A DNA stretch of 64,000 nucleotides from Marasmitruncus massiliensis (GCF_900186535.1 NZ_FYDE01000004.1:744001-808000), one strand, 5' to 3'. Counted from the stretch's first letter, positions 1-64,000 are shown. The notes: generated from the letters alone by a model not told the origin. Translations and numbers: made by a program.

Positions 1-12
1 ATAGGTGCAACG

Positions 13-55
13 CAGACTGCAATGGGGCATACCCCATTGCAGTCTGTCATTTTTA
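13..55 (+). terminator. Hairpin between upstream nif gene and nifE
   Basis: A perfect 15-bp stem (13-27 pairs with 32-46, loop CATA) is followed by a short T-rich stretch, 14 bases before the nifE ribosome binding site. It could end transcription of the upstream gene (probably nifK or nifD, outside the window). It could equally be an intercistronic stabilising hairpin that lets the downstream nif genes be expressed at a lower level. The T tract is interrupted, so partial read-through is likely. Confidence 0.6.
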
Positions 56-69
56 GGGGGGTGTTCAGG

Positions 70-1416
70 ATGAGCGGCAGTGTAAGGATCTTGGAGGAGC
101 GGAAAACCTCCATTTTAGATAAGGCGATGTGCTGTAACGGAAACGGAAAAGAGATCGGCTGTGAGAAGCAAAGTGTGTCCGGCGCTGTCAGCCAGCGCGC
201 CTGCGTTTACTGCGGCGCGCGCGTGGTGCTGAATCCGATTACCGACGCTTACCATATTGTGCATGGCCCGATCGGCTGCGCCAGCTATACGTGGGACATC
301 CGGGGCAGTCTGTCCAGCGGGGCGGAGATCTACCGGAACAGCTATTCCACCGATCTGCGGGAATCGGATATTATTTTCGGCGGTGAGAAAAAACTGGCGG
401 CCGCGATTGACGAGCTGGTGGAAAAAGAAAACCCGAAGCTGATTTTCGTCTATGCGACCTGCATTGTCGGTGTGATCGGGGACGATATTGAAGCGGTCTG
501 CCGCCTTGCTGAAGAAAAATACGGCATCCGTGTGATACCGGTGAAAGCGCCGGGCTTTTCCGGAACCAAATCGCTGGGTTATAAAATCGCGTGCAATGCC
601 ATTATGCGGCTGATTGCCCCCAACCGTGAACTGCCGAAGGGAAAGGGCGTCAATATTCTGGGGGATTTTAATCTTGCGGGTGAAATGTGGATAATTAAAA
701 GCTATTTGGAACGAATCGGTATTCCGGTAGTATCCACTGTGACCGGGGACGCAAGCTTTGAATCGCTCATGCGCATGCCCAGCGCACAGCTGAATATCGT
801 GCAGTGCGCCGGATCCTCCACCTATCTTGCCAACCAGTTGGAAGAGCAGATGGGAATTCCTTACATCAAGGTTAGCTTCTTTGGCGTGGAGGATACGACC
901 AGTTCGCTTGTGCGCATCGCGCAGGCGCTTGGCGACCAGCAGGCGCTTTCCAAAGCGCTTGCTTTCACGGCGGAGGAAAGTGAAAAGGCAAAGGCATTTC
1001 TGAAAACGTATCTGCCCAAATTTGAGGGCAAAAAAGCCGCTGTTTATGTGGGCGGCGGGTTCAAGGCAATCTCGCTGATCCGGCAGTTCCGGGAAATGGG
1101 GATTGAAACGGTGGTTGTAGGTACACAGACCGGACAGAAAGAGGATTATGAGATCATAGAACAGCTTGTCAGCGATGACACGGTGATTCTGGACGACGCC
1201 AATCCGGCTGAGCTGGAGGAATTCATGCTCGAAAAGGGGGCGGATATTCTGGTCGGCGGCGTCAAGGAACGCCCGCTGGCCTACAAGCTTGGAATTGCGT
1301 TCTGCGATCATAACCACGAGCGTAAACACGCGCTCGCAGGCTTTGAAGGAATCCGTAATTTTACGCGGGAGGTCAACCTTTCGCTCAACAGTCCCGTCTG
1401 GGAATTTTGCAGATAA
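70..1416 (+). CDS. nifE: Nitrogenase FeMo-cofactor scaffold protein NifE
   Basis: NifE pairs with NifN to form the NifEN scaffold, on which the NifB-cofactor matures to FeMo-co (family knowledge). The 448-residue protein is a full-length nitrogenase component 1-type protein. Visible features are the N-terminal cysteine segment RACVYCGARVVLNPI, the glycine/cysteine block HGPIGCASYTWDIRGS and the VYATCIVGVIGDD segment typical of NifD/NifE. The start at 70 follows a purine-rich site (GGGGGGTGTTCAGG); an in-frame ATG at 22 lies inside the upstream hairpin and is unlikely. The next gene, nifN-B, starts 15 bases downstream, fitting an operon. No NifD-specific feature separates it absolutely from a NifD paralogue, but fusion-partner context and the following nifN-B favour NifE. 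Confidence 0.9.
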   Translation: MSGSVRILEERKTSILDKAMCCNGNGKEIGCEKQSVSGAVSQRACVYCGARVVLNPITDAYHIVHGPIGCASYTWDIRGSLSSGAEIYRNSYSTDLRESDIIFGGEKKLAAAIDELVEKENPKLIFVYATCIVGVIGDDIEAVCRLAEEKYGIRVIPVKAPGFSGTKSLGYKIACNAIMRLIAPNRELPKGKGVNILGDFNLAGEMWIIKSYLERIGIPVVSTVTGDASFESLMRMPSAQLNIVQCAGSSTYLANQLEEQMGIPYIKVSFFGVEDTTSSLVRIAQALGDQQALSKALAFTAEESEKAKAFLKTYLPKFEGKKAAVYVGGGFKAISLIRQFREMGIETVVVGTQTGQKEDYEIIEQLVSDDTVILDDANPAELEEFMLEKGADILVGGVKERPLAYKLGIAFCDHNHERKHALAGFEGIRNFTREVNLSLNSPVWEFCR

Positions 1417-1431
1417 AGGCAGGTGAAGGCT

Positions 1432-4047
1432 ATGGGAGCAAACCTTGTGAATCTGAATGTCAATCCGTGTAAAATGTGTATGCCGATGGGTGCGGTCAGC
1501 GCCTTCTACGGGCTGAAAGGCTGTATGACGATCCTGCATGGCTCGCAGGGCTGCGCTACCTACATCCGCCGCCATATGGCGACCCATTATAACGAACCGG
1601 TGGACGTCGCATCCTCCTCGCTGACCGAGGAGGGCACCGTTTTCGGCGGTGAGACCAATCTGATCAGGGGAATTGAAAACCTGATTTCGCTGTATAGCCC
1701 GGAGATCATCGGTGTGGCAACGACCTGTCTTGCGGAAACAATCGGAGAGGATGTGGGAGCGATCATCAGGAAGTTTTACGACGCGCATCCCGACGCGAAG
1801 GTCAAAATCATCAACGCGTCTTCGGCGGGCTATGCGGGAACGCAGTATGAGGGCTTTTTCCGGGTTCTGCGCGCGGTCGTCGAGCAGACGCCGATGGACA
1901 CCAACCCCAGTCAGTCGGTCAATATCATAGCTCCGATGCTGTCCCCGGCGGACTTCCGGCAGTTAAAGAAGCTGCTCGAAAGCATGGGACTTTCGTACAT
2001 TCTGCTGCCCGACCTGTCGGAAAATCTTGACGGTATCCATGAGAAGCATTACAAACGCATCAAGTCGGGCGGCACGCCGCTTGGGGAGATTGCCAGGATG
2101 GCGGGGGCAAAGTATACGATCGAGCTGTCCCGCTTCATCAGCGAGGACGATTCTCCGGCGCAGTATCTGAACGAACAGTTTGGTGTGCCGTTTGAGCGGC
2201 TGGCAATGCCGGCAGGCATCCGGGATACCGATGCGCTGATTGAAAAGCTGGTTGAGCTGGGCGGCAGAAAAACGCCGGAACTGATGCGGGAACGCGGAAG
2301 GTATATCGACGCAATGATCGATTCGCATAAGTACTGTGCTCTGGGGCGCGCGGCGGTATTCGGGGAGCCGGACTTTGTGTATTCCGTGATAAGGCTGTGC
2401 TGTGAAAACGGCGTGATTCCCGTTCTGGCGGCGACTGGATCGGTATGTCCCGCGCTGCGCCCGGCGTTGGAAGAAGAAATCCGGAAATGCGCGGACCGGC
2501 AGCTTGTGGAAAAAACCGTGATTCTGGATGACTGCGATTTTGACATGATTGAAAGCGTTTCCCGCGAGTTGGGCGTTAACGTCATGATCGGCAGCTCCGA
2601 CGGCAGGCGGGCGGCGCACAGGCTCGGCGTGGATCTTGTGCGCTGCGCGTTTCCGATCCATGACCGGGTCGGAGGGCAGCGTGTCAGGATGATCGGTTAC
2701 GGGGGCTCTCTCAATCTGCTTGACCAGATTGCAAACATTCTGCTTGGAAATCAGGAGGAGCGGTTCCGCGGAGAAATCTATGACAGCTTCTTCGAAACAG
2801 CGCGGCATACCGGGCAGGCAAAGAAACCGGAGGGCACCTTGCAGACGATTGCGCAGAGGACGGCCTCCCACCCCTGTTATACCTGCGGGGGCGGGAAATA
2901 TGCGAGAATGCACCTGCCGGTCGCGCCCAAATGTAATATCCAGTGCAACTACTGCGTGCGCAAGTATGACTGTCCCAACGAAAGCCGCCCCGGCGTAACG
3001 ACGCAGGTGCTAACGCCGGAGGAAGCGCTGGAAAAATACAAGCTGGTGAAAAAACAGGTGGAGAATCTGACGGTTATCGGGATTGCGGGGCCGGGAGACG
3101 CACTTGCGAATTTTGAGCAGACACGCGATACCCTTCGGTTGATCCGGGAATATGACCCGGACGTGACCTTCTGCCTTTCCACCAACGGTCTGATGCTGCC
3201 GCTTTACGCGCAGGAGCTGGTTGATCTTGGCGTCTCCCATGTGACCGTTACGATCAATGCGGTCGACGTGGAAATTGGCGCCAAAATTTACAAATACGTC
3301 GACTATATGGGAACACGCTATACCGGTGTGGCGGCGGCATCCATCCTGCTGGGCAACCAGCTGGCCGGGCTGCGTTATCTTACGGAACACGGCATTATCT
3401 GCAAAGTAAATACGGTTGTGCTGCGGGGCATTAATGAGGAGCATATTGAGGAGGTTATAAAAAAAGTGCGTGATCTGGGAGCCTACATCTCCAACATCAT
3501 GCAGATGATTCCTGTAGCGGGTTCGGCATTTGAGAATATGGAGCTTGTAAGCAACAGGGAAATTTCAGAAATCCGGAATAAGTGTTCTGTCGATCTCAAA
3601 CAGATGTATCATTGCAGACAGTGCCGTGCGGACGCAATCGGGACGCTCGACAACGATGTTTCAATTGAATTCAGGGGAGGCTGCGGAACCGGGGAAGAAC
3701 AGGCGGCGCTGCCGGTGAAAAAATATGCGGTCGCCTCCAAGAGCGGTATGCTGGTGGATCAGCATTTTGGCCATGCGGATACGTTTTATATCTACGAAAG
3801 CGACGGTACAACGGCGCGTTTTGTGGAAAAGCGTCAGGTAAACCATTACTGTACCGGAAAAGAAGACTGTCTGGATGATAAGCAGTCCAAAATGGATCTG
3901 ATCCTGTCAACGGTAGCTGATTGCAGCGGTGTGCTTGCCCTGCGAATCGGAAACGCGCCTTTAGAGAAGCTGGAAAGTAAAGGTATCAAGGCGGTTACAA
4001 CCTATGACCGGATCGAAAATGCCGTAAAGCAGGCGGCGTCACAGTAA
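1432..4047 (+). CDS. nifN-B: NifN-NifB fusion protein
   Basis: One 871-residue chain combines three modules. Residues 1 to about 460 are a NifN-like nitrogenase component 1 domain (NPCKMCMPMGAVSAFYG and HGSQGCATYIRRHMATHYNEP near the N terminus). Residues about 475-760 are the radical-SAM NifB domain, with the CxxxCxxC cluster motif CNIQCNYC at about 501-508. Residues about 764-871 are a NifX/NifY-like cofactor-binding domain (QHFGHADTFYIYE). NifB makes the 8Fe-9S-C precursor and NifEN finishes it, so the fusion would hand the precursor directly to its scaffold. The same fusion is known from C. pasteurianum. ATG 1432 is preferred over the in-frame GTG 1423 because AGGTG precedes it at suitable distance. 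Confidence 0.95.
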   Translation: MGANLVNLNVNPCKMCMPMGAVSAFYGLKGCMTILHGSQGCATYIRRHMATHYNEPVDVASSSLTEEGTVFGGETNLIRGIENLISLYSPEIIGVATTCLAETIGEDVGAIIRKFYDAHPDAKVKIINASSAGYAGTQYEGFFRVLRAVVEQTPMDTNPSQSVNIIAPMLSPADFRQLKKLLESMGLSYILLPDLSENLDGIHEKHYKRIKSGGTPLGEIARMAGAKYTIELSRFISEDDSPAQYLNEQFGVPFERLAMPAGIRDTDALIEKLVELGGRKTPELMRERGRYIDAMIDSHKYCALGRAAVFGEPDFVYSVIRLCCENGVIPVLAATGSVCPALRPALEEEIRKCADRQLVEKTVILDDCDFDMIESVSRELGVNVMIGSSDGRRAAHRLGVDLVRCAFPIHDRVGGQRVRMIGYGGSLNLLDQIANILLGNQEERFRGEIYDSFFETARHTGQAKKPEGTLQTIAQRTASHPCYTCGGGKYARMHLPVAPKCNIQCNYCVRKYDCPNESRPGVTTQVLTPEEALEKYKLVKKQVENLTVIGIAGPGDALANFEQTRDTLRLIREYDPDVTFCLSTNGLMLPLYAQELVDLGVSHVTVTINAVDVEIGAKIYKYVDYMGTRYTGVAAASILLGNQLAGLRYLTEHGIICKVNTVVLRGINEEHIEEVIKKVRDLGAYISNIMQMIPVAGSAFENMELVSNREISEIRNKCSVDLKQMYHCRQCRADAIGTLDNDVSIEFRGGCGTGEEQAALPVKKYAVASKSGMLVDQHFGHADTFYIYESDGTTARFVEKRQVNHYCTGKEDCLDDKQSKMDLILSTVADCSGVLALRIGNAPLEKLESKGIKAVTTYDRIENAVKQAASQ

Positions 4048-4075
4048 ATAATAAAGAAGAAAGGGGCGTCGTAAT

Positions 4076-4384
4076 ATGGTAAGCCCAAAGTATCATATCT
4101 TTGTCTGTACGAGCTGCCGCACCAATGGGGTGCAGAAAGGATTCTGCTATCAGAAAGATAGTGTGAAAGTCATTGAGAAATTCATGGAGGAAATTGAGGA
4201 AAGGGATCTTTCCGGCGAATGTATGGTAAACAACACCGGCTGCTTTGGGATTTGCAGCAGAGGCCCGATAGCCGTTGTCTATCCGGAGGGGGTATGGTAT
4301 GGAGGGCTCACGCCGGAGGCCGTGGTGGAAATTATGGATCAACATATTGAAAGCGGTGAAATCGCGGAGAAATACCGGATTTAA
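4076..4384 (+). CDS. [2Fe-2S] thioredoxin-like ferredoxin
   Basis: A 102-residue protein of the thioredoxin-fold [2Fe-2S] ferredoxin family, like the C. pasteurianum 2Fe-2S ferredoxin and Azotobacter FdI (Shethna protein I), which are associated with nitrogenase. Four cysteines are placed as expected: two near the N terminus in VCTSCRTNG, and two in the NNTGCFGICSRGP loop. The C-terminal half, with YPEGVWYGGLTPE, is also typical. It lies 28 bases after nifN-B and 23 bases before nifV-omega, so it is part of the nif operon and probably serves as a redox partner in nitrogenase function or cofactor assembly. Confidence 0.85.
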   Translation: MVSPKYHIFVCTSCRTNGVQKGFCYQKDSVKVIEKFMEEIEERDLSGECMVNNTGCFGICSRGPIAVVYPEGVWYGGLTPEAVVEIMDQHIESGEIAEKYRI

Positions 4385-4407
4385 CATGATAACGGGGAGG
4401 GCGTCCT

Positions 4408-5367
4408 ATGATCAGACTTACAGATATGACTGTCAGCTGCCTGGATGCGTATGATCCTTCTTCCGGGCAGATCCAGGCCCTGATCGGCTATCTGATAGAA
4501 GCAGGCGTCGACACGATTGAGCTGACAACAAACGCCCTGCACAAGTTGGGAACGCCTGACCCCCAGGGAAAGTACATCCTGCGCATCAGGCAGCCGGACG
4601 AGGCATTGTCCTACCCTGAGTTCAGCCGCTTTATCTGCCGTCGCGGCGGATGGAAACCGTCATCAGGCATTGTATCGGAAATTCAGGCAAACGACATTCG
4701 GGAGATCAATTTTCTAAGCCAGTATGGAGTGTTGGAAAACATCCGTATTGTCGGATTTGACGACGTACTTTGTCACAATTTTGAGCGGGTGTTTGAAAGC
4801 GTGAAAAAGCAGGTGCGCGGACGGATCGAGTTCTGTCCGGAGGATTCGCTGTTCTGCGCGACAGCCCTTGCGGTGGAGTGGGCGCTGTCCGGAGGGACAG
4901 ACATCGTTGCCTCCTTCGGCGGAATCGGCGGCAAAGCCTCTCTTGAGGAGGTGATGGTGGCGCTGCGGGTCGTCAAACGATATAAAAGCACAATGTCTTT
5001 TTCGGTATTCCCTAAGCTTGCCAAACTGATTGAACAGATTACCGGCGTTTCGTTTTCCAATAAAAAAGCTGTCATCGGGGAGGGAATTTTTGATGTGGAA
5101 TCCGGCATCCATGTGGACGGAATTATAAAAAATCCCCAGATGTATGAACCATATGCCCCTGAGCTCATTGGAAAAACGCGCAAAATCATTGTTGGGAAGC
5201 ATTCCGGGCACAAAGCCATTGCCGTCAAACTCAAGGAGTTAGGGCTGTCTCCGGAGGAATATCAGTTGGATAGCCTGCTGGACGCTGTCCACAGCACAAG
5301 CATCCGCAAAACGGCAAGCCTCAGCGACGCGGAATTTATGGAGCTTGCGCGTATGCACAGAAAGTGA
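4408..5367 (+). CDS. nifV-omega: Homocitrate synthase, omega subunit
   Basis: A 319-residue DRE-TIM family protein. It lacks the catalytic RDGxQ motif at the N terminus (LTDMTVSCLDAYDPSSG instead) but carries the C-terminal accessory region (GIHVDGIIKNPQMYEPY, then IIVGKHSGHKA). It complements the following gene, which has the catalytic barrel but no accessory region. This split matches NifV-omega/NifV-alpha of C. pasteurianum, where both subunits are needed to make homocitrate, the organic ligand of FeMo-co. The start follows GGGGAGG at normal spacing. Assignment to isopropylmalate or citramalate synthase is less likely given the nif context and the split. Confidence 0.88.
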   Translation: MIRLTDMTVSCLDAYDPSSGQIQALIGYLIEAGVDTIELTTNALHKLGTPDPQGKYILRIRQPDEALSYPEFSRFICRRGGWKPSSGIVSEIQANDIREINFLSQYGVLENIRIVGFDDVLCHNFERVFESVKKQVRGRIEFCPEDSLFCATALAVEWALSGGTDIVASFGGIGGKASLEEVMVALRVVKRYKSTMSFSVFPKLAKLIEQITGVSFSNKKAVIGEGIFDVESGIHVDGIIKNPQMYEPYAPELIGKTRKIIVGKHSGHKAIAVKLKELGLSPEEYQLDSLLDAVHSTSIRKTASLSDAEFMELARMHRK

Positions 5368-5376
5368 GGCGCGGGT

Positions 5377-6183
5377 ATGGTTGCACAAAAATATATTGTT
5401 GATACAACGATGCGGGACGGTGATCAAAGCCCCGGAATCGCCATGAACCGTGAGCAGAAGCTCATCATCGCGAAAATTCTGGATGACGCGGGCGTGGAAC
5501 AGATCGAAGCGGGCGTTCCCGCGTCTGACCGCTATGAAGCCGATACCATTCGCCAGATCATGAAAAACCGCAGGAATGCAAAAATATCTGTCTGGAATCG
5601 GGTAAATATGGAGGATATCCAAAAGTCGGCTGAATGCGGGCCGGACATCATTCACATCTGCGCGCCTGTCTCCTATGTACAGATCTATTCCAAACTCAAC
5701 AAAAACAAAACATGGCTGGTCAAGAATCTTTCAGCCTGTGTGAAGTACGCGCAGGAATGTGGATATGAGGTTACGGTTGGCTTTGAGGATGCCTCCCGTG
5801 CGGATATCACGTTTATGGTGACGCTTGCAAGAAAGATGAAAGAGCTTGGCGTTACGCGTATTCGGTTTGCGGACACGGTGGGTGTCCTTTCTCCCACGAG
5901 AACTTATTTTGCGGTGCGGGACATCATTGAGCAGACCAGTATCGACGTGGAAATCCACGCGCACAATGATTTGGGAATGGCGGTTGCCAATTCGCTTGCG
6001 GGAGCGAAAGCCGGCGCGAACTTCATTGACACTACCATTTTGGGGATCGGAGAACGTGCCGGCAATTGTGATTTTCATAAGCTGATCCATGCGGCGCAAA
6101 GCATATTTGAACTGCAGACATCCAAATTTGATGCCTTTTGCGCGCAGGAGCAGATTGCCGAATTGCTTTCTTTGCATCACTGA
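5377..6183 (+). CDS. nifV-alpha: Homocitrate synthase, alpha subunit
   Basis: A 268-residue catalytic TIM-barrel subunit. It has the DRE-TIM signature VDTTMRDGDQSPGIAM near the N terminus and the metal-binding HAHNDLGMA segment around residue 190, followed by the GIGERAGNCD loop. It ends after the barrel, with no C-terminal accessory domain, which is supplied by the preceding omega subunit. Homocitrate is made from acetyl-CoA and 2-oxoglutarate. It is the last gene of the visible nif operon; a palindromic hairpin lies about 70 bases downstream. Confidence 0.9.
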   Translation: MVAQKYIVDTTMRDGDQSPGIAMNREQKLIIAKILDDAGVEQIEAGVPASDRYEADTIRQIMKNRRNAKISVWNRVNMEDIQKSAECGPDIIHICAPVSYVQIYSKLNKNKTWLVKNLSACVKYAQECGYEVTVGFEDASRADITFMVTLARKMKELGVTRIRFADTVGVLSPTRTYFAVRDIIEQTSIDVEIHAHNDLGMAVANSLAGAKAGANFIDTTILGIGERAGNCDFHKLIHAAQSIFELQTSKFDAFCAQEQIAELLSLHH

Positions 6184-6252
6184 TTTTCACGGAATTTTGC
6201 AGGCGGACAATGGTGCCTTGTCTGCGGTATAAACAATGGTGTTTATAAGAAT

Positions 6253-6292
6253 AGCGGCGCCGTGCAGTCAAACTGTACGGCGCCGCTGTTTC
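6253..6292 (+). terminator. Probable terminator after nifV-alpha
   Basis: A 15-bp GC-rich stem (6253-6267 with 6273-6287, one G-T pair) with a short loop is followed by GTTTCT. The T run is weak, but the position, about 70 bases after the last nif gene and before an independent promoter-like sequence, fits the end of the nif operon. Confidence 0.65.
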
Positions 6293-6381
6293 TGCACACT
6301 ATTTCAGGAGGGCAATTTGGCCGCTGCATGACTTTTTCCAGCTTATTTGAAGGGTAGCTTTTTATCATGGTTTATGGTAAA

Positions 6382-6410
6382 TTTATTAAATGATATGTTT
6401 GTCTTATAAT
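6382..6410 (+). promoter_or_regulatory. Candidate promoter of ubiX
   Basis: A TATAAT hexamer at 6405-6410 is preceded, at 17 bases, by TTTATT (6382-6387), a poor match to a -35 box. The region is AT-rich and is the only promoter-like sequence between the nif terminator and ubiX. Confidence 0.4.
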
Positions 6411-6456
6411 AATCAAGAGCAGGGCAAGAATGATAAAATGGCGTGGGGGATTGGGA

Positions 6457-7023
6457 ATGGCGAAAAAAAGGATTGTCATAGGTATTAGCGGAGCAAGCGG
6501 CGCGCCGCTAGCAATTGAAACGCTGCAAATGCTGCAAAAGCAAACGGACTGGGAAACGCATCTGGTGATGTCCCGGGGAGCGGAGCGGACAATTTGCATG
6601 GAAACGGCACTGACGCCGGATGAAGTATATGCGATGGCTGATGTGTGCTATGACAATGAGGATATAGGAGCGGCAATCGCAAGCGGAACATTCCGCAAAG
6701 AGGGAATGCTGATTGTACCTTGCAGTATGAAAACAGTCGGGGGAATTGCATCGGGATATTCCGACAGCCTTCTGCTGCGCGCGGCGGATGTGACGTTAAA
6801 AGAGCGACGGCGGCTGGTAATCGCCGCGCGAGAGACTCCGGTTCACGCCATTCACCTGCGAAACCTGCTGACTTTGTCACAGGCAGGCGTAACAGTTGTG
6901 CCGCCGATGGTTTCCTATTATCAAAATCCGCAGTCGGTGCAGGAAATAACGCATCATATCGTCTGCAAACTGCTCGACCAGTTTGGCATCGAATGTGAGA
7001 ATTTTTCTCGTTGGGGAGAATAG
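6457..7023 (+). CDS. ubiX: UbiX-like flavin prenyltransferase
   Basis: UbiX attaches a dimethylallyl group to FMN to make prenylated FMN, the cofactor of UbiD-type decarboxylases (family knowledge). The 188-residue protein starts with the flavin-binding signature RIVIGISGASGAPLA. It also shows the internal VPCSMKTVGGIASGYSDSLL segment and VPPMVSYYQNPQSV near the C terminus, all typical of UbiX/Pad1. The start at 6457 follows GGGGGATTGGGA; the in-frame ATG at 6430 lacks a good site. A UbiD homologue at 23626-24963 is the obvious client. The gene is monocistronic, convergent with the molybdenum-hydroxylase operon. Confidence 0.92.
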   Translation: MAKKRIVIGISGASGAPLAIETLQMLQKQTDWETHLVMSRGAERTICMETALTPDEVYAMADVCYDNEDIGAAIASGTFRKEGMLIVPCSMKTVGGIASGYSDSLLLRAADVTLKERRRLVIAARETPVHAIHLRNLLTLSQAGVTVVPPMVSYYQNPQSVQEITHHIVCKLLDQFGIECENFSRWGE

Positions 7024-7029
7024 ACAAAT

Positions 7030-7069
7030 AAAAACACAACCGTCCGGAACCCCGGACGGCTGTGTTTTT
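7030..7069. terminator. Bidirectional terminator between ubiX and xdh operon
   Basis: An 18-bp perfect stem (7030-7047 with 7052-7069, loop AACC) begins with an A run and ends with a T run. It can therefore act on both strands, ending ubiX from the left and the minus-strand molybdenum-hydroxylase operon from the right. Confidence 0.85.
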
Positions 7070-7156
7070 ATTGTGCAATAATTTTAAAAGTAACCGGTTT
7101 TGTGGAGTCGGGACAGCAAACATAGGCGATTTCTTTTTTCACGTCCCACGGAGGGC

Positions 7157-9475
7157 TTAATGCATTCCTTCTTGAGCGACTCTTCGGGGGTATTTGTTAA
7201 GGCCGCGCGCACAAAGCGCCCGGTAAACTTTTTCAGGGGTCATCGGGAGTTCATGCAGTTTGATGCCTGTCGCATGAAATAGTGCGTTTGCAATCGCGGG
7301 CGCGGGGGTATGGATGACCAGTTCCCCCAGAGATTTTGCTCCAAATGGCCCTGTCGGCTCGCTGCTCTCTTCAAATGCGACGCGGATATTGCGCACATCC
7401 AACCGTGTGGGAATTTTATACTGCATGAAGCTGTCGGTAATCAGACGCCCTTTTTGATCCCGCACCGGCTGCTCATAAAGCGCGTAGCCGATCGACTGCA
7501 CAACGCCGCCCTCCGCCTGAATACGTGCGAGGGCCGGATTGATCACTTTTCCGCAGTCCACCACCAAAACAAACTGATGCAGATCAATTTTTCCGGTTTC
7601 CAGATCAAGGTCGATTTCGGCAAAACCGGCGGCGAACGGATTCGGCGCGTCGGTACAGAGATAGGTCTCGGTCGCTTCCAGCATCGCGTTGTCACCGATC
7701 ATGGTCGCCATGCCGATCCCCGAAAGTTCCATAAAGCGGGAAGGGTCGTTTTGCATCGCGACACGGTCTTCCAATAAAACCAGCGTGTCCGGCGGGCAGG
7801 CCATCCGTTTGCCCGCCCATGTAAACAGCCTGTTTTTAAAGCTTTCCGCCGCTTTTATGACTGCGTTGCCGGTTACATAGGTTGTGCACGAAGCAAATGC
7901 GCCCGTATCGTAGGGACCGTCGGTGTCGGCTGTGCGGGTATTGATGCGGGAAACCGGACAGTTCAGCACCTGTGCGGCGATCTGTGTAAGGATGGTGTCC
8001 GAGCCGGTGCCCAGATCGGTCGCGCCCGAACGCATGAGGTAGGTGCCGTCCTCTTCCAGGCGGATGGAAACGGCGGCCTGCCCGATATTCTGTACGCCGG
8101 AGCCATGTGTTGCGGCCGCCATGCCTACCGCGCGAAGCCGGGTTTCGGAAAGCTGCTGGACCGGATACTTTTCGTTCCACCCGATCATTTCCCGGCCGCG
8201 CGCAATGCAGCGCAGCAACGACGAGGAGCGGATGGGGGTCGTGAGAATCCCCCCGGTGTCGCCTTCCTTCGCACAGTTTTTGAGCCGAAAAGCAATCGGG
8301 TCGATTCCGCAGGCGTCAGCAAGCTCATCCATCATGCATTCTATGGCGAACGTGGACTGCGCCGCGCCGTAACCGCGCATCGCGCCGCCCGGCAGCAGAT
8401 TGGTATAGACGGTGGTGCCGGTGAATTCGATGGCATCGGTGCGGTTGTGCATCGGAAGCATATTGCCGGCGGAGACCATGGTGACCGCAGGGCCGTCCTC
8501 GCCATAGGCGCCGGTGTTGTTCAGGCAGTCAACCTGAACTGCCTTGAGCGTTCCGTCCGCCGATGCCCCGAGCGTAATGCGAAACCGCATTTCATGGCGG
8601 CTGGCCGTTGCCGTAAAGGTTTCCTTGCGGGTCAGCACCATCTTTGCCGGGCGTCCCGTTTTCAGTGTAACAATGCCGACATACGGCTCACAGACCGTAA
8701 TATTTTTTCCGCCGAATGCCCCGCCGACGCGCGGCTTCATGACGCGAATCCGGTTATAGGGCAGGCCGAGCGCGGCTGCGGTCTGCCTGCGCGTATGAAA
8801 AGGCGACTGGGTGGAGGTCCAGAAGGTGAGACGGCCGAATTCATCCGGAAAGCAAAACGAGCGGTGTGTTTCCATCATGCAATGCGACTGCGGCGGAGTG
8901 AAGAATTCTCCCGTAACCACACGGTCGGAGCTGGACAGGGCGCTGCTGAGATCACCTTTTTGTACTTTGTGGCGGGAAACCACATTGTGTGCACAGTCCA
9001 GCCCGACATCGTCCGGCATAAATACCCCTTCGTTCGGAGCGTGTACCAGCACGGGGTTATTTTCCGCATTGGTAAAGTCCAGCACGGCGGGCAGAATTTC
9101 ATAATCGACCCGGATCAGTTCCAGTGCGCGCGCAGCGGCCTTTTCGCTTTCCGCGGCGACAATCGCCACCTCATCCCCGACGTAACGCACCACCGGTTCC
9201 AGCAGAAAGCGGTCGTGCGGACATGGCTCGGGATAGCTTTCGCCGGAATTCGTGTAGCGGCAGTGGGGCACATCTTCATGCGTGAGGATGCAGGCCACTC
9301 CCGGAATTTTTTCCGCATGGGACTTGTCAATCGAGCGGATGCGCGCATGGGCGTGGGGAGAGCGCAGAATTTTGACAATCAGCGCGTGATGATAAGCGGC
9401 GAGGTCGTCGGTATAAACCGGTTTCCCCGTGACCAAAGCCTGCGCGTCGAGCTTGGGGATGCTTTGCCCGATCAA
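7157..9475 (-). CDS. Xanthine dehydrogenase-type Mo-binding subunit (enzyme I)
   Basis: A 772-residue molybdenum-cofactor subunit of the xanthine oxidase family, which hydroxylates purines or other N-heterocycles using water as oxygen donor. Family motifs are present: RVGGAFGGKN (Moco dithiolene region), GAMRGYGAAQSTFAIE, and near the C terminus PTGPFGAKSLGE, whose Glu is the catalytic base. The start is taken as TTG 9475 because AAAGGAGG lies 7 bases before it and the sequence from there matches the usual N terminus (IGQSIPKLDAQALVTGKPVYTDD). It overlaps the FAD-subunit stop by 4 bases. Substrate cannot be read from sequence; context favours a purine or pterin. Confidence 0.9.
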   Translation of the reverse strand: MIGQSIPKLDAQALVTGKPVYTDDLAAYHHALIVKILRSPHAHARIRSIDKSHAEKIPGVACILTHEDVPHCRYTNSGESYPEPCPHDRFLLEPVVRYVGDEVAIVAAESEKAAARALELIRVDYEILPAVLDFTNAENNPVLVHAPNEGVFMPDDVGLDCAHNVVSRHKVQKGDLSSALSSSDRVVTGEFFTPPQSHCMMETHRSFCFPDEFGRLTFWTSTQSPFHTRRQTAAALGLPYNRIRVMKPRVGGAFGGKNITVCEPYVGIVTLKTGRPAKMVLTRKETFTATASRHEMRFRITLGASADGTLKAVQVDCLNNTGAYGEDGPAVTMVSAGNMLPMHNRTDAIEFTGTTVYTNLLPGGAMRGYGAAQSTFAIECMMDELADACGIDPIAFRLKNCAKEGDTGGILTTPIRSSSLLRCIARGREMIGWNEKYPVQQLSETRLRAVGMAAATHGSGVQNIGQAAVSIRLEEDGTYLMRSGATDLGTGSDTILTQIAAQVLNCPVSRINTRTADTDGPYDTGAFASCTTYVTGNAVIKAAESFKNRLFTWAGKRMACPPDTLVLLEDRVAMQNDPSRFMELSGIGMATMIGDNAMLEATETYLCTDAPNPFAAGFAEIDLDLETGKIDLHQFVLVVDCGKVINPALARIQAEGGVVQSIGYALYEQPVRDQKGRLITDSFMQYKIPTRLDVRNIRVAFEESSEPTGPFGAKSLGELVIHTPAPAIANALFHATGIKLHELPMTPEKVYRALCARGLNKYPRRVAQEGMH

Positions 9476-10287
9476 TGGCCTTCCTCCTTTCCCAGCAGCG
9501 GCCGGAGCATGCGGCGCATCAGCACGTTGCACATTTCTCTGCGGTAGTCCTCCGAACCGCGCATGTTGGAGCCGAACTTCAATTCTTCTGAAGCAAGCAG
9601 TACGGCCCGCTCTGCCAAAACATCAACTGGCAGGGAGCCGCGGTTTTGCAGGACAAATTCCCCGGCGTTTCGCGCAAGCGCCGCACACTGCGGGCGAGCG
9701 CCGACCGCGATGCGGCAGTCAGCGTGATCAAGATACACCGCTCCGTTCAAAAGAGCAAAGTCACCTGCCGAGTTCCGCAGACAGGCTGATCTGCCAATCC
9801 CATTCTGTGCGGGAAGCAGAATTTCCAGCAGGATATCCCTGAAAAACGGCCGGTTCAGGAAGTCCTCAAGCGGCATCATCCCGGCTTTTGCCAAACGGAC
9901 AGAAGCGCCGCATGCCAGCAGGGAAGGGAGAAGGTCCGAAAATCCATATCGCGCGAATACGCTTGCGCCGACCTGCGCGACGGCCCGGAACTGCACGCCG
10001 ACAATGTTGAAGATGCCGTCGGCAACCAGCCCTCCGCAATAACCGCACAGCAGAGGGTCGGTTTCAGCTTGGCGCAGGGTACAGCAGGCGCCGATCTGAA
10101 GTGCTCCGTCCTGTTCGTAGATGGAATTCAGCCCCAGATTTTTCAGGTCGATTCCGGTATGCAGTTTCAGATTGCTCATCCGCAGCCATGCGGTGCCGCC
10201 CAGAATACGGTTTTTCCTGCTTTTGTCCAATAAAGCGAGAGCCTCTTCAACAGTTGCCGGGGCGGCGTAGTCCTGAAAGGAAAACAT
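9472..10287 (-). CDS. Mo-hydroxylase FAD-binding subunit (enzyme I)
   Basis: A 271-residue FAD-binding subunit of the CoxM/XdhB family, transferring electrons from the Fe-S centres to an external acceptor. The N-terminal ILGGTAWLR replaces the usual AGGTDL-type FAD loop, and the second FAD motif is VGASVFARYGFSDLLPSLLA rather than the common GGNxxxxSPxxD form. It is on the short side for the family (often about 280-300 residues). Such short divergent FAD subunits resemble YgfM of the E. coli purine cluster (recalled, not aligned). The ATG at 10287 overlaps the stop of the Fe-S subunit by one base. It is probably shared with enzyme II, which has no FAD subunit. Confidence 0.85.
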   Translation of the reverse strand: MFSFQDYAAPATVEEALALLDKSRKNRILGGTAWLRMSNLKLHTGIDLKNLGLNSIYEQDGALQIGACCTLRQAETDPLLCGYCGGLVADGIFNIVGVQFRAVAQVGASVFARYGFSDLLPSLLACGASVRLAKAGMMPLEDFLNRPFFRDILLEILLPAQNGIGRSACLRNSAGDFALLNGAVYLDHADCRIAVGARPQCAALARNAGEFVLQNRGSLPVDVLAERAVLLASEELKFGSNMRGSEDYRREMCNVLMRRMLRPLLGKEEGH

Positions 10288-10751
10288 CAGTCCACCTCCG
10301 GTTCCGGAAGCCCCATATAGCGCCGGACCGTGCGCATCTGCCCCATATAGCCGGTGCAGCGGCACAGATTGCCGTTCAGGTAGCGGCGGATTGCTTCTTC
10401 GGTGGGAGTTTGCAGTTCCCGCTTCATCGCCAGAACGGTCAGAATGAATCCGGGTGCACAGAACCCGCACTGTTCCGCGCCCTGCTCTGTGAGATACTTT
10501 GTGAATTCGGAGGCTTCTTCCTGCATCCCCTCTAAAGTATGTACGGTATGGCCGTCCGTCCGTGCCGAAAGTGTCGAGCACGATAATATAGGAGTGCCGT
10601 CAACCAGTACGGTGCAGAGCCCGCACATACCGGTGTCGCAGCCGCGCCGCACGCTCAGCATCCCTGCCGCACGGAGCGTTTCGGACAGATATTCATCGGG
10701 TTCAATAGGAAGCACAGCAGGCCTTCCATTTAAAAGAATATGGATGTCGAT
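10287..10751 (-). CDS. Mo-hydroxylase [2Fe-2S] subunit (enzyme I), non-canonical start
   Basis: A small Fe-S subunit with two [2Fe-2S] sites: the plant-type motif GCDTGMCGLCTVLVDG, and the C-terminal pair CGFCAPG and NLCRCTGY. A start at GTG 10715 would give 142 residues but cut off the first beta strand conserved in the family. In the same frame the sequence upstream reads IDIHILLNGRPAV, the expected N terminus. It begins at an ATC codon (10751-10749) placed 8 bases after AAAGGAG, and no ATG, GTG or TTG occurs in that stretch. I therefore place the start at the ATC, giving 154 residues. The stop overlaps the FAD-subunit ATG. Confidence 0.8.
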   Translation of the reverse strand: MDIHILLNGRPAVLPIEPDEYLSETLRAAGMLSVRRGCDTGMCGLCTVLVDGTPILSCSTLSARTDGHTVHTLEGMQEEASEFTKYLTEQGAEQCGFCAPGFILTVLAMKRELQTPTEEAIRRYLNGNLCRCTGYMGQMRTVRRYMGLPEPEVD

Positions 10752-10841
10752 AAAAAGCGCTCCTTTTCTGTGGTTTGCTGTATCTATAATAAGGTATCTT
10801 TTTCCGCGTTCCTTCCTATTATAATGGGAAAAGGACAGACC

Positions 10842-13079
10842 TTATTTTTGAAGCGCGGCCAGAATTTTTTTCGGCAGAAGCGGAAGGTCGGACAGTTCCG
10901 TCCCCAGCGCGTCATTGACCGCATTGATAATTGCGGGAGCGACCGGTACAATGGAAGCCTCGCCGATGCTTTTGCCGCCGTAGGGACCATGCTCTTCATA
11001 AGCCTCCACGAAGTGAATCCGGATTTTCGGCATATCAGCGGCATGGGCAATCCGGTAACGGCGAAAGCTGGTGGACTTGCCGCGTCCTTTTTCATCCAGC
11101 TCGATTTCTTCAAACAACGCCATGCCAATCCCCATCGCGATGGCACCCTCCACCTGTCCTTCCAGCAGAAGAGGGTTCAGCGCCGTGCCTACATCGCACG
11201 CGGCAACATAGTCCAGTACGCGTACAGTCCCCGTTGCTTTGTCTACGCGGACCTGCGCAAAATGTACGCCGTAGGAACCCGCATTATAATAGGAATTATA
11301 GGAAAGTGTTTCAATCAGTTTTTCCCGGCGCTTGTCCATGGCGTACCAGACCAGTTCTGTCTTGTTGATAGACTTTCCATCCTTTGTGACAAAAACTCCA
11401 TTTTCCAGTGTAATCTCCTCAGCCTGCACCCCGAACACTTCCGCCGCCAGAGAAAAGAGGCGTTCCCTCATTTTTCGTGCCACCAAAACAATCGTTTCTC
11501 CGCCCGTCCAGGTGTTGCGGGACGCGCCTGCGCCGGTATCATAGGTGCCCGCGTCGGTATCGGAATGAATCAGATTGATGTCGCCGAGCGGCATATCCAA
11601 CTGCTCCGCGACGATCATTTTATATAAAGTATAGGTACCCGCCCCATGGTCGCAGTTGCCGGTGCGCAGCAGACAGGTTCCATCCTCGTTCATCGCGATG
11701 GAGGCCACCGAAATATCGGGAGCGAACGGAGCGACCCCGTTGCCGTGCATGGCGGCTGCCAGTCCGACTCCATAAGCATACCGTTCCCCGGACTTCGCTT
11801 TGCATTCCTGCTTCTTTTTGTCCCATTCGAACAATTCAGCACCCTGCCGCAGGCAGTCCCGCACCCGACCGTTGGCGAGCGAGGAACCGTTGACCGGATC
11901 AGGGGCGAAAGGAACCATCAGATTTTTCATGCGAAGCTCTACGGGATCGATATCCAGCCTTTTGGCAAGCTGGTTTACTGCGACTTCAATTGCCGTAAAT
12001 ACCTTTGGCGAGCCGAAGCCGCGCATTGCGCCTCCGACCGGCGTATTCGTATAGACTGCCTTGCCGTCGAACCGCATATTGGGTATGGCATAGACCTTGA
12101 ACATCTTACCGCACATGGCGTGCAGCACGTTGACCGATCCGCCGCAGTAGGCCCCCACGTTCATAAACTGGCGATAATCAATCGCGGTGATCGTTCCATC
12201 GCGTAATGCCGCGATAGTTGCCGTCATTTTAGCGGCATGGCGGGTCGTCGTGCAGAGAATGTCTTCCTTGCGGTTAAACCGGATTTTAACATGCCGGCCG
12301 GATTTTTTGGAGAGCAGCGCCGCAATATGTTCGGCGGTAAGGCCGTCCTTTCCGCCGAACGCTCCTCCCATCAGCGGACTGTGATAATGAACTTTGGAAA
12401 TCGGCAAGCCGAAAATCCGGCTGAGGATGATCTGCGTACGGTGCACGCCCTGCTGCGGCCCCCAGACGGTCAGGTTATCGTCCGGCGCCCAATATGCGAC
12501 GCAGACATGCGGTTCGATCGGGGCATGATGAATCATTTTGGTTTCCATCCGTTGTGTATACACCACGTCTGCGGATTTGATGGCGGTGTCTACATCACCG
12601 CACTGCGTCAGCAGGGGTTCCAGCAGGTTGCCTTCCGGATAGAGCTTTGGGGCGTTCTCCCCAAGTGCAAGTTCAGAATCCAGAACAAACGGCAGTTCCT
12701 CATATTCCACGCGAATCAGAGAAATCGCACGGTTGGCAATGACCTCGTTGTCAGCGGCAACCGCTGCGACGGCATCCGAAATACAGCGGAGCCGGGTATC
12801 AAAAACGCGCTCCGTAGCCGGAGGGGTGTCATGCAGGTTGCGGTGAATCCGATTGTACAGTGTCTGCGGGGAATCTTTGTAACTGACAACTGCGTGTACA
12901 CCCGGAAGCGCTTCTGCGGCTGAAGTGTCAATGGAAAGGATGTTGGCATGCGCGTACGGGCTGAACAGAATCCTGCCGACAAGCGCGTTGGGGAAAGCAA
13001 GGTCATCACCGTAAAGCGCGTGTCCGGTCACTTTCATAAGTGCATCATCGATTGGGGTGGGCACGCCGATATATTTCAC
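10842..13079 (-). CDS. Xanthine dehydrogenase-type Mo-binding subunit (enzyme II)
   Basis: A 745-residue molybdenum subunit of the xanthine oxidase family. Motifs seen are LMGGAFGGKDGLT, GAMRGFGSPKVFTAIE and the C-terminal YGGKSIGEAS with the catalytic Glu. It is more like the two-to-three-subunit clostridial XdhA/nicotinate dehydrogenase type than enzyme I, judged by its N terminus (MKYIGVPTPIDDALMKVTGHALYGDD). The start is GTG 13079, 7 bases after AAAGGAGG and overlapping the Fe-S subunit stop as GTGA. There is no FAD gene directly attached; the downstream enzyme I FAD subunit may serve both. Confidence 0.9.
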   Translation of the reverse strand: MKYIGVPTPIDDALMKVTGHALYGDDLAFPNALVGRILFSPYAHANILSIDTSAAEALPGVHAVVSYKDSPQTLYNRIHRNLHDTPPATERVFDTRLRCISDAVAAVAADNEVIANRAISLIRVEYEELPFVLDSELALGENAPKLYPEGNLLEPLLTQCGDVDTAIKSADVVYTQRMETKMIHHAPIEPHVCVAYWAPDDNLTVWGPQQGVHRTQIILSRIFGLPISKVHYHSPLMGGAFGGKDGLTAEHIAALLSKKSGRHVKIRFNRKEDILCTTTRHAAKMTATIAALRDGTITAIDYRQFMNVGAYCGGSVNVLHAMCGKMFKVYAIPNMRFDGKAVYTNTPVGGAMRGFGSPKVFTAIEVAVNQLAKRLDIDPVELRMKNLMVPFAPDPVNGSSLANGRVRDCLRQGAELFEWDKKKQECKAKSGERYAYGVGLAAAMHGNGVAPFAPDISVASIAMNEDGTCLLRTGNCDHGAGTYTLYKMIVAEQLDMPLGDINLIHSDTDAGTYDTGAGASRNTWTGGETIVLVARKMRERLFSLAAEVFGVQAEEITLENGVFVTKDGKSINKTELVWYAMDKRREKLIETLSYNSYYNAGSYGVHFAQVRVDKATGTVRVLDYVAACDVGTALNPLLLEGQVEGAIAMGIGMALFEEIELDEKGRGKSTSFRRYRIAHAADMPKIRIHFVEAYEEHGPYGGKSIGEASIVPVAPAIINAVNDALGTELSDLPLLPKKILAALQK

Positions 13080-13558
13080 GATACAACCTCCTTTTCCTGC
13101 ATCTGTAGAGCAGCCAGGTGGATTGCCTCCACGATCTTTTTGTAGCCGCTACATCGGCAAAGGTTATTTCCGAGTGCTTCAAGGATTTCATCCTCGGTTG
13201 GATCGGGGCTTTTAGAGAGCAGGGCAATGGATGTAATCACCATGCCGGGTGTGCAGAAACCGCATTGAATGGCTCCGGCATCTATGAACGCCTGCTGAAC
13301 CGGATGAAGCTGGCCCCCCTGACTGACACCCTCGATCGTGACGATTTTTTTGCCTTCCATATTGCGGGCAAGGAGCGTGCAGGAGTTTTTTGCCTCACCA
13401 TCGATCAGCACTTTGCAGGCGCCGCAGTCACCTGTGCCGCAGCCGTATTTAGAGCCGGTAAATCGCAGAAGCTCACGGATAACATACAGCAGGGTCCAGT
13501 TTGATTCAACCTGTAACGGATAATCCCTGCCGTTGATGTTCAAAAGAATGCTTAACAT
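13076..13558 (-). CDS. Mo-hydroxylase [2Fe-2S] subunit (enzyme II)
   Basis: A 160-residue Fe-S subunit and the first gene of the minus-strand operon. It has the plant-type cluster motif YGCGTGDCGACKVLIDG with a later SC, then CGFCTPGMV and NLCRCSGY for the second cluster. The N terminus LSILLNINGRDYPLQVESNWTLLYVIRELL is complete, and ATG 13558 follows AAGGAGGGC at good spacing. It passes electrons from the Moco of enzyme II to a flavin subunit or ferredoxin. Expression is probably controlled by the long leader described at 13589-13785. Confidence 0.92.
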   Translation of the reverse strand: MLSILLNINGRDYPLQVESNWTLLYVIRELLRFTGSKYGCGTGDCGACKVLIDGEAKNSCTLLARNMEGKKIVTIEGVSQGGQLHPVQQAFIDAGAIQCGFCTPGMVITSIALLSKSPDPTEDEILEALGNNLCRCSGYKKIVEAIHLAALQMQEKEVVS

Positions 13559-13588
13559 GGTTTTTGCCCTCCTTGCTCAAAATAAAAA

Positions 13589-13676
13589 TCGGCGGTACCC
13601 CCATTATGGTTTTGGCATAAAACAATCGTCAAAAGACCATTGCAATTATACTCCGCCATGCCGAGTGTACCGCCGA
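13589..13676 (-). ncRNA. Structured leader of xdh operon, riboswitch-like, unclassified
   Basis: Just upstream of the first xdh ribosome binding site the transcript can fold into three nested stems. P1 is a perfect 10 bp (13667-13676 with 13589-13598), P2 is GGCAT/ATGCC (13658-13662 with 13614-13618), and P3 is a hairpin with a TTTT loop at 13642-13623. Asymmetric internal loops separate them, and a U-rich stretch follows the 3' strand of P1. The layout resembles an aptamer, but I could not match it to a known class; the purine and THF consensus features I know are absent. Confidence 0.45.
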
Positions 13677-13692
13677 CATAAAGCCGTCTGTA

Positions 13693-13744
13693 CAAAAAAG
13701 AAGTCATTGCAAAGGAGAACCCTTCACAATGACCTCTTTGTCAT
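13693..13744 (-). promoter_or_regulatory. Leader attenuator of the xdh operon
   Basis: On the minus strand a 17-bp stem (13737-13721 with 13716-13700, loop GTTCT) is followed by six T residues, an intrinsic terminator only about 15 bases after the predicted transcription start. Its 5' arm overlaps a small hairpin (13744-13729) with a 5-bp stem and the hexaloop AAAGAG, so the two folds exclude each other. This is the architecture of an antitermination switch. The hexaloop has A at position 1 and G at position 4, as in ANTAR-protein targets. Confidence 0.6.
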
Positions 13745-13757
13745 TTTCTATATTTTT

Positions 13758-13785
13758 ATTATAGCTTTTTGTTCAAAAAAGTCAA
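13758..13785 (-). promoter_or_regulatory. Promoter of the minus-strand xdh operon
   Basis: Reading the minus strand, TTGACT (13785-13780) and TATAAT (13763-13758) are separated by 16 bases. This is a strong sigma-A-type promoter directed at the xdh genes, 200 bases upstream of the first start codon. Confidence 0.75.
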
Positions 13786-13882
13786 TACGGCGCTGATTTA
13801 AAAGCAAAGTAAAAGAATTGAACAAAAACACGAAAAGATTTATGCAATATTGACCAATATGGAACTGGGAATAAAAAACATG

Positions 13883-13912
13883 TTGACAAATCATAGCCCG
13901 ATGCGTTAAAGT
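13883..13912 (+). promoter_or_regulatory. Promoter of the large catabolic operon
   Basis: TTGACA at 13883-13888 is a perfect -35 box. The -10 is less clear: TTAAAG at 13906-13911 (17-base spacing) or TAAAGT at 13907-13912 (18). Transcription would start near 13918, just before the leader attenuator. Confidence 0.55.
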
Positions 13913-13927
13913 GATGGCAACGAAAAA

Positions 13928-13974
13928 AGACAAAGATGTCTGACATGGGAGACCATGTTGGACGTCTTTTTTTT
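13928..13974 (+). promoter_or_regulatory. Leader attenuator of the large catabolic operon
   Basis: A 17-bp stem (13932-13948 with 13953-13969, loop GAGA, three G-T pairs) runs into eight T residues, an intrinsic terminator about 50 bases before the first gene. A short hairpin at 13928-13941 (stem AGAC/GTCT, hexaloop AAAGAT) shares bases with its 5' arm, so the folds exclude each other. This mirrors the attenuator on the other strand at 13693-13744. Confidence 0.6.
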
Positions 13975-14023
13975 ATTCAAAAAAGCGCCCAAAAAGCGTT
14001 TAAAAAAATGGGGAGGGTCAATT

Positions 14024-15097
14024 ATGAAAAATTTTTTCGCGTTTTTACTGGCGGCTTCTATCACAGCGGTTTCACTAAGCGGGTGCGGCGGTTCGGCTGC
14101 GCAGTCATCAGGTTCCAAAAGCGGCGATGCCGCGGACCAAGGCAGCGCGGCGTCTGCCGGCAGCGAACAGGCCTCGGAAAGTAAAGCCGGCGGAGAGTTC
14201 AAGGTGGCGATGCTGCTGCCCGGTACCATCAACGACCAGGGCTGGAATGCGGAAGCCTATAAAGCGTTACAGGCCATTGAGAGCGGTCTCGGCGCCGAAG
14301 CCGCTTACAGCGAAAGTGTGCCGCAGTCCGATTATGAGCAGGTTATGCGCGGCTATGCGAGCCAGGGGTTCAATTTCATTGTCGGTCATGGCTATCAGTT
14401 TTCCGATGCGGCAAAGATCGTAGCCAAAGAATTTCCGGATGTGGATTTCTGCATCACAAACGGTACGGAAACGCAGGAACCCAATCTGGCGACCACCAGT
14501 GTGGATTCCTATGAATTCGGATTTCTCTCCGGAACGGTTGCCGGCGTTCTGACCAAAAGTAAAAAAGTCGGCATTGTGGTTGGCGAATCCTCTCCGGTCA
14601 TGAATGCTTTCTCCGACAGCTATCTGTTCGGTGCGAGTTATCATGATTCGTCGATCACCGGCAAAAGCATCACCGCGGGTACCCTCGAGGATGCGTCCAA
14701 ATGCAAGGAAAATGCGTTGAACCTGATCGATGACGGTGCGGATGTACTGACTCAAATGGCCAATCAGGCGGGCCTTGGTGTAATCAACGCCTGTGAGGAA
14801 CGCGGCATAATGAATCTCGGCTCCAACGGGGATCAGGCTCCGGTAGCGCCGGATACGGTTGTGACCAGCGTTGTGCAGGATATGAGCAAAGCAATTTATG
14901 CCGCCGCGGAGAAATCCAAGAATGGCGAGCTTGAAGCAAAAAGCTATAATTTCGGCATCAAAGACGGCGCACTGTATCTCACTCCGTTCGGTAATTTTGA
15001 GGACAAACTCACACAGGAGCAGAAAGACGCCATTTCCGGATATCTGGAAAAACTGAAAAGCGGCGAGATCGATGTCCACGCACTGATGGGTAAATAA
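14024..15097 (+). CDS. BMP-family ABC transporter substrate-binding lipoprotein 1
   Basis: A 357-residue Bmp/Med-family (PnrA-like) extracellular binding protein; the family binds purine nucleosides and related compounds. It has a lipoprotein signal peptide with lipobox LSGC, a Ser/Ala/Gly-rich linker to about residue 55, then the periplasmic-binding-protein-like core (KVAMLLPGTINDQGWNAEAY, QVMRGYASQGFNFIVGHGYQFSDAA). The start at 14024 follows GGGGAGGG. It is the first gene of the plus-strand operon and the partner of the permeases at 15392-17333 and the ATPase at 30071-31609. A strong hairpin just after the gene may keep it at a higher level than the permeases. Confidence 0.9.
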   Translation: MKNFFAFLLAASITAVSLSGCGGSAAQSSGSKSGDAADQGSAASAGSEQASESKAGGEFKVAMLLPGTINDQGWNAEAYKALQAIESGLGAEAAYSESVPQSDYEQVMRGYASQGFNFIVGHGYQFSDAAKIVAKEFPDVDFCITNGTETQEPNLATTSVDSYEFGFLSGTVAGVLTKSKKVGIVVGESSPVMNAFSDSYLFGASYHDSSITGKSITAGTLEDASKCKENALNLIDDGADVLTQMANQAGLGVINACEERGIMNLGSNGDQAPVAPDTVVTSVVQDMSKAIYAAAEKSKNGELEAKSYNFGIKDGALYLTPFGNFEDKLTQEQKDAISGYLEKLKSGEIDVHALMGK

Positions 15098-15115
15098 GCG
15101 GTTATATCCCCAATT

Positions 15116-15143
15116 TGCCTCTGCGGCAGTCAAGCCGCAGAGG
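15116..15143 (+). terminator. Intercistronic hairpin after binding protein gene
   Basis: An 11-bp GC-rich stem (15116-15126 with 15133-15143) sits 18 bases after the binding-protein stop. No T run follows. It is more likely a stabilising or partial-termination hairpin that raises binding protein over permease, a common arrangement in ABC operons. Confidence 0.5.
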
Positions 15144-15391
15144 CAGCTCACTATTTACAGCGCGCAGATTCCGGCAGGGGAATGCAATTGTTCCCAAAAC
15201 AAATTTATGAGGAACTGCCGGGAGGTCACTTCAAATCATACGGTCGAAACCCGTCACCACCATAAAAAGCTGTGGAGTGGGATGGCAATTTTGCAGGCCG
15301 TTTGCGACAGTATGACAATCAGAAGCCGCAAAATTTCTAACAAGCCCCACACTGTTTTGAATGGTGATAACGGAAGGGATGGTTATGTACC
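15144..15391 (+). other. Intergenic stretch without recognised gene
   Basis: About 250 bases before the first permease hold no convincing reading frame. A 7-bp inverted repeat CCGGCAG/CTGCCGG (15171-15177 with 15215-15221) encloses a smaller hairpin (GGGAA/TTCCC, 15178-15195), so the RNA may be structured. No promoter-like pair was found. Confidence 0.4.
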
Positions 15392-16444
15392 ATGAGTGAG
15401 AAGATAGGAAACAAAAAACTGGGACAAGTCCGGGAGATTGCAAAGCCCTTTATTTCGGTCTTTCTGGCGTTATTATGCGGCGGGATTATTATCGAGATAA
15501 TCGGGGAAAACATGGGGAACATCTATCAGATCATGTTTACCGGGGCATTCGGAAACCGGATCAATATTGCGGAAACGCTGATCAAATCAACCACATTAAT
15601 TTTTACCGGCATGAGCTATGCATTTGCCTATAAATGCGGTCTGATCAATATCGGCGCGGAGGGGCAGCTTTATATGGGAGCGGCGCTGAGCACCTGGATT
15701 GGCGTGAACCTCACCGGCCTTCCGGCAGCGGTTCATATTCCGGTTGCCCTGCTGGCGGGCTTTTTGGGCGGCGCGCTGCTGGGCGGATTGGTGGGATGGC
15801 TGAAAACACGTTTTGATGCAAATGAAGTCATCACAACCGTTATGCTCAATTATGTGGCTCAGTATCTGGTCAGCTGGCTGGTAACAGGCCCCATGAAAGA
15901 GCAGCCGGGCGACTTCCCGCAGACGGCAATGACACAGGAGTCCGCCTATCTGCTGAATATTCTGCCGGGGACCCGTTTGCATATGGGATTTGTGCTGGCA
16001 ATCATAGCGCTGGTGCTTTACGGCGTTTTTCTCTGGCATACGTCTTCCGGCTATGAAATGCGTATTGTCGGCCAAAACAACAAGGTGGCCGCGTACGCGG
16101 GGATGAACGTCAAAGGCAACGTGATGGCCGCGATGTTTATCGCGGGCGGATGCGGCGGCCTCGCCGGCGCAATGGAGATTCTTGGCGTGCAGCATCGTCT
16201 GCTGCAGAATTTCTCAAGCGGCTACGGTTTTGACGGCATAGCGGTGTCCCTTCTGGGCAGCAACAACCCTCTGGGAATTTTCTTATCCTCCATCCTGTTC
16301 GGCGCGCTGAAAAGCGGCGGCAACGCCGTCCAGATGTTTTCCAATGTGCCGGCGGCAATTATCAACATTATTCAGGCGCTTGTCATCATTTTCGTTGTCA
16401 TTGACCTGGTGTCCAAACTGTGGAGAAAGAAGATGGTGAAGTAA
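15392..16444 (+). CDS. BMP-type ABC transporter permease 1
   Basis: A 350-residue integral membrane permease of the BPD_transp_2 family (RbsC/YufP-like), with about eight to ten hydrophobic segments after a charged N terminus. The loop CGLINIGAEGQLYMGAAL and the region GLVGWLKTRFDANEVITTVMLNYVA are typical of nucleoside-type permeases such as YufP. It forms the membrane channel with the next gene, which starts 2 bases after its stop. The start ATG 15392 is preceded by AAGGGATGG at slightly long spacing. Confidence 0.92.
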   Translation: MSEKIGNKKLGQVREIAKPFISVFLALLCGGIIIEIIGENMGNIYQIMFTGAFGNRINIAETLIKSTTLIFTGMSYAFAYKCGLINIGAEGQLYMGAALSTWIGVNLTGLPAAVHIPVALLAGFLGGALLGGLVGWLKTRFDANEVITTVMLNYVAQYLVSWLVTGPMKEQPGDFPQTAMTQESAYLLNILPGTRLHMGFVLAIIALVLYGVFLWHTSSGYEMRIVGQNNKVAAYAGMNVKGNVMAAMFIAGGCGGLAGAMEILGVQHRLLQNFSSGYGFDGIAVSLLGSNNPLGIFLSSILFGALKSGGNAVQMFSNVPAAIINIIQALVIIFVVIDLVSKLWRKKMVK

Positions 16445-16445
16445 C

Positions 16446-17333
16446 ATGGACAATTTCAATTTGATCGGAAATCTGCTGCTGTCTGTGATCCGCACAGCGA
16501 CTCCGATTCTGTTTGTCGCACTGGGCCTGCTGGTGATGCAGTCCTCCGGCATTATCAACATGGGGGCTGAGGGCATGATGCTGCTGGGCGCGTTCGTAGG
16601 CGTGATCGGTACCTACTGGACCGGGAATGTCTGGCTGGGTGTGCTGTGCGCAATGGCGGCCTCGGGGCTTGCCAGTCTGCTGTTCAGTTACTTTGCGCTG
16701 ACCTTCCAGGTGAATCAGGTGGTGCTGGGAGTTGCCTTCAATATCCTGTTCGGCGGCGTTACGACAACGCTCAGCCGAAGCGTGTTCGGGCTGAATTCCG
16801 CGCCGCCCAAGATCGACGGCTTTCATGATGCGCTTTTTGGCTTGCCGCTTCCGGTATACATTGCATTTGGACTGGTTCTGGCAATCCATCTGTTCTTTTA
16901 CAGAACCAAACCCGGCCTGAAAATCCGCGCAGCCGGTGAATATCCGCAGGCAGTGGAAGTAGTCGGTCTGTCAGTCGTTAAGATCAGGCTTCTCAGCAGT
17001 CTTCTGGGCGGTTTGTTTATCGGTTTTGGGGGAGCTTTTCTGTCCTTGGGGCAGTTGGATTTCTTCATTGAAAATATGTCCAACGGGCGCGGCTATATCG
17101 CGCTGGCGGCTGTTTCATTCGGAAAATTCACCCCAATCGGAACGATGCTGGCAGTGCTCCTGTTTGGCGGGGGCGAAGCGCTGCAATACCGTTTGCAGGC
17201 CGGCAACAGTATCATTCCTTACCAGTTTGCGCTGATGATCCCCTATGTGATGACAATTATCGCGCTGGCCCTGTTTATCCGCAACGCATCCGGACCGGCG
17301 GCGCTTGGCAAACCGTATCAAAAGAGCCATTAA
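16446..17333 (+). CDS. BMP-type ABC transporter permease 2
   Basis: A 295-residue membrane permease, shorter partner of permease 1 (YufQ-like). It has the characteristic SGIINMGAEGMMLLGAFVGV segment near the N terminus, and an internal duplicate region with FGGAFLSLGQLDFF and GRGYIALAAVSFGKFTP. Together with permease 1 and the distant ATPase it would import a nucleoside-like or heterocyclic compound. It is followed 14 bases later by the alcohol dehydrogenase gene, so both belong to one transcript. Confidence 0.92.
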   Translation: MDNFNLIGNLLLSVIRTATPILFVALGLLVMQSSGIINMGAEGMMLLGAFVGVIGTYWTGNVWLGVLCAMAASGLASLLFSYFALTFQVNQVVLGVAFNILFGGVTTTLSRSVFGLNSAPPKIDGFHDALFGLPLPVYIAFGLVLAIHLFFYRTKPGLKIRAAGEYPQAVEVVGLSVVKIRLLSSLLGGLFIGFGGAFLSLGQLDFFIENMSNGRGYIALAAVSFGKFTPIGTMLAVLLFGGGEALQYRLQAGNSIIPYQFALMIPYVMTIIALALFIRNASGPAALGKPYQKSH

Positions 17334-17347
17334 GGAGTTGAACATTC

Positions 17348-18496
17348 TTGAAAAAATTTTTCCTTCCTGTCGATGTCCGTTTCGGAGAAGGCGCTGTAAA
17401 TCTGCTTGAAAAAATAGTGGGGCCGGACGACCGTGTGTTTGTTGTAAGCGATCCCGGTCTGGTTGCCGCGGGAATCTCCGGCAAAGTAACGGCAATTCTC
17501 GACAGAACCGGCTGTGCTTTTACAGTTTATTCCGATGTGACGCCGAATCCGACATCCGACCTTGTCGCATCGTCGATGGAGGTGCTGAGAGGATATCAGC
17601 CGACGAAAGTCATCGCGGTCGGCGGCGGAAGCCCGACCGATCTGGGCAAAATTCTTTCCGCTCTGGCAACCAATTCGCGGCCGCTGGCGGACTACCAGTG
17701 GAACGGCTTTGATTTTGAAGCGCCCTCGCTGCCCTTTATCGCAATTCCGACAACAGCCGGAACCGGTTCCGAAGTGACCCGCTGTGCGGTGATCGGGGAC
17801 AAAGAGGTAAAAAAAGGTATCAATTCCGACAAATTGTTTGCCGCGTATGCGATCATTGACCCGGAACTGATGACTGGTCTGCCTCCTTATCTGACCGCGA
17901 CAACCGGCATGGATGCGCTTACGCATGCAATCGAAGCCTTTACCGGACTCGGTTCCAGTCCTGTTACGGACGCGTGGGCAAAAGAGGCAATCTCGCTGAT
18001 CGGAAAATCGCTCTGGACTGCCTGTGCGGATGGCTCAAATGTGAAAGCGCGCACGGACATGGCGCTCGCATCGATGCTGGCCGGTGTGGCGATGGACCAG
18101 GCGGGACTTGGAATGGTTCACGCGATGTCCGGCCCGCTGTGTACGCACTATCATCTGGCGCATGGGGAAGCGAATGCCCTGCTGCTGGAATATGTCATGC
18201 GCTTCAATTTAATGTCCTGCGCAAAAAAATATCGAACCGTTGCCGAACTGCTCGGCTGCGACACAACGGGGCTCAGCGATTTTGAAGGCGGCGCTCTGGC
18301 TGTTGAAGCAGTTTCCAGACTGTTTGCCGAGACCGGGTGTCCTGTGGACTTGAAAAAATACGGGGTAACCGCTGATGCCGCCGACACCATAGCGGAAGGA
18401 ACCTACAAAATGTATATGATTGCAAATAACCCGCGCAAGCCTTCCACAGCGCAGTGCAGACAGGTTTTCCTCGAAATGCTTGCGCACAACCAATAA
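17348..18496 (+). CDS. Iron-containing alcohol dehydrogenase
   Basis: A 382-residue group III alcohol dehydrogenase, NAD(P)H-dependent. It has GGGSPTD (nucleotide binding), TTAGTGSEVTR, and the metal ligands in MDALTHAIEAF and in the MVHAMSGPLCTHYHLAHGEAN block (one Asp and three His). The start is TTG 17348, 10 bases after AAGGAG (17332-17337). The family reduces or oxidises small alcohols and aldehydes such as ethanol, 1,3-propanediol, lactaldehyde or 4-hydroxybutyrate, so the substrate is open. In this operon a small aldehyde released by the FolB-like aldolase, or one derived from the heterocycle, is a possible substrate (inference). Confidence 0.9.
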   Translation: MKKFFLPVDVRFGEGAVNLLEKIVGPDDRVFVVSDPGLVAAGISGKVTAILDRTGCAFTVYSDVTPNPTSDLVASSMEVLRGYQPTKVIAVGGGSPTDLGKILSALATNSRPLADYQWNGFDFEAPSLPFIAIPTTAGTGSEVTRCAVIGDKEVKKGINSDKLFAAYAIIDPELMTGLPPYLTATTGMDALTHAIEAFTGLGSSPVTDAWAKEAISLIGKSLWTACADGSNVKARTDMALASMLAGVAMDQAGLGMVHAMSGPLCTHYHLAHGEANALLLEYVMRFNLMSCAKKYRTVAELLGCDTTGLSDFEGGALAVEAVSRLFAETGCPVDLKKYGVTADAADTIAEGTYKMYMIANNPRKPSTAQCRQVFLEMLAHNQ

Positions 18497-18560
18497 TATT
18501 TGCTCTGTGAAATCGATGCAGGGGGATATAAAAGATTATCCAGAGAGAGGTATGAGAAAG

Positions 18561-19601
18561 ATGAAAAAAGTTCTTGCAATCGTCATGAGCACGGCAATGT
18601 CCCTTTCCTTATTGGCAGGCTGCGGCGCCTCCAAAGCGGAAAGCACCCCGTCGCAGCCGTCCGGGTCTGCCGCTGAAAGCGTACCGGCTAAAAAAGAATT
18701 TAAAATCGCGCTGATTGTGCCCGGCACCGTCAATGACCAGGACTGGTCGCAGCTGGCCTATGACGCGGTCAAATCGGTTTCGGACGATTTGGGCGCGACC
18801 CTTAATTACTCTGAAAAAGTCGCGAGCTCCGATTACGACCAAATTCTGCGCGGTTACGCTTCTCAGGGTTACAACGTTGTTTTCGCTCATGGAAATGAAT
18901 TTTCCGACGCCGCTAAAATTGTCGCGGCTGATTTCCCGGAAACACAGTTTATCATCACTTCGGGCGCGGAGAGCGTCAAACCGAACTTCAACGGCTTTCA
19001 GGTCGGCGGAATTGATTCCGGCTTTATGACCGGCGCAATCGCCATGATGGTATCCGAAACAGGCAAGGTCGGAGCGATCGGCGGCGTGGAGATGCTCCCG
19101 ATCATCCAGTTTATGAAAGGCTTCGAGGCCGGAGCGAAGTATATCAATCCGGAGGGCGAGGTTACGACAATGTTCACCGGTTCCCTCGAAGACGCGGCCA
19201 AAGCGAAGGAAGCCGCGTTTGCAATGATTGAGTCCGGCGTGGATGTCCTCTCACAGAATGCCAATACCGCTTCGCAGGGGGTTATCATGGCCTGCCAGGA
19301 AAAGGGGCTGCTGAATGTCGGTGCGGTTTCCGACCAGCGCGTTTTCGCTCCCGACACCGTGTTCATCTCGGTCAATTCCGACATGATGACCGCAATCGGC
19401 GCAATCATCAGGCAGGCTTACAACGGTCAGCTGAGCGGTGAGGTCAAAAACCTTGGCATTAAAGAGGGTGCAATCCTGCTGACGGATTACAGCGAGGAAG
19501 CGTTTGCCCGCATTCCGGATGAAACGAAAGCGAAAATCCAGGAACTGTATGATCAGATTGCCTCCGGTGAAGTAGACCCGGTTGCTCTTGCCGGTAACTG
19601 A
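18561..19601 (+). CDS. BMP-family ABC transporter substrate-binding lipoprotein 2
   Basis: A 346-residue second Bmp/PnrA-like binding protein with signal peptide and lipobox LAGC, a Ser/Pro linker, and a core that closely parallels binding protein 1 (IALIVPGTVNDQDWSQLAYDAV, ILRGYASQGYNVVFAHGNEFSDAAKIV). The two are clearly paralogues. ATG 18561 is chosen because GAGAGG lies 10 bases upstream; ATG 18552 is possible and adds three residues. No second permease set is present, so both binding proteins probably feed one transporter and widen its substrate range, or one serves as a sensor. Confidence 0.9.
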   Translation: MKKVLAIVMSTAMSLSLLAGCGASKAESTPSQPSGSAAESVPAKKEFKIALIVPGTVNDQDWSQLAYDAVKSVSDDLGATLNYSEKVASSDYDQILRGYASQGYNVVFAHGNEFSDAAKIVAADFPETQFIITSGAESVKPNFNGFQVGGIDSGFMTGAIAMMVSETGKVGAIGGVEMLPIIQFMKGFEAGAKYINPEGEVTTMFTGSLEDAAKAKEAAFAMIESGVDVLSQNANTASQGVIMACQEKGLLNVGAVSDQRVFAPDTVFISVNSDMMTAIGAIIRQAYNGQLSGEVKNLGIKEGAILLTDYSEEAFARIPDETKAKIQELYDQIASGEVDPVALAGN

Positions 19602-19603
19602 CA

Positions 19604-20824
19604 ATGGACAAAACGTTTGACCTGCTTTTGCAGGGTGTAAACCTGTTCGACGGTGCAACCGGCATGGATGTGGGAATCCGGGACGGCAAAATCGCGGCTG
19701 TGGAGGGAAACATCCCTCCGCAGGCCGCGGCCGAAGCCTTTGACTTTCGTGGAAAGCTGCTGATCCCCGGCTTTGTCGATTCCCATACCCATCTTGACAA
19801 GGCTCTGACCATTCAGGATGAAGAAGCCGACGGACTGGTGGACGCGGTCAATTTGTTCCGCAATTATCAGAACCGGATTCCGAAAGGGAAAATCGCGGAG
19901 GATGTCAAGCGGCGCGCGGCGCGGGTGCTGGATATGGAGATCGCACACGGTACCACCTGTATCAAAACTCATTTGCTGTGCGATGAAGTCTGGGGCATGG
20001 AAAGCGTTTACGCGCTTGACGAGCTCCGGCGCGAATATGCCGGCCGCATCACCCTCCAGCTGATTGTACCGTGGTGCGAGGCAAACGCGGAGGAACTGGA
20101 CAGAGCCTGCCGCAAAGGCATCATCGACTACTTTGCGGGTTACGCCCACCTCTGCGATGATTTTCGCACCGAATTGGACGGTATTTTTGCCCGGGGCGAA
20201 AAATACGGGATTCCGCTCGACCTGCATGTCAACGAATCCGACGTCGGAAATATTGACGAGTTTCTCTATATCCAACAAAAAACGATGGATCTGCACATGG
20301 ATGGACGCGTCAATTGCAGCCATGTCACCGCGATGTGCGCGGTGGATGATGAGACCGCTCAAAAGGGCATTGCACTGGCCGAGAGAGCACGCACCAACAT
20401 CATCACGCTGCCTTCCTGCAACATGTATCTGATGGGAAGGCACGACCGCCAGCCGGTGCGGCGGGGCGTGACCCGGGTCCGTGAGTTTTTGCAGGCAGGT
20501 GTGAATGTCGCCTATGCTTCCGACAATATCCGCGATCCGTTCCGGCCGTTCGGCAACGGCGATATGCTGGAGGAAGGCTTATTTACCGCGCAGGTTCTCC
20601 AGTATGGCACCGCAAGCAAACTGGCGGAGGTTCTGCGGATGGGAACTTTTCGGGCGGCGCGCAATGCCCATTTATCTGATTACGGGCTTACCGTGGGGTG
20701 TACGGCCGATCTGGCGGTTCTGGACGCAGAAACCCCGCGCGAAGCACTTGTTACCCGGGCGCAAAGGCTGCTGGTTCTGAAAAACGGCAAGGCAGTCAGC
20801 CGAAGCGGCGTACTGGTGCCATGA
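19604..20824 (+). CDS. Cytosine deaminase-like amidohydrolase
   Basis: A 406-residue metal-dependent amidohydrolase of the CodA/AtzC branch. Metal and catalytic motifs seen are VDSHTHLDKA near residue 60, LHVNESD around 205, CSHVTAM around 240, and the Asp in ASDNIRDPFRPFGNGD near 305. The family deaminates cytosine, isoguanine, melamine-type rings or other exocyclic-amino heterocycles. The spacing of HxH, H, H and D is complete, so it should be active. It begins 2 bases after the binding protein stop. In this operon it could remove an exocyclic amino group from a purine, pterin or aminoimidazole intermediate (inference). Confidence 0.85.
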   Translation: MDKTFDLLLQGVNLFDGATGMDVGIRDGKIAAVEGNIPPQAAAEAFDFRGKLLIPGFVDSHTHLDKALTIQDEEADGLVDAVNLFRNYQNRIPKGKIAEDVKRRAARVLDMEIAHGTTCIKTHLLCDEVWGMESVYALDELRREYAGRITLQLIVPWCEANAEELDRACRKGIIDYFAGYAHLCDDFRTELDGIFARGEKYGIPLDLHVNESDVGNIDEFLYIQQKTMDLHMDGRVNCSHVTAMCAVDDETAQKGIALAERARTNIITLPSCNMYLMGRHDRQPVRRGVTRVREFLQAGVNVAYASDNIRDPFRPFGNGDMLEEGLFTAQVLQYGTASKLAEVLRMGTFRAARNAHLSDYGLTVGCTADLAVLDAETPREALVTRAQRLLVLKNGKAVSRSGVLVP

Positions 20825-20906
20825 AAAAACGGGATGCTTGCGGCGGACGCACCGCGCAAAGAAGCGGCGCGTTTGCCGGAACCATCTGGGAAAGGAGGAA
20901 TGTGAG

Positions 20907-21890
20907 ATGCAACAATATAGTGTAAACGAAGCCGCGGCCGCAATCATCGAGCGGCAGGTGCTTTCAGACACCGAACGGCTTCAGATCAAAGCCAAAAGGC
21001 TTGCAAACGGCGCAACGGTGCTTGATTTCGGAGTGCATAGCAAAGGCGGGTTTCTTGCGGGAAAGTACTTTGCGGAAATCGGCATGGGTGGCCTTGGACG
21101 CCTGACTTACGGTACCATGCGGCTGAGAGACCATCTGGTGCCATCGGTGCAGATCTTCGTGGAGGCTCCCGCGGTCTGTGAGATGGCTTCGCATGTCGCA
21201 TTCTGGAAACTTCCGTACCGCGGCGGGCAGGCAGTGATCTCCGGCCCGGTACGTGCAATCCGCGGTGCGGATCAGTTCGCCCGCGCGGTTGGTTACAGAG
21301 ACCCGGCGCCGTCAAAAGCGGTCGCCTGCATCCAGACCGGGGAACTTCCCGACGAGGAACTTTGTGAATTGATCAGCGAAGGCTGCGGCGTTTCCTGCGA
21401 AAACCTTTACCTGCTTGCGGCGCGTACGGGCTGTATGGCCGGCGCGGTGCAGGTCTGCGCGCGTAATGTGGAGCAGTCGATGCCGACGGTATATGATCAT
21501 GGGTTTCCAATGGATAAAATTGTAGAGGCGAGCGCTGTCACACCGCTGGTCTCAATGACGGACGATGAATCCGTTGCATACGGGCGGGTCAATGACTGCC
21601 TGATCTACGGGCAGGAAACAAATCTTTATGTGCGCTGTGATGACAAAGAGATCACAGGAATGCTGGACCAGCTTCCGTTTTCAAAAAACGACAGCAGTGT
21701 TTATGGGGTTCCATTTTATGAACTGTTTGCAAAATGCGGCAATTCATGGGCGAATGTCCCGCGCGACTGGGACGCGCCCTGCAAAATCAATTTTATCAAT
21801 CTGACGACAGGGCATGTCTTTTCAACCGGGCAGATTTGCACAGATGTTCTGGAACGGTCTTTTATGGGAGAAAGAGGGATGAAACTATGA
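20907..21890 (+). CDS. mch: Methenyltetrahydromethanopterin cyclohydrolase (Mch) homologue
   Basis: A 327-residue protein recognisably homologous over its full length to archaeal Mch, which hydrolyses the five-membered amidinium ring of methenyl-H4MPT. Matching blocks include the N terminus SVNEAAAAIIERQ, the ANGATVLDFGV strand, GMGGLGRL, SGPVRAI, ELPDEEL, GRVNDCLIYG, and the C-terminal YGVPFYELF with INLTTGHVFSTGQI. The Arg-x-x-Glu pair reported as essential in Archaeoglobus Mch (Arg183/Glu186) appears as R186 and E189 in CARNVE. ATG 20907 follows AAAGGAGG. No other H4MPT gene is seen nearby, so it may act on folate or open a ring of the operon's own substrate. Confidence 0.85.
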   Translation: MQQYSVNEAAAAIIERQVLSDTERLQIKAKRLANGATVLDFGVHSKGGFLAGKYFAEIGMGGLGRLTYGTMRLRDHLVPSVQIFVEAPAVCEMASHVAFWKLPYRGGQAVISGPVRAIRGADQFARAVGYRDPAPSKAVACIQTGELPDEELCELISEGCGVSCENLYLLAARTGCMAGAVQVCARNVEQSMPTVYDHGFPMDKIVEASAVTPLVSMTDDESVAYGRVNDCLIYGQETNLYVRCDDKEITGMLDQLPFSKNDSSVYGVPFYELFAKCGNSWANVPRDWDAPCKINFINLTTGHVFSTGQICTDVLERSFMGERGMKL

Positions 21891-22519
21891 ACCGGCAGAT
21901 CATCGACCTTGGCGTTTCGAATGCGGCTTCCTGGCATGGCATTCTGGAACTGCTGCACCGCTTATGCGGCGGGGCGGCCGACATCTCCTACGGAGACCGT
22001 GTGGTTTCGGGATTCCGGCTGCCGTCTTTGGAAATCCGTCTGGATGACCCCGCGCGGCTGATTCCCCCTGACAGGCAGGGAACCGTGCATGTCTGGCACG
22101 ACTGTGCCGTTGCATTTGGAGCCGGTGTGCCGGATGTGCCAGCCGGAGATGTGTATCTGATGCCGGAATGCGGTGCCGCGGCGACAGTTTATCACGCTTT
22201 TCTTTCTCTGACCGAACTCCTTGCGGCTTTGGGTACTACCCTGGACCGCACGACATTTCAATGGGCGTGGTACAGCATCCCGCTTGCGCCGTTCTGTGAC
22301 GATTTGGCAAAAACACAGGCGCGCTGGCAGGCGGCGGCCTCCGGAGGCGCGGTATGCAGCCTGTGGATGCGCTGCGAAAATGACGAACTCATTCGGTCGG
22401 CACTTCATTCACTCCCGCCTTGCGGGGAAATACGAATCCATAACCTGAAAACAGCCAACACGCTCATCGCCGGAACACTCCAAACAGACTGCTTGACGAA
22501 AGCGTTCGGGCTGGAATGA
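21887..22519 (+). CDS. Protein of unknown function, translationally coupled to mch
   Basis: A 210-residue soluble protein that I do not recognise. It overlaps the mch stop by 4 bases (ATGA), so the two are probably made in fixed ratio. There is no signal peptide or membrane segment. Notable residues are a VHVWHDCAVAFGAG stretch near residue 70, a MPECGAAATVYHAFLSL segment near 95, and cysteines at several places including WMRCENDE. The His/Cys-containing WHDC and PECG segments could bind metal, but no known motif is matched. Coupling suggests a partner subunit or a next-step enzyme for the Mch homologue (inference). Confidence 0.75.
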   Translation: MNRQIIDLGVSNAASWHGILELLHRLCGGAADISYGDRVVSGFRLPSLEIRLDDPARLIPPDRQGTVHVWHDCAVAFGAGVPDVPAGDVYLMPECGAAATVYHAFLSLTELLAALGTTLDRTTFQWAWYSIPLAPFCDDLAKTQARWQAAASGGAVCSLWMRCENDELIRSALHSLPPCGEIRIHNLKTANTLIAGTLQTDCLTKAFGLE

Positions 22520-22552
22520 CTGATTTCAATAAAACCTTCGGGAGGAAACAAC

Positions 22553-23179
22553 ATGATCAAACTTTTGGGAGTCTGCGGAAGCCCCCGCAAAGCATCCACC
22601 TATTACGCGCTGAATGAAGCGCTGAAGGCGGCTTCGGAAATCAATGGGGTCGAAACCACACTCGTGGAACTGCGGGGTAAAAAGATCAATCCCTGTATCG
22701 GCTGCAATCGCTGTGTCAGGGAAAACGTCAACGACTGTATGGTTTATCAGGACGATATGAACGAGCTGTACCGGACCTTTTTCGACTACGATGCTTTTCT
22801 CATTGCATCGCCCGTTTATAACATGGGCGTAACCGGACAGCTTGGCTGCTGGTTTTCGCGCTTTCGTCCGCACTATCTGATGCAGAAGCAAAATCCGGAC
22901 TGCAACCTGTACAAAGCAGGCGCGGCGCTGACGGTCGGAGGTACGCGCAACGGCGGCGAAGAAACCGCGATCAATGTTATTCACGGTTTTTTCCATACCA
23001 AAGGAATCCCCGTCGTCAATGGAGGGCTTGGCGTTTATGGCGGCGCGGCGGTCTGGAGTCAGGATAAGATGGCGCAGGGCGCGGCCGAAGACCTGAAAGG
23101 GATGGACAACGCACATGCCGTCGGCAGACGCCTGGCGCTGCTGGCATCTGCGATTAAAAATGGGAAGGATGCGAATTGA
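22553..23179 (+). CDS. Iron-sulfur flavoprotein (NADPH-dependent FMN reductase family)
   Basis: A 208-residue flavodoxin-fold protein. The N terminus KLLGVCGSPRKAST is the FMN phosphate-binding loop. A compact cysteine motif follows near residue 50 (CIGCNRC, then a Cys seven residues later), typical of Methanosarcina-type Isf proteins that carry one [4Fe-4S] cluster with FMN. ASPVYNMGVTGQL is the second flavin loop. Isf proteins shuttle electrons between ferredoxin and small acceptors. Here it could feed or drain electrons from the molybdenum hydroxylase or reduce a ring intermediate (inference). ATG 22553 follows GGGAGGAAAC. Confidence 0.85.
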   Translation: MIKLLGVCGSPRKASTYYALNEALKAASEINGVETTLVELRGKKINPCIGCNRCVRENVNDCMVYQDDMNELYRTFFDYDAFLIASPVYNMGVTGQLGCWFSRFRPHYLMQKQNPDCNLYKAGAALTVGGTRNGGEETAINVIHGFFHTKGIPVVNGGLGVYGGAAVWSQDKMAQGAAEDLKGMDNAHAVGRRLALLASAIKNGKDAN

Positions 23180-23180
23180 G

Positions 23181-23633
23181 ATGGCGGATATCGTAAAGGC
23201 GATCGGGATGCAGTTTTGGGGGACGCACGGCTATTATCCCGAAGAAAATAAGTTCGGAGCAAAATTTGTGGTGGATGTCGAGGCGATGGCCAATGAGGAC
23301 GATATGTGCCAGTATGATGAGCTTTCGGGTGGCGTCAGCTACATCACACTGTATGAGGCGGCGAAAAAGGTCTGTACGGAAGAACAGCATAAACTTTTGC
23401 AGCGCATTGCGCAGCGTATTTCTGATGAAATCTTTGAAGCGGAGCCCGATACACAGCAGGTGACGGTGACTGTGAAAAAGCCGTTCGTGCCGATCGGCGG
23501 GATTTTGGACTATACCGGCTGCACCATCACGCGCACCGGGAAGGGTGCGAAAAGCGATGGAAATGCCCTCCCTTACACCGGCATCAATCCGATGACCGGA
23601 GCTTATGGAAACGGGGGGAAGGAAGATGTCTGA
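23181..23633 (+). CDS. folB: FolB-like aldolase with altered pterin-binding residue
   Basis: A 150-residue T-fold protein of the dihydroneopterin aldolase family, collinear in numbering with the 121-residue Staphylococcus aureus enzyme. It keeps Glu22, Tyr54 and the catalytic Lys100 (VKKPFVPIGG). Glu74, which anchors the 2-amino/N3 edge of pterins, is Gln here (LLQRIAQRI instead of LLEHLAERI). In T-fold enzymes Glu anchors 2-amino rings, while urate oxidase uses Gln and Arg for a 2-oxo purine. A 2-oxo substrate (lumazine-, xanthine- or urate-like) is therefore suggested, not ordinary folate synthesis. A C-terminal extension of about 30 residues is Gly/Lys-rich. ATG 23181 directly follows the flavoprotein stop. 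Confidence 0.85.
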   Translation: MADIVKAIGMQFWGTHGYYPEENKFGAKFVVDVEAMANEDDMCQYDELSGGVSYITLYEAAKKVCTEEQHKLLQRIAQRISDEIFEAEPDTQQVTVTVKKPFVPIGGILDYTGCTITRTGKGAKSDGNALPYTGINPMTGAYGNGGKEDV

Positions 23634-24963
23634 GATTCATGACCTGCGCTCTTTTCTCGCGGTACTGAAAGAAAACGGCCGGCTTGCTGAAATTGAGAAA
23701 GAGGTCGACTTGGTGCATGAGCTTGGCTCCGTTCTCGCGACACTGGAATCAACCGCGGGAAAAGGTGGATTATTTTCCAAGGTAAAGGAACGTGAATTCA
23801 GAGTCTGCGGCGGGATGCTGGCCTCCATGGATAACATCGCGCTCGCGCTCGGATGCCCCAAGGAACAGATCACAGACTTTCTGGCGGAAGCGCTCACCAA
23901 ACCGATCAAGCCCAAAATTGTTGCAGATGCGCCCTGCCACGAAAATGTGCTGACCGGCGATCAGATTGACATGTTCCGGGTACCTGTTCCGACACATGCG
24001 CCGAAAGACGGCGGACCGGTCATCACCGGAGGCGTGGTGCACAGCAGGGGGCTGCATGGCGGGCCGCAGAACCTTTCCTTTCAGCGCATGCACGTCAAAG
24101 GGCGCGACAAATTTTGCATCATGATCAACGAGTGGCGGCATTTGAAGGGCTTTTATGACGAGGCCGAAGCGGAGGGAAAGCCGCTCCCGATTTCCGTGGT
24201 GTGCGGCTGTGACCCGGTGCTCTATGTGGGCGCGGGCCTGCGGTATGACGGTGATGAGACGGAGGTTGCCGGCGCAATCCGGGGGAAACCGATTGAAGTG
24301 GTAAAAAGCATCACCAACGATATCTATGTTCCCGCTGAGGCGGAATTTGTCATAGAAGGCGAGATTCAGCCCAACCTGCGCGAACCGGAAGGCCCGCTTG
24401 GCGAATTCACCGGCCACTATTCCCAGCCGTGGAACAGCCCGGTCGTCCGCGTGACGGCAATCTGCTACCGCAACAACGCAATCTACCAGACCATCAACGG
24501 CGCCTCGTTTGAGCATATCAATCTCGGAAACGTCCTGCCGCGCGAGCCGCTGCTTAAGAATTTTGCGAAATATGTGTCCAGCGGTGTTGTGGACGTGCAT
24601 ATTCCGCCTTACGGCAACGGATTTCTAGCCTATGTGCAGATTCATAAGAAAAATCCGGGCGAACCGAAAAATATAGCGCTGGCGGCGATGATGACCTATG
24701 TTAACATCAAGAATGTCATTGTGGTGGATGAAGACGTCGATATCTACAATCCGGCGGATATCATGTGGGCGCTTTCTACCCGTGTCAAGCCCGAACACGA
24801 CATTTTCTATGTGCCGAACGCGCAGGGGCATGAGCTGGACCCCTGCTCGGATGAACGCGGCGTACAAACCAAAATGGGAATTGACGCCACGCTCAGCGAG
24901 GACAACAAAGCATTTGAACGCGTGCGCTATCCAAAAGTCGACCTGAGCGACTATCTGAAATAA
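23626..24963 (+). CDS. ubiD: UbiD-family prenyl-FMN-dependent decarboxylase
   Basis: A 445-residue UbiD-type (de)carboxylase. The active-site segment EPEGPLGEFTGHYS contains the Glu-x-x-x-x-Glu region that binds metal and prFMN. The INEWRHLKGFYDEAEAEGKPLPI and VVCGCDPVLYVGAGL blocks are also characteristic. The family removes carboxylates from aromatic or heteroaromatic acids using prFMN made by UbiX (6457-7023 here). The gene overlaps folB by 8 bases. Plausible substrates are an imidazole, pterin or pyrimidine carboxylate formed upstream. An example would be 4-amino-5-imidazolecarboxylate of the clostridial purine pathway, but this is inference. Confidence 0.9.
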   Translation: MSEIHDLRSFLAVLKENGRLAEIEKEVDLVHELGSVLATLESTAGKGGLFSKVKEREFRVCGGMLASMDNIALALGCPKEQITDFLAEALTKPIKPKIVADAPCHENVLTGDQIDMFRVPVPTHAPKDGGPVITGGVVHSRGLHGGPQNLSFQRMHVKGRDKFCIMINEWRHLKGFYDEAEAEGKPLPISVVCGCDPVLYVGAGLRYDGDETEVAGAIRGKPIEVVKSITNDIYVPAEAEFVIEGEIQPNLREPEGPLGEFTGHYSQPWNSPVVRVTAICYRNNAIYQTINGASFEHINLGNVLPREPLLKNFAKYVSSGVVDVHIPPYGNGFLAYVQIHKKNPGEPKNIALAAMMTYVNIKNVIVVDEDVDIYNPADIMWALSTRVKPEHDIFYVPNAQGHELDPCSDERGVQTKMGIDATLSEDNKAFERVRYPKVDLSDYLK

Positions 24964-25005
24964 ATCCAAAAACCAAGATGCTGTAGGAAGGGAGGGGACT
25001 GTGGG

Positions 25006-27333
25006 ATGAATGTAGTGCACCAGTCTGTTGACAAAATCGACGGGATGGGCAGCGTTTTGGGACGCCCGGTTTATGCAGAAGACCTTGCGCCTGCGGACGC
25101 GCTGTGCGTCAAATTCCTGCGCAGCCCCCACGCTTATGCGCGCATCCGCTCCATCCTGAAGGACGCTGCGATGAAGGTGCCGGGGATGGTGCTGATCCTG
25201 ATCCATCAGGACTGTAAGCCGGTTCTGCACACCATCGCGGCGGAGGCCTACCCCGAAGGCTCCCCCTATGACCGATATCTTTTGGAGGATACTGTCCGCT
25301 ATGTGGGAGACCCGGTGGCGGTTGTCGCGGGGGAAACGGAACAGGCGGTGCTGGAAGCCATGCGGTTGATCGAGGTCGATTATGAGGTGCTTACTCCCAT
25401 TCTGGATTTTGAGCAGGCGCTGGATAACCCGATTGTGCTGCATCAGGATGTGTTTACCAACCTGCCGATCGACAACGATCCCGCACGTAATATCGCGGCC
25501 TCTTTCCCGTGGACAAGGGGCGACGTGGACGCGGAACTGAAAAAGTCCGACGCGGTGGTCAAATCGACCTATTATGTGCAGGCACAGCTTCACGCAATGA
25601 CCGAGACCCACCGCGCGTTCAGCTATTACGATGCGCGCGGGATACTGACCATTGTGTCCTCCTGCCAGTCGCCGTTCCATGTGCAGCGGATTGTATCCAA
25701 AACGCTGGAAATCCCGCAATATAAAATCCGTGTGATCAAACCGAGGGTCGGCGGCGCGTTCGGCGGGAAAAACAGCACGTTTATTGAGCCGTTTATCGCG
25801 TGGGTTACCAAACTGACGGGCCGTCCTGCGCAGATGATCTTTGACCGCCGCGAAAGCCTGACCTGCACCAACACCCGCCACGGCATGCGCATCCGGGTGA
25901 CGATGGGCGGGAAAAAGGACGGCACGATCAACGCCATCCGGCTTGAGGTGCTCGCAAACACCGGAGCCTACGGAGAGCACGCGATCGACGTGCTCGCGGT
26001 CGCCTGCAAAAATACGCTGCCGATGTATGCCAAAATCAGCGCTGTGGATTATTACGGCGTGCAAGTCTATACCAATATGGTCCCCGGCGGGGCGTATCGT
26101 GGTTTCGGCGGGGCGCAGTCGAACTTTGCAATCGAGTGCGCGGCCAATGAACTGGCGCATAAGCTGGGAATCGATCCGATCGCCCTGCGTAAAAAAAATA
26201 TCATCGAGGAAGGGGAAAGCCATCCGTTTCTGGCGGGCGGCTCCCCGGCGGGCGACGCGATAGTGCGCTCGACCACGCTGGCGCGCTGCATCGATAAGGG
26301 GCGGGAGCTGATCGGCTGGGACAGCAAATATCCTTGCCGTGAACTCGATGGGGACCGTGTGCGGGGCGTCGGCATGTCGGTGGCGATGCACGGCTCGTCT
26401 ATCGGCGGCATGGATGTGGCGGATGCCGAGGTGCGGCTCAATTATGACGGCGGTTATACGGTATTTTCAGGCGCGTCCGACCTTGGCACCGGCGCGGAAA
26501 CAATCCTCTGCCAGATTGCGGCGGAGGCGCTGTGCACCGATATGGACCATGTCTGGATTGTTGCCGCGGATACCGGCACAACCCCCTATGATAAGGGCGC
26601 ATACGCCTCTTCCTCCACGTATGCGTCCGGGAACGCGGTGCTGAAAGCGGCGCAAAAGCTGAAGGCAGAACTGCTCCGGGGCGCGAAGCTGGTGCTTCGG
26701 ACAGAGGAAGAAATCCTGTTTGACGGCAGATGCTTTCAAACATCCTCCGGCAAAACGCTTTCCCTCAGCGAATATCTGACAAAAGTCACCTATTGGAAGT
26801 TTGCGCCCGATTATTTCGCGGATGAAAAGACAATGCCCCAGTTGTCCGCTTCGGCACGGCATGGAGGGCCGACCAGCCCGCCTCCTTTTGTGGCAGGTTT
26901 TGCGGAGGTGGAAGTTGACCGGCGCACCGGAAAGGTAACGCTGATCGACTATGCGGAAGTGGTTGACTGCGGCACCGTGATCAATCCGAAGCTCGCCCGC
27001 ATCCAGGTGGAAGGCGGCCTGGTGCAGGGGATGGGGTACGCGCTGTTTGAGGAAATCCGCTATGACAAAAGGGGGCGTATGCTCAGCGACAGCTATACCG
27101 AATACCATATTCCGCGCCGGCTGGATATCCCGCGGATGCAGGTTGCGTTCGAGGAAAGCTGCGAACCTACCGGCCCATACGGTGCAAAGTCTCTTGGCGA
27201 GGTCGTGTTTCACACCCCTGCCTCCGCGATTGAAGAAGCAATCTACAATGCGGTCGGCGTCCGGCTGCGCAGCCTGCCGATGACGCCTGAAAAGGTGCTC
27301 GCGGCGATTCGGGAGAAGGAGGGGCGGCAGTAA
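25006..27333 (+). CDS. Xanthine dehydrogenase-type Mo-binding subunit (enzyme III)
   Basis: A 775-residue molybdenum subunit of the xanthine oxidase family. It carries RVGGAFGGKNSTF, GAYRGFGGAQSNFAIE and the C-terminal PTGPYGAKSLGEVV with the catalytic Glu. It resembles enzyme I more than enzyme II: both share the GQ/GRPVYTEDLA-type N terminus, CQSPFH/TQSPFH and the C-terminal GAKSLGE(V/L)V(F/I)HTPA run. They are therefore recent paralogues, probably with related substrates. ATG 25006 follows GGGAGGGG. It overlaps the FAD subunit by one base, completing a three-subunit set in Mo-FAD-FeS order. Confidence 0.92.
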   Translation: MNVVHQSVDKIDGMGSVLGRPVYAEDLAPADALCVKFLRSPHAYARIRSILKDAAMKVPGMVLILIHQDCKPVLHTIAAEAYPEGSPYDRYLLEDTVRYVGDPVAVVAGETEQAVLEAMRLIEVDYEVLTPILDFEQALDNPIVLHQDVFTNLPIDNDPARNIAASFPWTRGDVDAELKKSDAVVKSTYYVQAQLHAMTETHRAFSYYDARGILTIVSSCQSPFHVQRIVSKTLEIPQYKIRVIKPRVGGAFGGKNSTFIEPFIAWVTKLTGRPAQMIFDRRESLTCTNTRHGMRIRVTMGGKKDGTINAIRLEVLANTGAYGEHAIDVLAVACKNTLPMYAKISAVDYYGVQVYTNMVPGGAYRGFGGAQSNFAIECAANELAHKLGIDPIALRKKNIIEEGESHPFLAGGSPAGDAIVRSTTLARCIDKGRELIGWDSKYPCRELDGDRVRGVGMSVAMHGSSIGGMDVADAEVRLNYDGGYTVFSGASDLGTGAETILCQIAAEALCTDMDHVWIVAADTGTTPYDKGAYASSSTYASGNAVLKAAQKLKAELLRGAKLVLRTEEEILFDGRCFQTSSGKTLSLSEYLTKVTYWKFAPDYFADEKTMPQLSASARHGGPTSPPPFVAGFAEVEVDRRTGKVTLIDYAEVVDCGTVINPKLARIQVEGGLVQGMGYALFEEIRYDKRGRMLSDSYTEYHIPRRLDIPRMQVAFEESCEPTGPYGAKSLGEVVFHTPASAIEEAIYNAVGVRLRSLPMTPEKVLAAIREKEGRQ

Positions 27334-28103
27334 TGATCTTCAAAGAATATGTCTGCCCCTCGACGCTTGCGGAAGCCTATGAAACCCTCTGGAGCCATCC
27401 CGGCAGCGTACTGCTGGGCGGCTGCACGCTGCTTCGCAGAAATACGCGGACGTCCCCGCTTGGCATCGACTTGGGCGGGCTGGGCCTCAACCAGATTACA
27501 AAAACAGGAACAGACCTGATTCTGGGGGCGTCGGTTTCCCTGCGTGAAATGGAGACCAGCTGCGGAGATTTGTTTGACGGTGCGCTTTGCAAGGCTGTTT
27601 CCGCGTTGGGCGGGATACCCCTGCGTAACGTGATCACAGTGGGCGGAACGGTCGCGAGCCGTTTCGGCACCAGCGACCTCCTTACGGTCCTGCTTGCGCT
27701 GGATACGCGGCTGCAATTTTATCACAGCGGCCTGTGCACGCTGGAGGAGTATTTGAACATGCCGCCCCTCCGTGACATTCTGACAGAAATTCACATTCCG
27801 CTGGGCTGTTCCCGCATCGCGTTCCAGAGCATGCGGAACGCGTGCACGGATTACGCGCTGCTGAATGCCGCCGCCGCCGATACTGCTTGCGGCCTTCGTA
27901 TCGCGGTCGGCGCGCGCCCGATGGCCGCCGCACTTTCAGAGGCTGCGGCAGATTGCATAAACCGCGGAGGAACGCCGGCGCAGGCGGCAGAAGCTTCGGC
28001 GGCTGAACTCAAATTTGCGGACAACCACCGCGCAGGCGGCGCGTACCGCAGGGAGCTTTGCCTCGTACTGGTGGAGCGGGCGCTGAAGGAGGCGGGGATA
28101 TGA
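27333..28103 (+). CDS. Mo-hydroxylase FAD-binding subunit (enzyme III)
   Basis: A 256-residue FAD-binding subunit, short for the family. The first flavin loop reads VLLGGCTLLRR and the second ITVGGTVASRFGTSDLLTVLLAL, matching the form seen in the enzyme I FAD subunit rather than the common GGN...SP..D form. Its C-terminal half (ALLNAAAADTACGLRIAVGARP) aligns with the paralogue at 9472-10287. It probably passes electrons from the Fe-S subunit to NAD or to a flavoprotein. It overlaps both neighbours by one to four bases. Confidence 0.85.
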   Translation: MIFKEYVCPSTLAEAYETLWSHPGSVLLGGCTLLRRNTRTSPLGIDLGGLGLNQITKTGTDLILGASVSLREMETSCGDLFDGALCKAVSALGGIPLRNVITVGGTVASRFGTSDLLTVLLALDTRLQFYHSGLCTLEEYLNMPPLRDILTEIHIPLGCSRIAFQSMRNACTDYALLNAAAADTACGLRIAVGARPMAAALSEAAADCINRGGTPAQAAEASAAELKFADNHRAGGAYRRELCLVLVERALKEAGI

Positions 28104-28558
28104 CGGTTACGTTTTGGGTGAACGGGCGCAGGCAGGCGTGGGAAGTTCTGCCGGACGAGGTGCTTGCGGACAGCCTGCGCAGCCATGGCTTCACCAGCGT
28201 CAAAAAGGGCTGTGGACAGGGCGCCTGCGGGCTTTGTACGGTCTGGGTGGAAGACAAACCCGTTCCGTCCTGTTCGGTGCTGACCGTCCGAATGGCCGGA
28301 AAGCATATCACAACGCTGGAAGGCGTGCAGGAAGAAGCCGCGGCTTACGGTAGCCTGCTGGTGGCGGAAGGGGCTGAGCAGTGCGGATTCTGCGCTCCGG
28401 GCTTGATCATGCTGGTGCTGGCGATGAAAAAGGAACTGAAAGATCCTTCCGAACAGCAGGTCAGGGAGTATCTGAACGGAAACCTCTGCCGCTGCTCGGG
28501 CTATTACGGGCAGATCCGCGCGGCAATGAATTATTTACAGTCAGAAAGGTTGGGATAA
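28100..28558 (+). CDS. Mo-hydroxylase [2Fe-2S] subunit (enzyme III)
   Basis: A 152-residue subunit with two [2Fe-2S] clusters: GCGQGACGLCTVWVED with a following SC, then CGFCAPGLI and NLCRCSGYYG. The N terminus VTFWVNGRRQAWEVLPDEVLADSLRSHG is complete; ATG 28100 overlaps the FAD subunit stop by 4 bases (ATGA). It closes the enzyme III set. The end-to-end packing of the three genes implies coupled translation. Confidence 0.92.
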   Translation: MTVTFWVNGRRQAWEVLPDEVLADSLRSHGFTSVKKGCGQGACGLCTVWVEDKPVPSCSVLTVRMAGKHITTLEGVQEEAAAYGSLLVAEGAEQCGFCAPGLIMLVLAMKKELKDPSEQQVREYLNGNLCRCSGYYGQIRAAMNYLQSERLG

Positions 28559-28560
28559 CA

Positions 28561-30021
28561 GTGTTGGATGAGTATTACCTGGGTGAGTATCAGAATTATA
28601 TAGACGGCGTGTGGCAATCCCCGAAATCCGGCGCGCTGATGGAAGTCCGATGCCCCGGAAACGGCGCGGTGGTATCCCGCGTGCCTGATTCGGGCAAGGA
28701 AGATATTGATGCGGCGGTTGCCTGCGCCAAACGCGCGTTTGAGCAGGAGGACTGGGCATTTCAGCCGCGGCTGCGGTCGTCGGTGCTTTACCAGTGGGCA
28801 CAGGCGATGCGGCAGCATCTGAACCCCCTTGCGCGGGCTTTGTCCCTTGAGACAGGAAAACCGATTGCGGAAGCGCTGTTTGAAGTGAACGGGGCCATCG
28901 GCTATCTGGAGTATTACGCCAGTGCCACGCGCACACTGTTCGGCGGTTCTACCGCAGTGGATAAAAACAGCCTGTCTGTGCTGTGCCGCGAGCCGGTTGG
29001 CGTAGTAGCCGGCATTACGCCGTGGAACTATCCGATTACGCTGCTTATGCGTGACCTGGCTTCCGCGCTGGCGGCGGGCAATACGATTATCATCAAGCCT
29101 GCGGAGCAGACGACCGCCTGCACGTTTGAAGTGGTAAAACTGCTCGAACTGGTGCCTTCGATGCCGAAGGGCGTGGTCAACGCCGTATCGGGCAGAGGGG
29201 CAGCAGCCGGAAACGCGCTTGTTGAGCACTCGGACGTGGATATGGTGTCGTTTACCGGCGGGGTGGAAACCGGCAAAAAGATTATGAAAACCGGCGCGGA
29301 CACGATGAAAAAGCTGTCGCTCGAGCTTGGCGGGAAATCCCCCAATATCATTTTTGCCGACGCAAATCTGGATAAAGCGCTGCCGTTTGCCATCAAGGCA
29401 ATCTTCACAAATGCCGGGCAGCTTTGCACAGTGGGATCGCGGCTGGTTATTGAAGAATCCATTGCGGATACCTTTCTCGCAAGGATGAAAACAGAGGTTG
29501 AAAAGCTGAAACTGGGATTCGGACTCAATGAAGATACCCAGATGGGGCCGGTGATTTCCGAAAAACAGATGCAAAAAATCCTCGGTTACATCGAAGACGG
29601 ACTTCAGACCGGAGAACTGGTTACCGGAGGCCGCCGTGTCACCGAGAACGGGCTGGACAGCGGGTTCTTCATCGCGCCGACCATTATTAAAAATCCGGCG
29701 CATGACAGCCGTGTTGTGCAGGAAGAAATTTTCGGGCCGGTGCTGGTCGTGGAAACCTTCCGCACCGAGGAAGAAGCCGTTTCACTGGCAAACGGCACGA
29801 TCTATGGGCTGGCAGGCGCGGTCTGGTCCAAGGATATCGACAAAGCCATGCGGGTTGCCAGAAAGCTGCGCACGGGATCGGCCTGGGTGAACTGCTATAA
29901 CAAGCTGTTTCCGGAATGTGAGACCGGCGGCTACAAGCAGTCGGGCGTTGACCGCGCAGGCGGCGTTGAGGGCCTGATGAAATATACGGAAGTCAAACAT
30001 CTGTGTGTGGATTTCGCTTAG
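28561..30021 (+). CDS. NAD(P)-dependent aldehyde dehydrogenase
   Basis: A 486-residue aldehyde dehydrogenase. Catalytic residues are visible: the Asn in TPWNYPI, the Glu in LELGGKSPN, and the nucleophilic Cys in NAGQLCTVGSR; the FGPVLVVE block is also present. It is closest in feel to betaine/semialdehyde dehydrogenases. The start is GTG 28561, 2 bases after the Fe-S subunit stop. It would oxidise an aldehyde to the acid. Candidates are glycolaldehyde from a FolB-type cleavage, or a semialdehyde from ring opening (inference). Confidence 0.9.
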   Translation: MLDEYYLGEYQNYIDGVWQSPKSGALMEVRCPGNGAVVSRVPDSGKEDIDAAVACAKRAFEQEDWAFQPRLRSSVLYQWAQAMRQHLNPLARALSLETGKPIAEALFEVNGAIGYLEYYASATRTLFGGSTAVDKNSLSVLCREPVGVVAGITPWNYPITLLMRDLASALAAGNTIIIKPAEQTTACTFEVVKLLELVPSMPKGVVNAVSGRGAAAGNALVEHSDVDMVSFTGGVETGKKIMKTGADTMKKLSLELGGKSPNIIFADANLDKALPFAIKAIFTNAGQLCTVGSRLVIEESIADTFLARMKTEVEKLKLGFGLNEDTQMGPVISEKQMQKILGYIEDGLQTGELVTGGRRVTENGLDSGFFIAPTIIKNPAHDSRVVQEEIFGPVLVVETFRTEEEAVSLANGTIYGLAGAVWSKDIDKAMRVARKLRTGSAWVNCYNKLFPECETGGYKQSGVDRAGGVEGLMKYTEVKHLCVDFA

Positions 30022-30070
30022 GAATTCGCATTCGCAGATGAAGCTGTCAAAACGGCGTAAGGGGGCTGCA

Positions 30071-31609
30071 ATGATGAAACAAACTGACCAGAATAAAATC
30101 CGGCTGATGCTGGTGAACATTGTCAAGATCTATCCCGGCACCATTGCCAACAACAACGTAAACCTGAAGGTCCGGGAAGGCGAGGTGCATGCGCTGCTTG
30201 GTGAAAACGGTGCGGGAAAATCCACGCTGATGAATATCCTGTATGGATTGACAGAGCCCAACGAAGGGGATATTGTGTTTGAAGGAACGCAGGTACATAT
30301 CCAGTCTCCCAAGGACGCGATTGCAACCGGCATCGGCATGGTACACCAGCACTTTATGCTGATTCCGGCGCTGACAGTTGTGGAAAATATTATTCTTGGA
30401 ATGGACGATACCAGAAAGATCGCCATGGACACCAAAGGAGTTGCCGACCGGATTCTGGAGCTGTCCAAGAAGTATAATCTTGCAGTTGACCCCTATGCGC
30501 GTGTCTCCGACCTGACTGTGGGCCAGCAGCAGCGTGTTGAGATTGTAAAAGCGTTATATAAAGAGTGCCGGCTGCTGATTCTCGATGAGCCTACCGCCGT
30601 TCTGACCCCTCAGGAGATTGAACAGCTGTTCCTGATCATCCGCCAGCTGAAAGCGGAAAATAAATCCGTCATTTTCATCACGCATAAATTGGGTGAAGTC
30701 ATGGCTGTCTGTGACCGGATTACGGTTCTGCGGGCGGGGGAAACCGTCGGAACGGTTAATACTTCCGAGACCAACCCGCGAGAACTGGCGCACATGATGG
30801 TCGGCAAAGAGGTGCTCTTTGAAGTTGACAAAAAGGACAGGGAACAGGGAGAAGTAGTGCTTGATGTTGAGCATCTTACTGTCAGGAACAAGGACGTCAC
30901 CGCGGTCAGCGACTTGTCTTTGCATGTGCATGCCGGTGAAATTTACGGCATTGCGGGGGTTGACGGCAACGGCCAGTCCGAACTTATCCGCGCCATCACC
31001 GCTCTGAAAAAGAAAACGGGCGGCACGGTCACCATCTGCGGCAGGGATGTCACAAAAGGGAGTTCGAGGGATGTGCTGGACTGCCAGGTTGCCCATATCC
31101 CCGAAGACAGGCAGAATGTCGGTGTAGTAATGGGCATGTCCATTAAGGAAAACATGCTGCTGCATGATTATAAAAAGAAGGAATACAAAAAGAACGGGCT
31201 GCTCGACTGGAAGCGGATTGCGGTTCACGCGCAGGAACTGATCCAAAAATATAGTATCAAAACGCCTAATGAGGAAGAACCGATCACGGCGCTTTCCGGC
31301 GGCAATCAGCAGAAGGTGGTTGTGGCGCGGGAGCTGGAAACCCATCCTAAACTGATGCTGGCGGTTCATCCGACGCGCGGTGTGGATGTCGGGGCTATCG
31401 AATTTATTCATAAGCAGATTGTAGCCGCGCGCGACGAGGGCTGTGCGGTACTGCTGATTTCCACAGAACTCGATGAGATTATGTCCCTTTCCGACCGCAT
31501 CGGCGTGATTTATGAGGGGAAAATTCTGGGGGAAATGGCGCGTGAGGAAGCGGAAATCGGGCGGATCGGGCTGCTGATGGCGGGCCACTGTGAAAATGCC
31601 AGTGCGTAA
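30071..31609 (+). CDS. BMP-type ABC transporter ATPase (two nucleotide-binding domains)
   Basis: A 512-residue YufO/RbsA-like ATPase with two ABC domains. The first has Walker A GENGAGKST, signature LTVGQQQRVEI and Walker B LILDEPTAVL. The second has a degenerate Walker A (GVDGNGQSE) but a signature LSGGNQQKVVV, the usual asymmetry of sugar/nucleoside ATPases of this class. It powers the permeases at 15392-17333, from which 12 enzyme genes separate it. The start is ATG 30071 after AAGGGGG; ATG 30074 is equally possible. Confidence 0.92.
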   Translation: MMKQTDQNKIRLMLVNIVKIYPGTIANNNVNLKVREGEVHALLGENGAGKSTLMNILYGLTEPNEGDIVFEGTQVHIQSPKDAIATGIGMVHQHFMLIPALTVVENIILGMDDTRKIAMDTKGVADRILELSKKYNLAVDPYARVSDLTVGQQQRVEIVKALYKECRLLILDEPTAVLTPQEIEQLFLIIRQLKAENKSVIFITHKLGEVMAVCDRITVLRAGETVGTVNTSETNPRELAHMMVGKEVLFEVDKKDREQGEVVLDVEHLTVRNKDVTAVSDLSLHVHAGEIYGIAGVDGNGQSELIRAITALKKKTGGTVTICGRDVTKGSSRDVLDCQVAHIPEDRQNVGVVMGMSIKENMLLHDYKKKEYKKNGLLDWKRIAVHAQELIQKYSIKTPNEEEPITALSGGNQQKVVVARELETHPKLMLAVHPTRGVDVGAIEFIHKQIVAARDEGCAVLLISTELDEIMSLSDRIGVIYEGKILGEMAREEAEIGRIGLLMAGHCENASA

Positions 31610-31619
31610 AGGAGGACCT

Positions 31620-33032
31620 ATGACGGATTATATTTTGACCAATGCAGTAATTGTGACCGTAGACCCCGCGCGCCGTGTCCTGTTTGACGGCGCTTTGGCG
31701 GTTGAAAACGGGCGGATTGCGGTAATCGGCAGGACCGAAGAACTGATCAGGCAATCTCCGGATACCCGCAGAATTGACTGTACCGGCAAAGCCGTTTTTC
31801 CGGGGTTTATCAATACGCATAACCATCTGTTCCAGACTTTGCTGAAAGGGCTTGGCGACGACATGGTGCTGTCCGACTGGCTGCGCACCATGACCTTTCC
31901 GGCAGCCCGGTTCCTGACTCCGGAGGACAGCTGCCATGCCGCGATGCTCGGCTGCGCCGAGGCTGTCCGCAGTGGTGTGACAACTATGACGGATTACCTC
32001 TATCTGCATCATAAGGAGCACCTCACGGACGGTGTCGCAAAAGCGATGACGGAACTGAAAATCCGCGGCGTCATCGGCAGCGGGGCGATGGACGCCGGTC
32101 TGGACGCAGGCGTCTGCCCCGAGATTACCCAGACTCCTGAAGTGGTGGAGCGCGAAATGACGGAACTGTTTGACCGTTATCACAATTCGGAAGAAGGCCG
32201 GCTGAAAGTCTGGGCGGCGCCGGCGGCACTTTGGTCCAATTCCGAAAAGATGCTCCGGATGCTGTGGGAACTTACCAGTTCCTATCACAGCGGCATTACC
32301 ATCCATGTATCTGAAACACCGTTCGACCGGAAGGCCACGGAAGCGCTGCACGGGTGCGCAGGGACGGACTGTCTGGAAAAGCTGGGCATTCTGGGGCCGA
32401 ATGTACTGATGGTACATTGTGTTTACCTCAATCAAAAGGACATCGCTGCCGCGAAGCAATATGATCTGAAGGTTTCGCACAACGCGGTCAGCAACATGTA
32501 TCTGTCCTCCGGTGTCGCGCCGGTTCCGGCAATGCTTAAAGCGGGCGTCACAGTCTCCCTGGGGGTGGATGGCGCCGCTTCCAACAACGGCCAGGACATG
32601 CTGGAACTGATGAAATCCACCGCGCTTCTGCATAAAGTGTCCACGCTGGACCCGACGGTTATCACTGCGGAAAAGGTGCTGGAAATGGCTACGATTGACG
32701 GCGCGCGTGCTCTGGGCATGGAAGACGAGGTTGGTTCGCTTGAGGTCGGGAAAAAGGCTGACTTTGTAGTATTTAACCCTTATCTCAGCCCGAAATCGAT
32801 TCCAATGCACAACCCGGTTTCCACGCTGGTCTATTCTTCGACTATGGCAAATATCGAATCGGTCGCGGTGGACGGACGCTTTATTCTGGAAAACGGTGTA
32901 CTGACGACGGCGGATGAGCGAAAAATATTAGAAGACGGGTACCGCGCGGCGGAACAGCTCGCGTCACGTGCGGGAATAACGAATCGGGGGGCGGGGCATC
33001 CGTGGTGTTCCGTTTACGCGGAAAACAGATAA
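31620..33032 (+). CDS. SsnA/AtzB-like aminohydrolase 1
   Basis: A 470-residue amidohydrolase of the ATZ/TRZ and guanine-deaminase group. The motif set is complete: GFINTHNHLFQ (HxH), IHVSETP (His and catalytic Glu), VHCVYL (His), SHNAVSN and GVDGAASNN (Asp). The family removes amino groups or halogens from heterocycles, for example guanine or 8-oxoguanine deaminases. ATG 31620 follows AAAGGAGG and lies 11 bases after the ATPase. In the purine context, deamination of a guanine-like ring is likely; the exact substrate is open. Confidence 0.88.
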   Translation: MTDYILTNAVIVTVDPARRVLFDGALAVENGRIAVIGRTEELIRQSPDTRRIDCTGKAVFPGFINTHNHLFQTLLKGLGDDMVLSDWLRTMTFPAARFLTPEDSCHAAMLGCAEAVRSGVTTMTDYLYLHHKEHLTDGVAKAMTELKIRGVIGSGAMDAGLDAGVCPEITQTPEVVEREMTELFDRYHNSEEGRLKVWAAPAALWSNSEKMLRMLWELTSSYHSGITIHVSETPFDRKATEALHGCAGTDCLEKLGILGPNVLMVHCVYLNQKDIAAAKQYDLKVSHNAVSNMYLSSGVAPVPAMLKAGVTVSLGVDGAASNNGQDMLELMKSTALLHKVSTLDPTVITAEKVLEMATIDGARALGMEDEVGSLEVGKKADFVVFNPYLSPKSIPMHNPVSTLVYSSTMANIESVAVDGRFILENGVLTTADERKILEDGYRAAEQLASRAGITNRGAGHPWCSVYAENR

Positions 33033-33139
33033 AAAGAAAGAAGGTACGGCCGCGGCGGGTATGATAGCCGGAGCCTTGCTCCGGAAAACAGACAGCTCTG
33101 CCCAGACGGTGAAACTTTGGAAGGGATCGGAAAAACAAT

Positions 33140-34231
33140 ATGGGATATCGCTTGTTCGGGATAGAGATGCAGTCGCCGTTTATTATCGGCTCGGGACCGC
33201 TGAGCTATGGGGCGCCTGGCCTTATCCGTCTGCATCAGGCGGGAGCGGGGGCCGTTGTTACGAAAACCATTAATCTTGAAGCGGCTGAGAACGCAGTGAA
33301 CCATATGGCGAGCTGCGGGATGAACACGCTGATCAACTGCGAAAAATGGTCGGATTACGGCCCGGAACGCTGGATAGCAAACGAGATACCGCAGGCCAAA
33401 GCCGCGGGAGTGGTGGTCATTGCGAGTATCGGCGTTTCCCTCTGCGCCTGGCCGGAACTTGTCACAAGGATGATTGAGGCGGGCGCCGACATGATCGAGC
33501 TTGTGTCATACGATGAAACCGAGCTGAAAACGATGGCTGAAACGCTGCGCCCATACTGTACGGTTCCGATGATTGCGAAACTGTCCGCCAACTATCGGGA
33601 TATGCTGGAGGTTGCCGGCGCATGCAGGAAAGCGGGATGCGCCGGGTTTACCGCATGTGATTCCATCGGCCCGGTCATGAAAATTGATATTGAAACCGGC
33701 AGGCCGGTGCTGGGAGGTAAAGAGGGGAAAGGCTGGCTGTCCGGCGCGATGATCAAACCGATTATTCTGCAGAAAATTGTGGAGCTGCGCCAGAAGTTCG
33801 ATTGCCCCATCATCGGCCTTGGCGGCATTACGACCTGGCAGGACGCTATCGAGTTCACGATGGCGGGCGCGGACGCGCTGGGCATCTGCACCGCGCCGAT
33901 CCTGATGGGCGTTGAAACAATCGGGAAGCTGAACAGGGGGATTGAGCGCTATCTTGACGATCACGGGTATGGCGGCCTGGACACTATCCGGGGGATGGCA
34001 CTCTCCCATTTGCCGGAACAGGAGGCGACGGGCAGTTTTCATATGGGATTTCAGAAGGAAAGCTGCATCGGCTGCGGCCGCTGCGTAACGGTCTGCGCTT
34101 ATGGGGTCCGGACACTGGATGAAGATGGGAATATGGCGGTTGATGAGGCGGCATGCCGCAGCTGCGGGCTGTGCGTATCTGTCTGCCCGAAGAATTGCAT
34201 TACAGTGAATAGGGGGCTGGTTTCATGCTGA
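33140..34231 (+). CDS. PreA/dihydroorotate dehydrogenase-like flavoprotein with two [4Fe-4S] clusters
   Basis: A 363-residue protein with an FMN-binding TIM barrel (residues 1-305) and a C-terminal ferredoxin domain with CIGCGRCVTVCAYG and CRSCGLCVSVCPKN. PreA and class 1 dihydroorotate dehydrogenases reduce or oxidise pyrimidine rings. FMN phosphate-binding residues (GLGGITTWQDAIEF) and the substrate-side CDSIGPVMKIDIETG are kept. The loop that normally carries the catalytic Cys (NxSCPN or SCPHGM) is missing: the barrel runs MIELVSYDETELKTM instead. It may therefore reduce a different ring or work in the reverse sense. There is no PreT partner; electrons may come from ferredoxin. Confidence 0.85.
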   Translation: MGYRLFGIEMQSPFIIGSGPLSYGAPGLIRLHQAGAGAVVTKTINLEAAENAVNHMASCGMNTLINCEKWSDYGPERWIANEIPQAKAAGVVVIASIGVSLCAWPELVTRMIEAGADMIELVSYDETELKTMAETLRPYCTVPMIAKLSANYRDMLEVAGACRKAGCAGFTACDSIGPVMKIDIETGRPVLGGKEGKGWLSGAMIKPIILQKIVELRQKFDCPIIGLGGITTWQDAIEFTMAGADALGICTAPILMGVETIGKLNRGIERYLDDHGYGGLDTIRGMALSHLPEQEATGSFHMGFQKESCIGCGRCVTVCAYGVRTLDEDGNMAVDEAACRSCGLCVSVCPKNCITVNRGLVSC

Positions 34232-35409
34232 CAAAACAAAGGGAGCAAGCGGTCATTCATTTGTGCCAAAAGCTTGTGCAGATTCAGAGCTATTCCGGTG
34301 AAGAAGGTGGTGTTGCCGGGGAACTGGCGGGCTTTTTCCGTGAGCGGGGGTTCGACGAAGTCAAGGTAAATGAATACGGCTGCATCATTGCCTGTGTTCA
34401 CGGCAAACACCCCGGCCCGAAAATTCTGTTTGACGGCCATATTGATACCGTTCCGGTTACGAACGCTGAAGAGTGGCTCCACCCGCCATTTGGAGGAGAA
34501 ATCCACGACGGCAGAATTTACGGACGCGGCACTTCCGACATGAAAGGCGCTGTCGCCGCCATGGCCTGCGCGATTGCAGACTTTGCGCAGGATACCGGAT
34601 GCGACTTCTCCGGCTCGCTCTATTTGGCGGGCGTGGTGCATGAGGAATGCTTTGAGGGAGTTGCCGCCCGTTCGGTCAGCACGCAGGTCAAACCTGACTA
34701 TGTCGTGATCGGCGAGGCCTCTCAGCTCAATGTGAAAATCGGCCAGCGTGGGCGCGGCGAAATCAAGCTGGAGGTTTTCGGCAAGCCGGCCCATTCCGCC
34801 AATCCGGAAAAGGGAATCAACGCGGTTTATAAAATCGCGCGTGTCATCGAGGAAATCCGCAAGCTGGCGCCCACGGAACACCCGGTGCTCGGCAAAGGAA
34901 TTTTGGAACTGACCGACATCAAGTCCAGCCCATATCCGGGGGCATCGGTGGTGCCGGAATACTGCATGGCGACTTACGACCGCCGCCTGCTGGTGGGGGA
35001 GACCAAGGAAACGGTGCTGGCGCCCCTGCAGGCACTGCTTGACCGGATGATGGCGGAGGATCCGGAACTGCGCGCGAAAGTTTCCTACGCGCACGGAGAG
35101 GAGCATTGCTATACCGGAAACAAAATTGAAGGCGAACGCTTCTTCCCGGGGTGGCTGTATCAGCCTGACGAACCGTTTGTCCAGGCGGTTGTCGGCAAGC
35201 TGGAGTCAAAGGGTTTTTCGCCCGAAATCACGCAATATAATTTCTGCACAAACGGAAGCCACTACGCGGGCGAGGCGGGAATCAAAACATTCGGCCTTGG
35301 CCCTTCGCGCGAAAACCTTGCGCATACCATCAATGAGTATATCGAGGTCGATCAGCTGACCGGAGCCGCGGAATGTTATTACGCTGTCATTCAGGCGCTG
35401 CTTGGATGA
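34225..35409 (+). CDS. YgeY-like M20 family hydrolase
   Basis: A 394-residue M20/ArgE/DapE-type zinc hydrolase that overlaps the flavoprotein gene by 7 bases. Metal-site motifs seen are FDGHIDTVP (His, Asp), YGRGTSDMKGA (Asp), VVHEECFEG (Glu-Glu) and the late His in NGSHYAGEAG. The sequence is of the YgeY type, a hydrolase found with hydA, ssnA and xdh homologues in the E. coli yge/ygf and gut bacterial purine or uric acid gene clusters (recalled knowledge). It probably cleaves an amide or carbamoyl product of ring opening. Confidence 0.85.
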   Translation: MLTKQREQAVIHLCQKLVQIQSYSGEEGGVAGELAGFFRERGFDEVKVNEYGCIIACVHGKHPGPKILFDGHIDTVPVTNAEEWLHPPFGGEIHDGRIYGRGTSDMKGAVAAMACAIADFAQDTGCDFSGSLYLAGVVHEECFEGVAARSVSTQVKPDYVVIGEASQLNVKIGQRGRGEIKLEVFGKPAHSANPEKGINAVYKIARVIEEIRKLAPTEHPVLGKGILELTDIKSSPYPGASVVPEYCMATYDRRLLVGETKETVLAPLQALLDRMMAEDPELRAKVSYAHGEEHCYTGNKIEGERFFPGWLYQPDEPFVQAVVGKLESKGFSPEITQYNFCTNGSHYAGEAGIKTFGLGPSRENLAHTINEYIEVDQLTGAAECYYAVIQALLG

Positions 35410-35439
35410 CCATACTCTGCGGCGAAAGGCGGAATAACC

Positions 35440-36747
35440 ATGTATGATCTGGAAATTGCGGGCGGATGCCTTTATCAGGACGGAAAATGGACTTCTGGAA
35501 ATCTGTTTATTAAAAACGGCAGGATTGAGCAGATTTCCTCCGCGCACCTTGAGGCAAAAGCGGTTTATGATGCGGCGGGCGCATCGGTGATTCCCGGGCT
35601 GATTGACAGCCATGTGCATTTGCAGGCGCAGAACGGCCGCTTTACCTCGGCCGACAGCTTTTATTCCGGCACCGCGGCGGGCGCGCTGGGGGGCGTTACC
35701 ACCGTGATTGATTTTCTGGACGAGGCTTGCGATGCTGGGGAAGCTGTCCGGAATTTCGAACTTCGTATGTCGCTTGCGAAAGACAGCGTGGTAGACTATG
35801 CGTTTCACTGTGGAGTACGGCAGCCAAAAAACGTTCCGGAACTTGCAAAAGCCATGCTGGAACGGGGAATTCCCTCCTTTAAGGTTTATACCACCTATAA
35901 GCAGGCGGGGATTTTTTCCGATGATCTTCATATCGGGGAACTGCTGAAACGTACCTCCGACAGAGATGTGATGCTGCTTTCCCATACGGAAAACGACGAT
36001 TTGATCGATTGGGGCTTCAAGCGGATTGAGGATTATGCGCGGCGCAGGCCGGTTATTTGTGAACTTTCCAAAGCGGTGCAGCTTGCGGAAATGACCGATT
36101 ATTACGAAGGTATGACCTATATGGTACATGTCAGCTGCGGCAGCACGGTGCAGGAGCTGAACAAACGGTTCGGGGATATCCTCCATCGTAGGTTTTTTCT
36201 CGAAAGCTGCCCGCACTATTTCCTGTTTGACGATTCCGTGTATTCCGGAAAAGACGCCGCGCTGTATACCATGATCCCGCCCCTAAGGAGCGGCAGCGAG
36301 CGGGAAAAACTGGTCGGCGCGTTTGATGAGATTGATACTGTCGGAACAGACCACTGCCCTTATACCCGGGCGGAAAAGCAGAACTTGGATATTGATGCCA
36401 TCCCCATGGGGGTTAACGGGCTGGGGAACAGCTTTCTTCAGATGTACCGGCTGTTCGGCGACCGGGTGATCGACCGGTTTACACGCAATCAGGCGCAGAT
36501 TCACGGGCTGTTTCCGCAAAAGGGAATCCTTTGCGAGGGTGCGGACGCGGATATCGCTATCTATGAGGAAATTGCCCCGCGTCCCGGTTTTCGCCTCTAC
36601 GGGCGGTCGGACTACTCTCTCTATTCGGGCTGTGAGGAGAACATTTTAATCCGGACGGTGCTCAGCCGCGGAGAGTTTGTGGTAAAGGACGGTGTGCTGT
36701 GCGCGCATCAGGGAAAATTTGTCCGCCGGAAACTGGATTTTACGTGA
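35440..36747 (+). CDS. hydA: Hydantoinase/dihydropyrimidinase-like cyclic amidohydrolase
   Basis: A 435-residue cyclic-amide hydrolase. All binuclear-site motifs are present: DSHVHLQ (HxH), the bridging Lys in SFKVYTTYK, SHTEND, HVSCGST and GTDHCPYT (Asp). It is slightly shorter than classical dihydropyrimidinases (about 460-480). The enzymes open hydantoin, dihydropyrimidine or related cyclic ureides. It is placed between a YgeY-like hydrolase and another aminohydrolase, so it likely performs one of the ring-opening steps on the hydroxylated heterocycle. Confidence 0.88.
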   Translation: MYDLEIAGGCLYQDGKWTSGNLFIKNGRIEQISSAHLEAKAVYDAAGASVIPGLIDSHVHLQAQNGRFTSADSFYSGTAAGALGGVTTVIDFLDEACDAGEAVRNFELRMSLAKDSVVDYAFHCGVRQPKNVPELAKAMLERGIPSFKVYTTYKQAGIFSDDLHIGELLKRTSDRDVMLLSHTENDDLIDWGFKRIEDYARRRPVICELSKAVQLAEMTDYYEGMTYMVHVSCGSTVQELNKRFGDILHRRFFLESCPHYFLFDDSVYSGKDAALYTMIPPLRSGSEREKLVGAFDEIDTVGTDHCPYTRAEKQNLDIDAIPMGVNGLGNSFLQMYRLFGDRVIDRFTRNQAQIHGLFPQKGILCEGADADIAIYEEIAPRPGFRLYGRSDYSLYSGCEENILIRTVLSRGEFVVKDGVLCAHQGKFVRRKLDFT

Positions 36748-36777
36748 CGAAACGGATAAAGCAGGGGAGGAATGGCA

Positions 36778-38085
36778 ATGTTTGCAGTCAAAGCAAAATG
36801 GCTGGTCTGCTCCTATGACAGGGTTTATCAAAATTACGGCCTGATATGCGACAAAGATCAGATTCATGCGGTGCTGCCAAACGCGGAGATTGATCAACTG
36901 CACAGGGACGGAAAATTGACGCATGTGATCGACCGCAGCGCATCGATTTTGCTGCCCGGCTTTGTCGACGCCCATATTCACCTGTACGGCGTCCTTTCCC
37001 ACGGCATACCGAACCATGTGACGGTGCATAATTTCGAAGAATTCCTGAAGCTCTACTGGTGGCCGATGGTGGAGGACCGCGTACGCAAAGCGCAGGTGCT
37101 GTCCACCGCGCGTTCCGGCGCGGCGGAGCTGCTGCGATCCGGCGTCACAGCGTTCTGCGACACGCTGGAAGCCCCTTTCTGCGAACCGGACACGCTGGTG
37201 GAACAGGGCAGGCTGCTTGAAGAAATCGGCCTGCGCGGCATCGTTTCGCTGGAAAGCTCCCAGCGGGCGGGCAGCCAAAACGGGGAAGACTGCCTTGCGC
37301 AGAACGTACGCGCCGCCCGCTGGCTGAAAGAGCACGCAAGGCTGGTACGCGGGGCTGTCAGCACCCACACCACCTTTACCTGTACCCCTGAGTTTATCTG
37401 CAGGGCAAAGGCGATGAGCCGTGAGGAGGGTGCCTTGTTTCAGTTCCATCTGTCCGAAAGCGTCTATGAGCCTTCCGTAAATCCCCGGCCAGCCGGAATT
37501 TATGATGCCTGCGGTGCGCTGGATGCCGATACGCTGGCGTCCCAGTGCGTGCAGGTGGACGCGGAAGAAATCCGGCTGCTTGCAGAAAGAAAGGTAAAAA
37601 CCGTTCATATGCCGCTGAGCAACTGCGAGGTCGGGGGAGGGATTGCCCCTGTCCCCTCGATGCTGGAATCGGGAATCTGCGTCGGCCTTGGCAGCGATGG
37701 ATATATCAACGACTTCTTTACGGTGATGAAAGCGGCGTTTCTGATTCATAAGGCAAAGGAGCAATCCGCCGCCGTAATGCCCGCTTCCCTGGTTTTTCGC
37801 ATGGCGACCGAATTTGGCGCGCGCTGCCTTGGCTATGATAACCTCGGCAGGTTGAGGGCGGGATATCTTGCCGACTTTATCGTTCTGGACGATCAGTTTT
37901 TAACGCCGGTGACCCCGGAGAACATCTTCGACCAGTTGGTTGTCTATGGAAAAAAAGAGTATGTCAGAGACGTTTTTGTAAACGGCCGGCAGCTGATGGA
38001 AAGCCGCCGCCTGCTCACGCTGGATGAGGATGCCGCAAACAGGCAGGTTCGGGAGACAGCGAAAAAATTCTGGGAGGGCCTGTAA
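36778..38085 (+). CDS. SsnA/AtzB-like aminohydrolase 2 with altered active site
   Basis: A 435-residue amidohydrolase related to the aminohydrolase at 31620-33032. It keeps FVDAHIHLYG (HxH), FQFHLSES (His, Glu), VHMPLSN and GLGSDGY (Asp). The His expected in the motif VHCVYL is replaced: here the segment reads ASQCVQV, with Gln in the His position. In guanine-deaminase-type enzymes that His (about H279) helps activate water and bind substrate. The protein may thus act on a different bond or be weakly active. ATG 36778 is preferred (AGGGGAGG, spacing 7); ATG 36772 overlaps the binding site. Confidence 0.82.
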   Translation: MFAVKAKWLVCSYDRVYQNYGLICDKDQIHAVLPNAEIDQLHRDGKLTHVIDRSASILLPGFVDAHIHLYGVLSHGIPNHVTVHNFEEFLKLYWWPMVEDRVRKAQVLSTARSGAAELLRSGVTAFCDTLEAPFCEPDTLVEQGRLLEEIGLRGIVSLESSQRAGSQNGEDCLAQNVRAARWLKEHARLVRGAVSTHTTFTCTPEFICRAKAMSREEGALFQFHLSESVYEPSVNPRPAGIYDACGALDADTLASQCVQVDAEEIRLLAERKVKTVHMPLSNCEVGGGIAPVPSMLESGICVGLGSDGYINDFFTVMKAAFLIHKAKEQSAAVMPASLVFRMATEFGARCLGYDNLGRLRAGYLADFIVLDDQFLTPVTPENIFDQLVVYGKKEYVRDVFVNGRQLMESRRLLTLDEDAANRQVRETAKKFWEGL

Positions 38086-39692
38086 TGCGTGTTCGGATGT
38101 CAGACCCGCACAGTACGGGAAGATTTATCATTAGAAACGGTTGGATTGTGGACGGGAGCGGCGCCCCCGGTTTCTGGGGGGAACTGCTTATTGATCATGG
38201 GAAAATCATGCGGGTTTCCGAAAAGGTGGAAGCAGAGGATGCGGTAGTCATTGACGCGGACGGCGGGATTGTATGTCCGGGCTTTATTGATACCCACAGC
38301 CACAGCGGGCCACATTTGTTCAGCGACCCGCTGATGGAACCGAAACTCCGTCAGGGCATCACGACTGAAATTCTGGGGCAGGACGGGATTTCCCTCGCGC
38401 CGGTATCCGCCGGGCATCTTCCGGTCTGGAAGGCGCAGGTGGAAGAAATTGAAGGGCTTGACCCCAAGATCGATTGGGCGGCGTGCGGTTCGGTTGCGGA
38501 CTACCTGGCCCGGATGAAACGGCTCGGCGTCAGCGGGAACTATGGGTATCTCGTGCCCCACGGAAACCTGCGTATGGCGGTCATGGGGATGGAAAACAGA
38601 TTCGCGGACAGCAACCAGATGGAAGCGATGTGCGCGCTGCTGGAACGGGAGATGCAATCAGGTGCGCTGGGGTTGTCCACCGGCCTGATCTATGCCCCCT
38701 GCTGTTTTGCAGATACAAAAGAATTAATCGCGCTTTGCAAGGTTGTGGCGCGCCGCGACGGGGTGTTTGCTGTTCATCAGCGCAGCGAGGCTAACGAGAT
38801 TCTTTCCTCTATGGAGGAGCTTCTTAAAATCGCCCGGGAAAGCGGTGTCCGGCTGCATATTTCCCATTTTAAAATCTGTGGAAAACAAAACTGGAATAAG
38901 GCCGAACGAATTTTTGCGCTGCTCGATGCAGCGAAACAAGACGGAATCCGCGTCACCTTCGACCTTTACCCCTATACAGCCGGATGTACGGCTTTGAGCG
39001 TCCTGCTGCCGCCCTGGGCACATGAAGGCGGCAGGGAACAGCTGTGCGAACGACTGCGTGATCTTCCCACACGCAGGAAAATGAAAGAGGAAATTCTGGA
39101 AACGAATAGCCAATGGGATAATTTTGTGGAGTTTGCCGGTCTGGACGGCATTGTCATCACAAAATCGCAGAATGCAAAGTTCATCGGCAGGAACCTGCTG
39201 GAGCTGGGGGAGATGCAGGGGAAAGATCCGCTTGATGCGGTGTTTGACCTGCTCCTCTCTGAAAGCGGGGTCGGAATCATCGATTATTACGGGAGTGAAG
39301 ACGTACTTGATTCGCTGATTCAGCGGCCGGAACAGAACTTCTGCACCGACGGGGAAGTCTGCGCACATCCTCATCCGCGCCTCTACGGCAGCTTCCCGCG
39401 GGTTCTTTCCCGCTTTGTGCGGGAGAAACGGCTGCTGACACTGGAACAGGCGATTCACAAAATGACGGGTCTGCCCGCTGAAACATTTTCGCTGTCAGGC
39501 CGGGGGCTGATTCAGGAGGGAAGCTGCGCCGATCTGGTGATATTTGACCGATTTGAGATACAGGACCGGGCAACGTATCTCGATCCGGCACTTTACAGCA
39601 GTGGAATTCACTTGGTCATGGTCAATGGAGTTCCTGTCTTGCTCAACGGTGAAAACCGGAAAAAACCTGCGGGAGAAATCCTGTGCCGGTAG
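38085..39692 (+). CDS. D-aminoacylase-like amidohydrolase
   Basis: A 535-residue amidohydrolase of the N-acyl-D-amino-acid deacylase group and the last gene of the large operon. It shows GFIDTHSHSG (HxH), GITTEILGQDGISLAP, GLSTGLIYAP, HQRSEANE, HISHFKICGK and CTDGEVCAHPHPR. Where classical D-aminoacylases have GNCG with a metal-binding Cys, this protein has GQDG, a variant form; its specificity may be towards carbamoyl or other N-acyl groups. The ATG overlaps the previous stop (TAATG). It could finish hydrolysis of a ring-opened intermediate (inference). Confidence 0.85.
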   Translation: MRVRMSDPHSTGRFIIRNGWIVDGSGAPGFWGELLIDHGKIMRVSEKVEAEDAVVIDADGGIVCPGFIDTHSHSGPHLFSDPLMEPKLRQGITTEILGQDGISLAPVSAGHLPVWKAQVEEIEGLDPKIDWAACGSVADYLARMKRLGVSGNYGYLVPHGNLRMAVMGMENRFADSNQMEAMCALLEREMQSGALGLSTGLIYAPCCFADTKELIALCKVVARRDGVFAVHQRSEANEILSSMEELLKIARESGVRLHISHFKICGKQNWNKAERIFALLDAAKQDGIRVTFDLYPYTAGCTALSVLLPPWAHEGGREQLCERLRDLPTRRKMKEEILETNSQWDNFVEFAGLDGIVITKSQNAKFIGRNLLELGEMQGKDPLDAVFDLLLSESGVGIIDYYGSEDVLDSLIQRPEQNFCTDGEVCAHPHPRLYGSFPRVLSRFVREKRLLTLEQAIHKMTGLPAETFSLSGRGLIQEGSCADLVIFDRFEIQDRATYLDPALYSSGIHLVMVNGVPVLLNGENRKKPAGEILCR

Positions 39693-39794
39693 ACGGGAGA
39701 AAAAATCAACCCTGATGTCCCATCACCAGACAAAAGCTGATGATGAGACATTACTTTGTGGAAATTATATCACTGGCAATTCCTCAAATGCCCA

Positions 39795-39823
39795 TTGTTG
39801 ATTGATACAATTTGTGATATATT
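39795..39823 (+). promoter_or_regulatory. Candidate promoter of glycosyltransferase gene
   Basis: TTGTTG (39795-39800) and TATATT (39818-39823) are 17 bases apart. The -10 region lies inside an inverted repeat ACAATT...AATTGT (about 39807-39831), which might be an operator. Confidence 0.45.
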
Positions 39824-39866
39824 ACAATTGTGGCTGTTACGGCAAAGCAAATGAGGTGAACGATCA

Positions 39867-40697
39867 TTGCAAAAAATCAACCTGTTGGTTACGCTTGATC
39901 AAAATTATATACTTCCGCTGAAAGTGATGTTGTCATCCATTTTTTCAAACCATGTAAACGTTGCTTTCGACGTCTATATGGTTTATTCAGACATTCCTCC
40001 ACAGCAGATAGAAGAAATTTCCGAATGGGTTCGGCAAGACGGCTCAAATTTGATCCCTGTTGAAATGGATAACGACCTGTTTTCTGACGCGCCAATCAGC
40101 GGCCGCTATACAAAAGCGATGTATTATCGGCTGCTGGCTTATAAAATCCTGCCGGAAAATCTGGACAGGATTCTTTATCTTGACCCGGATATTCTGGTGA
40201 TCAACCCGCTTGACAGTTTGTATGAAACAGATCTTACCGGCTATTTGTTTGCGGCTGCCTCTCATACCGCGCTTACTCAGGTTACTTCCCGTATTAATCG
40301 TTTGAGACTCAATACCTATGATATGCCGGAGTATTATAATTCGGGCGTTCTGCTGATGAATCTGGCTCTTCAACGGAATGAAATGAACTCGAAAGATATT
40401 TTTTTCTATGTTCAAAAAAATAAGAGTAAGCTTATATTGCCGGATCAGGATATCCTGAACGGACTTTATTGGGACCGCATAAAACCTTTGGATGACAGTA
40501 TTTATAATTTTGATGCAAGGAAAAGCAACATTTACTATTTATTGTCTTCCGGATTGAAAGATGTCGACTGGATCATGGACCATACTGTTATTCTGCATTT
40601 CTGCGGCCGGCAAAAACCATGGAATAAAGGATACGTCAACAAATTTTCTGTGTTGTATAAGCACTACCAAAAACAGCTTTTCAGAAACGATGGGTAG
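39867..40697 (+). CDS. GT8-family glycosyltransferase
   Basis: A 276-residue family 8 glycosyltransferase (LgtC/GspA-like) that transfers a hexose, usually galactose or glucose, from a nucleotide sugar. Visible features are the N-terminal INLLVTLDQNYILPLKVML, the DxD metal site in LYLDPDILV, the YNSGVLLMNL acceptor-side block, and the C-terminal LHFCGRQKPW typical of the family. The start is TTG 39867 after GAGGTGAACG. It has its own promoter-like sequence and no functional link to the operon before it. AT content seems higher than in the neighbours, which may reflect transfer, but this was not computed. Confidence 0.85.
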   Translation: MQKINLLVTLDQNYILPLKVMLSSIFSNHVNVAFDVYMVYSDIPPQQIEEISEWVRQDGSNLIPVEMDNDLFSDAPISGRYTKAMYYRLLAYKILPENLDRILYLDPDILVINPLDSLYETDLTGYLFAAASHTALTQVTSRINRLRLNTYDMPEYYNSGVLLMNLALQRNEMNSKDIFFYVQKNKSKLILPDQDILNGLYWDRIKPLDDSIYNFDARKSNIYYLLSSGLKDVDWIMDHTVILHFCGRQKPWNKGYVNKFSVLYKHYQKQLFRNDG

Positions 40698-40738
40698 GGC
40701 TCTATACGGCCCCGGCTTTTTTGTGTAAGACAGCGCTG

Positions 40739-41638
40739 TTAAGACTGCATGGAGTAACCGCCGTCAACATGGAGAATTTGTCCTGTGACATAGGAAGAAT
40801 CATCAGAAGCAAGGTATACATAAGTAGGAGCCAGCTCAAATGGCTGTCCTGCCCTCTTCATAGGGGTTTCCGATCCGAATGTGGGAATATAATCGGCAGG
40901 CCAGCTGGCAGGCTGGAGAGGGGTCCATATTGGGCCGGGTGCAACTCCATTCACCCGGATGCCTTTTGATACAAGAGAGCGTGCCATTGCTCTGGTAAAT
41001 GAAACAATTGCGCCTTTCGTGGATGAGTAATCAATCAGCAGGTCGTCGCCGCGGTATGCAGTGATTGAGGTAGTATTGATCATCACACCTCCTGCCGGCA
41101 GATATTTCAGGGCCTCTTTGGTAATATGAAATATGGAAAAAACATTAATTTGGTAAGTAGTTTCCAACTGCCCGGCAGAAATGTTTTCCAGGCTATTCTG
41201 CGGGAACTGCACACCCGCATTGTTGACCAGTATATCCAACCGCCCGAATGTCGATATGGTGCTTTTTACTGCTTGCTGGCAGAAAGCCTCGTTGCGCAGG
41301 TCCCCCGAGAGCAGTAAGCATCTGCCGCCCAGATGATTGATGTAACGTTTTGTAAAGTTTGCATCATCGTGTTCATTATAGTAGACGATCACGATGTCCG
41401 CACCTTCTTTGGCATAAGCGACGCATACCGCCCTGCCGATTCCGCTGTCACCACCGGTTACCAGCGCGACTTTGCCTCTGAGCTTGCCGCTGCCGGTATA
41501 GGCTGGATTGTCAAAAATAGGCTTTGGTTCCATTTGCGTCTCTAAACCTGGCTGTGTATCCTGGTGCTGGGGCGGAAACTGTACAGGAACCTTTTCACAT
41601 TCTTCCTGATACCCTAAAAATGGAAATTGCAATTGCAT
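40739..41638 (-). CDS. Short-chain dehydrogenase/reductase (stress-protein type)
   Basis: A 299-residue SDR of the glucose-1-dehydrogenase/YhdF-YdaD type found as general stress proteins in Bacillus. It has an N-terminal extension of about 50 residues rich in Pro and Gln, then the Rossmann motif VTGGDSGIGRA, NNAG, and the catalytic Ser and YSSTK pair. VDGGYSMQ ends the protein. NAD(P) binding is clear but the substrate is not. It starts at ATG 41638 after GGGAGG and is monocistronic. Confidence 0.88.
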   Translation of the reverse strand: MQLQFPFLGYQEECEKVPVQFPPQHQDTQPGLETQMEPKPIFDNPAYTGSGKLRGKVALVTGGDSGIGRAVCVAYAKEGADIVIVYYNEHDDANFTKRYINHLGGRCLLLSGDLRNEAFCQQAVKSTISTFGRLDILVNNAGVQFPQNSLENISAGQLETTYQINVFSIFHITKEALKYLPAGGVMINTTSITAYRGDDLLIDYSSTKGAIVSFTRAMARSLVSKGIRVNGVAPGPIWTPLQPASWPADYIPTFGSETPMKRAGQPFELAPTYVYLASDDSSYVTGQILHVDGGYSMQS

Positions 41639-41779
41639 CTCAAAAAACCTCCCAGAATGTATCTTTTCACTTTAATATATGCCGCGATGATGCCATATGT
41701 ACGATAAAATCATCAGCAGAGAGCCGGAATGTATGGTCTTACCTATCGGAACGCGAGCGCGTTTATTCCAACGGTATGT

Positions 41780-41840
41780 AAAGCATAAAGAAACCCACAG
41801 ATTGGTTTGTTAAACCAATCTGTGGGTTTCTTTATGCTTT
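41780..41840. terminator. Long perfect hairpin downstream of M24 peptidase gene
   Basis: A perfect 29-bp stem (41780-41808 with 41812-41840, loop GTT) lies 7 bases beyond the stop of the minus-strand peptidase gene. Its ends are A-rich and T-rich, so it can act as a terminator for that gene. The length and perfection are unusual for a simple terminator. Confidence 0.7.
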
Positions 41841-41846
41841 TAACTA

Positions 41847-43025
41847 TCAAAAATAAAGGGAGGGGGATGCTTTTGTAAAGAGCTCGATTCCGTTTTCAGT
41901 CACCAGCAGGGTATCTTCTATGTTATAAGTCTGCCTTGTTGAACTGTAAAAAGGAGTTTCGAAGCACAGCACCATCCCCGGTTCCAGGATTCGCGTTTCG
42001 CCGGGCGCGAAAAACGGAGCCTCTTCGCCCGATATATCACAGCTGATAGAATGGCCGTGATGTCCCCGCACATAGTTTTTGATACCGATTGCCTGCTGTG
42101 TTCCATGAAAAATATCAGACATTTTCACGCCGGGTCCCATGTGTTGGACAGCAAATTCATAGCCTCTCCAAAGTGCCGCGTAAAGCTCTTCTTTGTCTTT
42201 GGAAGCAGCCCCCCCGATTGCATAGGTTCTGCCGAGGTCCGACTTATAGCCGTCCGTATAGGGGCCGCCGTCCAGCCTGATGAGATCGCCTCTTTCAATT
42301 CTCCGGGGCTGCGGAATCCATGCCGGGGCAAAATCGGAACCCACCGTGTGGGACTGGCTTACAGCCGTCATGTCGGGCGCCAGTTTCAGGCAGGTTTTAT
42401 GAAAGATGTGGTGCACATCCACCGTTGTCATCCCCGGAACGATGGTCTTAGCCGTAATATTCATTGCCTTTTCCGCAAGCTGTGCGTTATGGCGCAGTAC
42501 CTCTATCTCCCAGGGTGTCTTGGTGATCCGTGCGTCGCTCAGAATTTTGGTACAATCGACAACATTATGGTCTCCGAACACTTTTCTGAGGTAACATCCG
42601 GATTCATAGGTAACCCACTTGCTCTGTACACCGATTTTGACGCCGTCTTTCTTGCTTGGAATCAGATTTACAGCCATATGGTAAGTCTTGTTGAGATCCG
42701 GTTGCACTTCTTTTGTCATCTGCTCTGTAGCATAGTCCTCTATGTAAATCCAGACAGGATATGCTTCAATCCTAATACTTGGATCACAGACCATAACTGC
42801 GGCGTTTTTTTCAAATTCACTGCAGATCAGCGCTACATCCCCATCTGCGGTGACTACTGCGGCAGCGTTTCCGGTTTTCCCCGAACGGTAAAGGCTGCGT
42901 ACCGCAAAGCCGGTGCTGTAAAAAACGCCATCTGCGGAAGTCAGAATCAGGGCATCCAGCCCCGCTTTCTGAATTTCAGTCTGCAGCTTTTTCACGATAG
43001 CCTTTTGGTCTCTTCCCTTGATCAT
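41847..43025 (-). CDS. M24-family metallopeptidase (Xaa-Pro/creatinase-like)
   Basis: A 392-residue protein with an N-terminal creatinase-like domain (to about residue 165) and a C-terminal pita-bread M24 domain. All five metal ligands can be seen: the two Asp in LDGGPYTDGYKSDLGR, His in RGHHGHS, Glu in CFETPF and Glu in NIEDTLLV. It would cleave Xaa-Pro peptide bonds or another C-N bond. The start is ATG 43025 after AGGGAAAA. It stands alone, divergent from the membrane protein at 43302. Confidence 0.85.
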   Translation of the reverse strand: MIKGRDQKAIVKKLQTEIQKAGLDALILTSADGVFYSTGFAVRSLYRSGKTGNAAAVVTADGDVALICSEFEKNAAVMVCDPSIRIEAYPVWIYIEDYATEQMTKEVQPDLNKTYHMAVNLIPSKKDGVKIGVQSKWVTYESGCYLRKVFGDHNVVDCTKILSDARITKTPWEIEVLRHNAQLAEKAMNITAKTIVPGMTTVDVHHIFHKTCLKLAPDMTAVSQSHTVGSDFAPAWIPQPRRIERGDLIRLDGGPYTDGYKSDLGRTYAIGGAASKDKEELYAALWRGYEFAVQHMGPGVKMSDIFHGTQQAIGIKNYVRGHHGHSISCDISGEEAPFFAPGETRILEPGMVLCFETPFYSSTRQTYNIEDTLLVTENGIELFTKASPSLYF

Positions 43026-43301
43026 ATTTTCCCTGCTTTCTAAATCTTTCTAAACCGTAATTGTTGGTACTAAGTATATCCAGTTTATTGCTATTGGGCA
43101 AATACATAAATTTGATTGGAACCATTATATTTTATCTATGGCAGGATAATCAGGGTGCTTAGACTTGTCTCCGTCCTTTCATTGCTTAATAGGGAATTTC
43201 TATAGCGGCAATCAAAGTTAAGTATTAGACAAACTACTCTGCCGATTTTATAATAAAAAGAAATCCTATACCCCATTAAACATAGGAGCATTCGATGAAA
43301 A

Positions 43302-44366
43302 ATGAATCTGATACTGACTGTCCTGATTAGCGCAATAGGGTCTCTCTTGTTTTATAAATTGAAAGTCCCGGCCGGTGCGATGGTGGGTGCGATTATTTTC
43401 AGTGCGGTTTTCAATATTCTTACAGGAATGGGCTGTTTCCCCAAATTGGTGAGGGTTGCCGTTCAGGCAATTGCCGGAGGCTTTATCGGGCAGAGAATCT
43501 CTCTGAATGATGTCCGAGAGATGAAGACCACTGTCAAACCGTCCCTGCAGCTATTTTTGGGAATTGTGTTCTTCAGTTTTCTGACCGGCATCGTAATCCA
43601 CGCCGTGTCGGATGTGGACATTACCACCGCCCTGCTTTCTTCTGTGCCGGGAGGAATGTCTGATATAGCAATGATCAGCACCGATGTGGGGGCGGACCCG
43701 ACACAGTCAACGGCGCTGCAGCTGGTGCGCTATTTAATCGCAATTCTGGTGCTCCCACAGGCTGCAACATGGATTTGCAGTCGGTTTGACCGCAAAAAGA
43801 TCGGGCAGAAGCCCGTCACCCCGCTTTCCCATGAGAAACCTCAGGAAAAGCCAAAAAAGGCCTGTACCCGCAAAAACGCATTGATAACGCTGCTGATCGC
43901 AGCCGTATCGGGCACGGCGGGTAGGCTGAGCGGATTCCCTGCGGGGGCAATTGTATTCTCGCTGTTTGCCGTTGCGGCATACAATATCCGCTATAGCAGG
44001 GCATACCTGCCGAAGCGGCTGCGGCTGCTGGCACAAAACTGTGCCGGAACTGTTATCGGTACCGGCATCTCGATGCACGATATACAACATTTCCACGAAC
44101 TTCTGGTCCCCGTAATACTGGTGACAATCAACTGCATTCTGATGAACTATGTCCTTGGGCTGCTCATTTATAAGACAAACCCACTGGATTTATCGACCAG
44201 CCTGTTTGCCTCAGTACCCGCGGGGCTTTCAGATATGGCGCTCATTTCCCTGGAATTGGGCGGGGATGCATCGAAAGTTATGGTTCTTCAATTGGTGCGT
44301 TATATTTGTGTAATGGCATTTATGCCTGTTATGATCAAGGTTTTCTCCTCAGCTTTTCCTTTCTGA
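43302..44366 (+). CDS. AbrB-family integral membrane protein (duplicated domain)
   Basis: A 354-residue polytopic membrane protein of the AbrB family (Pfam PF05145; the name is historical and unrelated to the DNA-binding AbrB). Two homologous halves each show the P-x-G-A core (KVPAGAMVGAIIFSAVF and GFPAGAIVFSLFAVAAY) and a later SVPGGMSDIAMIS or SVPAGLSDMALIS repeat. Function is unknown, probably transport. An AGGAG site sits 13 bases before the ATG. It is better placed for an overlapping 11-codon frame at 43295-43330, described among the findings. Confidence 0.82.
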   Translation: MNLILTVLISAIGSLLFYKLKVPAGAMVGAIIFSAVFNILTGMGCFPKLVRVAVQAIAGGFIGQRISLNDVREMKTTVKPSLQLFLGIVFFSFLTGIVIHAVSDVDITTALLSSVPGGMSDIAMISTDVGADPTQSTALQLVRYLIAILVLPQAATWICSRFDRKKIGQKPVTPLSHEKPQEKPKKACTRKNALITLLIAAVSGTAGRLSGFPAGAIVFSLFAVAAYNIRYSRAYLPKRLRLLAQNCAGTVIGTGISMHDIQHFHELLVPVILVTINCILMNYVLGLLIYKTNPLDLSTSLFASVPAGLSDMALISLELGGDASKVMVLQLVRYICVMAFMPVMIKVFSSAFPF

Positions 44367-44400
44367 ATGAAGCAGCGGGGCTGACAGATATGTTTCTAAA

Positions 44401-44446
44401 AAAATTTCCCAATTGCAGAACCATCAGGCTGAAATTGGGAAATTTT
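44401..44446. terminator. Terminator between AbrB-family gene and lysR
   Basis: A 14-bp AT-rich stem (44401-44414 with 44433-44446) with an 18-base loop lies between two convergent genes, about 35 bases after the membrane protein stop. A and T runs at its ends let it work in both directions. Confidence 0.6.
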
Positions 44447-44522
44447 GGTTATTGCGGGATCCCTGTGATGTACTTATACTGGAAAGAAAATGATCTGCCG
44501 GGGATAGCAGGCGGGAGGTGTC

Positions 44523-45443
44523 TTATCGCAGGGGGGTGCTGCCGCCGCTGTATAAGGCGTGGATCTCTTCGATGAACAGCTGGGCAGCCGTTGAAAGATA
44601 GTCGTTCTTGGTGTGGGCCACGACAACAGTCCAGTTGGAAGCGAACTTCGGGTCAATGCGGTAATAGGTGATCGGCAGCAGCGGCTGATAATACCGGATG
44701 GCAAATTCGGGAAGGATCGCAAAGCCAAGCCCATGGACGGAAAGAAACATGGCTGTTTCGGAACTGCTGGTCATAAGGGCGGTCTGGACAGTGATCCCCG
44801 CTTTTTTTAAAATCGAGTCTACCACAAAACGGGTTTTTTGATGGGGCCTTGCCAGAATAAAGGGCTGGTTATTCAGTTGTGTGATGTCAAAGATATTGGT
44901 TTCAGGGTCAACAAACTTTAAAAGGGGATGGTTGGGCGGAGCGCAAAGGACCATCTCACAGGTAAAAATGGTTTCATAATTTAAATCCATTCCCAGGGGA
45001 AGGGCCATGATGGCCAGATCGGTCTTTCCTTTGATTAACGAGGATTCCAGGGTCTTGGATTCCTGCTCATACAGGATCACGTCCATGCCTGGATATTTTT
45101 GGACGTAATTGGAATAGATTCGCGGCATGATCTGACAGGCCAGCAATGTTGGTACCCCCACGACCAGCCGCCCGCGTTTCATGTTGTTCATGTCGGAAAT
45201 CGCGTTTTCCATGTCGCGGTATGTTTTTGAAATCTTATTGGAGGCATCCAGAAAAATTTCACCGGCATAAGTCAGCGTGATTCCCGAGTTGGTACGGACA
45301 AACAGCTGTGTACCCAGCTGTTCTTCAATTTTATGGATGCACTGACTCAAGGAGGGCTGTGCGATAAACAGGCGCTGAGCTGCTCTTGTGATGTTACCTT
45401 CCTCAGCGACAACCGTAATATATTCTAAATCCTTTGTATTCAT
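44523..45443 (-). CDS. LysR-family transcriptional regulator 1
   Basis: A 306-residue LTTR. The N-terminal helix-turn-helix (residues about 3-62) reads AEEGNITRAAQRLFIAQPSLSQCIHKIEEQLGTQLF in two parts of the helix. The effector domain follows from about residue 90 (RGRLVVGVPTLLACQIMPRIY). It is divergent from the TRAP transporter operon, the classical LTTR arrangement, and probably senses its transported acid. Its recognition helix closely resembles that of the second LysR at 56026, so the two may share targets. ATG 45443 follows AAGGAGGAGC. Confidence 0.92.
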   Translation of the reverse strand: MNTKDLEYITVVAEEGNITRAAQRLFIAQPSLSQCIHKIEEQLGTQLFVRTNSGITLTYAGEIFLDASNKISKTYRDMENAISDMNNMKRGRLVVGVPTLLACQIMPRIYSNYVQKYPGMDVILYEQESKTLESSLIKGKTDLAIMALPLGMDLNYETIFTCEMVLCAPPNHPLLKFVDPETNIFDITQLNNQPFILARPHQKTRFVVDSILKKAGITVQTALMTSSSETAMFLSVHGLGFAILPEFAIRYYQPLLPITYYRIDPKFASNWTVVVAHTKNDYLSTAAQLFIEEIHALYSGGSTPLR

Positions 45444-45759
45444 TTCTGCTCCTCCTTGCTTTAATTCCGTGACATCAATTTTGTAAATTATACATCACAA
45501 TTGGTAAAGGTACAAGGCAAACAGATAAGTGGACGCAATAGGAAAATCCAATGACAGCATACAGGTATTATGTATTAGACACATAAAGAATCTGTAAATA
45601 TAATAATTATAAGCTTTTTAAACTGTTTGAGTTGAATTTTAAAAAGAAAGGGGAAACTGTAACCTTTTGTAACTGTGTATGGCACAATGGCGTGATAATA
45701 CAGCAGATCAGATAGAACAAAACGTTTCGCCAGCGAGACAAAATTTGAGGAGGATAACA
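45444..45759 (+). promoter_or_regulatory. Divergent lysR/TRAP control region with LysR-type site
   Basis: The 316-base gap holds no gene. A near-palindromic site with ATAGGA and CCAAT arms lies at 45538-45552, followed by a promoter with TAGACA (45576-45581) and TATAAT (45599-45604), 17 bases apart, reading towards the transporter. The predicted start (about 45611) puts the site centre near -66, the usual position of an LTTR recognition site. The same arrangement recurs at 55931 and 57094. Confidence 0.75.
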
Positions 45760-47616
45760 ATGGCGGCAAAAAAAATTTATTTGGCCTTATCGTCTGTATT
45801 TGTAATTTTTCACCTTTACACTGCAATGTTCGGAGTGGTTTCCGGAAACGGACAGCGTGCGATCCACTTGTTGCTGATACTTTCCCTGTTGTTTTTAAGA
45901 GCTTTTATCAAAGATGAGAAACTCGTAAACAAAATAGCAGACATCGCTTTTTTAGTAATGGGAGTGGCAAGCGTGGGTTACGTGCTGTATATCACCCCGG
46001 CGTATGACCTGCGGGGCGGGATTACCTATCCCATCGACGTGTTTTTCGGGATTCTGCTGATTATTTCGCTGATTTACGCTACCTATAAATCAATCGGTCC
46101 GTCACTTTCCATTGTTGCGGCCTGTTTTATCGCTTACGCGTTTATGGGGCAGTGGATGCCTTCCATCCTGCAGCACGGAGGATTTAAGCTCAGCAGGTTT
46201 ATCCATCTGGTTGTCTACACCTCCGACGGGATCTTCGGTTCCGCTTTAAACGCCTCAGCAAATTATATCGTATTGTTTATCATTCTGGGCGCCGTATTTA
46301 ATGAGACAGGCGTGGGAGATTATTTCACCACAATTGCCGCCGCATGGTTCGGCAAGATGAGAGGCGGGCCTGCAAAGGTGGCGGTGGTTGCTTCCGGCTT
46401 CTTTGGCTCCATCTCAGGCTCTTCCATTGCGAATGTGATCGGGACAGGCACTTTTACCATCCCCATGATGAAAAAAACCGGGTTTGAGCCGGAGTATGCC
46501 GGAGCTGTGGAAGCTGCTGCATCTACAGGCGGGCAGATCATGCCTCCTGTGATGGGCGCCGCTGCATTTCTGGTGGCGGAGATCCTGCAAGTGCCTTATT
46601 TCGAGGTCGTGAAAGCGTCCGCTATTCCGGCTGTTCTCTATTTCGCCGCCATTCTGATGATTATCGATCTTTATGCGCGTCGCAAAAATATCAAGGGGAT
46701 GGACCACAGCGAAATACCGGACATCAAAACCCTGGTCAAACGAATTTACTTGTTTTTCCCGCTGATTGCCCTTGTCGTTTTTATAGGGCCTATGAAGCTG
46801 ACCATTACAAAAGGCGGCATTTTCACGTTGATTTTTACAGCCTTTATCGTTTCGTTCAGTAAGGAAAATCGGATTACCAAGGAAAAGCTCGCCAAAATTG
46901 CGACAAGTTCGGCAAATGGGTCTATGTCGGTTGCAACGGCCTGCGCGCTGGTGGGAATTATTATTGGGACTGTGCTCGGGTCCGGTCTTGGTTACAGGCT
47001 GTCCGCGATTCTGGTGGAGGCTTCAGGCGGAAAAGTCGCGCTGCTTCTGATACTGACCATGATTGTATCCCTGATACTGGGTATGGGCCTTCCGACGTCC
47101 GCCGCCTATCTTGTCCTCGCAACGCTGGTTGCTCCCGCGATGATCAAGCTCGGTGTTTTGCCGATGGCGGCCCACTTGTTTATCTTCTACTTTGGCGTCA
47201 TATCCAACATTACGCCGCCTGTTGCGATGGCCGCCTATGCGGCGGCGGGCATTGCCCAGTGCAGTCCCTCGAAATGCGGCTTCCGGGCGTTCCAGCTCGC
47301 TCTTTCCGGATTTATCCTTCCGTTTATGTTTGTCTATAATCCGGTGCTGCTTGCGCAGGGGGCATGGTATTCCATTCTGTATTCGTTCGGCATGGCCCTG
47401 CTGGGCATCTATCTGTTAAGCTGTGCGGTGGAACAATATTTTGTCAAGTGGCCGATTACAAACATTGAGCGGGTGATTCTACTCTGCGCGTCACTGTTGC
47501 TGATTGATTCCGGCGTTGTCACTGATATCACAGGCGCCGCAATCATGGCTCTTTTGCTGTTTTATCATTTCATCAGGGAGAAAAGAAAATCGGTTCCCAT
47601 TTCTCAGAATCCGTAA
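45760..47616 (+). CDS. TRAP transporter fused 4TM/12TM permease (TAXI type)
   Basis: A 618-residue membrane protein in which the small (4TM) and large (12TM) TRAP subunits are joined, as in TAXI-type TRAP transporters. Many hydrophobic helices are visible; conserved loops include GFFGSISGSSIANVIGTG, EAAASTGGQIMPPVMGAAAF and MGLPTSAAYLVLATLVAPA. With the binding protein at 47675 it would import an organic acid driven by a sodium or proton gradient. ATG 45760 follows GAGGAGGATAAC. A hairpin between this gene and the next (47615-47640) may balance expression. Confidence 0.92.
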   Translation: MAAKKIYLALSSVFVIFHLYTAMFGVVSGNGQRAIHLLLILSLLFLRAFIKDEKLVNKIADIAFLVMGVASVGYVLYITPAYDLRGGITYPIDVFFGILLIISLIYATYKSIGPSLSIVAACFIAYAFMGQWMPSILQHGGFKLSRFIHLVVYTSDGIFGSALNASANYIVLFIILGAVFNETGVGDYFTTIAAAWFGKMRGGPAKVAVVASGFFGSISGSSIANVIGTGTFTIPMMKKTGFEPEYAGAVEAAASTGGQIMPPVMGAAAFLVAEILQVPYFEVVKASAIPAVLYFAAILMIIDLYARRKNIKGMDHSEIPDIKTLVKRIYLFFPLIALVVFIGPMKLTITKGGIFTLIFTAFIVSFSKENRITKEKLAKIATSSANGSMSVATACALVGIIIGTVLGSGLGYRLSAILVEASGGKVALLLILTMIVSLILGMGLPTSAAYLVLATLVAPAMIKLGVLPMAAHLFIFYFGVISNITPPVAMAAYAAAGIAQCSPSKCGFRAFQLALSGFILPFMFVYNPVLLAQGAWYSILYSFGMALLGIYLLSCAVEQYFVKWPITNIERVILLCASLLLIDSGVVTDITGAAIMALLLFYHFIREKRKSVPISQNP

Positions 47617-47640
47617 CGATATGCAAAGGTGCATATCGTT
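47615..47640 (+). other. Intercistronic hairpin between TRAP permease and binding protein
   Basis: An 11-bp perfect stem (47615-47625 with 47630-47640, loop AAGG) starts at the permease stop codon. It has no T run. It probably protects the downstream mRNA or tunes the ratio of binding protein to permease. Confidence 0.5.
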
Positions 47641-47674
47641 CCATATAATACAATAAATGAGAGGACGGTCAAAA

Positions 47675-48742
47675 ATGAAAAAAGTATTTAACGGTATTTT
47701 AGCATGTTTAATTGCCGCTTCCATGCTTGCCGGATGCGCAGGTACAACCTCATCGTCGCCTTCTGCCCCTTCTGCGGAGACTTCGGGCGCAGACGCACAG
47801 GCATCGCCTGCGCCCGATATTTCTGTGTCGGCGGCAAACGATGGGGTAGAGCGAAAATCACAGGTTATCACCATTGCCTGCGGAACCAGCGCGGGTGTGG
47901 GCTATGTCACAACGACCACTACCGGAGCGATTTTAAATAAGTTATATCCGGAATACCAGATCAAGCCGGAACTGACCACCGGTTCACAGGAGAACGTGAA
48001 TCTGATCACACAGGGCGTTGCTCAGATCGGTGTGTGTATGGCAGATTCAGCCTTGGCCGCGTACAATGGCGAACGTGAGTTCAATGAGTCCACGAAGGGA
48101 AAAATTAATTTTATCACTGGCGGATACATAACGACGATCACACAGTTTGTCCCGAAGAATTCGACGGCCAAGAGTCTCGCGGATCTGAAAGGTAAAAAAA
48201 TCGGTGTCTCTAAAGGTGTTATGTCCCAGTTTTACTTCCCGACGATTCTGAAAGCCTATGGATTGTCCGAATCTGATTTTAATATCAGTGTGCTCTCTAT
48301 CGGGGACATCACCGCGGGCGTTCAGGACGGGAATCTGGACTATGGAGTCCATGTTGCCTCTACTCCCAATACCGCGATTTCCGACCTTGCCATGTCTGCG
48401 GGCATCAACCTGCTGACGATGAGTGACGATATCAGGGATAAAATCATTGAAGAAAATCCTTACTTCCAAAAAGTGACGATTGAAAAGGATGTCTATTCCA
48501 CAGAGGATGATTCTGATACTCTGGCAACCAGAAATGTATATATCTGTTCCGCCGATGCCGATGAGCAGGTGGTTTACGACTGGATAAAAACCCTGATTGA
48601 ATATCATGACGATATTGCTCTTGCGCATCCGCAGGCAGGTGACTTTGGCGGCAAAGACGGCGCCAATGCCCTGGAAGGACAGCTCATTCCGATTCATCCC
48701 GGCGCGGAGCGCTATTATAAGGAAATCGGACTGATCAAATAA
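47675..48742 (+). CDS. TAXI-family TRAP solute-binding lipoprotein
   Basis: A 355-residue TAXI-type substrate-binding protein with a lipoprotein signal peptide (lipobox LAGC), a Ser/Ala/Pro linker to about residue 50, and the family core (ITIACGTSAGVGYVTTTTTGAI, LADLKGKKIGVSKG, AGVQDGNLDYGVH). TAXI stands for TRAP-associated extracytoplasmic immunogenic protein. It is the partner of the fused permease. Context with citrate lyase and aconitase-like enzymes suggests a di- or tricarboxylate as ligand, but the known TAXI ligands are varied. Confidence 0.9.
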   Translation: MKKVFNGILACLIAASMLAGCAGTTSSSPSAPSAETSGADAQASPAPDISVSAANDGVERKSQVITIACGTSAGVGYVTTTTTGAILNKLYPEYQIKPELTTGSQENVNLITQGVAQIGVCMADSALAAYNGEREFNESTKGKINFITGGYITTITQFVPKNSTAKSLADLKGKKIGVSKGVMSQFYFPTILKAYGLSESDFNISVLSIGDITAGVQDGNLDYGVHVASTPNTAISDLAMSAGINLLTMSDDIRDKIIEENPYFQKVTIEKDVYSTEDDSDTLATRNVYICSADADEQVVYDWIKTLIEYHDDIALAHPQAGDFGGKDGANALEGQLIPIHPGAERYYKEIGLIK

Positions 48743-48756
48743 ACACACAGGCAACG

Positions 48757-48784
48757 AAACCGCCGGTTTAACCGGCGGTTTTTC
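48757..48784 (+). terminator. Terminator of TRAP-TAXI operon
   Basis: An 11-bp GC-rich stem (48757-48767 with 48771-48781) followed by TTTC, 14 bases after the binding-protein stop. Confidence 0.8.
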
Positions 48785-48798
48785 AGATGGTTTTTTGC

Positions 48799-48835
48799 AA
48801 AAAGTCTCCCCGCTGGAAAAGCGGGGAGACTTTTT
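48799..48835 (-). terminator. Terminator of the minus-strand hydratase operon
   Basis: A 16-bp stem (48799-48814 with 48820-48835) flanked by A and T runs, 7 bases beyond the hydratase stop. It forms a back-to-back pair with the TRAP terminator between convergent operons and may act in both directions. Confidence 0.8.
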
Positions 48836-48841
48836 ATTTTG

Positions 48842-51130
48842 TTATTTGGAACCTTCAGCGTAATAGTTGATCAGGCTTCCCGCCAAAACGATTTGTGTCT
48901 CTTCCTCAGAAAGCGCGCTGATGGTAAGCGGAATGTCGTTGAGCACTTTGCCGTCCCGAATCAGTGCGGCCTGAATTTTCTGCTGCCCGGAAGCGATTAC
49001 CTGCCGGATATTTGGAAGATATAGCAGATCCCCCCTTCGCAGAATATGCAAGAGCGCTGCGTCTCCGAGAAACGGGATCATTCCCCAGTTTACCAGATTG
49101 GACCGGTAACGTTTGGTGGCGTATTCCACGCAGATATTGGCCAGCCCGCCCAGCACCCTCTGGCACGAGGCGGCCTGTTCCCGGGCGGAGCCGTCTCCCG
49201 GCTTGATCGAATAGATCACGCTGCCGAAACAGGTCGTCTGCAGGAACTGTCCGCGGCTCCGGGAGGGATATCCCAAAGCGGCGATAACGCCGTCTGCAAA
49301 GCTGGCAAGCTCCGGCGAAGCATCCCCGCCCTGACGGAGCAGTTCCAGCCTCTGAATCTCCTTTGCGCCGTCTACATACTGCGGGTCGCGGCGAGAAAGT
49401 GTGAAACCGGCCATCCGTTTCGGATTGGAGCGGTAAGAGGCTGCGTCCCCCGAAGGGATCAGTTCATCTGTAGTAGTCACTGGGTCACCGATAACAGAAC
49501 AGACTTTCAGCAAAGCGTTTTCCGGCAGCGCAATCATATTGGGCCAGTCGGTGATGTTGGGGCCAAAGCGGAGTTCGGTTTCCGGTTCAGGATGCCCGAA
49601 TCCGTTGTAAACACTTTTCCGATAGGAACTTTCATCAAAATGGTACACCGGTTCCTGATCGTCATACTCCACGTCGGCCGCTGATTTTAAGAATCCGCCA
49701 TTTGCCGCGGTGGCCGCGACCGAGCGGGCGTCCATCAGCGCCACAGACGCCATCTGGTGTTCTTTCGGCTTGGAGCCCTCCCGGTTGGGGAAGTTGCGGG
49801 TGGTATGCCGGATGGCGAGCGAACCGTTGGCAGGGACATCTCCCGCGCCAAAGCAGGGACCGCAGAAGGAGGGTTTCAGTACGACGCCGGCCTCCATCAG
49901 GTCCTGTACGGCCCCGTTTCGGATGAGCTCCAGAAGTACCGGATTGCTGGCAGGGTAGACGCTCATACTGAAAAACTCATTGGGGATGCTCTTTCCCTTC
50001 ATAATCCGCGCGGCACAGACCAGGTTTTCAAAGCTGCCTCCGGAGCATCCCGCGATTTCGGCCTGATCGACGCGGAATTCATGACCATGCAGTTTGGAGC
50101 GAAGGTCGAGATGCAGTTCCGGATTGTCGATCTGCTTCTGTGCACTTTGTTCCACATCGGCGAGAATTTCCTCGGCATTTTCACGGAATTCCCGGATGCT
50201 GTATGCGTTGCTGGGGTGGAACGGGAAGGCAATCATCGGCTCGATTTTGTCCAGGTCGATGATAACGGCACCATCATAACAGGCGTTCCTGCCCGGAGCC
50301 AGTTCCGCATATGCCTCAGGCCGCCCGTGAAGTTCAAAATATTGTTTTGTCCTGTTGTCGGTAACCCAGACGGAGGACAGGCAGGTCGTTTCCGTGGTCA
50401 TAACGTCGATGCCATTGCGGAAATCCATCGAAAGATGCTCAATGCCGGGGCCGACAAATTCCAGAATCTTATTCTTTACAAACCCATTCTGGAAAACAGC
50501 CTTCACCAGTGTCAGGGCAACATCCTGAGGGCCGACTCCATGCCCGGGCCTGCCCTGCATCCAGACGGCAACCACCTTGGGAGGCTCAATATCGTATGTG
50601 CGGCAGAGCAGCTGCTTGACCAGTTCTCCGCCGCCTTCCCCGATGCCGAGCGTGCCCAGCGCGCCGTACCGCGTATGGCTGTCTGAGCCGAGCACCATGC
50701 GGCCGCATCCGCTGAGCATCTCCCGGGCGTAGGAGTGAATAATCGACTGGTTGGCGGGAACAAAGATGCCGCCGTATTTTTTGCACGCGGACATGCCGAA
50801 CATGTGGTCGTCGCGGTTGATGGTTCCCCCGACCGCGCAGAGGCTGTTGTGGCAGTTTGTCAGCACATAGGGAATCGGAAACTCTTTCAGCCCGCTGGCC
50901 CTTGCGGTCTGGATAACGCCTACATAAGTCAGATCATGGGAAATCAGCGAATCAAATTTCAGCTTTATCTGTTTGTCCGCAGAAGTATTGTGGCTTTTCA
51001 GAACCTGATATGTAATCGTATTTTCCCGCCCTGTACGTAGAGCTTCCTGCATGTGCTTATCGCTCTGACCCAACGGCACAAGTGTACTATCCGGCTTGAG
51101 ACATACCGGAGCGTCAATCAATTCAACCAT
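48842..51130 (-). CDS. Aconitase-superfamily hydratase (YbhJ-like)
   Basis: A 762-residue aconitase-type protein with the swivel domain fused at the C terminus, like E. coli YbhJ, a hydratase of unknown substrate. Motifs visible are SDSHTRYGALGTLGIGEGGGELV (substrate/cluster region), IAGCSGGSFENL and FCGPCFGAGDVPANG, supplying the cysteines of a [4Fe-4S] cluster; the C-terminal half has the swivel domain. It would hydrate or dehydrate a tri- or dicarboxylate. ATG 51130 follows AAGGAGG with 7-base spacing; upstream in-frame codons lack a site. It is last in a five-gene operon. Confidence 0.85.
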   Translation of the reverse strand: MVELIDAPVCLKPDSTLVPLGQSDKHMQEALRTGRENTITYQVLKSHNTSADKQIKLKFDSLISHDLTYVGVIQTARASGLKEFPIPYVLTNCHNSLCAVGGTINRDDHMFGMSACKKYGGIFVPANQSIIHSYAREMLSGCGRMVLGSDSHTRYGALGTLGIGEGGGELVKQLLCRTYDIEPPKVVAVWMQGRPGHGVGPQDVALTLVKAVFQNGFVKNKILEFVGPGIEHLSMDFRNGIDVMTTETTCLSSVWVTDNRTKQYFELHGRPEAYAELAPGRNACYDGAVIIDLDKIEPMIAFPFHPSNAYSIREFRENAEEILADVEQSAQKQIDNPELHLDLRSKLHGHEFRVDQAEIAGCSGGSFENLVCAARIMKGKSIPNEFFSMSVYPASNPVLLELIRNGAVQDLMEAGVVLKPSFCGPCFGAGDVPANGSLAIRHTTRNFPNREGSKPKEHQMASVALMDARSVAATAANGGFLKSAADVEYDDQEPVYHFDESSYRKSVYNGFGHPEPETELRFGPNITDWPNMIALPENALLKVCSVIGDPVTTTDELIPSGDAASYRSNPKRMAGFTLSRRDPQYVDGAKEIQRLELLRQGGDASPELASFADGVIAALGYPSRSRGQFLQTTCFGSVIYSIKPGDGSAREQAASCQRVLGGLANICVEYATKRYRSNLVNWGMIPFLGDAALLHILRRGDLLYLPNIRQVIASGQQKIQAALIRDGKVLNDIPLTISALSEEETQIVLAGSLINYYAEGSK

Positions 51131-51181
51131 GAAAAAACCTCCTTGATAATTCATAAATTTCAATAGCAAACCGGAAGATAC

Positions 51182-52540
51182 CTAGCAGAGATCGGGAAGT
51201 TCCGGCAGCTTTTCGATTCGCAGGATGTCCTGCATGAGCCGCCCCGCGCGTTCGGAGGAGATGCTTCCCAGCGCGAGTCCGGTAAACTTGTCGGTTTCCT
51301 GCCGTGCGGTCAGCGGGCGCCGGATACTGCCGGAAATGTCGTCGATCTGGCGGACAAGCTCCCTGCCGTCTTTCATGAAAATATGCATCCGGCTTCCCCA
51401 GCGTGCGGGGTACCTGTCGTTAAACAGCGGGTCGGAGACTACTTTTGTCGATTCTGCAAGACGCCTGACCATTGGGTCGGCAATCAGTTCCCCGGTGAAT
51501 TCCGCCTGCGTGACTTTGCCGCGCACAAGGGCGGCGGCGCAGGTGTAGGGGATACTGAATTTCGCTTCAACAGGGCTTTCCGGGTATTTTTCAAAGCCGC
51601 ACTGCAGGACACCCACTTCGTAGGTTTCTACCAGAATGGAGGAGACTTCTTCCGGATGAAACCCATCCGTATCGCGCAGGAAAAGCGCAGCGTCGATTGC
51701 GTGGTGTGTGGTCCGGCAGCAGGGATATGGTTTTTTGTCAATTTTCAGGATTTCCCAGGTTTCTCCCAGCCCTGCGGAAACCTTTCGCATATCAAAGGAA
51801 TCACTGACCGCACGGTATAGACCGCCGTCCTCTGCGTCCAGAATCTGCGAAGGGCCGGACATGCCGCCCTTCGCGAGAATCGCGGAACAGAACCCGTTCA
51901 CCGCGGCCCTTGCGGGGTGCAGCTTTTTGCAGGTGGAGCCCTCCGCAAGAAAAGCCCAGAGCCCGGAGGACTGTGTGCCAGCCATGCCGAAGGCGGAAAG
52001 TGTCTGTTCCCAATTCAGGCCAAGCAGGCGGCTGGTTGCTGCTGCGGCGCCGAAGGTGCCGATGATCCCGGTCGTATGCCATCCGCGCTTGCGGTTGCTG
52101 GAAACGTTCATTCCCATGCCAATGCGCGCCATGACCTCATATCCGGCAATCACGGCTTCCAGAAAAGCTTCGCCGGAAGCGCCCAACGCATCCGCCAGCG
52201 TCCATGCCGCCGGGACGATGACCGCCCCCGGATGGGATTTGGAACCGGTGTGCACATCATCCATTTCCAGTGCGTGCGCCATCATGCCGTTTATCAGCAT
52301 CGCGGGGAAAATGCCCGCCTTTTCTCCCTGCCCCCATGCGGATGCACATGTCCCCCAAACGCCGCTGCTCCAATGCGAAAACTCCCTGAAAAGTGCGGGG
52401 AGTTCCTCATAGCCGGCTGCGCCGAGCGCTGAACCGATGGTATCGAGCACACAGTAACGGGCAGCGTTCACAACGGATTCGGGGACTTCTGAGAGCCGCA
52501 GGGAACAGGTGAACCGGGCCAATTGTTCAAGTTCATTCAA
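51182..52540 (-). CDS. MmgE/PrpD-family protein 1
   Basis: A 452-residue member of the MmgE/PrpD family, which includes 2-methylcitrate dehydratase and cis-aconitate decarboxylase. Visible family blocks are CVLDTIGSALGAAGYEE, HALEMDDVHTGSKSHPGAVIVPAAW, RKRGWHTTGIIGTFGAAAA and KPYPCCRTTH. The start is TTG 52540, 8 bases after AAAGGAGG. The pair with the second family member at 54444 suggests either two consecutive steps or two substrates. The family cannot be split into dehydratase or decarboxylase from sequence alone. Confidence 0.87.
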   Translation of the reverse strand: MNELEQLARFTCSLRLSEVPESVVNAARYCVLDTIGSALGAAGYEELPALFREFSHWSSGVWGTCASAWGQGEKAGIFPAMLINGMMAHALEMDDVHTGSKSHPGAVIVPAAWTLADALGASGEAFLEAVIAGYEVMARIGMGMNVSSNRKRGWHTTGIIGTFGAAAATSRLLGLNWEQTLSAFGMAGTQSSGLWAFLAEGSTCKKLHPARAAVNGFCSAILAKGGMSGPSQILDAEDGGLYRAVSDSFDMRKVSAGLGETWEILKIDKKPYPCCRTTHHAIDAALFLRDTDGFHPEEVSSILVETYEVGVLQCGFEKYPESPVEAKFSIPYTCAAALVRGKVTQAEFTGELIADPMVRRLAESTKVVSDPLFNDRYPARWGSRMHIFMKDGRELVRQIDDISGSIRRPLTARQETDKFTGLALGSISSERAGRLMQDILRIEKLPELPDLC

Positions 52541-52570
52541 TAGGAATGCCTCCTTTGTTTAAGAATGGAA

Positions 52571-52602
52571 ATTCCCGCCGAAGAGGTCTTCGGCAGGAAT
52601 CA
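52571..52602 (-). other. Intercistronic hairpin between leuD-like and prpD 1
   Basis: An imperfect inverted repeat of about 13 bp (ATTCC...GGAAT enclosing GCCGAAG...CTTCGGC) lies in the 83-base gap of this operon. T-rich sequence precedes rather than follows it on the coding strand, so it is more likely a processing or stabilising element than a terminator. Confidence 0.45.
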
Positions 52603-52623
52603 AAAAGAGGAGAAAAAAGACTG

Positions 52624-53130
52624 TCATATGTCGAGAGAGTCATATTTCTCGATATAGTCCAATAATCCACCCTCGTTTACGATTTTAATTTCCTTGTCGG
52701 AAAGGGTAAACGGCATGGAGAAGGAAGGGTCGTTTTCTTTTTTAATGATGCGGTTTGCAATATCTACAAATAGCTGGTCGCCCTCTTCGATGCGGTCCGT
52801 ATCGCATTCAATCAGCAGCATGCCGTTGTTGATTGCGTTGCGGTAAAAAATCCGCCCGAAAGATTTGGAGAGCACTGCGCCGACACCCGCAAGCTTAATA
52901 ATGATCGGCGCGATTTCACGGCTGGAGCCGCAGCCGAAATTTTTGTCTGCGACGATGAAATCATCGGTTTTAACCTCTTTGGCGAATTCCGGACGCGCGT
53001 CCTCCAGCACATGCCGTGCATATTCTGCGGGATTGGCGCGCAGGGAAATCAGCCGTCCGGGAGCGATCGAGTCGGTGCTGACATTGCTGCCGAACTTCCA
53101 TGCTCTTCCTTTAATGCTATCACGAATCAT
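52624..53130 (-). CDS. Aconitase-family hydratase, small (swivel) subunit, LeuD type
   Basis: A 168-residue small subunit of the isopropylmalate-isomerase/homoaconitase type. It has KFGSNVSTDSIAPGRL near the N terminus, ADKNFGCGSSREIAP (the family motif GCGSSRE contacting substrate) and GRIFYRNAINNGMLLIEC. It pairs with the large subunit at 53168. Two-subunit enzymes of this type include isopropylmalate isomerase, homoaconitase, 2-methylmalate (citramalate) dehydratase and dimethylmaleate hydratase. The catabolic context argues against leucine synthesis. Confidence 0.9.
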   Translation of the reverse strand: MIRDSIKGRAWKFGSNVSTDSIAPGRLISLRANPAEYARHVLEDARPEFAKEVKTDDFIVADKNFGCGSSREIAPIIIKLAGVGAVLSKSFGRIFYRNAINNGMLLIECDTDRIEEGDQLFVDIANRIIKKENDPSFSMPFTLSDKEIKIVNEGGLLDYIEKYDSLDI

Positions 53131-53167
53131 ATAGTTTCAGCCCCATTTCAAATAGTGTAATCGTTCC

Positions 53168-54427
53168 TTATTCCATTACTTCGCGCGGGTCGGTGATATA
53201 CCCCGTAAGCGCCGTTGCCGCTGCGGTCGCGGGGCTGGAGAGATAGATGCTTGCTTTGGGGTTCCCCATGCGGCCTTTGAAGTTGCGGTTCTGGGTTGCG
53301 AGCACGACTTCACCGTCGCAGGGGATTCCCTGATGGACCCCCATGCATGGACCGCAGTTCGGGGCTTCAATCATTGCGCCTGCTTCCGCAAGCGTCAGGA
53401 AAGTTCCGTCGCGCAGGCATTCCTTATAAACATAGGTCGAATTGGGGATTACCAGCAGGCGGACGCCGGGGGCAACCTTTTTGCCTTTCAGGATTTCTGC
53501 GGCGGCGTGCATATCTTCGACGCGGCCGTTGGTACAGCTTCCGATGAATACCATGTTGACCTTCTGCTGCGCACAGTTTTTTGCGAGGTCAACGTTTTCC
53601 AGATAGTGCGGTTTGGAAACCAGCGGTTCCAGCTGGGCAGCATCAATATCGATGATGCGTTCATAATTTGCCTGTTCATCTCCGCGGATTTCTCTGTAAT
53701 CTTCAGCGCGCCCCATCTGTTCCAAAAAACTGCGGGTGTGCCCGTCGGTTTCCATGATGGCGCATTTTGCGCCGACGTCGACGCCCATACTGGTGATGGT
53801 CAGGCGCCCGTCCATGCTTAGAGAGGCAATGGTATCGCCCCGGAATTCCAGCGATTTATAAATTGCCTGGTCGGATTGGATGATGCTTGCCAGTTTCAGC
53901 ATAATATCCTTGGAGTAGACCCCACGCGGCAGTTTCCCGGTTACGTTAATACGAAAAGTCTCCGGTATTTTAATCCATGTCTTCCCGAAACGGGTTACGG
54001 CAACCATATCTGTGGAACCGCAGCCGGTCGCAAAGCAGCCGAATGCGCCGTGTACAGTGGTGTGGGAGTCGCCTACGATGCATACCGAGCCACATTTCAG
54101 GTATTCTTCATAGACATGGGCGTGGACATGGCCTGTGCCACCTTCTTCCCAGTGACAGCCGTGCGATGCGGCGTAGTCTCGGCAGAGCGCGTGTTCGTTT
54201 GCGATTTCTTTGGTGGGTACAGGGCCGAATTCATTGGCAAACAGGACGTGCGATGCATCGAATACAGGACTCTTGTCATAACCGCGCTCTTTCATCAGGC
54301 GGACCAGCAGCGGCCCGGAGCCGTCGTGCAGAGCCGCGAAATCCACATTGACAACAACGGTTTCTCCGGCATGTACCTCCCGTCCCATTTTTTCACTCAG
54401 GATTTTTTCCACTAACGTTTGTCCCAT
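53168..54427 (-). CDS. Aconitase-family hydratase, large subunit, LeuC type
   Basis: A 419-residue large subunit carrying the [4Fe-4S] cluster. Cluster-binding cysteines are in FIGSCTNGRVED and APNCGPCMGVHQG; GDSHTTVHGAFGCFATGCGSTD is the conserved substrate/cluster block. The length matches archaeal/clostridial-type LeuC rather than the longer 460-residue bacterial form. It lies 37 bases before the small-subunit gene in the same operon. Substrate candidates are citramalate, methylmalate, dimethylmalate, citrate or homologues; the neighbouring citrate/citramalate-lyase-type operon makes a citramalate or citrate link attractive (inference). Confidence 0.9.
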   Translation of the reverse strand: MGQTLVEKILSEKMGREVHAGETVVVNVDFAALHDGSGPLLVRLMKERGYDKSPVFDASHVLFANEFGPVPTKEIANEHALCRDYAASHGCHWEEGGTGHVHAHVYEEYLKCGSVCIVGDSHTTVHGAFGCFATGCGSTDMVAVTRFGKTWIKIPETFRINVTGKLPRGVYSKDIMLKLASIIQSDQAIYKSLEFRGDTIASLSMDGRLTITSMGVDVGAKCAIMETDGHTRSFLEQMGRAEDYREIRGDEQANYERIIDIDAAQLEPLVSKPHYLENVDLAKNCAQQKVNMVFIGSCTNGRVEDMHAAAEILKGKKVAPGVRLLVIPNSTYVYKECLRDGTFLTLAEAGAMIEAPNCGPCMGVHQGIPCDGEVVLATQNRNFKGRMGNPKASIYLSSPATAAATALTGYITDPREVME

Positions 54428-54443
54428 TGTGTGATTCCTCCAT

Positions 54444-55835
54444 CTACTGATCGGATTTCAGGCAGCTCAGCAGTTCTTCCGCATAGGTCAGTTCCTCAAA
54501 GGAATCAATTCTGCGGGCCAGCTGTGTCTGCCTTTCTTTTGAATAAAACGCAGAAAGGTTATTCTCAAATTTAATACGTACATCGTCTTTGTCGATGGGG
54601 TTTTGATAAGTCCCCATTTCATAGCGCTGGTCTTTAATGTAGATGCTGCCGCTTTTGGTCGTTACCTTGAGCCATCCGGGGAAATAGCCTGGATTTTGCT
54701 GTTCCCGGTCGGAGACGCATCTGACGCGTGCCATCAGTGACAGAATCTTTGGATCCTGCGCATACTTCATATCGATTTCCCAGGGGCTGACTTTTTGATA
54801 GACAGCGGCAACCGCCACCACATACGGCAGGCTGAACCGCATCATGTAATCGGTGCTCGGGTGAATTTTGACATCCCGCGGCTCGCAGACGATGTGATAA
54901 CTGCGCGGTTCAATGCGGCACTCCACAGATTCGATGTCGTCGGCGGCAAAGTGGAATTCATTTTCAAGGCTGATCATGCAGTCAATAAAGGAATGGGTCA
55001 TGTGGCAGACCGGATATAGTTTGAAAGAGATTTCTGTGGTATGCCAGACCTTTCCAAAATCAGAAAACGCTTCTTCAAGGCCTTCCGTTGTCCCCAGGTG
55101 CGTTTTCCAGAGCCCGAAATCGCCTTCAAACACCTGCAAAGGGCCCGTAAACCCGTATTTTGCCATCATTAGGGCATAGATTGCGCTGTGGCAGCCCCAA
55201 CCCGGATGGATTTTTTTGACCCACGTGCCGTCATGCAGAAATTCCTGAATTGCCGCCGCCTGGCTGCCGCAGATGCCGAGCGCGTTTACCAGGGTTTCTC
55301 TGGACAGTCCCATCAATTTCGCGGCCACACAGGCGGCAGCGAAAGGAGCGACCATGCCGGTCCCATGATAGCCGATATCATGAAAACGCCCTTTGGCAGC
55401 CAGCGCCAGCCGCACAATGACTTCCCACCCGGCAACCATGGCTTCGAGCATTTGGCTTCCGTTTGCGCCGACTTTTTCTCCGACCGTCAGTGCTGTGCTG
55501 ACGACAGCGGCACTGGGATGCACAATTCCGGCCACATGGGTATCGTCATAATCCGCGCCGTGAATCAGGCAGCTGTTATACAAAACCGCGTCCGCCATCT
55601 GCACCTTTTCGTCCGTGCCCCACAGGGAACATTCCTCTGCCGGGCCAATTTCCAGAACCGCCCGCCGTATGGCCGCCGCATGCTCCATCTTTTGACAGGA
55701 CATCGCTACACCGAATGTATCCAGCAGCAGCAGCTTTGCATAGCCGATTACTTCCGCGGGAATATCCTGCAAGCGCAGATCAATTGTAAAGTCTGCTATG
55801 CATTCCGAAAGGGATTTTGTTTTATCGGTTTCCAC
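54444..55835 (-). CDS. MmgE/PrpD-family protein 2
   Basis: A 463-residue second MmgE/PrpD protein, first in the operon. It shows LLLDTFGVAMSCQKMEHA, HGADYDDTHVAGIVHPSAAVV, FHDIGYHGTGMVAPFAAA and KLYPVCHMTHS. It differs clearly from protein 1, so they are ancient rather than recent duplicates. The start is GTG 55835, 8 bases after AGAGGAG. Promoter and LysR-type site lie upstream at 55880-55945. In propionate pathways PrpD dehydrates 2-methylcitrate; here it may dehydrate or decarboxylate another tricarboxylate. Confidence 0.87.
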   Translation of the reverse strand: METDKTKSLSECIADFTIDLRLQDIPAEVIGYAKLLLLDTFGVAMSCQKMEHAAAIRRAVLEIGPAEECSLWGTDEKVQMADAVLYNSCLIHGADYDDTHVAGIVHPSAAVVSTALTVGEKVGANGSQMLEAMVAGWEVIVRLALAAKGRFHDIGYHGTGMVAPFAAACVAAKLMGLSRETLVNALGICGSQAAAIQEFLHDGTWVKKIHPGWGCHSAIYALMMAKYGFTGPLQVFEGDFGLWKTHLGTTEGLEEAFSDFGKVWHTTEISFKLYPVCHMTHSFIDCMISLENEFHFAADDIESVECRIEPRSYHIVCEPRDVKIHPSTDYMMRFSLPYVVAVAAVYQKVSPWEIDMKYAQDPKILSLMARVRCVSDREQQNPGYFPGWLKVTTKSGSIYIKDQRYEMGTYQNPIDKDDVRIKFENNLSAFYSKERQTQLARRIDSFEELTYAEELLSCLKSDQ

Positions 55836-55879
55836 TTATGTAGCTCCTCTTTTTATCAACTTTTTATCTGCTGATTTCT

Positions 55880-55945
55880 ATTATAAAAGGGTAAGAATTA
55901 TTTGTCTAATACATAACTTTAATCACAATTATTGGTTTTTCCTAT
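55880..55945 (-). promoter_or_regulatory. Promoter and LysR-type site of prpD-leuCD-prpD-hydratase operon
   Basis: On the minus strand TAGACA (55908-55903) and TATAAT (55885-55880) are 17 bases apart. A 15-base site with ATAGGA and CCAAT arms (55945-55931) is centred about 65 bases before the predicted start near 55873. The block from site to -35 closely matches that upstream of the TRAP transporter. Confidence 0.75.
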
Positions 55946-55953
55946 GGTTCTGG

Positions 55954-55983
55954 TTGCTAAGAAAGAAAACGGTATGCTATAAT
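55954..55983 (+). promoter_or_regulatory. Candidate promoter of lysR 2
   Basis: TATAAT at 55978-55983 with TTGCTA at 55954-55959 (18-base spacing) reads towards the LysR gene. It overlaps the region controlling the divergent operon, which fits autoregulation. Confidence 0.45.
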
Positions 55984-56025
55984 AAAAACAAAAAACATTG
56001 ATTTAAAAGAAAAGCGGTGTGAATT

Positions 56026-56967
56026 ATGAACCTGAGCATGCGGGAAATTCAATATGTCCTGACCATTGCGGAGGAAGGGAATATCACAAAAGCGGCCCAA
56101 AAGCTTTATATTGCGCAACCGTCGCTCAGCCAGGCATTGAAAAAGATTGAGGAGGAAGTGAGCGTTCCACTTTTCTGCCGTGTGAAAAACCGCATGCAGC
56201 TGACACAGTCAGGAGAGCTTTTTGTAGAAACCGGTTCAAAAATTATGAAAGCCATGCGCGACCTGGAAAATAATATTCTTGATGTCGAGCAACTCAGGGG
56301 AGGACATCTTTCGCTGGGGATGCCATACCATTTGGGCGCGGTTTTCGTACCGGCGGCAATCACACGTTATAAGGCGCTTTATCCGGACATTAAGCTGCAA
56401 CTTTATGAATCCAATTCTCATGATCTGGAGAATATGGTGCTCAACGGGACCATTGATCTTGCGATTATGCCGCTTCCGGCTGAAAATCCAGGACTCTATA
56501 CGAAGACATTTTTTGCCGGCAGAATGGTACTTCTGGTTTCTCAGAACCATCCGCTGACGAATCTGGCTTATGTCAAGGAGGATGGAAAGCCCTATTTTGA
56601 TCTTCGCAATGCGGATGGGCAGGAGTTTATCATCGGGAACCAGGGACAGTATATCCGGAAAACCGCAGAAGCAATCTTCCGAAAGGCGGGGATCACGCCG
56701 CGTATTGCTCTGCAGTCCAAAAACATTGAGACCATTCAGCGGATTGCAGCTACCGGGGTTGGAATTGCCCTTGTCCCCGAGGTTTATCTTCCGAAAGATC
56801 CCATGGAGCTCTCGGCAAATTCTTATTATCTGGAGCCGGAACAGGATGTCCCGTGGCAGATCGGAACCGCCTATCTGAATACCGGGTATCTTTCCTCCTC
56901 CGCCCTACGGTTTCTGGAGATATTGGATAACCTTTACTCCAATCTGGCAGAGTCACATCTGGGATGA
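56026..56967 (+). CDS. LysR-family transcriptional regulator 2
   Basis: A 313-residue LTTR with an N-terminal winged helix (AEEGNITKAAQKLYIAQPSL, then SQALKKIEEE) nearly identical in its recognition helix to LysR 1 at 44523, and an effector-binding domain from about residue 95. It lies between the divergent minus-strand operon and the citrate lyase operon that follows on its own strand. It is the best candidate to bind the three 15-base sites at 45538, 55931 and 57094, alone or with LysR 1. ATG 56026 gives the standard LTTR N terminus; a weak AAAAGCGG precedes it. Confidence 0.92.
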   Translation: MNLSMREIQYVLTIAEEGNITKAAQKLYIAQPSLSQALKKIEEEVSVPLFCRVKNRMQLTQSGELFVETGSKIMKAMRDLENNILDVEQLRGGHLSLGMPYHLGAVFVPAAITRYKALYPDIKLQLYESNSHDLENMVLNGTIDLAIMPLPAENPGLYTKTFFAGRMVLLVSQNHPLTNLAYVKEDGKPYFDLRNADGQEFIIGNQGQYIRKTAEAIFRKAGITPRIALQSKNIETIQRIAATGVGIALVPEVYLPKDPMELSANSYYLEPEQDVPWQIGTAYLNTGYLSSSALRFLEILDNLYSNLAESHLG

Positions 56968-57015
56968 AAACGGAGAGGGGACCTCACAACTGCTTCAACA
57001 TGGAATGTAAATAAA

Positions 57016-57061
57016 AAAACAAAGGTACGCTTCTGATTATTCAGAAGCGTACCTTTGTTTT
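57016..57061. terminator. Terminator after lysR 2
   Basis: A perfect 21-bp stem (57016-57036 with 57041-57061, loop TTAT) with A and T runs at its ends, about 50 bases after the lysR stop. Confidence 0.85.
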
Positions 57062-57093
57062 GTCCTGCGTGCAAAGAAGCGTAGGAATGCGAA

Positions 57094-57159
57094 ATAGGAA
57101 AATCCTATAAAATTCATAACAAATATCAATTTGACATATGTATAACGCCCAACTAGAAT
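57094..57159 (+). promoter_or_regulatory. Promoter and LysR-type site of citrate lyase operon
   Basis: TTGACA (57131-57136) and TAGAAT (57154-57159) are 17 bases apart. The perfect palindrome ATAGGA-AAA-TCCTAT at 57094-57108 is centred about 65 bases before the predicted start near 57166. This is the best copy of the three LysR-type sites in the window. Confidence 0.8.
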
Positions 57160-57223
57160 GAATCTAGAACAGCCCCGGCAAGCCGGAAATAGAGATAAAT
57201 TGCAGAAAGAGATGATCTGTCGC

Positions 57224-57523
57224 ATGAAAATCCAAAAAACTGCGGTGGCGGGAACCATGGAATCAAGCGATATCATGGTGACCATTGCGCCGAATGAAGG
57301 AAATGGGATGGAAATTGATCTGGACAGCACAGTTGAAAAACAGTATGGAAAGATCATTCGCAGAACGATCGAGGAAACGCTGAAAGAACTGAAGGTTCAT
57401 GACGCACGGGTCCACGCGGTGGATAAGGGGGCATTGGACTGCGCGATTCAAGCGCGCGTAAAAACAGCGGCTTATCGTGCCAGCGGTGAACAATCCTATC
57501 AGTGGGGAGGCGAGGCAAAATGA
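57224..57523 (+). CDS. citD: Citrate lyase acyl carrier protein (gamma subunit)
   Basis: A 99-residue acyl carrier protein of citrate lyase. Ser14 in GTMESSDIMVTI is the expected attachment site of the phosphoribosyl-dephospho-CoA prosthetic group. The rest (DLDSTVEKQYGKIIRRTIEETLKEL in parts) matches CitD. The start at 57224 gives the standard N terminus KIQKTAVAGT. The stop overlaps citE (ATGA). The complex cleaves citrate to acetate and oxaloacetate; a citramalate lyase with the same architecture is an alternative. Confidence 0.9.
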   Translation: MKIQKTAVAGTMESSDIMVTIAPNEGNGMEIDLDSTVEKQYGKIIRRTIEETLKELKVHDARVHAVDKGALDCAIQARVKTAAYRASGEQSYQWGGEAK

Positions 57524-58398
57524 AAAGGCTCCGCAGAACCATGCTGTTTGTGCCCGGCAACAATCCCGGCATGATCAAAGACGCCGGGATTTACGAACAG
57601 GACAGTATTATGTTTGATCTGGAGGATTCTGTTTCGGTGGCGGAAAAAGATGCCGCCCGTTTTCTGGTTTACCAGACACTCAGCACGATTGACTATAATG
57701 GAAAAGAGTTGGTTGTGCGTATTAATGACCCGACTACAAAATGCGGTATTGATGACCTTGAATCAATTGTCCGAACACAGAAGGCGATCATCCGCCTCCC
57801 CAAAACAGAAAGCGCGCAGGATGTGCTGATCTGCGAATACGAAATAGAACGTATCGAAAGGGAAAACGGCATCAAAGTCGGCTCTACAGGCATGATGGCG
57901 GCAATTGAAAGCGCGGCGGGCGTGCTGAACGCAAAGGAGATCGCATTTTCCAGTAAGCGGCTGGTCGGTATCGCGTTGGGCGCGGAGGACTATGTGACAG
58001 ACCTGAAAACCAAACGTTCACCAGAAGGTGTTGAACTTCTGTTCGGTCGCAGCATGATTCTGCTTGCGGCGAGAGCTGCGGGGATTGATGCGATTGACAC
58101 AGTTTACAGCGATGTCAACAACGAAGAGGGTTTCCGGAAAGAAGTCGAACTGATTCATCAGCTCGGATTTGACGGAAAATCAATCATCAATCCACGCCAA
58201 ATCAAAACGGTTCACGAAATCTATACGCCGTCCCGGAAAGACATTGAAAAGGCGCTGGATATTATGGATGCGATTGAAGAGGCACACCGTAAAGGTTCGG
58301 GTGTGATCGCGCTCAACGGCAAAATGATTGACAAACCGGTTGTGGCCCGTGCTCAGCGCACGCTTGACCTCGCACGCGCTGTGGGCGTATTGAAATAG
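57520..58398 (+). CDS. citE: Citrate lyase beta subunit (citryl-ACP lyase)
   Basis: A 292-residue CitE. Motifs are RRTMLFVPGNNPGMIKDAG at the N terminus, DSIMFDLEDSVSVAEKDAAR (metal-binding Asp/Glu) and GIALGAEDYVTDL with the Arg/Glu positions of the active site. It splits citryl-ACP to acetyl-ACP and oxaloacetate, or citramalyl-ACP to pyruvate in citramalate lyases. It overlaps citD by 4 bases and is followed 13 bases later by citF. Confidence 0.92.
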   Translation: MKRLRRTMLFVPGNNPGMIKDAGIYEQDSIMFDLEDSVSVAEKDAARFLVYQTLSTIDYNGKELVVRINDPTTKCGIDDLESIVRTQKAIIRLPKTESAQDVLICEYEIERIERENGIKVGSTGMMAAIESAAGVLNAKEIAFSSKRLVGIALGAEDYVTDLKTKRSPEGVELLFGRSMILLAARAAGIDAIDTVYSDVNNEEGFRKEVELIHQLGFDGKSIINPRQIKTVHEIYTPSRKDIEKALDIMDAIEEAHRKGSGVIALNGKMIDKPVVARAQRTLDLARAVGVLK

Positions 58399-58411
58399 GG
58401 AGGGAACACAG

Positions 58412-59947
58412 GTGCGCATACAGTTAGAAGAAATCCCTCATTTGGAGGAACTTGGGAATGTGAGCCGGGTTTTCGACCCGGATAGTTTTACAAAAAACTC
58501 CCGCACGTTGGCGGAACGCGAAAAGCTGAACAATAAAATCGTGCCAAGTCTTGAGGATGCCATTCGTCTGACCGGACTGAAAGATGGCATGACGGTCTCT
58601 TTCCACCACCATTTCCGCAACGGGGATTATATTGTCAATATAGTCATGGATAAATTGGCGGAGATGGGCTTTCATGATCTGGCGCTGGCTGCATCGTCTC
58701 TGACCGACTGCCACGCGCCGCTGATTAAGCATATTAAAAGCGGTGTGATCAGAAGAATTGAAACCAGCGGTCTGCGCGGAGAACTGGCCAATGAAATTTC
58801 TCACGGACTGATGGACATTCCGGTAGTGTTCCGGAGCCACGGGGGACGCGCTTACGCGATTGAAACAGGGGAACTCCCGATCGATGTGGCGTTTTTGGGG
58901 GCGCCGTCCTGTGACCCTTACGGCAACGCAAACGGATACAGCCGTGATGTGGACGGCGGGGTCATGTGCGGTTCCATGGGCTATGCCAAATGTGACGCGC
59001 AGTATGCAAAGAAAACCGTAATTCTAACCAACCATATCGTTTCTTATCCGAACGCGCCGTTCGGTATCCCGGAATCGGATGTGGACTATATCGTTGAAGT
59101 CCCTGAAATCGGGAACCCGGATGGGATTATGTCGGGGGCGACCCGGTTTACGAAAAACCCAAAGGAACTGATGATTGCAGAAACGGCTGCAAACGTGATC
59201 GAGGCAAGCGGACGGTTCAAGGATGGATTCTCCATTCAGATGGGGTCCGGGGGGGCCTCTCTGGCGGTTGCCCGGTTCCTACGGGAAAAAATGCTGCGGG
59301 ACCAGATCAAGGCAAGCTTTGCGTTAGGCGGTATTACCGGCTCGATTGTTGACCTCCATGAGGAAGGGTTGATCAGCAAAATCCTGGACGTCCAGTCCTT
59401 TGACCTGCGGACCGCCGAATCACTGAAAAATAACCGGTTCCATCAGCAGATATCCGCTTCCTACTATGCCAGCCCTTCCAATGAGGGAACGGCGGTGAAC
59501 CAGCTGGATTTAGTGGTGCTTTCGGCGCTGGAAGTCGACTGCGGTTACAACGTCAATGTGCTGACCGGGTCGGATGGTGTCATCCGCGGCGCGATCGGCG
59601 GGCACCCGGATACCGCTTACGGCGCGTCTGTGGCGATTGTCGTCTGCCCGCTTACACGCGGGCGTATCCCCTGCGTCGTAAAACATGTCAACACCATTGT
59701 AACACCCGGCAAGGTCGTGGACGTAATTGTGACCGATCAGGGCGTTGCGGTCAATCCCCGCCGGAAAAACCTGCTGAAAAAAATTCAGGATGCGGGGATT
59801 CCGCTCTGCACCATTGAAGAGCTTCAGCAAAAGGCGGAACATATTGTTGGAAGCCCTGATCCGATCGAATATACCGACCGGGTGGTGGGGGTCGTGACCT
59901 ATCGTGACGGCTCTGTAATCGACTTGATCCGGCAGGTGAAGGACTGA
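58412..59947 (+). CDS. citF: Citrate lyase alpha subunit (CoA/ACP transferase)
   Basis: A 511-residue CitF, the acyl-exchanging subunit that moves citrate onto the acyl carrier protein. It shows GMTVSFHHHFRNGDYIVN, SCDPYGNANGYS, QMGSGGASLAVARFL, VLTGSDGVIRGAIGGHPDTA and VVDVIVTDQGVAVNP, all typical. The start is GTG 58412 after AGGGAGGG. Length is the usual about 510 residues. Confidence 0.93.
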   Translation: MRIQLEEIPHLEELGNVSRVFDPDSFTKNSRTLAEREKLNNKIVPSLEDAIRLTGLKDGMTVSFHHHFRNGDYIVNIVMDKLAEMGFHDLALAASSLTDCHAPLIKHIKSGVIRRIETSGLRGELANEISHGLMDIPVVFRSHGGRAYAIETGELPIDVAFLGAPSCDPYGNANGYSRDVDGGVMCGSMGYAKCDAQYAKKTVILTNHIVSYPNAPFGIPESDVDYIVEVPEIGNPDGIMSGATRFTKNPKELMIAETAANVIEASGRFKDGFSIQMGSGGASLAVARFLREKMLRDQIKASFALGGITGSIVDLHEEGLISKILDVQSFDLRTAESLKNNRFHQQISASYYASPSNEGTAVNQLDLVVLSALEVDCGYNVNVLTGSDGVIRGAIGGHPDTAYGASVAIVVCPLTRGRIPCVVKHVNTIVTPGKVVDVIVTDQGVAVNPRRKNLLKKIQDAGIPLCTIEELQQKAEHIVGSPDPIEYTDRVVGVVTYRDGSVIDLIRQVKD

Positions 59948-59966
59948 GGAAAGAAAAGGCGGCGGT

Positions 59967-60953
59967 ATGATGTATGTGGAATATGGCAGCCCGCTGAATG
60001 GTCGCCGCCTTTTGGAAACGGTGGCGTTTCTGAACCGCAGCGGACTGGATTGTGAGATGGGAATCGAATTTTCCGTGAACTTGCTGGAGGACGGGAAAAT
60101 TGTCGCCTCCGGTTCCATGCAGGACAATGTACTGAAATGCATTGCAGTTTCTAAGGACTGTCAGGGGGAAGGGCTTGCTGCGAAAATAGTCAGTGAACTG
60201 AAACTGGAAGCGGCGCTGCAGGGGAAAACACATTTATTCCTGTATACGAAACCGGAGAACAGGAGCCTGTTCGATGCGCTGGGTTTTTACAAAGTGGCGC
60301 AGACAGAGCATATTCTGCTGATGGAGGACCTTAAAAACGGCGTAGCGCAGTTTGTATCAAAAATCCCAAAGGCAAAAGCACAACCCGTCGGGGCGATTGT
60401 CATGAACTGCAATCCATTTACGAACGGGCATCTCGATCTGATTGCGAACGCGGCGGCGGAATGCGGATTTCTTTATATTTTTGTGGTATCGGAAGAAAAA
60501 AGCTTTTTTTCTGCGCAGGACAGGCTGAGGCTGGTAAAGGAAGGGACGGCGCATCTGCCGAATGTGGCCGTGCAGCCGACCGGAGAGTATCTGATTTCGT
60601 CGGCTACTTTCCCAGTTTATTTTATCAAAGAAAAAGACCGTGCCGCGGAGTTTAACAGCGCGCTCGATCTGACGGTTTTTGCGGAATGCTTTGCCGGACC
60701 GCTTGGCATCACCCGGCGTTATGTTGGGTGCGAGCCTTTCTGCCCGGTGACCCGCCGCTATAACCGGCAGATGCAGCGCCTTTTGCCGGAGCATGGAATC
60801 ACGGTTATTGAGCGTCCGCGATTCTCAATCGGCGGCGAGGCGGTAAGTGCAAGCCGTGTGCGGCGGCTTTTTGCCGAAGGGCGTTTTGAGGAACTGCGGC
60901 CGCTGGTGCCGGAAGTGACCTATTGGTATTTAATGGAGGTGTCCGCAAAATGA
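59967..60953 (+). CDS. citC: Citrate lyase ligase
   Basis: A 328-residue CitC ([citrate (pro-3S)-lyase] ligase), which acetylates the prosthetic group of CitD using acetate and ATP. The N-terminal part (to about residue 125) is GNAT-like (DCQGEGLAAKIVSEL), and the C-terminal part is a nucleotidyltransferase with the CNPFTNGHLDLI motif (HxGH type). It overlaps the next gene by 4 bases. In many operons citC precedes citD; here it follows citF. Confidence 0.92.
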   Translation: MMYVEYGSPLNGRRLLETVAFLNRSGLDCEMGIEFSVNLLEDGKIVASGSMQDNVLKCIAVSKDCQGEGLAAKIVSELKLEAALQGKTHLFLYTKPENRSLFDALGFYKVAQTEHILLMEDLKNGVAQFVSKIPKAKAQPVGAIVMNCNPFTNGHLDLIANAAAECGFLYIFVVSEEKSFFSAQDRLRLVKEGTAHLPNVAVQPTGEYLISSATFPVYFIKEKDRAAEFNSALDLTVFAECFAGPLGITRRYVGCEPFCPVTRRYNRQMQRLLPEHGITVIERPRFSIGGEAVSASRVRRLFAEGRFEELRPLVPEVTYWYLMEVSAK

Positions 60954-62335
60954 GCATTTCCGCCATTTCGGCAAGTGAACAGGTCTCCCTGGAAGAAATG
61001 CTGGCGGCAAGGGAACACCGTGTGGACAGACAGCGGGGACTGCTTGCTTGTTTTCCTGGCCCGCTGATTTGTTTCAGTTTAAATATCGCCGGCCCATATA
61101 AAGCCTTTCCGCTGGCACGGAAAGCGTTTGAGGAAGGATGCGGGATGATCCTTTCCGAACTGAATCGAAGGCGGATTTCTGTGGATGTTTCGGAAACAGA
61201 ACACCTGAAAACAGGGGATTGTGCTTACTTTGCCGTCCCTTATGACCCGCTGGCGGTCAAACGCATGCTTTGTGATATAGAAGAAAGCTGTGCGCTTGGC
61301 CGTCTTTTTGATATGGATTTGATAGGCCCGGATGGAATCAAGATTTCCAGGAAAGAGCTTGACCTGCCGGAGAGGGCATGCTTGATCTGCGGCAACCCCT
61401 CAAGCGGCTGTGCCCGCAGCCGCAGGCATCCCGTGGAGGAACTCCAGCGGCGCTCGGTGGAATTGATACAGGATTATTTCTTTACGAAATATGCGGATGA
61501 ACTGTCTTCCGCTGCGGTCAAAGCACTGCTATACGAGGTTTCCGTTACGCCCAAGCCCGGGCTGGTCGACCGCGCGGGCAACGGCGCACACGATGACATG
61601 GACTTCTTTACCTTTCTTGACAGCGTGTCTGCGCTGGCACCGCAGTTTCGCTCGTTTGTCTTGCTGGGATGCAGGAACCATGCCTTGTCCCCGGAAGCAT
61701 TGTTCCGGAAAGCCCAATATCAGGGGCGCCTTGCGGAAGATGCGATGTTTGCGGCAACCAATGGGGTGAATACCCATAAAGGCCTTATATTTTCACTGGG
61801 ACTGCTTTGCGCGGCGGCGGGCTGGCTTTATGCGGAAGAGCTGGAAAAACAGAAAACAGCATGCGACGGGCAGGATACGCGCCGGCAGATTCTCGAACGC
61901 TGCGCCAAACTGGCAGCGTTTTCACTGCCCGATCTGGAATCATCCAAAGGGCGTAATCCTCAAACGCATGGGGAGCAGGTTTTTCGTGACTACGGCGTGC
62001 ATGGAGTCAGGCAACAGGCTGCCGCCGGATTTCCGGACGCCGTTAAACTCGCGCTGCCTCTGCTTGAACATGATCGTCCGGATTATACCGGCTGCCTCGC
62101 ATTGCTTCATCTGATTTCAACCGTTCAGGATACCAACGTGATACATCGGAGAGGCAAAGATGGGCTGGACGCTGTGAAAAACCGTGCAAAAGAACTGCTG
62201 AGCAGGATCAACCCGGATAATTACCTGTGGGAACTTGAAAAGATGGATCGGGATTTTAAAGAACTTTGGGTCAGTCCCGGCGGTTCGGCCGACCTGTTGG
62301 CGATATCTTTTTTTCTTTGCTTTCTTCCTGATTAA
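60950..62335 (+). CDS. citXG: CitX-CitG fusion for citrate lyase prosthetic group
   Basis: A 461-residue fusion. Residues about 1-175 are CitX, the transferase that attaches the prosthetic group to apo-CitD (ICFSLNIAGPYKAFPLARKA, CLICGNPSSGCARSRRHPVEEL). Residues about 185-461 are CitG, which makes triphosphoribosyl-dephospho-CoA (VTPKPGLVDRAGNGAH, ATNGVNTHKGLIFSLG, HGEQVFRDYGVHG). The same fusion is known in several bacteria. It ends the citrate lyase operon; a weak inverted repeat (TAAATGCT...AGCATTTA, about 62333-62381) follows. Confidence 0.92.
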   Translation: MSISAISASEQVSLEEMLAAREHRVDRQRGLLACFPGPLICFSLNIAGPYKAFPLARKAFEEGCGMILSELNRRRISVDVSETEHLKTGDCAYFAVPYDPLAVKRMLCDIEESCALGRLFDMDLIGPDGIKISRKELDLPERACLICGNPSSGCARSRRHPVEELQRRSVELIQDYFFTKYADELSSAAVKALLYEVSVTPKPGLVDRAGNGAHDDMDFFTFLDSVSALAPQFRSFVLLGCRNHALSPEALFRKAQYQGRLAEDAMFAATNGVNTHKGLIFSLGLLCAAAGWLYAEELEKQKTACDGQDTRRQILERCAKLAAFSLPDLESSKGRNPQTHGEQVFRDYGVHGVRQQAAAGFPDAVKLALPLLEHDRPDYTGCLALLHLISTVQDTNVIHRRGKDGLDAVKNRAKELLSRINPDNYLWELEKMDRDFKELWVSPGGSADLLAISFFLCFLPD

Positions 62336-62428
62336 ATGCTTACGACGTTGGCAAGGGCATGTGTCATGTCATAGCATTTAGAATCAGAGTTATAGGTTTT
62401 GCCTATATTTTACATTAAAACAATCAAT

Positions 62429-62457
62429 TTTACACATGGATTGTTATATGCTACAAT
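62429..62457 (+). promoter_or_regulatory. Promoter of the patB-like gene
   Basis: TTTACA (62429-62434) and TACAAT (62452-62457) are 17 bases apart, in an AT-rich region 90 bases before the start codon. No LysR-type site of the kind seen at 57094 is present, so it is probably outside that regulon. Confidence 0.65.
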
Positions 62458-62543
62458 CTGTAAAATGATAAGTTTAAAAAACTTGATAAATATTACTAGA
62501 ACGCTTTGCTGAATTACAGTATTTTACAAAAGGAGGATCATGC

Positions 62544-63722
62544 ATGAAATATAATTTTGATGAAATTGTGGAAAGGCGGAATACAGAAAGCTCCAAATGG
62601 GACAATGTCGGTGCGCGGGTGGGAAATCCGGACGCACTTCCCATGTGGGTTGCCGATACTGATTTCCGCTGCCCACAGCCGGTGGTTGATGCGGTGAAAG
62701 CCAGGGCGGAGCATATGATTTACGGCTATCCCTATGTGACGCCGGAATTTCGCACGGCTACCGTAAACTGGGTAAAAAAGCGCCACGGCTGGGAAATGGA
62801 TCCCGACTGGGTAATGTTTGCGACGGGAATTGTACCCGTTTTCAATACCATGGTGCAGGCCTTTACCGAGCCGGGTGATGAAGTGATCATCCAACGCCCG
62901 GTTTATCATCCGTTCGGGTTTGCAGTCGAGGACAATGACCGCGTCATCAGCGACAGCAGCCTCGTTTACCGGGACGGGCAGTATACCATAGACTTTGAGG
63001 ATTTAGAACGCCGGGCATCCAGCCCCAAGGCGAAACTGTTTTTCCTCTGTAACCCACACAACCCGGTTGGGCGTGTCTGGACGCCGGAAGAACTGCGCCG
63101 CATAGCGGATATCTGTTTGAAGCATCACGTTCTTGTGATCAGTGACGAAATCCACTCCGACCTGATACTTTTCGGGCACCGTCATATACCGGTGGCATCT
63201 TTGGACGAACGGTACCGGATGAACACCGTTACCTGCTATGCGCCGTCCAAAACTTTCAATATCGCGGGCCTGCGGGGCTCCGGAATCGTGGTTCCAAATC
63301 CCGAAATTCGCAAAAAGCTGGAACAGCAGTTCAAGCGCAACCGCAGCATCCAGCAGAATGTGTTTGCCGTACCGGCTTATGTTGCGGCTTATGAACAGTG
63401 TGAGGATTATCTGGAACAGCTTCTGCTTTATCTGGAAAGCAATGTGGATTTCCTGGATGAATTCCTCCGGACGAAAATGCCGAAGATTAAGCTGGTTCGG
63501 CCGGAAGCAACCTATCTGATGTGGCTGGACTGTTCCGAAACCGGGATGTCCGGGGATAGCCTGGCAAACTTCTTTATTCATGAATCCAAAGTGGCTGTCA
63601 GCCGCGGTGATGGCTTTGGCCCCGAGGGTGCGGAGTTTGTCCGCTTAAATATCGGATGCCCGCGTGCAACCCTGGAAAAAGGGCTTGGGCAGATTCTGGA
63701 ACAGTACCGCAAGCGTTTCTAA
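62544..63722 (+). CDS. PatB/MalY-type PLP-dependent aminotransferase or C-S lyase
   Basis: A 392-residue fold-type I PLP enzyme of the MalY/PatB group, often cystathionine beta-lyase. Visible are MWVADTDFRCPQPVVDAV, CNPHNPVGRVWTPEEL, ISDEIHSDL and the PLP-lysine segment APSKTFNIAGLRG, with a C-terminal VRLNIGCPR carrying the substrate Arg. ATG 62544 follows AAAGGAGG. It has its own promoter and is followed by a lipoprotein gene that may belong to an amino-acid transporter, so sulfur amino acid metabolism is plausible. Confidence 0.87.
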   Translation: MKYNFDEIVERRNTESSKWDNVGARVGNPDALPMWVADTDFRCPQPVVDAVKARAEHMIYGYPYVTPEFRTATVNWVKKRHGWEMDPDWVMFATGIVPVFNTMVQAFTEPGDEVIIQRPVYHPFGFAVEDNDRVISDSSLVYRDGQYTIDFEDLERRASSPKAKLFFLCNPHNPVGRVWTPEELRRIADICLKHHVLVISDEIHSDLILFGHRHIPVASLDERYRMNTVTCYAPSKTFNIAGLRGSGIVVPNPEIRKKLEQQFKRNRSIQQNVFAVPAYVAAYEQCEDYLEQLLLYLESNVDFLDEFLRTKMPKIKLVRPEATYLMWLDCSETGMSGDSLANFFIHESKVAVSRGDGFGPEGAEFVRLNIGCPRATLEKGLGQILEQYRKRF

Positions 63723-63732
63723 GTAGTTTATT

Positions 63733-63759
63733 GGCCCGAAGATGACCGTTTTCCGGGCC
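63733..63759 (+). terminator. Hairpin after patB-like gene
   Basis: An inverted repeat GGCCCG...CGGGCC (about 63733-63759) lies 11 bases after the stop. No clear T run follows, so read-through to the lipoprotein gene 37 bases further on is possible. Confidence 0.45.
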
Positions 63760-63795
63760 TTAAATAAACAGAACTGTAAGGAGGTTTCTATTATC

Positions 63796-64000
63796 ATGAG
63801 AAAAATGATTGCATTGGTCTGTGCGTTAGGTCTGGCAGTTTCAGCCGCTGGATGCAGCGGATCGCCCGCGGCAGCCGGCTCCGCCCCGGCTTCTTCTTCC
63901 CAAGTTCCGTCAGAGTCGGCGTCGGAAGCCGTATCTTCGGCACCCTCCGCTGCCGCTTCTTCCGAGGCTTCTTTGCCGGCTGAGGTGGCAAATGTGCCTG
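63796..64000 (+). CDS. Lipoprotein, N-terminal part (truncated by window end)
   Basis: The first 68 codons of a secreted lipoprotein: a hydrophobic signal peptide starting MRKMIALVCALGLAVSAAGC (Cys20), then a linker made almost only of Ala, Ser, Pro and Glu. Nothing of the functional domain is inside the window. Such linkers are common in ABC substrate-binding proteins of this organism (compare 14024 and 47675), so a binding protein is likely but unproven. The ATG follows GGAGGTTTC. Confidence 0.75.
   Translation, partial: MRKMIALVCALGLAVSAAGCSGSPAAAGSAPASSSQVPSESASEAVSSAPSAAASSEASLPAEVANVP

Follow-up and report, generated by a model that had tools for sequence, protein, structure and literature searches.

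An operon of 22 genes, all on the plus strand, occupies positions 14,024 to 39,692 of the window, the 64,000-nucleotide stretch of Marasmitruncus massiliensis analysed here (GCF_900186535.1, NZ_FYDE01000004.1:744001-808000). The host is a relative of gut Clostridia. This layout agrees with the original prediction, and the gene families named there were borne out by profile searches (Pfam, NCBIfam; Table 1). With the starts chosen, the 21 intergenic distances are 294, 1, 14, 55, 2, 82, -4, 33, 1, -8, 42, -1, -4, 2, 49, 10, 107, -7, 30, 24 and -1. The largest two, 294 and 107, are as predicted, but among the remainder, described as mostly below 35 bases, four more exceed that value (42, 49, 55 and 82). 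Promoter-like sites number 20 in the window, compared with 12.0 +/- 3.3 in shuffles. The leader hairpin is the longest in the scan, the next having 9 pairs. Because the divergent xdh cluster carries a matching 5' hairpin, the unit probably extends beyond the 22 genes, and the two are possibly co-regulated. The UbiX gene, 17 kb upstream of the UbiD gene and 7 kb upstream of the operon, would supply the UbiD cofactor.

Table 1. Features of the operon and its upstream region (window positions).
Feature	Position	Strand	Evidence
UbiX flavin prenyltransferase	6430..7023	+	TIGR00421; sole one in genome above cut-off
Divergent molybdenum hydroxylase cluster (XdhC, XdhA, 2Fe-2S, FAD subunit, second XdhA)	7157..13558	-	
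Attenuator-like hairpin of divergent xdh unit, matching the operon's	13697..13739	-	20 pairs; leader z=-7.51
Predicted promoter TTGACA-18-TAAAGT	13883..13912	+	consensus scan only
Attenuator-like 5' leader hairpin and U run	13932..13969	+	17 pairs; leader z=-4.87
BMP/PnrA-family ABC substrate-binding lipoprotein 1	14024..15097	+	PF02608 (Pfam), E=1.7e-62
ABC permease 1 (BPD_transp_2)	15392..16444	+	PF02653
ABC permease 2	16446..17333	+	PF02653
Fe-containing alcohol dehydrogenase (Fe-ADH)	17348..18496	+	PF00465/PF25137
BMP-family binding protein 2	18552..19601	+	PF02608
CodA/AtzC-like amidohydrolase, candidate pterin deaminase	19604..20824	+	PF07969
Mch homologue (methenyl-H4MPT cyclohydrolase family), candidate ring hydrolase/cyclohydrolase	20907..21890	+	PF02289, E=7e-80
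MchS, short Mch-fold paralogue without QVCARNVE motif	21887..22519	+	AlphaFold mean pLDDT 81.8
FMN-reductase-family flavoprotein	22553..23179	+	PF03358
FolB, dihydroneopterin aldolase family	23181..23633	+	TIGR00525, 91.2 bits, above cut-off 72.15
UbiD-family decarboxylase	23626..24963	+	TIGR00148, above cut-off; nearest solved chain 6h6v
XdhA-like molybdopterin subunit	25006..27333	+	NF043082, 582.5 bits, under cut-off 780
XdhB-like FAD subunit	27333..28103	+	weak TIGR03312/pucC matches
XdhC-like 2Fe-2S subunit	28100..28558	+	NF043084, 129 bits, under cut-off 217
Aldehyde dehydrogenase (ALDH)	28561..30021	+	TIGR01804, 481 bits, under cut-off 668.6
ABC ATPase, two ATPase domains	30071..31609	+	profile match
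SsnA1, TRZ/ATZ-type aminohydrolase, beta-6 His kept	31620..33032	+	TIGR03314, 195.0 bits, under cut-off 455.5
PreA/PydA-like flavoprotein with 4Fe-4S domains (UacX family)	33140..34231	+	PF01180 and Fer4
YgeY-family M20 hydrolase	34225..35409	+	PRK13004, 489.7 bits, cut-off 321
Hydantoinase/dihydropyrimidinase-like HydA	35440..36747	+	TIGR02033, 235.2 bits, under cut-off 393.25
SsnA2, SsnA-like amidohydrolase, Gln in place of beta-6 His	36772..38085	+	
D-aminoacylase-like amidohydrolase (UacY family)	38085..39692	+	PF07969

The synteny comparison proposed earlier was carried out and recovered the same core in two metagenome-assembled genomes (loci L021 with L039, and L022 with L040): the ABC transporter, the Mch pair, the flavoprotein, XdhABC, the PydA-like, HydA-like and SsnA-like proteins, YgeY and FolB. 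Since this core is shared, the operon is more than a chance run of genes. In both L021 and L022, the gene immediately before mch encodes a relative of the flavoprotein, 59-60% identical; the HydA, SsnA1 and SsnA2 counterparts there are just 30-35% identical to the proteins of the window. In those parts of L021 and L022 that were examined, UbiD, Fe-ADH, ALDH, CodA and the D-aminoacylase were not seen, so that UbiD and the aldehyde steps do not belong to the conserved core. A further locus, L042, encodes consecutive relatives of Fe-ADH (62%), ALDH (73%) and FolB (61%), with the ALDH relative between the other two, which ties FolB to the handling of the aldehyde that it would release.

The FolB protein passes its family model and keeps Glu22, Tyr54 and Lys100, as in folate biosynthesis. 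It differs from biosynthetic FolB in its catabolic operon setting, the lack of FolK and FolP matches in the genome, and a Gln at the position of Glu74. Glu74 is listed among the substrate-binding or catalytic residues and hydrogen-bonds 6-hydroxymethyl-dihydropterin (PMC11328599). Gln occupies this position in all four single-domain cluster FolBs and in both halves of a tandem one, compared with Glu74 in 29/29 control FolBs, the best-scoring of 108 matched in other genomes of the class; the Glu22 column varies in six of these 29. Identity among the single-domain cluster FolBs is 61-71%, so that their Gln may represent one inherited change. A Gln here would suit a deaminated (lumazine) ring, which it may contact. 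The genome under study (G000) and two others (G767, G768) each have a single FolB match and no FolK or FolP match, which argues against a folate role for FolB in all three; the G767 and G768 assemblies are drafts whose completeness is not stated, and the absences there are weak. In G301, FolB adjoins FolK and FolP and keeps Glu. FolK and FolP are also present in G772, where all FolB matches are of the Gln type, and a folate role of Gln-type FolB is consequently possible there.

The Mch homologue resembles methenyl-H4MPT cyclohydrolase in passing TIGR03120, narrowly (236 bits, cut-off 228.8), in aligning with solved Mch along almost the whole protein, and in keeping the Arg/Glu motif. The solved 4gvr/4gvs chain differs from 4gvq by a Glu-to-Gln exchange at the site aligned with the Glu of the operon protein. 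Unlike the Mch of the H4MPT C1 pathway, the operon Mch is paired with a motif-less paralogue and with heterocycle genes, in a genome with no match to Ftr (PF01913). Ftr, the sole other H4MPT C1 enzyme sought, was found in none of the five genomes tested, with two archaeal controls positive; FolD-type proteins were present in all five. The paralogue, MchS, has no Pfam or NCBIfam match, but all six Foldseek hits of its predicted model with E<=0.001 are Mch chains. It adjoins mch in 12/12 loci of the genome scan and is probably a partner subunit of Mch, for which ring opening is plausible. FolB was sought in six of the eight genomes behind these loci and found in three; the other three carry Mch and MchS without it, and the Mch pair and FolB are thus separable. 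Another clostridial Mch type (L013, L019) occurs with XdhCA, a short-chain dehydrogenase, E1 and E3 components and an SsnA1-like gene; the E3 of L013 was recognised by eye, and E2 was not recognised in L019. The L013 cluster also includes a RibD_C (DHFR-fold) protein. For a member of L021, RibD_C did not reach E 0.001 and the model failed (pLDDT 38).

The CodA-like protein, which has a 50% identical relative in L042, is nearest among solved structures to the AtzC-like N-isopropylammelide amidohydrolase and to cytosine deaminase; it may act on pterins, as a pterin deaminase of the Arad3529 type would. The PreA/PydA-like protein (PRK08318, 186.8 bits, under the cut-off of 335) has dihydropyrimidine and dihydroorotate dehydrogenases as its nearest PDB entries, and the D-aminoacylase-like protein has D-aminoacylase 1rjp and N-acyl-D-glutamate deacylase 3gip, along with 3giq. 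The flavoprotein next to MchS has a Cys motif that, by eye, we take to resemble those of iron-sulfur flavoproteins.

The operon shares families with the reductive urate clusters (xdhD-ygfM-ygfK-ssnA-hyuA-ygeW-yqeA-ygeY-ygeX in E. coli, and a C. difficile variant with UacX and UacY; PMC12507026). The likeness extends to Mo-hydroxylation, PydA-type reduction, SsnA-/hydantoinase-like ring opening and D-aminoacylase-/YgeY-like hydrolysis; the PF01180 plus 4Fe-4S and PF07969 proteins are likened to UacX and UacY by family only. The predicted resemblance of hydA, ssnA and ygeY to urate genes stands at the family level, with YgeY above the PRK13004 cut-off (TIGR03526, 248.3 bits, is under 321.5). It does not extend further for HydA, SsnA1 and SsnA2, the last two scoring 195.0 and 194.9 bits against the TIGR03314 cut-off of 455.5. 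A separate urate-type cluster lies on another contig of the same genome, and all seven members tested pass their cut-offs: SsnA (635.2 bits, TIGR03314), YgfK, HydA (607.6 bits, TIGR02033), Se-XDH, YgeX, YgeY and YgeW. The operon SsnA1, SsnA2 and HydA are 26-30% identical to their counterparts there. As predicted, the 22 genes include neither ygeX nor ygeW; both occur elsewhere in the genome (YgeX, a TIGR03528 member, on contig C3), together with a gene of the AA_kinase family, the likely carbamate kinase. Compared with the urate clusters, the operon lacks YgeX and adds FolB, Mch, MchS, UbiD, the CodA-like protein, Fe-ADH and ALDH. The earlier remark that Mch, FolB and UbiD are additions not known from those clusters fits, none of these words occurring in the main text of PMC12507026.

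The gene set thus looks like relatives of urate-degrading enzymes combined with FolB and Mch from pterin-cofactor metabolism, and no description of such a set was found in the literature. Its content supports anaerobic breakdown of an N-heterocycle, as first proposed, and of the substrates then named, pterins are now favoured on account of FolB (sole copy, no FolK or FolP found, Gln at 74), Mch and the side-chain enzymes. Neopterin, biopterin and folate share the pteridine ring system. The operon probably serves to import and anaerobically degrade a pteridine bearing a C6 polyol side chain (neopterin, monapterin or a relative); substrate, step order and individual enzyme roles are proposed from sequence. 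The BMP-type ABC transporter would import the pteridine, and the CodA-like protein or SsnA1 would deaminate the 2-amino-4-oxo ring to a lumazine (2,4-dioxo). The FMN-reductase-family protein may provide the 7,8-dihydro form, from which FolB would release glycolaldehyde by retro-aldol cleavage, leaving 6-hydroxymethyl-dihydrolumazine. Fe-ADH and ALDH would process the glycolaldehyde, oxidise the C1 that is left to a 6-carboxylate, or both, and UbiD would remove this carboxylate. The bare ring may be handled much like yanthine of the reductive urate pathway, with Mo-hydroxylase and PydA/UacX-like reduction, SsnA-like and hydantoinase-like ring opening, and UacY-/YgeY-like cleavage of ureido or N-acyl groups. 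The pyrazine half would be opened by Mch and MchS.

A second urate or purine operon is an unlikely alternative, in which a C. difficile-type reductive set (Xdh, UacX, SsnA, HyuA, UacY, YgeY) would act on guanine, 8-oxoguanine or a methylated purine, for example, with FolB, Mch and UbiD in accessory roles. FolB is not known to have a substrate in purine pathways, and the separate urate-type cluster, with its seven members above cut-offs, disfavours urate in particular, although the six enzymes match the described variant at the family level (PMC12507026). The Rabinowitz route, which leads from xanthine via 4-aminoimidazole to formiminoglycine and was put forward in the original prediction as the clostridial 4-aminoimidazole route, has been weakened and is now very unlikely. 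UbiD as a 4-amino-5-imidazolecarboxylate decarboxylase, Mch in an imidazole or C1 step, and the deaminases and amidohydrolases would suit it, but UbiD is unseen in the examined parts of both syntenic clusters, and FolB, YgeY and the PydA-like and D-aminoacylase proteins are left unexplained.

Breakdown of folates, reduced folates or H4MPT-like cofactors instead of free pterins, with Mch acting on a methenyl- or formyl-tetrahydropterin, would agree with the Mch family substrate, methenyl-tetrahydropterin, and the YgeY-family M20 peptidase makes glutamate release possible. This reading is nevertheless very unlikely, because FolB requires a side chain of the 1,2-dihydroxyalkyl type, absent from folates, and a general profile search recognised no p-aminobenzoate-handling gene among the 22. 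Contraction of the pteridine to a purine is very improbable: Mch, whose chemistry is the formation or hydrolysis of a cyclic amidine, would form the five-membered ring, and UbiD, three genes from MchS, would decarboxylate the product to xanthine for purine breakdown, for which the genome has its urate-type cluster. A tetraoxypteridine isomerase reportedly yields xanthine-8-carboxylate, but the term xanthine-8-carboxylic was not met in the papers that a literature search listed, UbiD is unseen in the related clusters, and the operon's own ring-opening enzymes would be needless if xanthine were the product. In favour of the folate reading, a described case of bacterial folate breakdown, that of Variovorax sp. 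F1, isolated from soil with folic acid, involves carboxypeptidase G and pterin deaminase (PMC9513972). It shares pterin ring deamination with the proposed pathway, and its candidate intermediate, lumazine-6-carboxylate, is a plausible UbiD substrate; the accessible part of that report gives no genes for pteridine ring breakage (PMC9513972).

Within the preferred pteridine reading, a tentative possibility is that the operon encodes the first full anaerobic pterin pathway, in which FolB would read lumazine through Gln74, UbiD would use prenyl-FMN, a heteromeric Mch/MchS would open the pyrazine, and a urate-like reductive set would finish the pyrimidine half. If this is true, gut bacteria with the pathway would consume host neopterin and biopterin.

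The operon, 22 genes on the forward strand from 14024 to 39692, probably encodes the anaerobic breakdown of a pteridine carrying a C6 side chain. Several features of its sequence point to this substrate class, which is rated above the order of the steps, the role of the methenyl-H4MPT cyclohydrolase homologue (Mch) and the use of UbiD. The gene families were confirmed by Pfam and NCBIfam profile searches, and the gene list of the original prediction proved right. With the chosen start codons, intergenic distances range from -8 to 107 bases, except for 294 bases after the first gene. These are the largest gaps, as predicted, while the accompanying claim that gaps lie mostly below 35 bases has four more exceptions (42, 49, 55 and 82).

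In both the operon and the divergent xdh unit, a predicted promoter is followed about 20 bases downstream by a hairpin of 17-20 base pairs with a U run, although promoter-like matches are frequent in the stretch (20, versus 12.0 in shuffles). Both units look attenuated, by what looks like a common attenuation or antitermination arrangement, and they may be members of one regulon. A known riboswitch as the leader element was rejected because no Rfam family reached the gathering threshold anywhere in the window. The four matches from an E-value search of 13560-14030 were sub-threshold, all to eukaryotic RNA families. Upstream of relatives, no hairpin with at least 17 pairs was present in the 10 stretches scanned, and two 9-pair hairpins were found among them, in loci L022 and L042.

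Elsewhere in the window, the forward strand at 22-6183 carries genes for the nitrogenase cofactor: NifE, fused NifN and NifB, and a homocitrate synthase in two separate genes. Transporter genes of the DctM type and the NMT1-like kind lie in 44523-59947, where the reverse strand has two aconitase-family/MmgE-PrpD sets and the forward strand the alpha and beta genes of a citrate lyase.

Coordinates of individual features in the window
Feature	Position	Strand	Remark
Homocitrate synthase, C-terminal part	4408-5367	+	
Homocitrate synthase, N-terminal part	5377-6183	+	
UbiX	6430-7023		sole match above cut-off in the M. massiliensis genome
Hairpin with U run, 20 pairs	13697-13739	-	divergent xdh unit, like arrangement
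Consensus promoter	13883-13912	+	upstream of operon
Hairpin with U run, 17 pairs	13932-13969	+	3' of promoter at 13883-13912

A distinct cluster lies on contig C3 of the M. massiliensis genome (3.76 Mb, 99.97% complete); its SsnA, YgfK, HydA, selenium-dependent XDH (TIGR03311), YgeX, YgeY and YgeW are each above the curated cut-off, and it also has an AA_kinase gene. According to PMC12507026, the set for reductive urate breakdown includes SsnA, YgfK, HydA, YgeX, YgeY and YgeW. Owing to the C3 cluster, urate was set aside as the substrate of the operon, whose own SsnA1, SsnA2 and HydA fall under the family cut-offs and are 26-30% identical to the C3 enzymes. The operon nonetheless has family counterparts of nearly all members of the C. 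difficile-type urate set, namely a Mo-hydroxylase, a PF01180 protein (family of the dearomatising flavoenzyme UacX), two SsnA-like proteins, a HydA-like protein, a D-aminoacylase (PF07969, the UacY family) and YgeY. Because the UacX and UacY families were confirmed among its proteins, the rival reading of the operon as a second urate or purine set was rated slightly higher; it is still improbable, and the operon reads as a paralogous set acting on a related ring.

Mch is rare: within the class it occurs in 2 of 391 genomes, within the order in 3 of 394, M. massiliensis being counted both times. The operon protein passes TIGR03120 narrowly, can be aligned to solved archaeal Mch along almost its entire length and retains Arg and Glu of the active-site motif; in the 4gvr/4gvs chain, Gln stands in place of that Glu. 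In the five genomes tested, Ftr had no match and a FolD-type match was always present, so that nothing points to an H4MPT C1 pathway, nor is Mch needed for folate C1 units; a role in C1 metabolism was set aside on these grounds. The protein encoded after mch (MchS) has no family match. Its predicted structure (mean pLDDT 81.8) gave six Foldseek matches at E<=0.001, all of them Mch chains, and it is without the QVCARNVE stretch. MchS adjoins mch in all 12 loci of the genome scan, the L032 copy being located by position and not by BLAST. Of the 12 Mch loci, 11 entered alignment A6 alongside the window; the place of L030 (= L017) was left out and that of L029 was represented by L015. Ten loci were annotated together, and the remaining pair was examined as L015 and L017. 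Mch may open the pyrazine ring, a role rated lower than the substrate class. Mch enzymes form or hydrolyse a cyclic amidine, FolB cleaves pterins that bear a 1,2-dihydroxyalkyl side chain, and McNutt's tetraoxypteridine isomerase reportedly gives xanthine-8-carboxylate. The FMN-reductase-family protein of the operon has, by eye, a Cys motif resembling that of iron-sulfur flavoproteins.

M. massiliensis and two other genomes (G767, G768) have one FolB match each, and neither FolK nor FolP was found in these three. FolB there should thus not serve folate synthesis, and this role was set aside for M. massiliensis. The operon FolB keeps Glu22, Tyr54 and Lys100 and has Gln at the Glu74 position, as do the FolBs of L022, L039 and L036 (= L042). 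Both halves of the tandem FolB of L037 also have Gln there, as judged by eye and outside the alignment with control FolBs. Glu occupies position 74 in 29 of 29 controls, the best-scoring of 108 other genomes of the class with a FolB match, with genome G301 entering both control and cluster comparisons. PMC11328599 places Glu74 among the residues that bind substrate or act in catalysis and describes its hydrogen bond to 6-hydroxymethyl-dihydropterin. Replacement of the carboxylate by an amide would fit a change of the ring from 2-amino to oxo, i.e., lumazine. This interpretation is weakened because the single-domain cluster FolBs, 61-71% identical to each other, are close relatives. Genome G772, which has FolK and FolP and only Gln-type FolB matches, also counts against it; both the main reading and the full-pathway case were rated slightly lower as a result, and in G772 a Gln-type FolB may have a folate role. 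Further results against the pteridine model are that only three of six Mch genomes searched contain FolB, that Mch clears the TIGR03120 cut-off narrowly and that the operon has no terminal lyase.

The scan with the Mch alignment yielded 12 loci in eight genomes. Two MAG clusters, L021 (with L039) and L022 (with L040), share with the window BMP-ABC, SsnA-like, FMN-reductase-family, Mch (63-64%), MchS, XdhABC, PydA-like, HydA-like, SsnA2-like, YgeY (66-68%) and FolB (70% in L022) proteins; no counterpart of UbiD, CodA, Fe-ADH, ALDH or D-aminoacylase was seen in the parts examined, counting only proteins with a window protein as best match at >=42 bits. HydA and SsnA have low identity across clusters, which speaks against the pteridine model. 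Gln replaces the beta-6 His of SsnA2 both in the window and in L022, the one relative compared, the L021 copy being cut by the locus end; the label beta-6 follows the strand assignment of amidohydrolase metal ligands.

Pseudoflavonifractor loci contain Mch and MchS, some with a DeoC-type aldolase, an FGGY-like kinase (by eye), zinc alcohol dehydrogenases and BMP-ABC; FolB was not found in genomes G769 and G771 or in a third such MAG, G770. In L015 and L023-L025, Mch and MchS are accompanied by genes for a kinase-like protein, a DeoC-type aldolase and zinc alcohol dehydrogenase, and in L015, L024 and L025 also by BMP-ABC; these loci perhaps process a polyol-bearing substrate without FolB. A second Mch type, without MchS, lies in L013 and L019 with XdhCA, a short-chain dehydrogenase, E1/E3 components and SsnA1-like genes, the E3 of L013 being assigned by eye and E2 recognised in L013 only. 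Genome G615 (L020) has a further Mch, with none of these heterocycle genes within its 20 kb. Both Mch kinds meet in G772 on one 58-kb contig (C65, L041-L043). The island there combines multiple Mch copies with a tandem FolB, two pairs of XdhCA, a set resembling E1/E2/E3 (by eye) and one protein each of the HpaB-family and FabA-like kinds; this 1.7-Mb genome possibly holds several pteridine routes. A family of ~330 aa, 52-57% identical (L013:17781-18809, L019:15854-16882, L021:6848-7834), is a candidate pteridine reductase. RibD_C (DHFR fold) matches its L013 member and not its L021 member, and the structure model of the RibD_C-like protein (pLDDT 38) is too low for use.

Three consecutive genes of L042 are relatives of Fe-ADH (62%), ALDH (73%) and FolB (61%), and glycolaldehyde, the second FolB product, is a natural kind of substrate for an Fe-ADH/ALDH pair. 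The range of side-chain enzymes near Mch hints at a single ring that bears different side chains. The nearest solved relative of the operon UbiD is 6h6v, presumably a furan-dicarboxylate decarboxylase. A full anaerobic pterin pathway, in which the Gln74 FolB would read lumazine, UbiD would remove the 6-carboxylate, Mch/MchS would open the pyrazine and the urate-like set would finish, is a tentative and rather doubtful proposal.

Among the open-literature matches listed, as titles and abstract starts, none describes genes for pteridine-ring breakdown without oxygen or an Mch/FolB catabolic operon, and the nearest process found there is folate deamination in Variovorax (PMC9513972). The operon offers a testable gene set for anaerobic pteridine-ring breakdown, and Gln for Glu74 a one-residue marker for candidate catabolic FolB. 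Pterins are widespread, with neopterin and biopterin being host immune and cofactor metabolites. In such Clostridia, the labels 'dihydroneopterin aldolase' and 'methenyl-H4MPT cyclohydrolase' may falsely point to folate synthesis or H4MPT metabolism.
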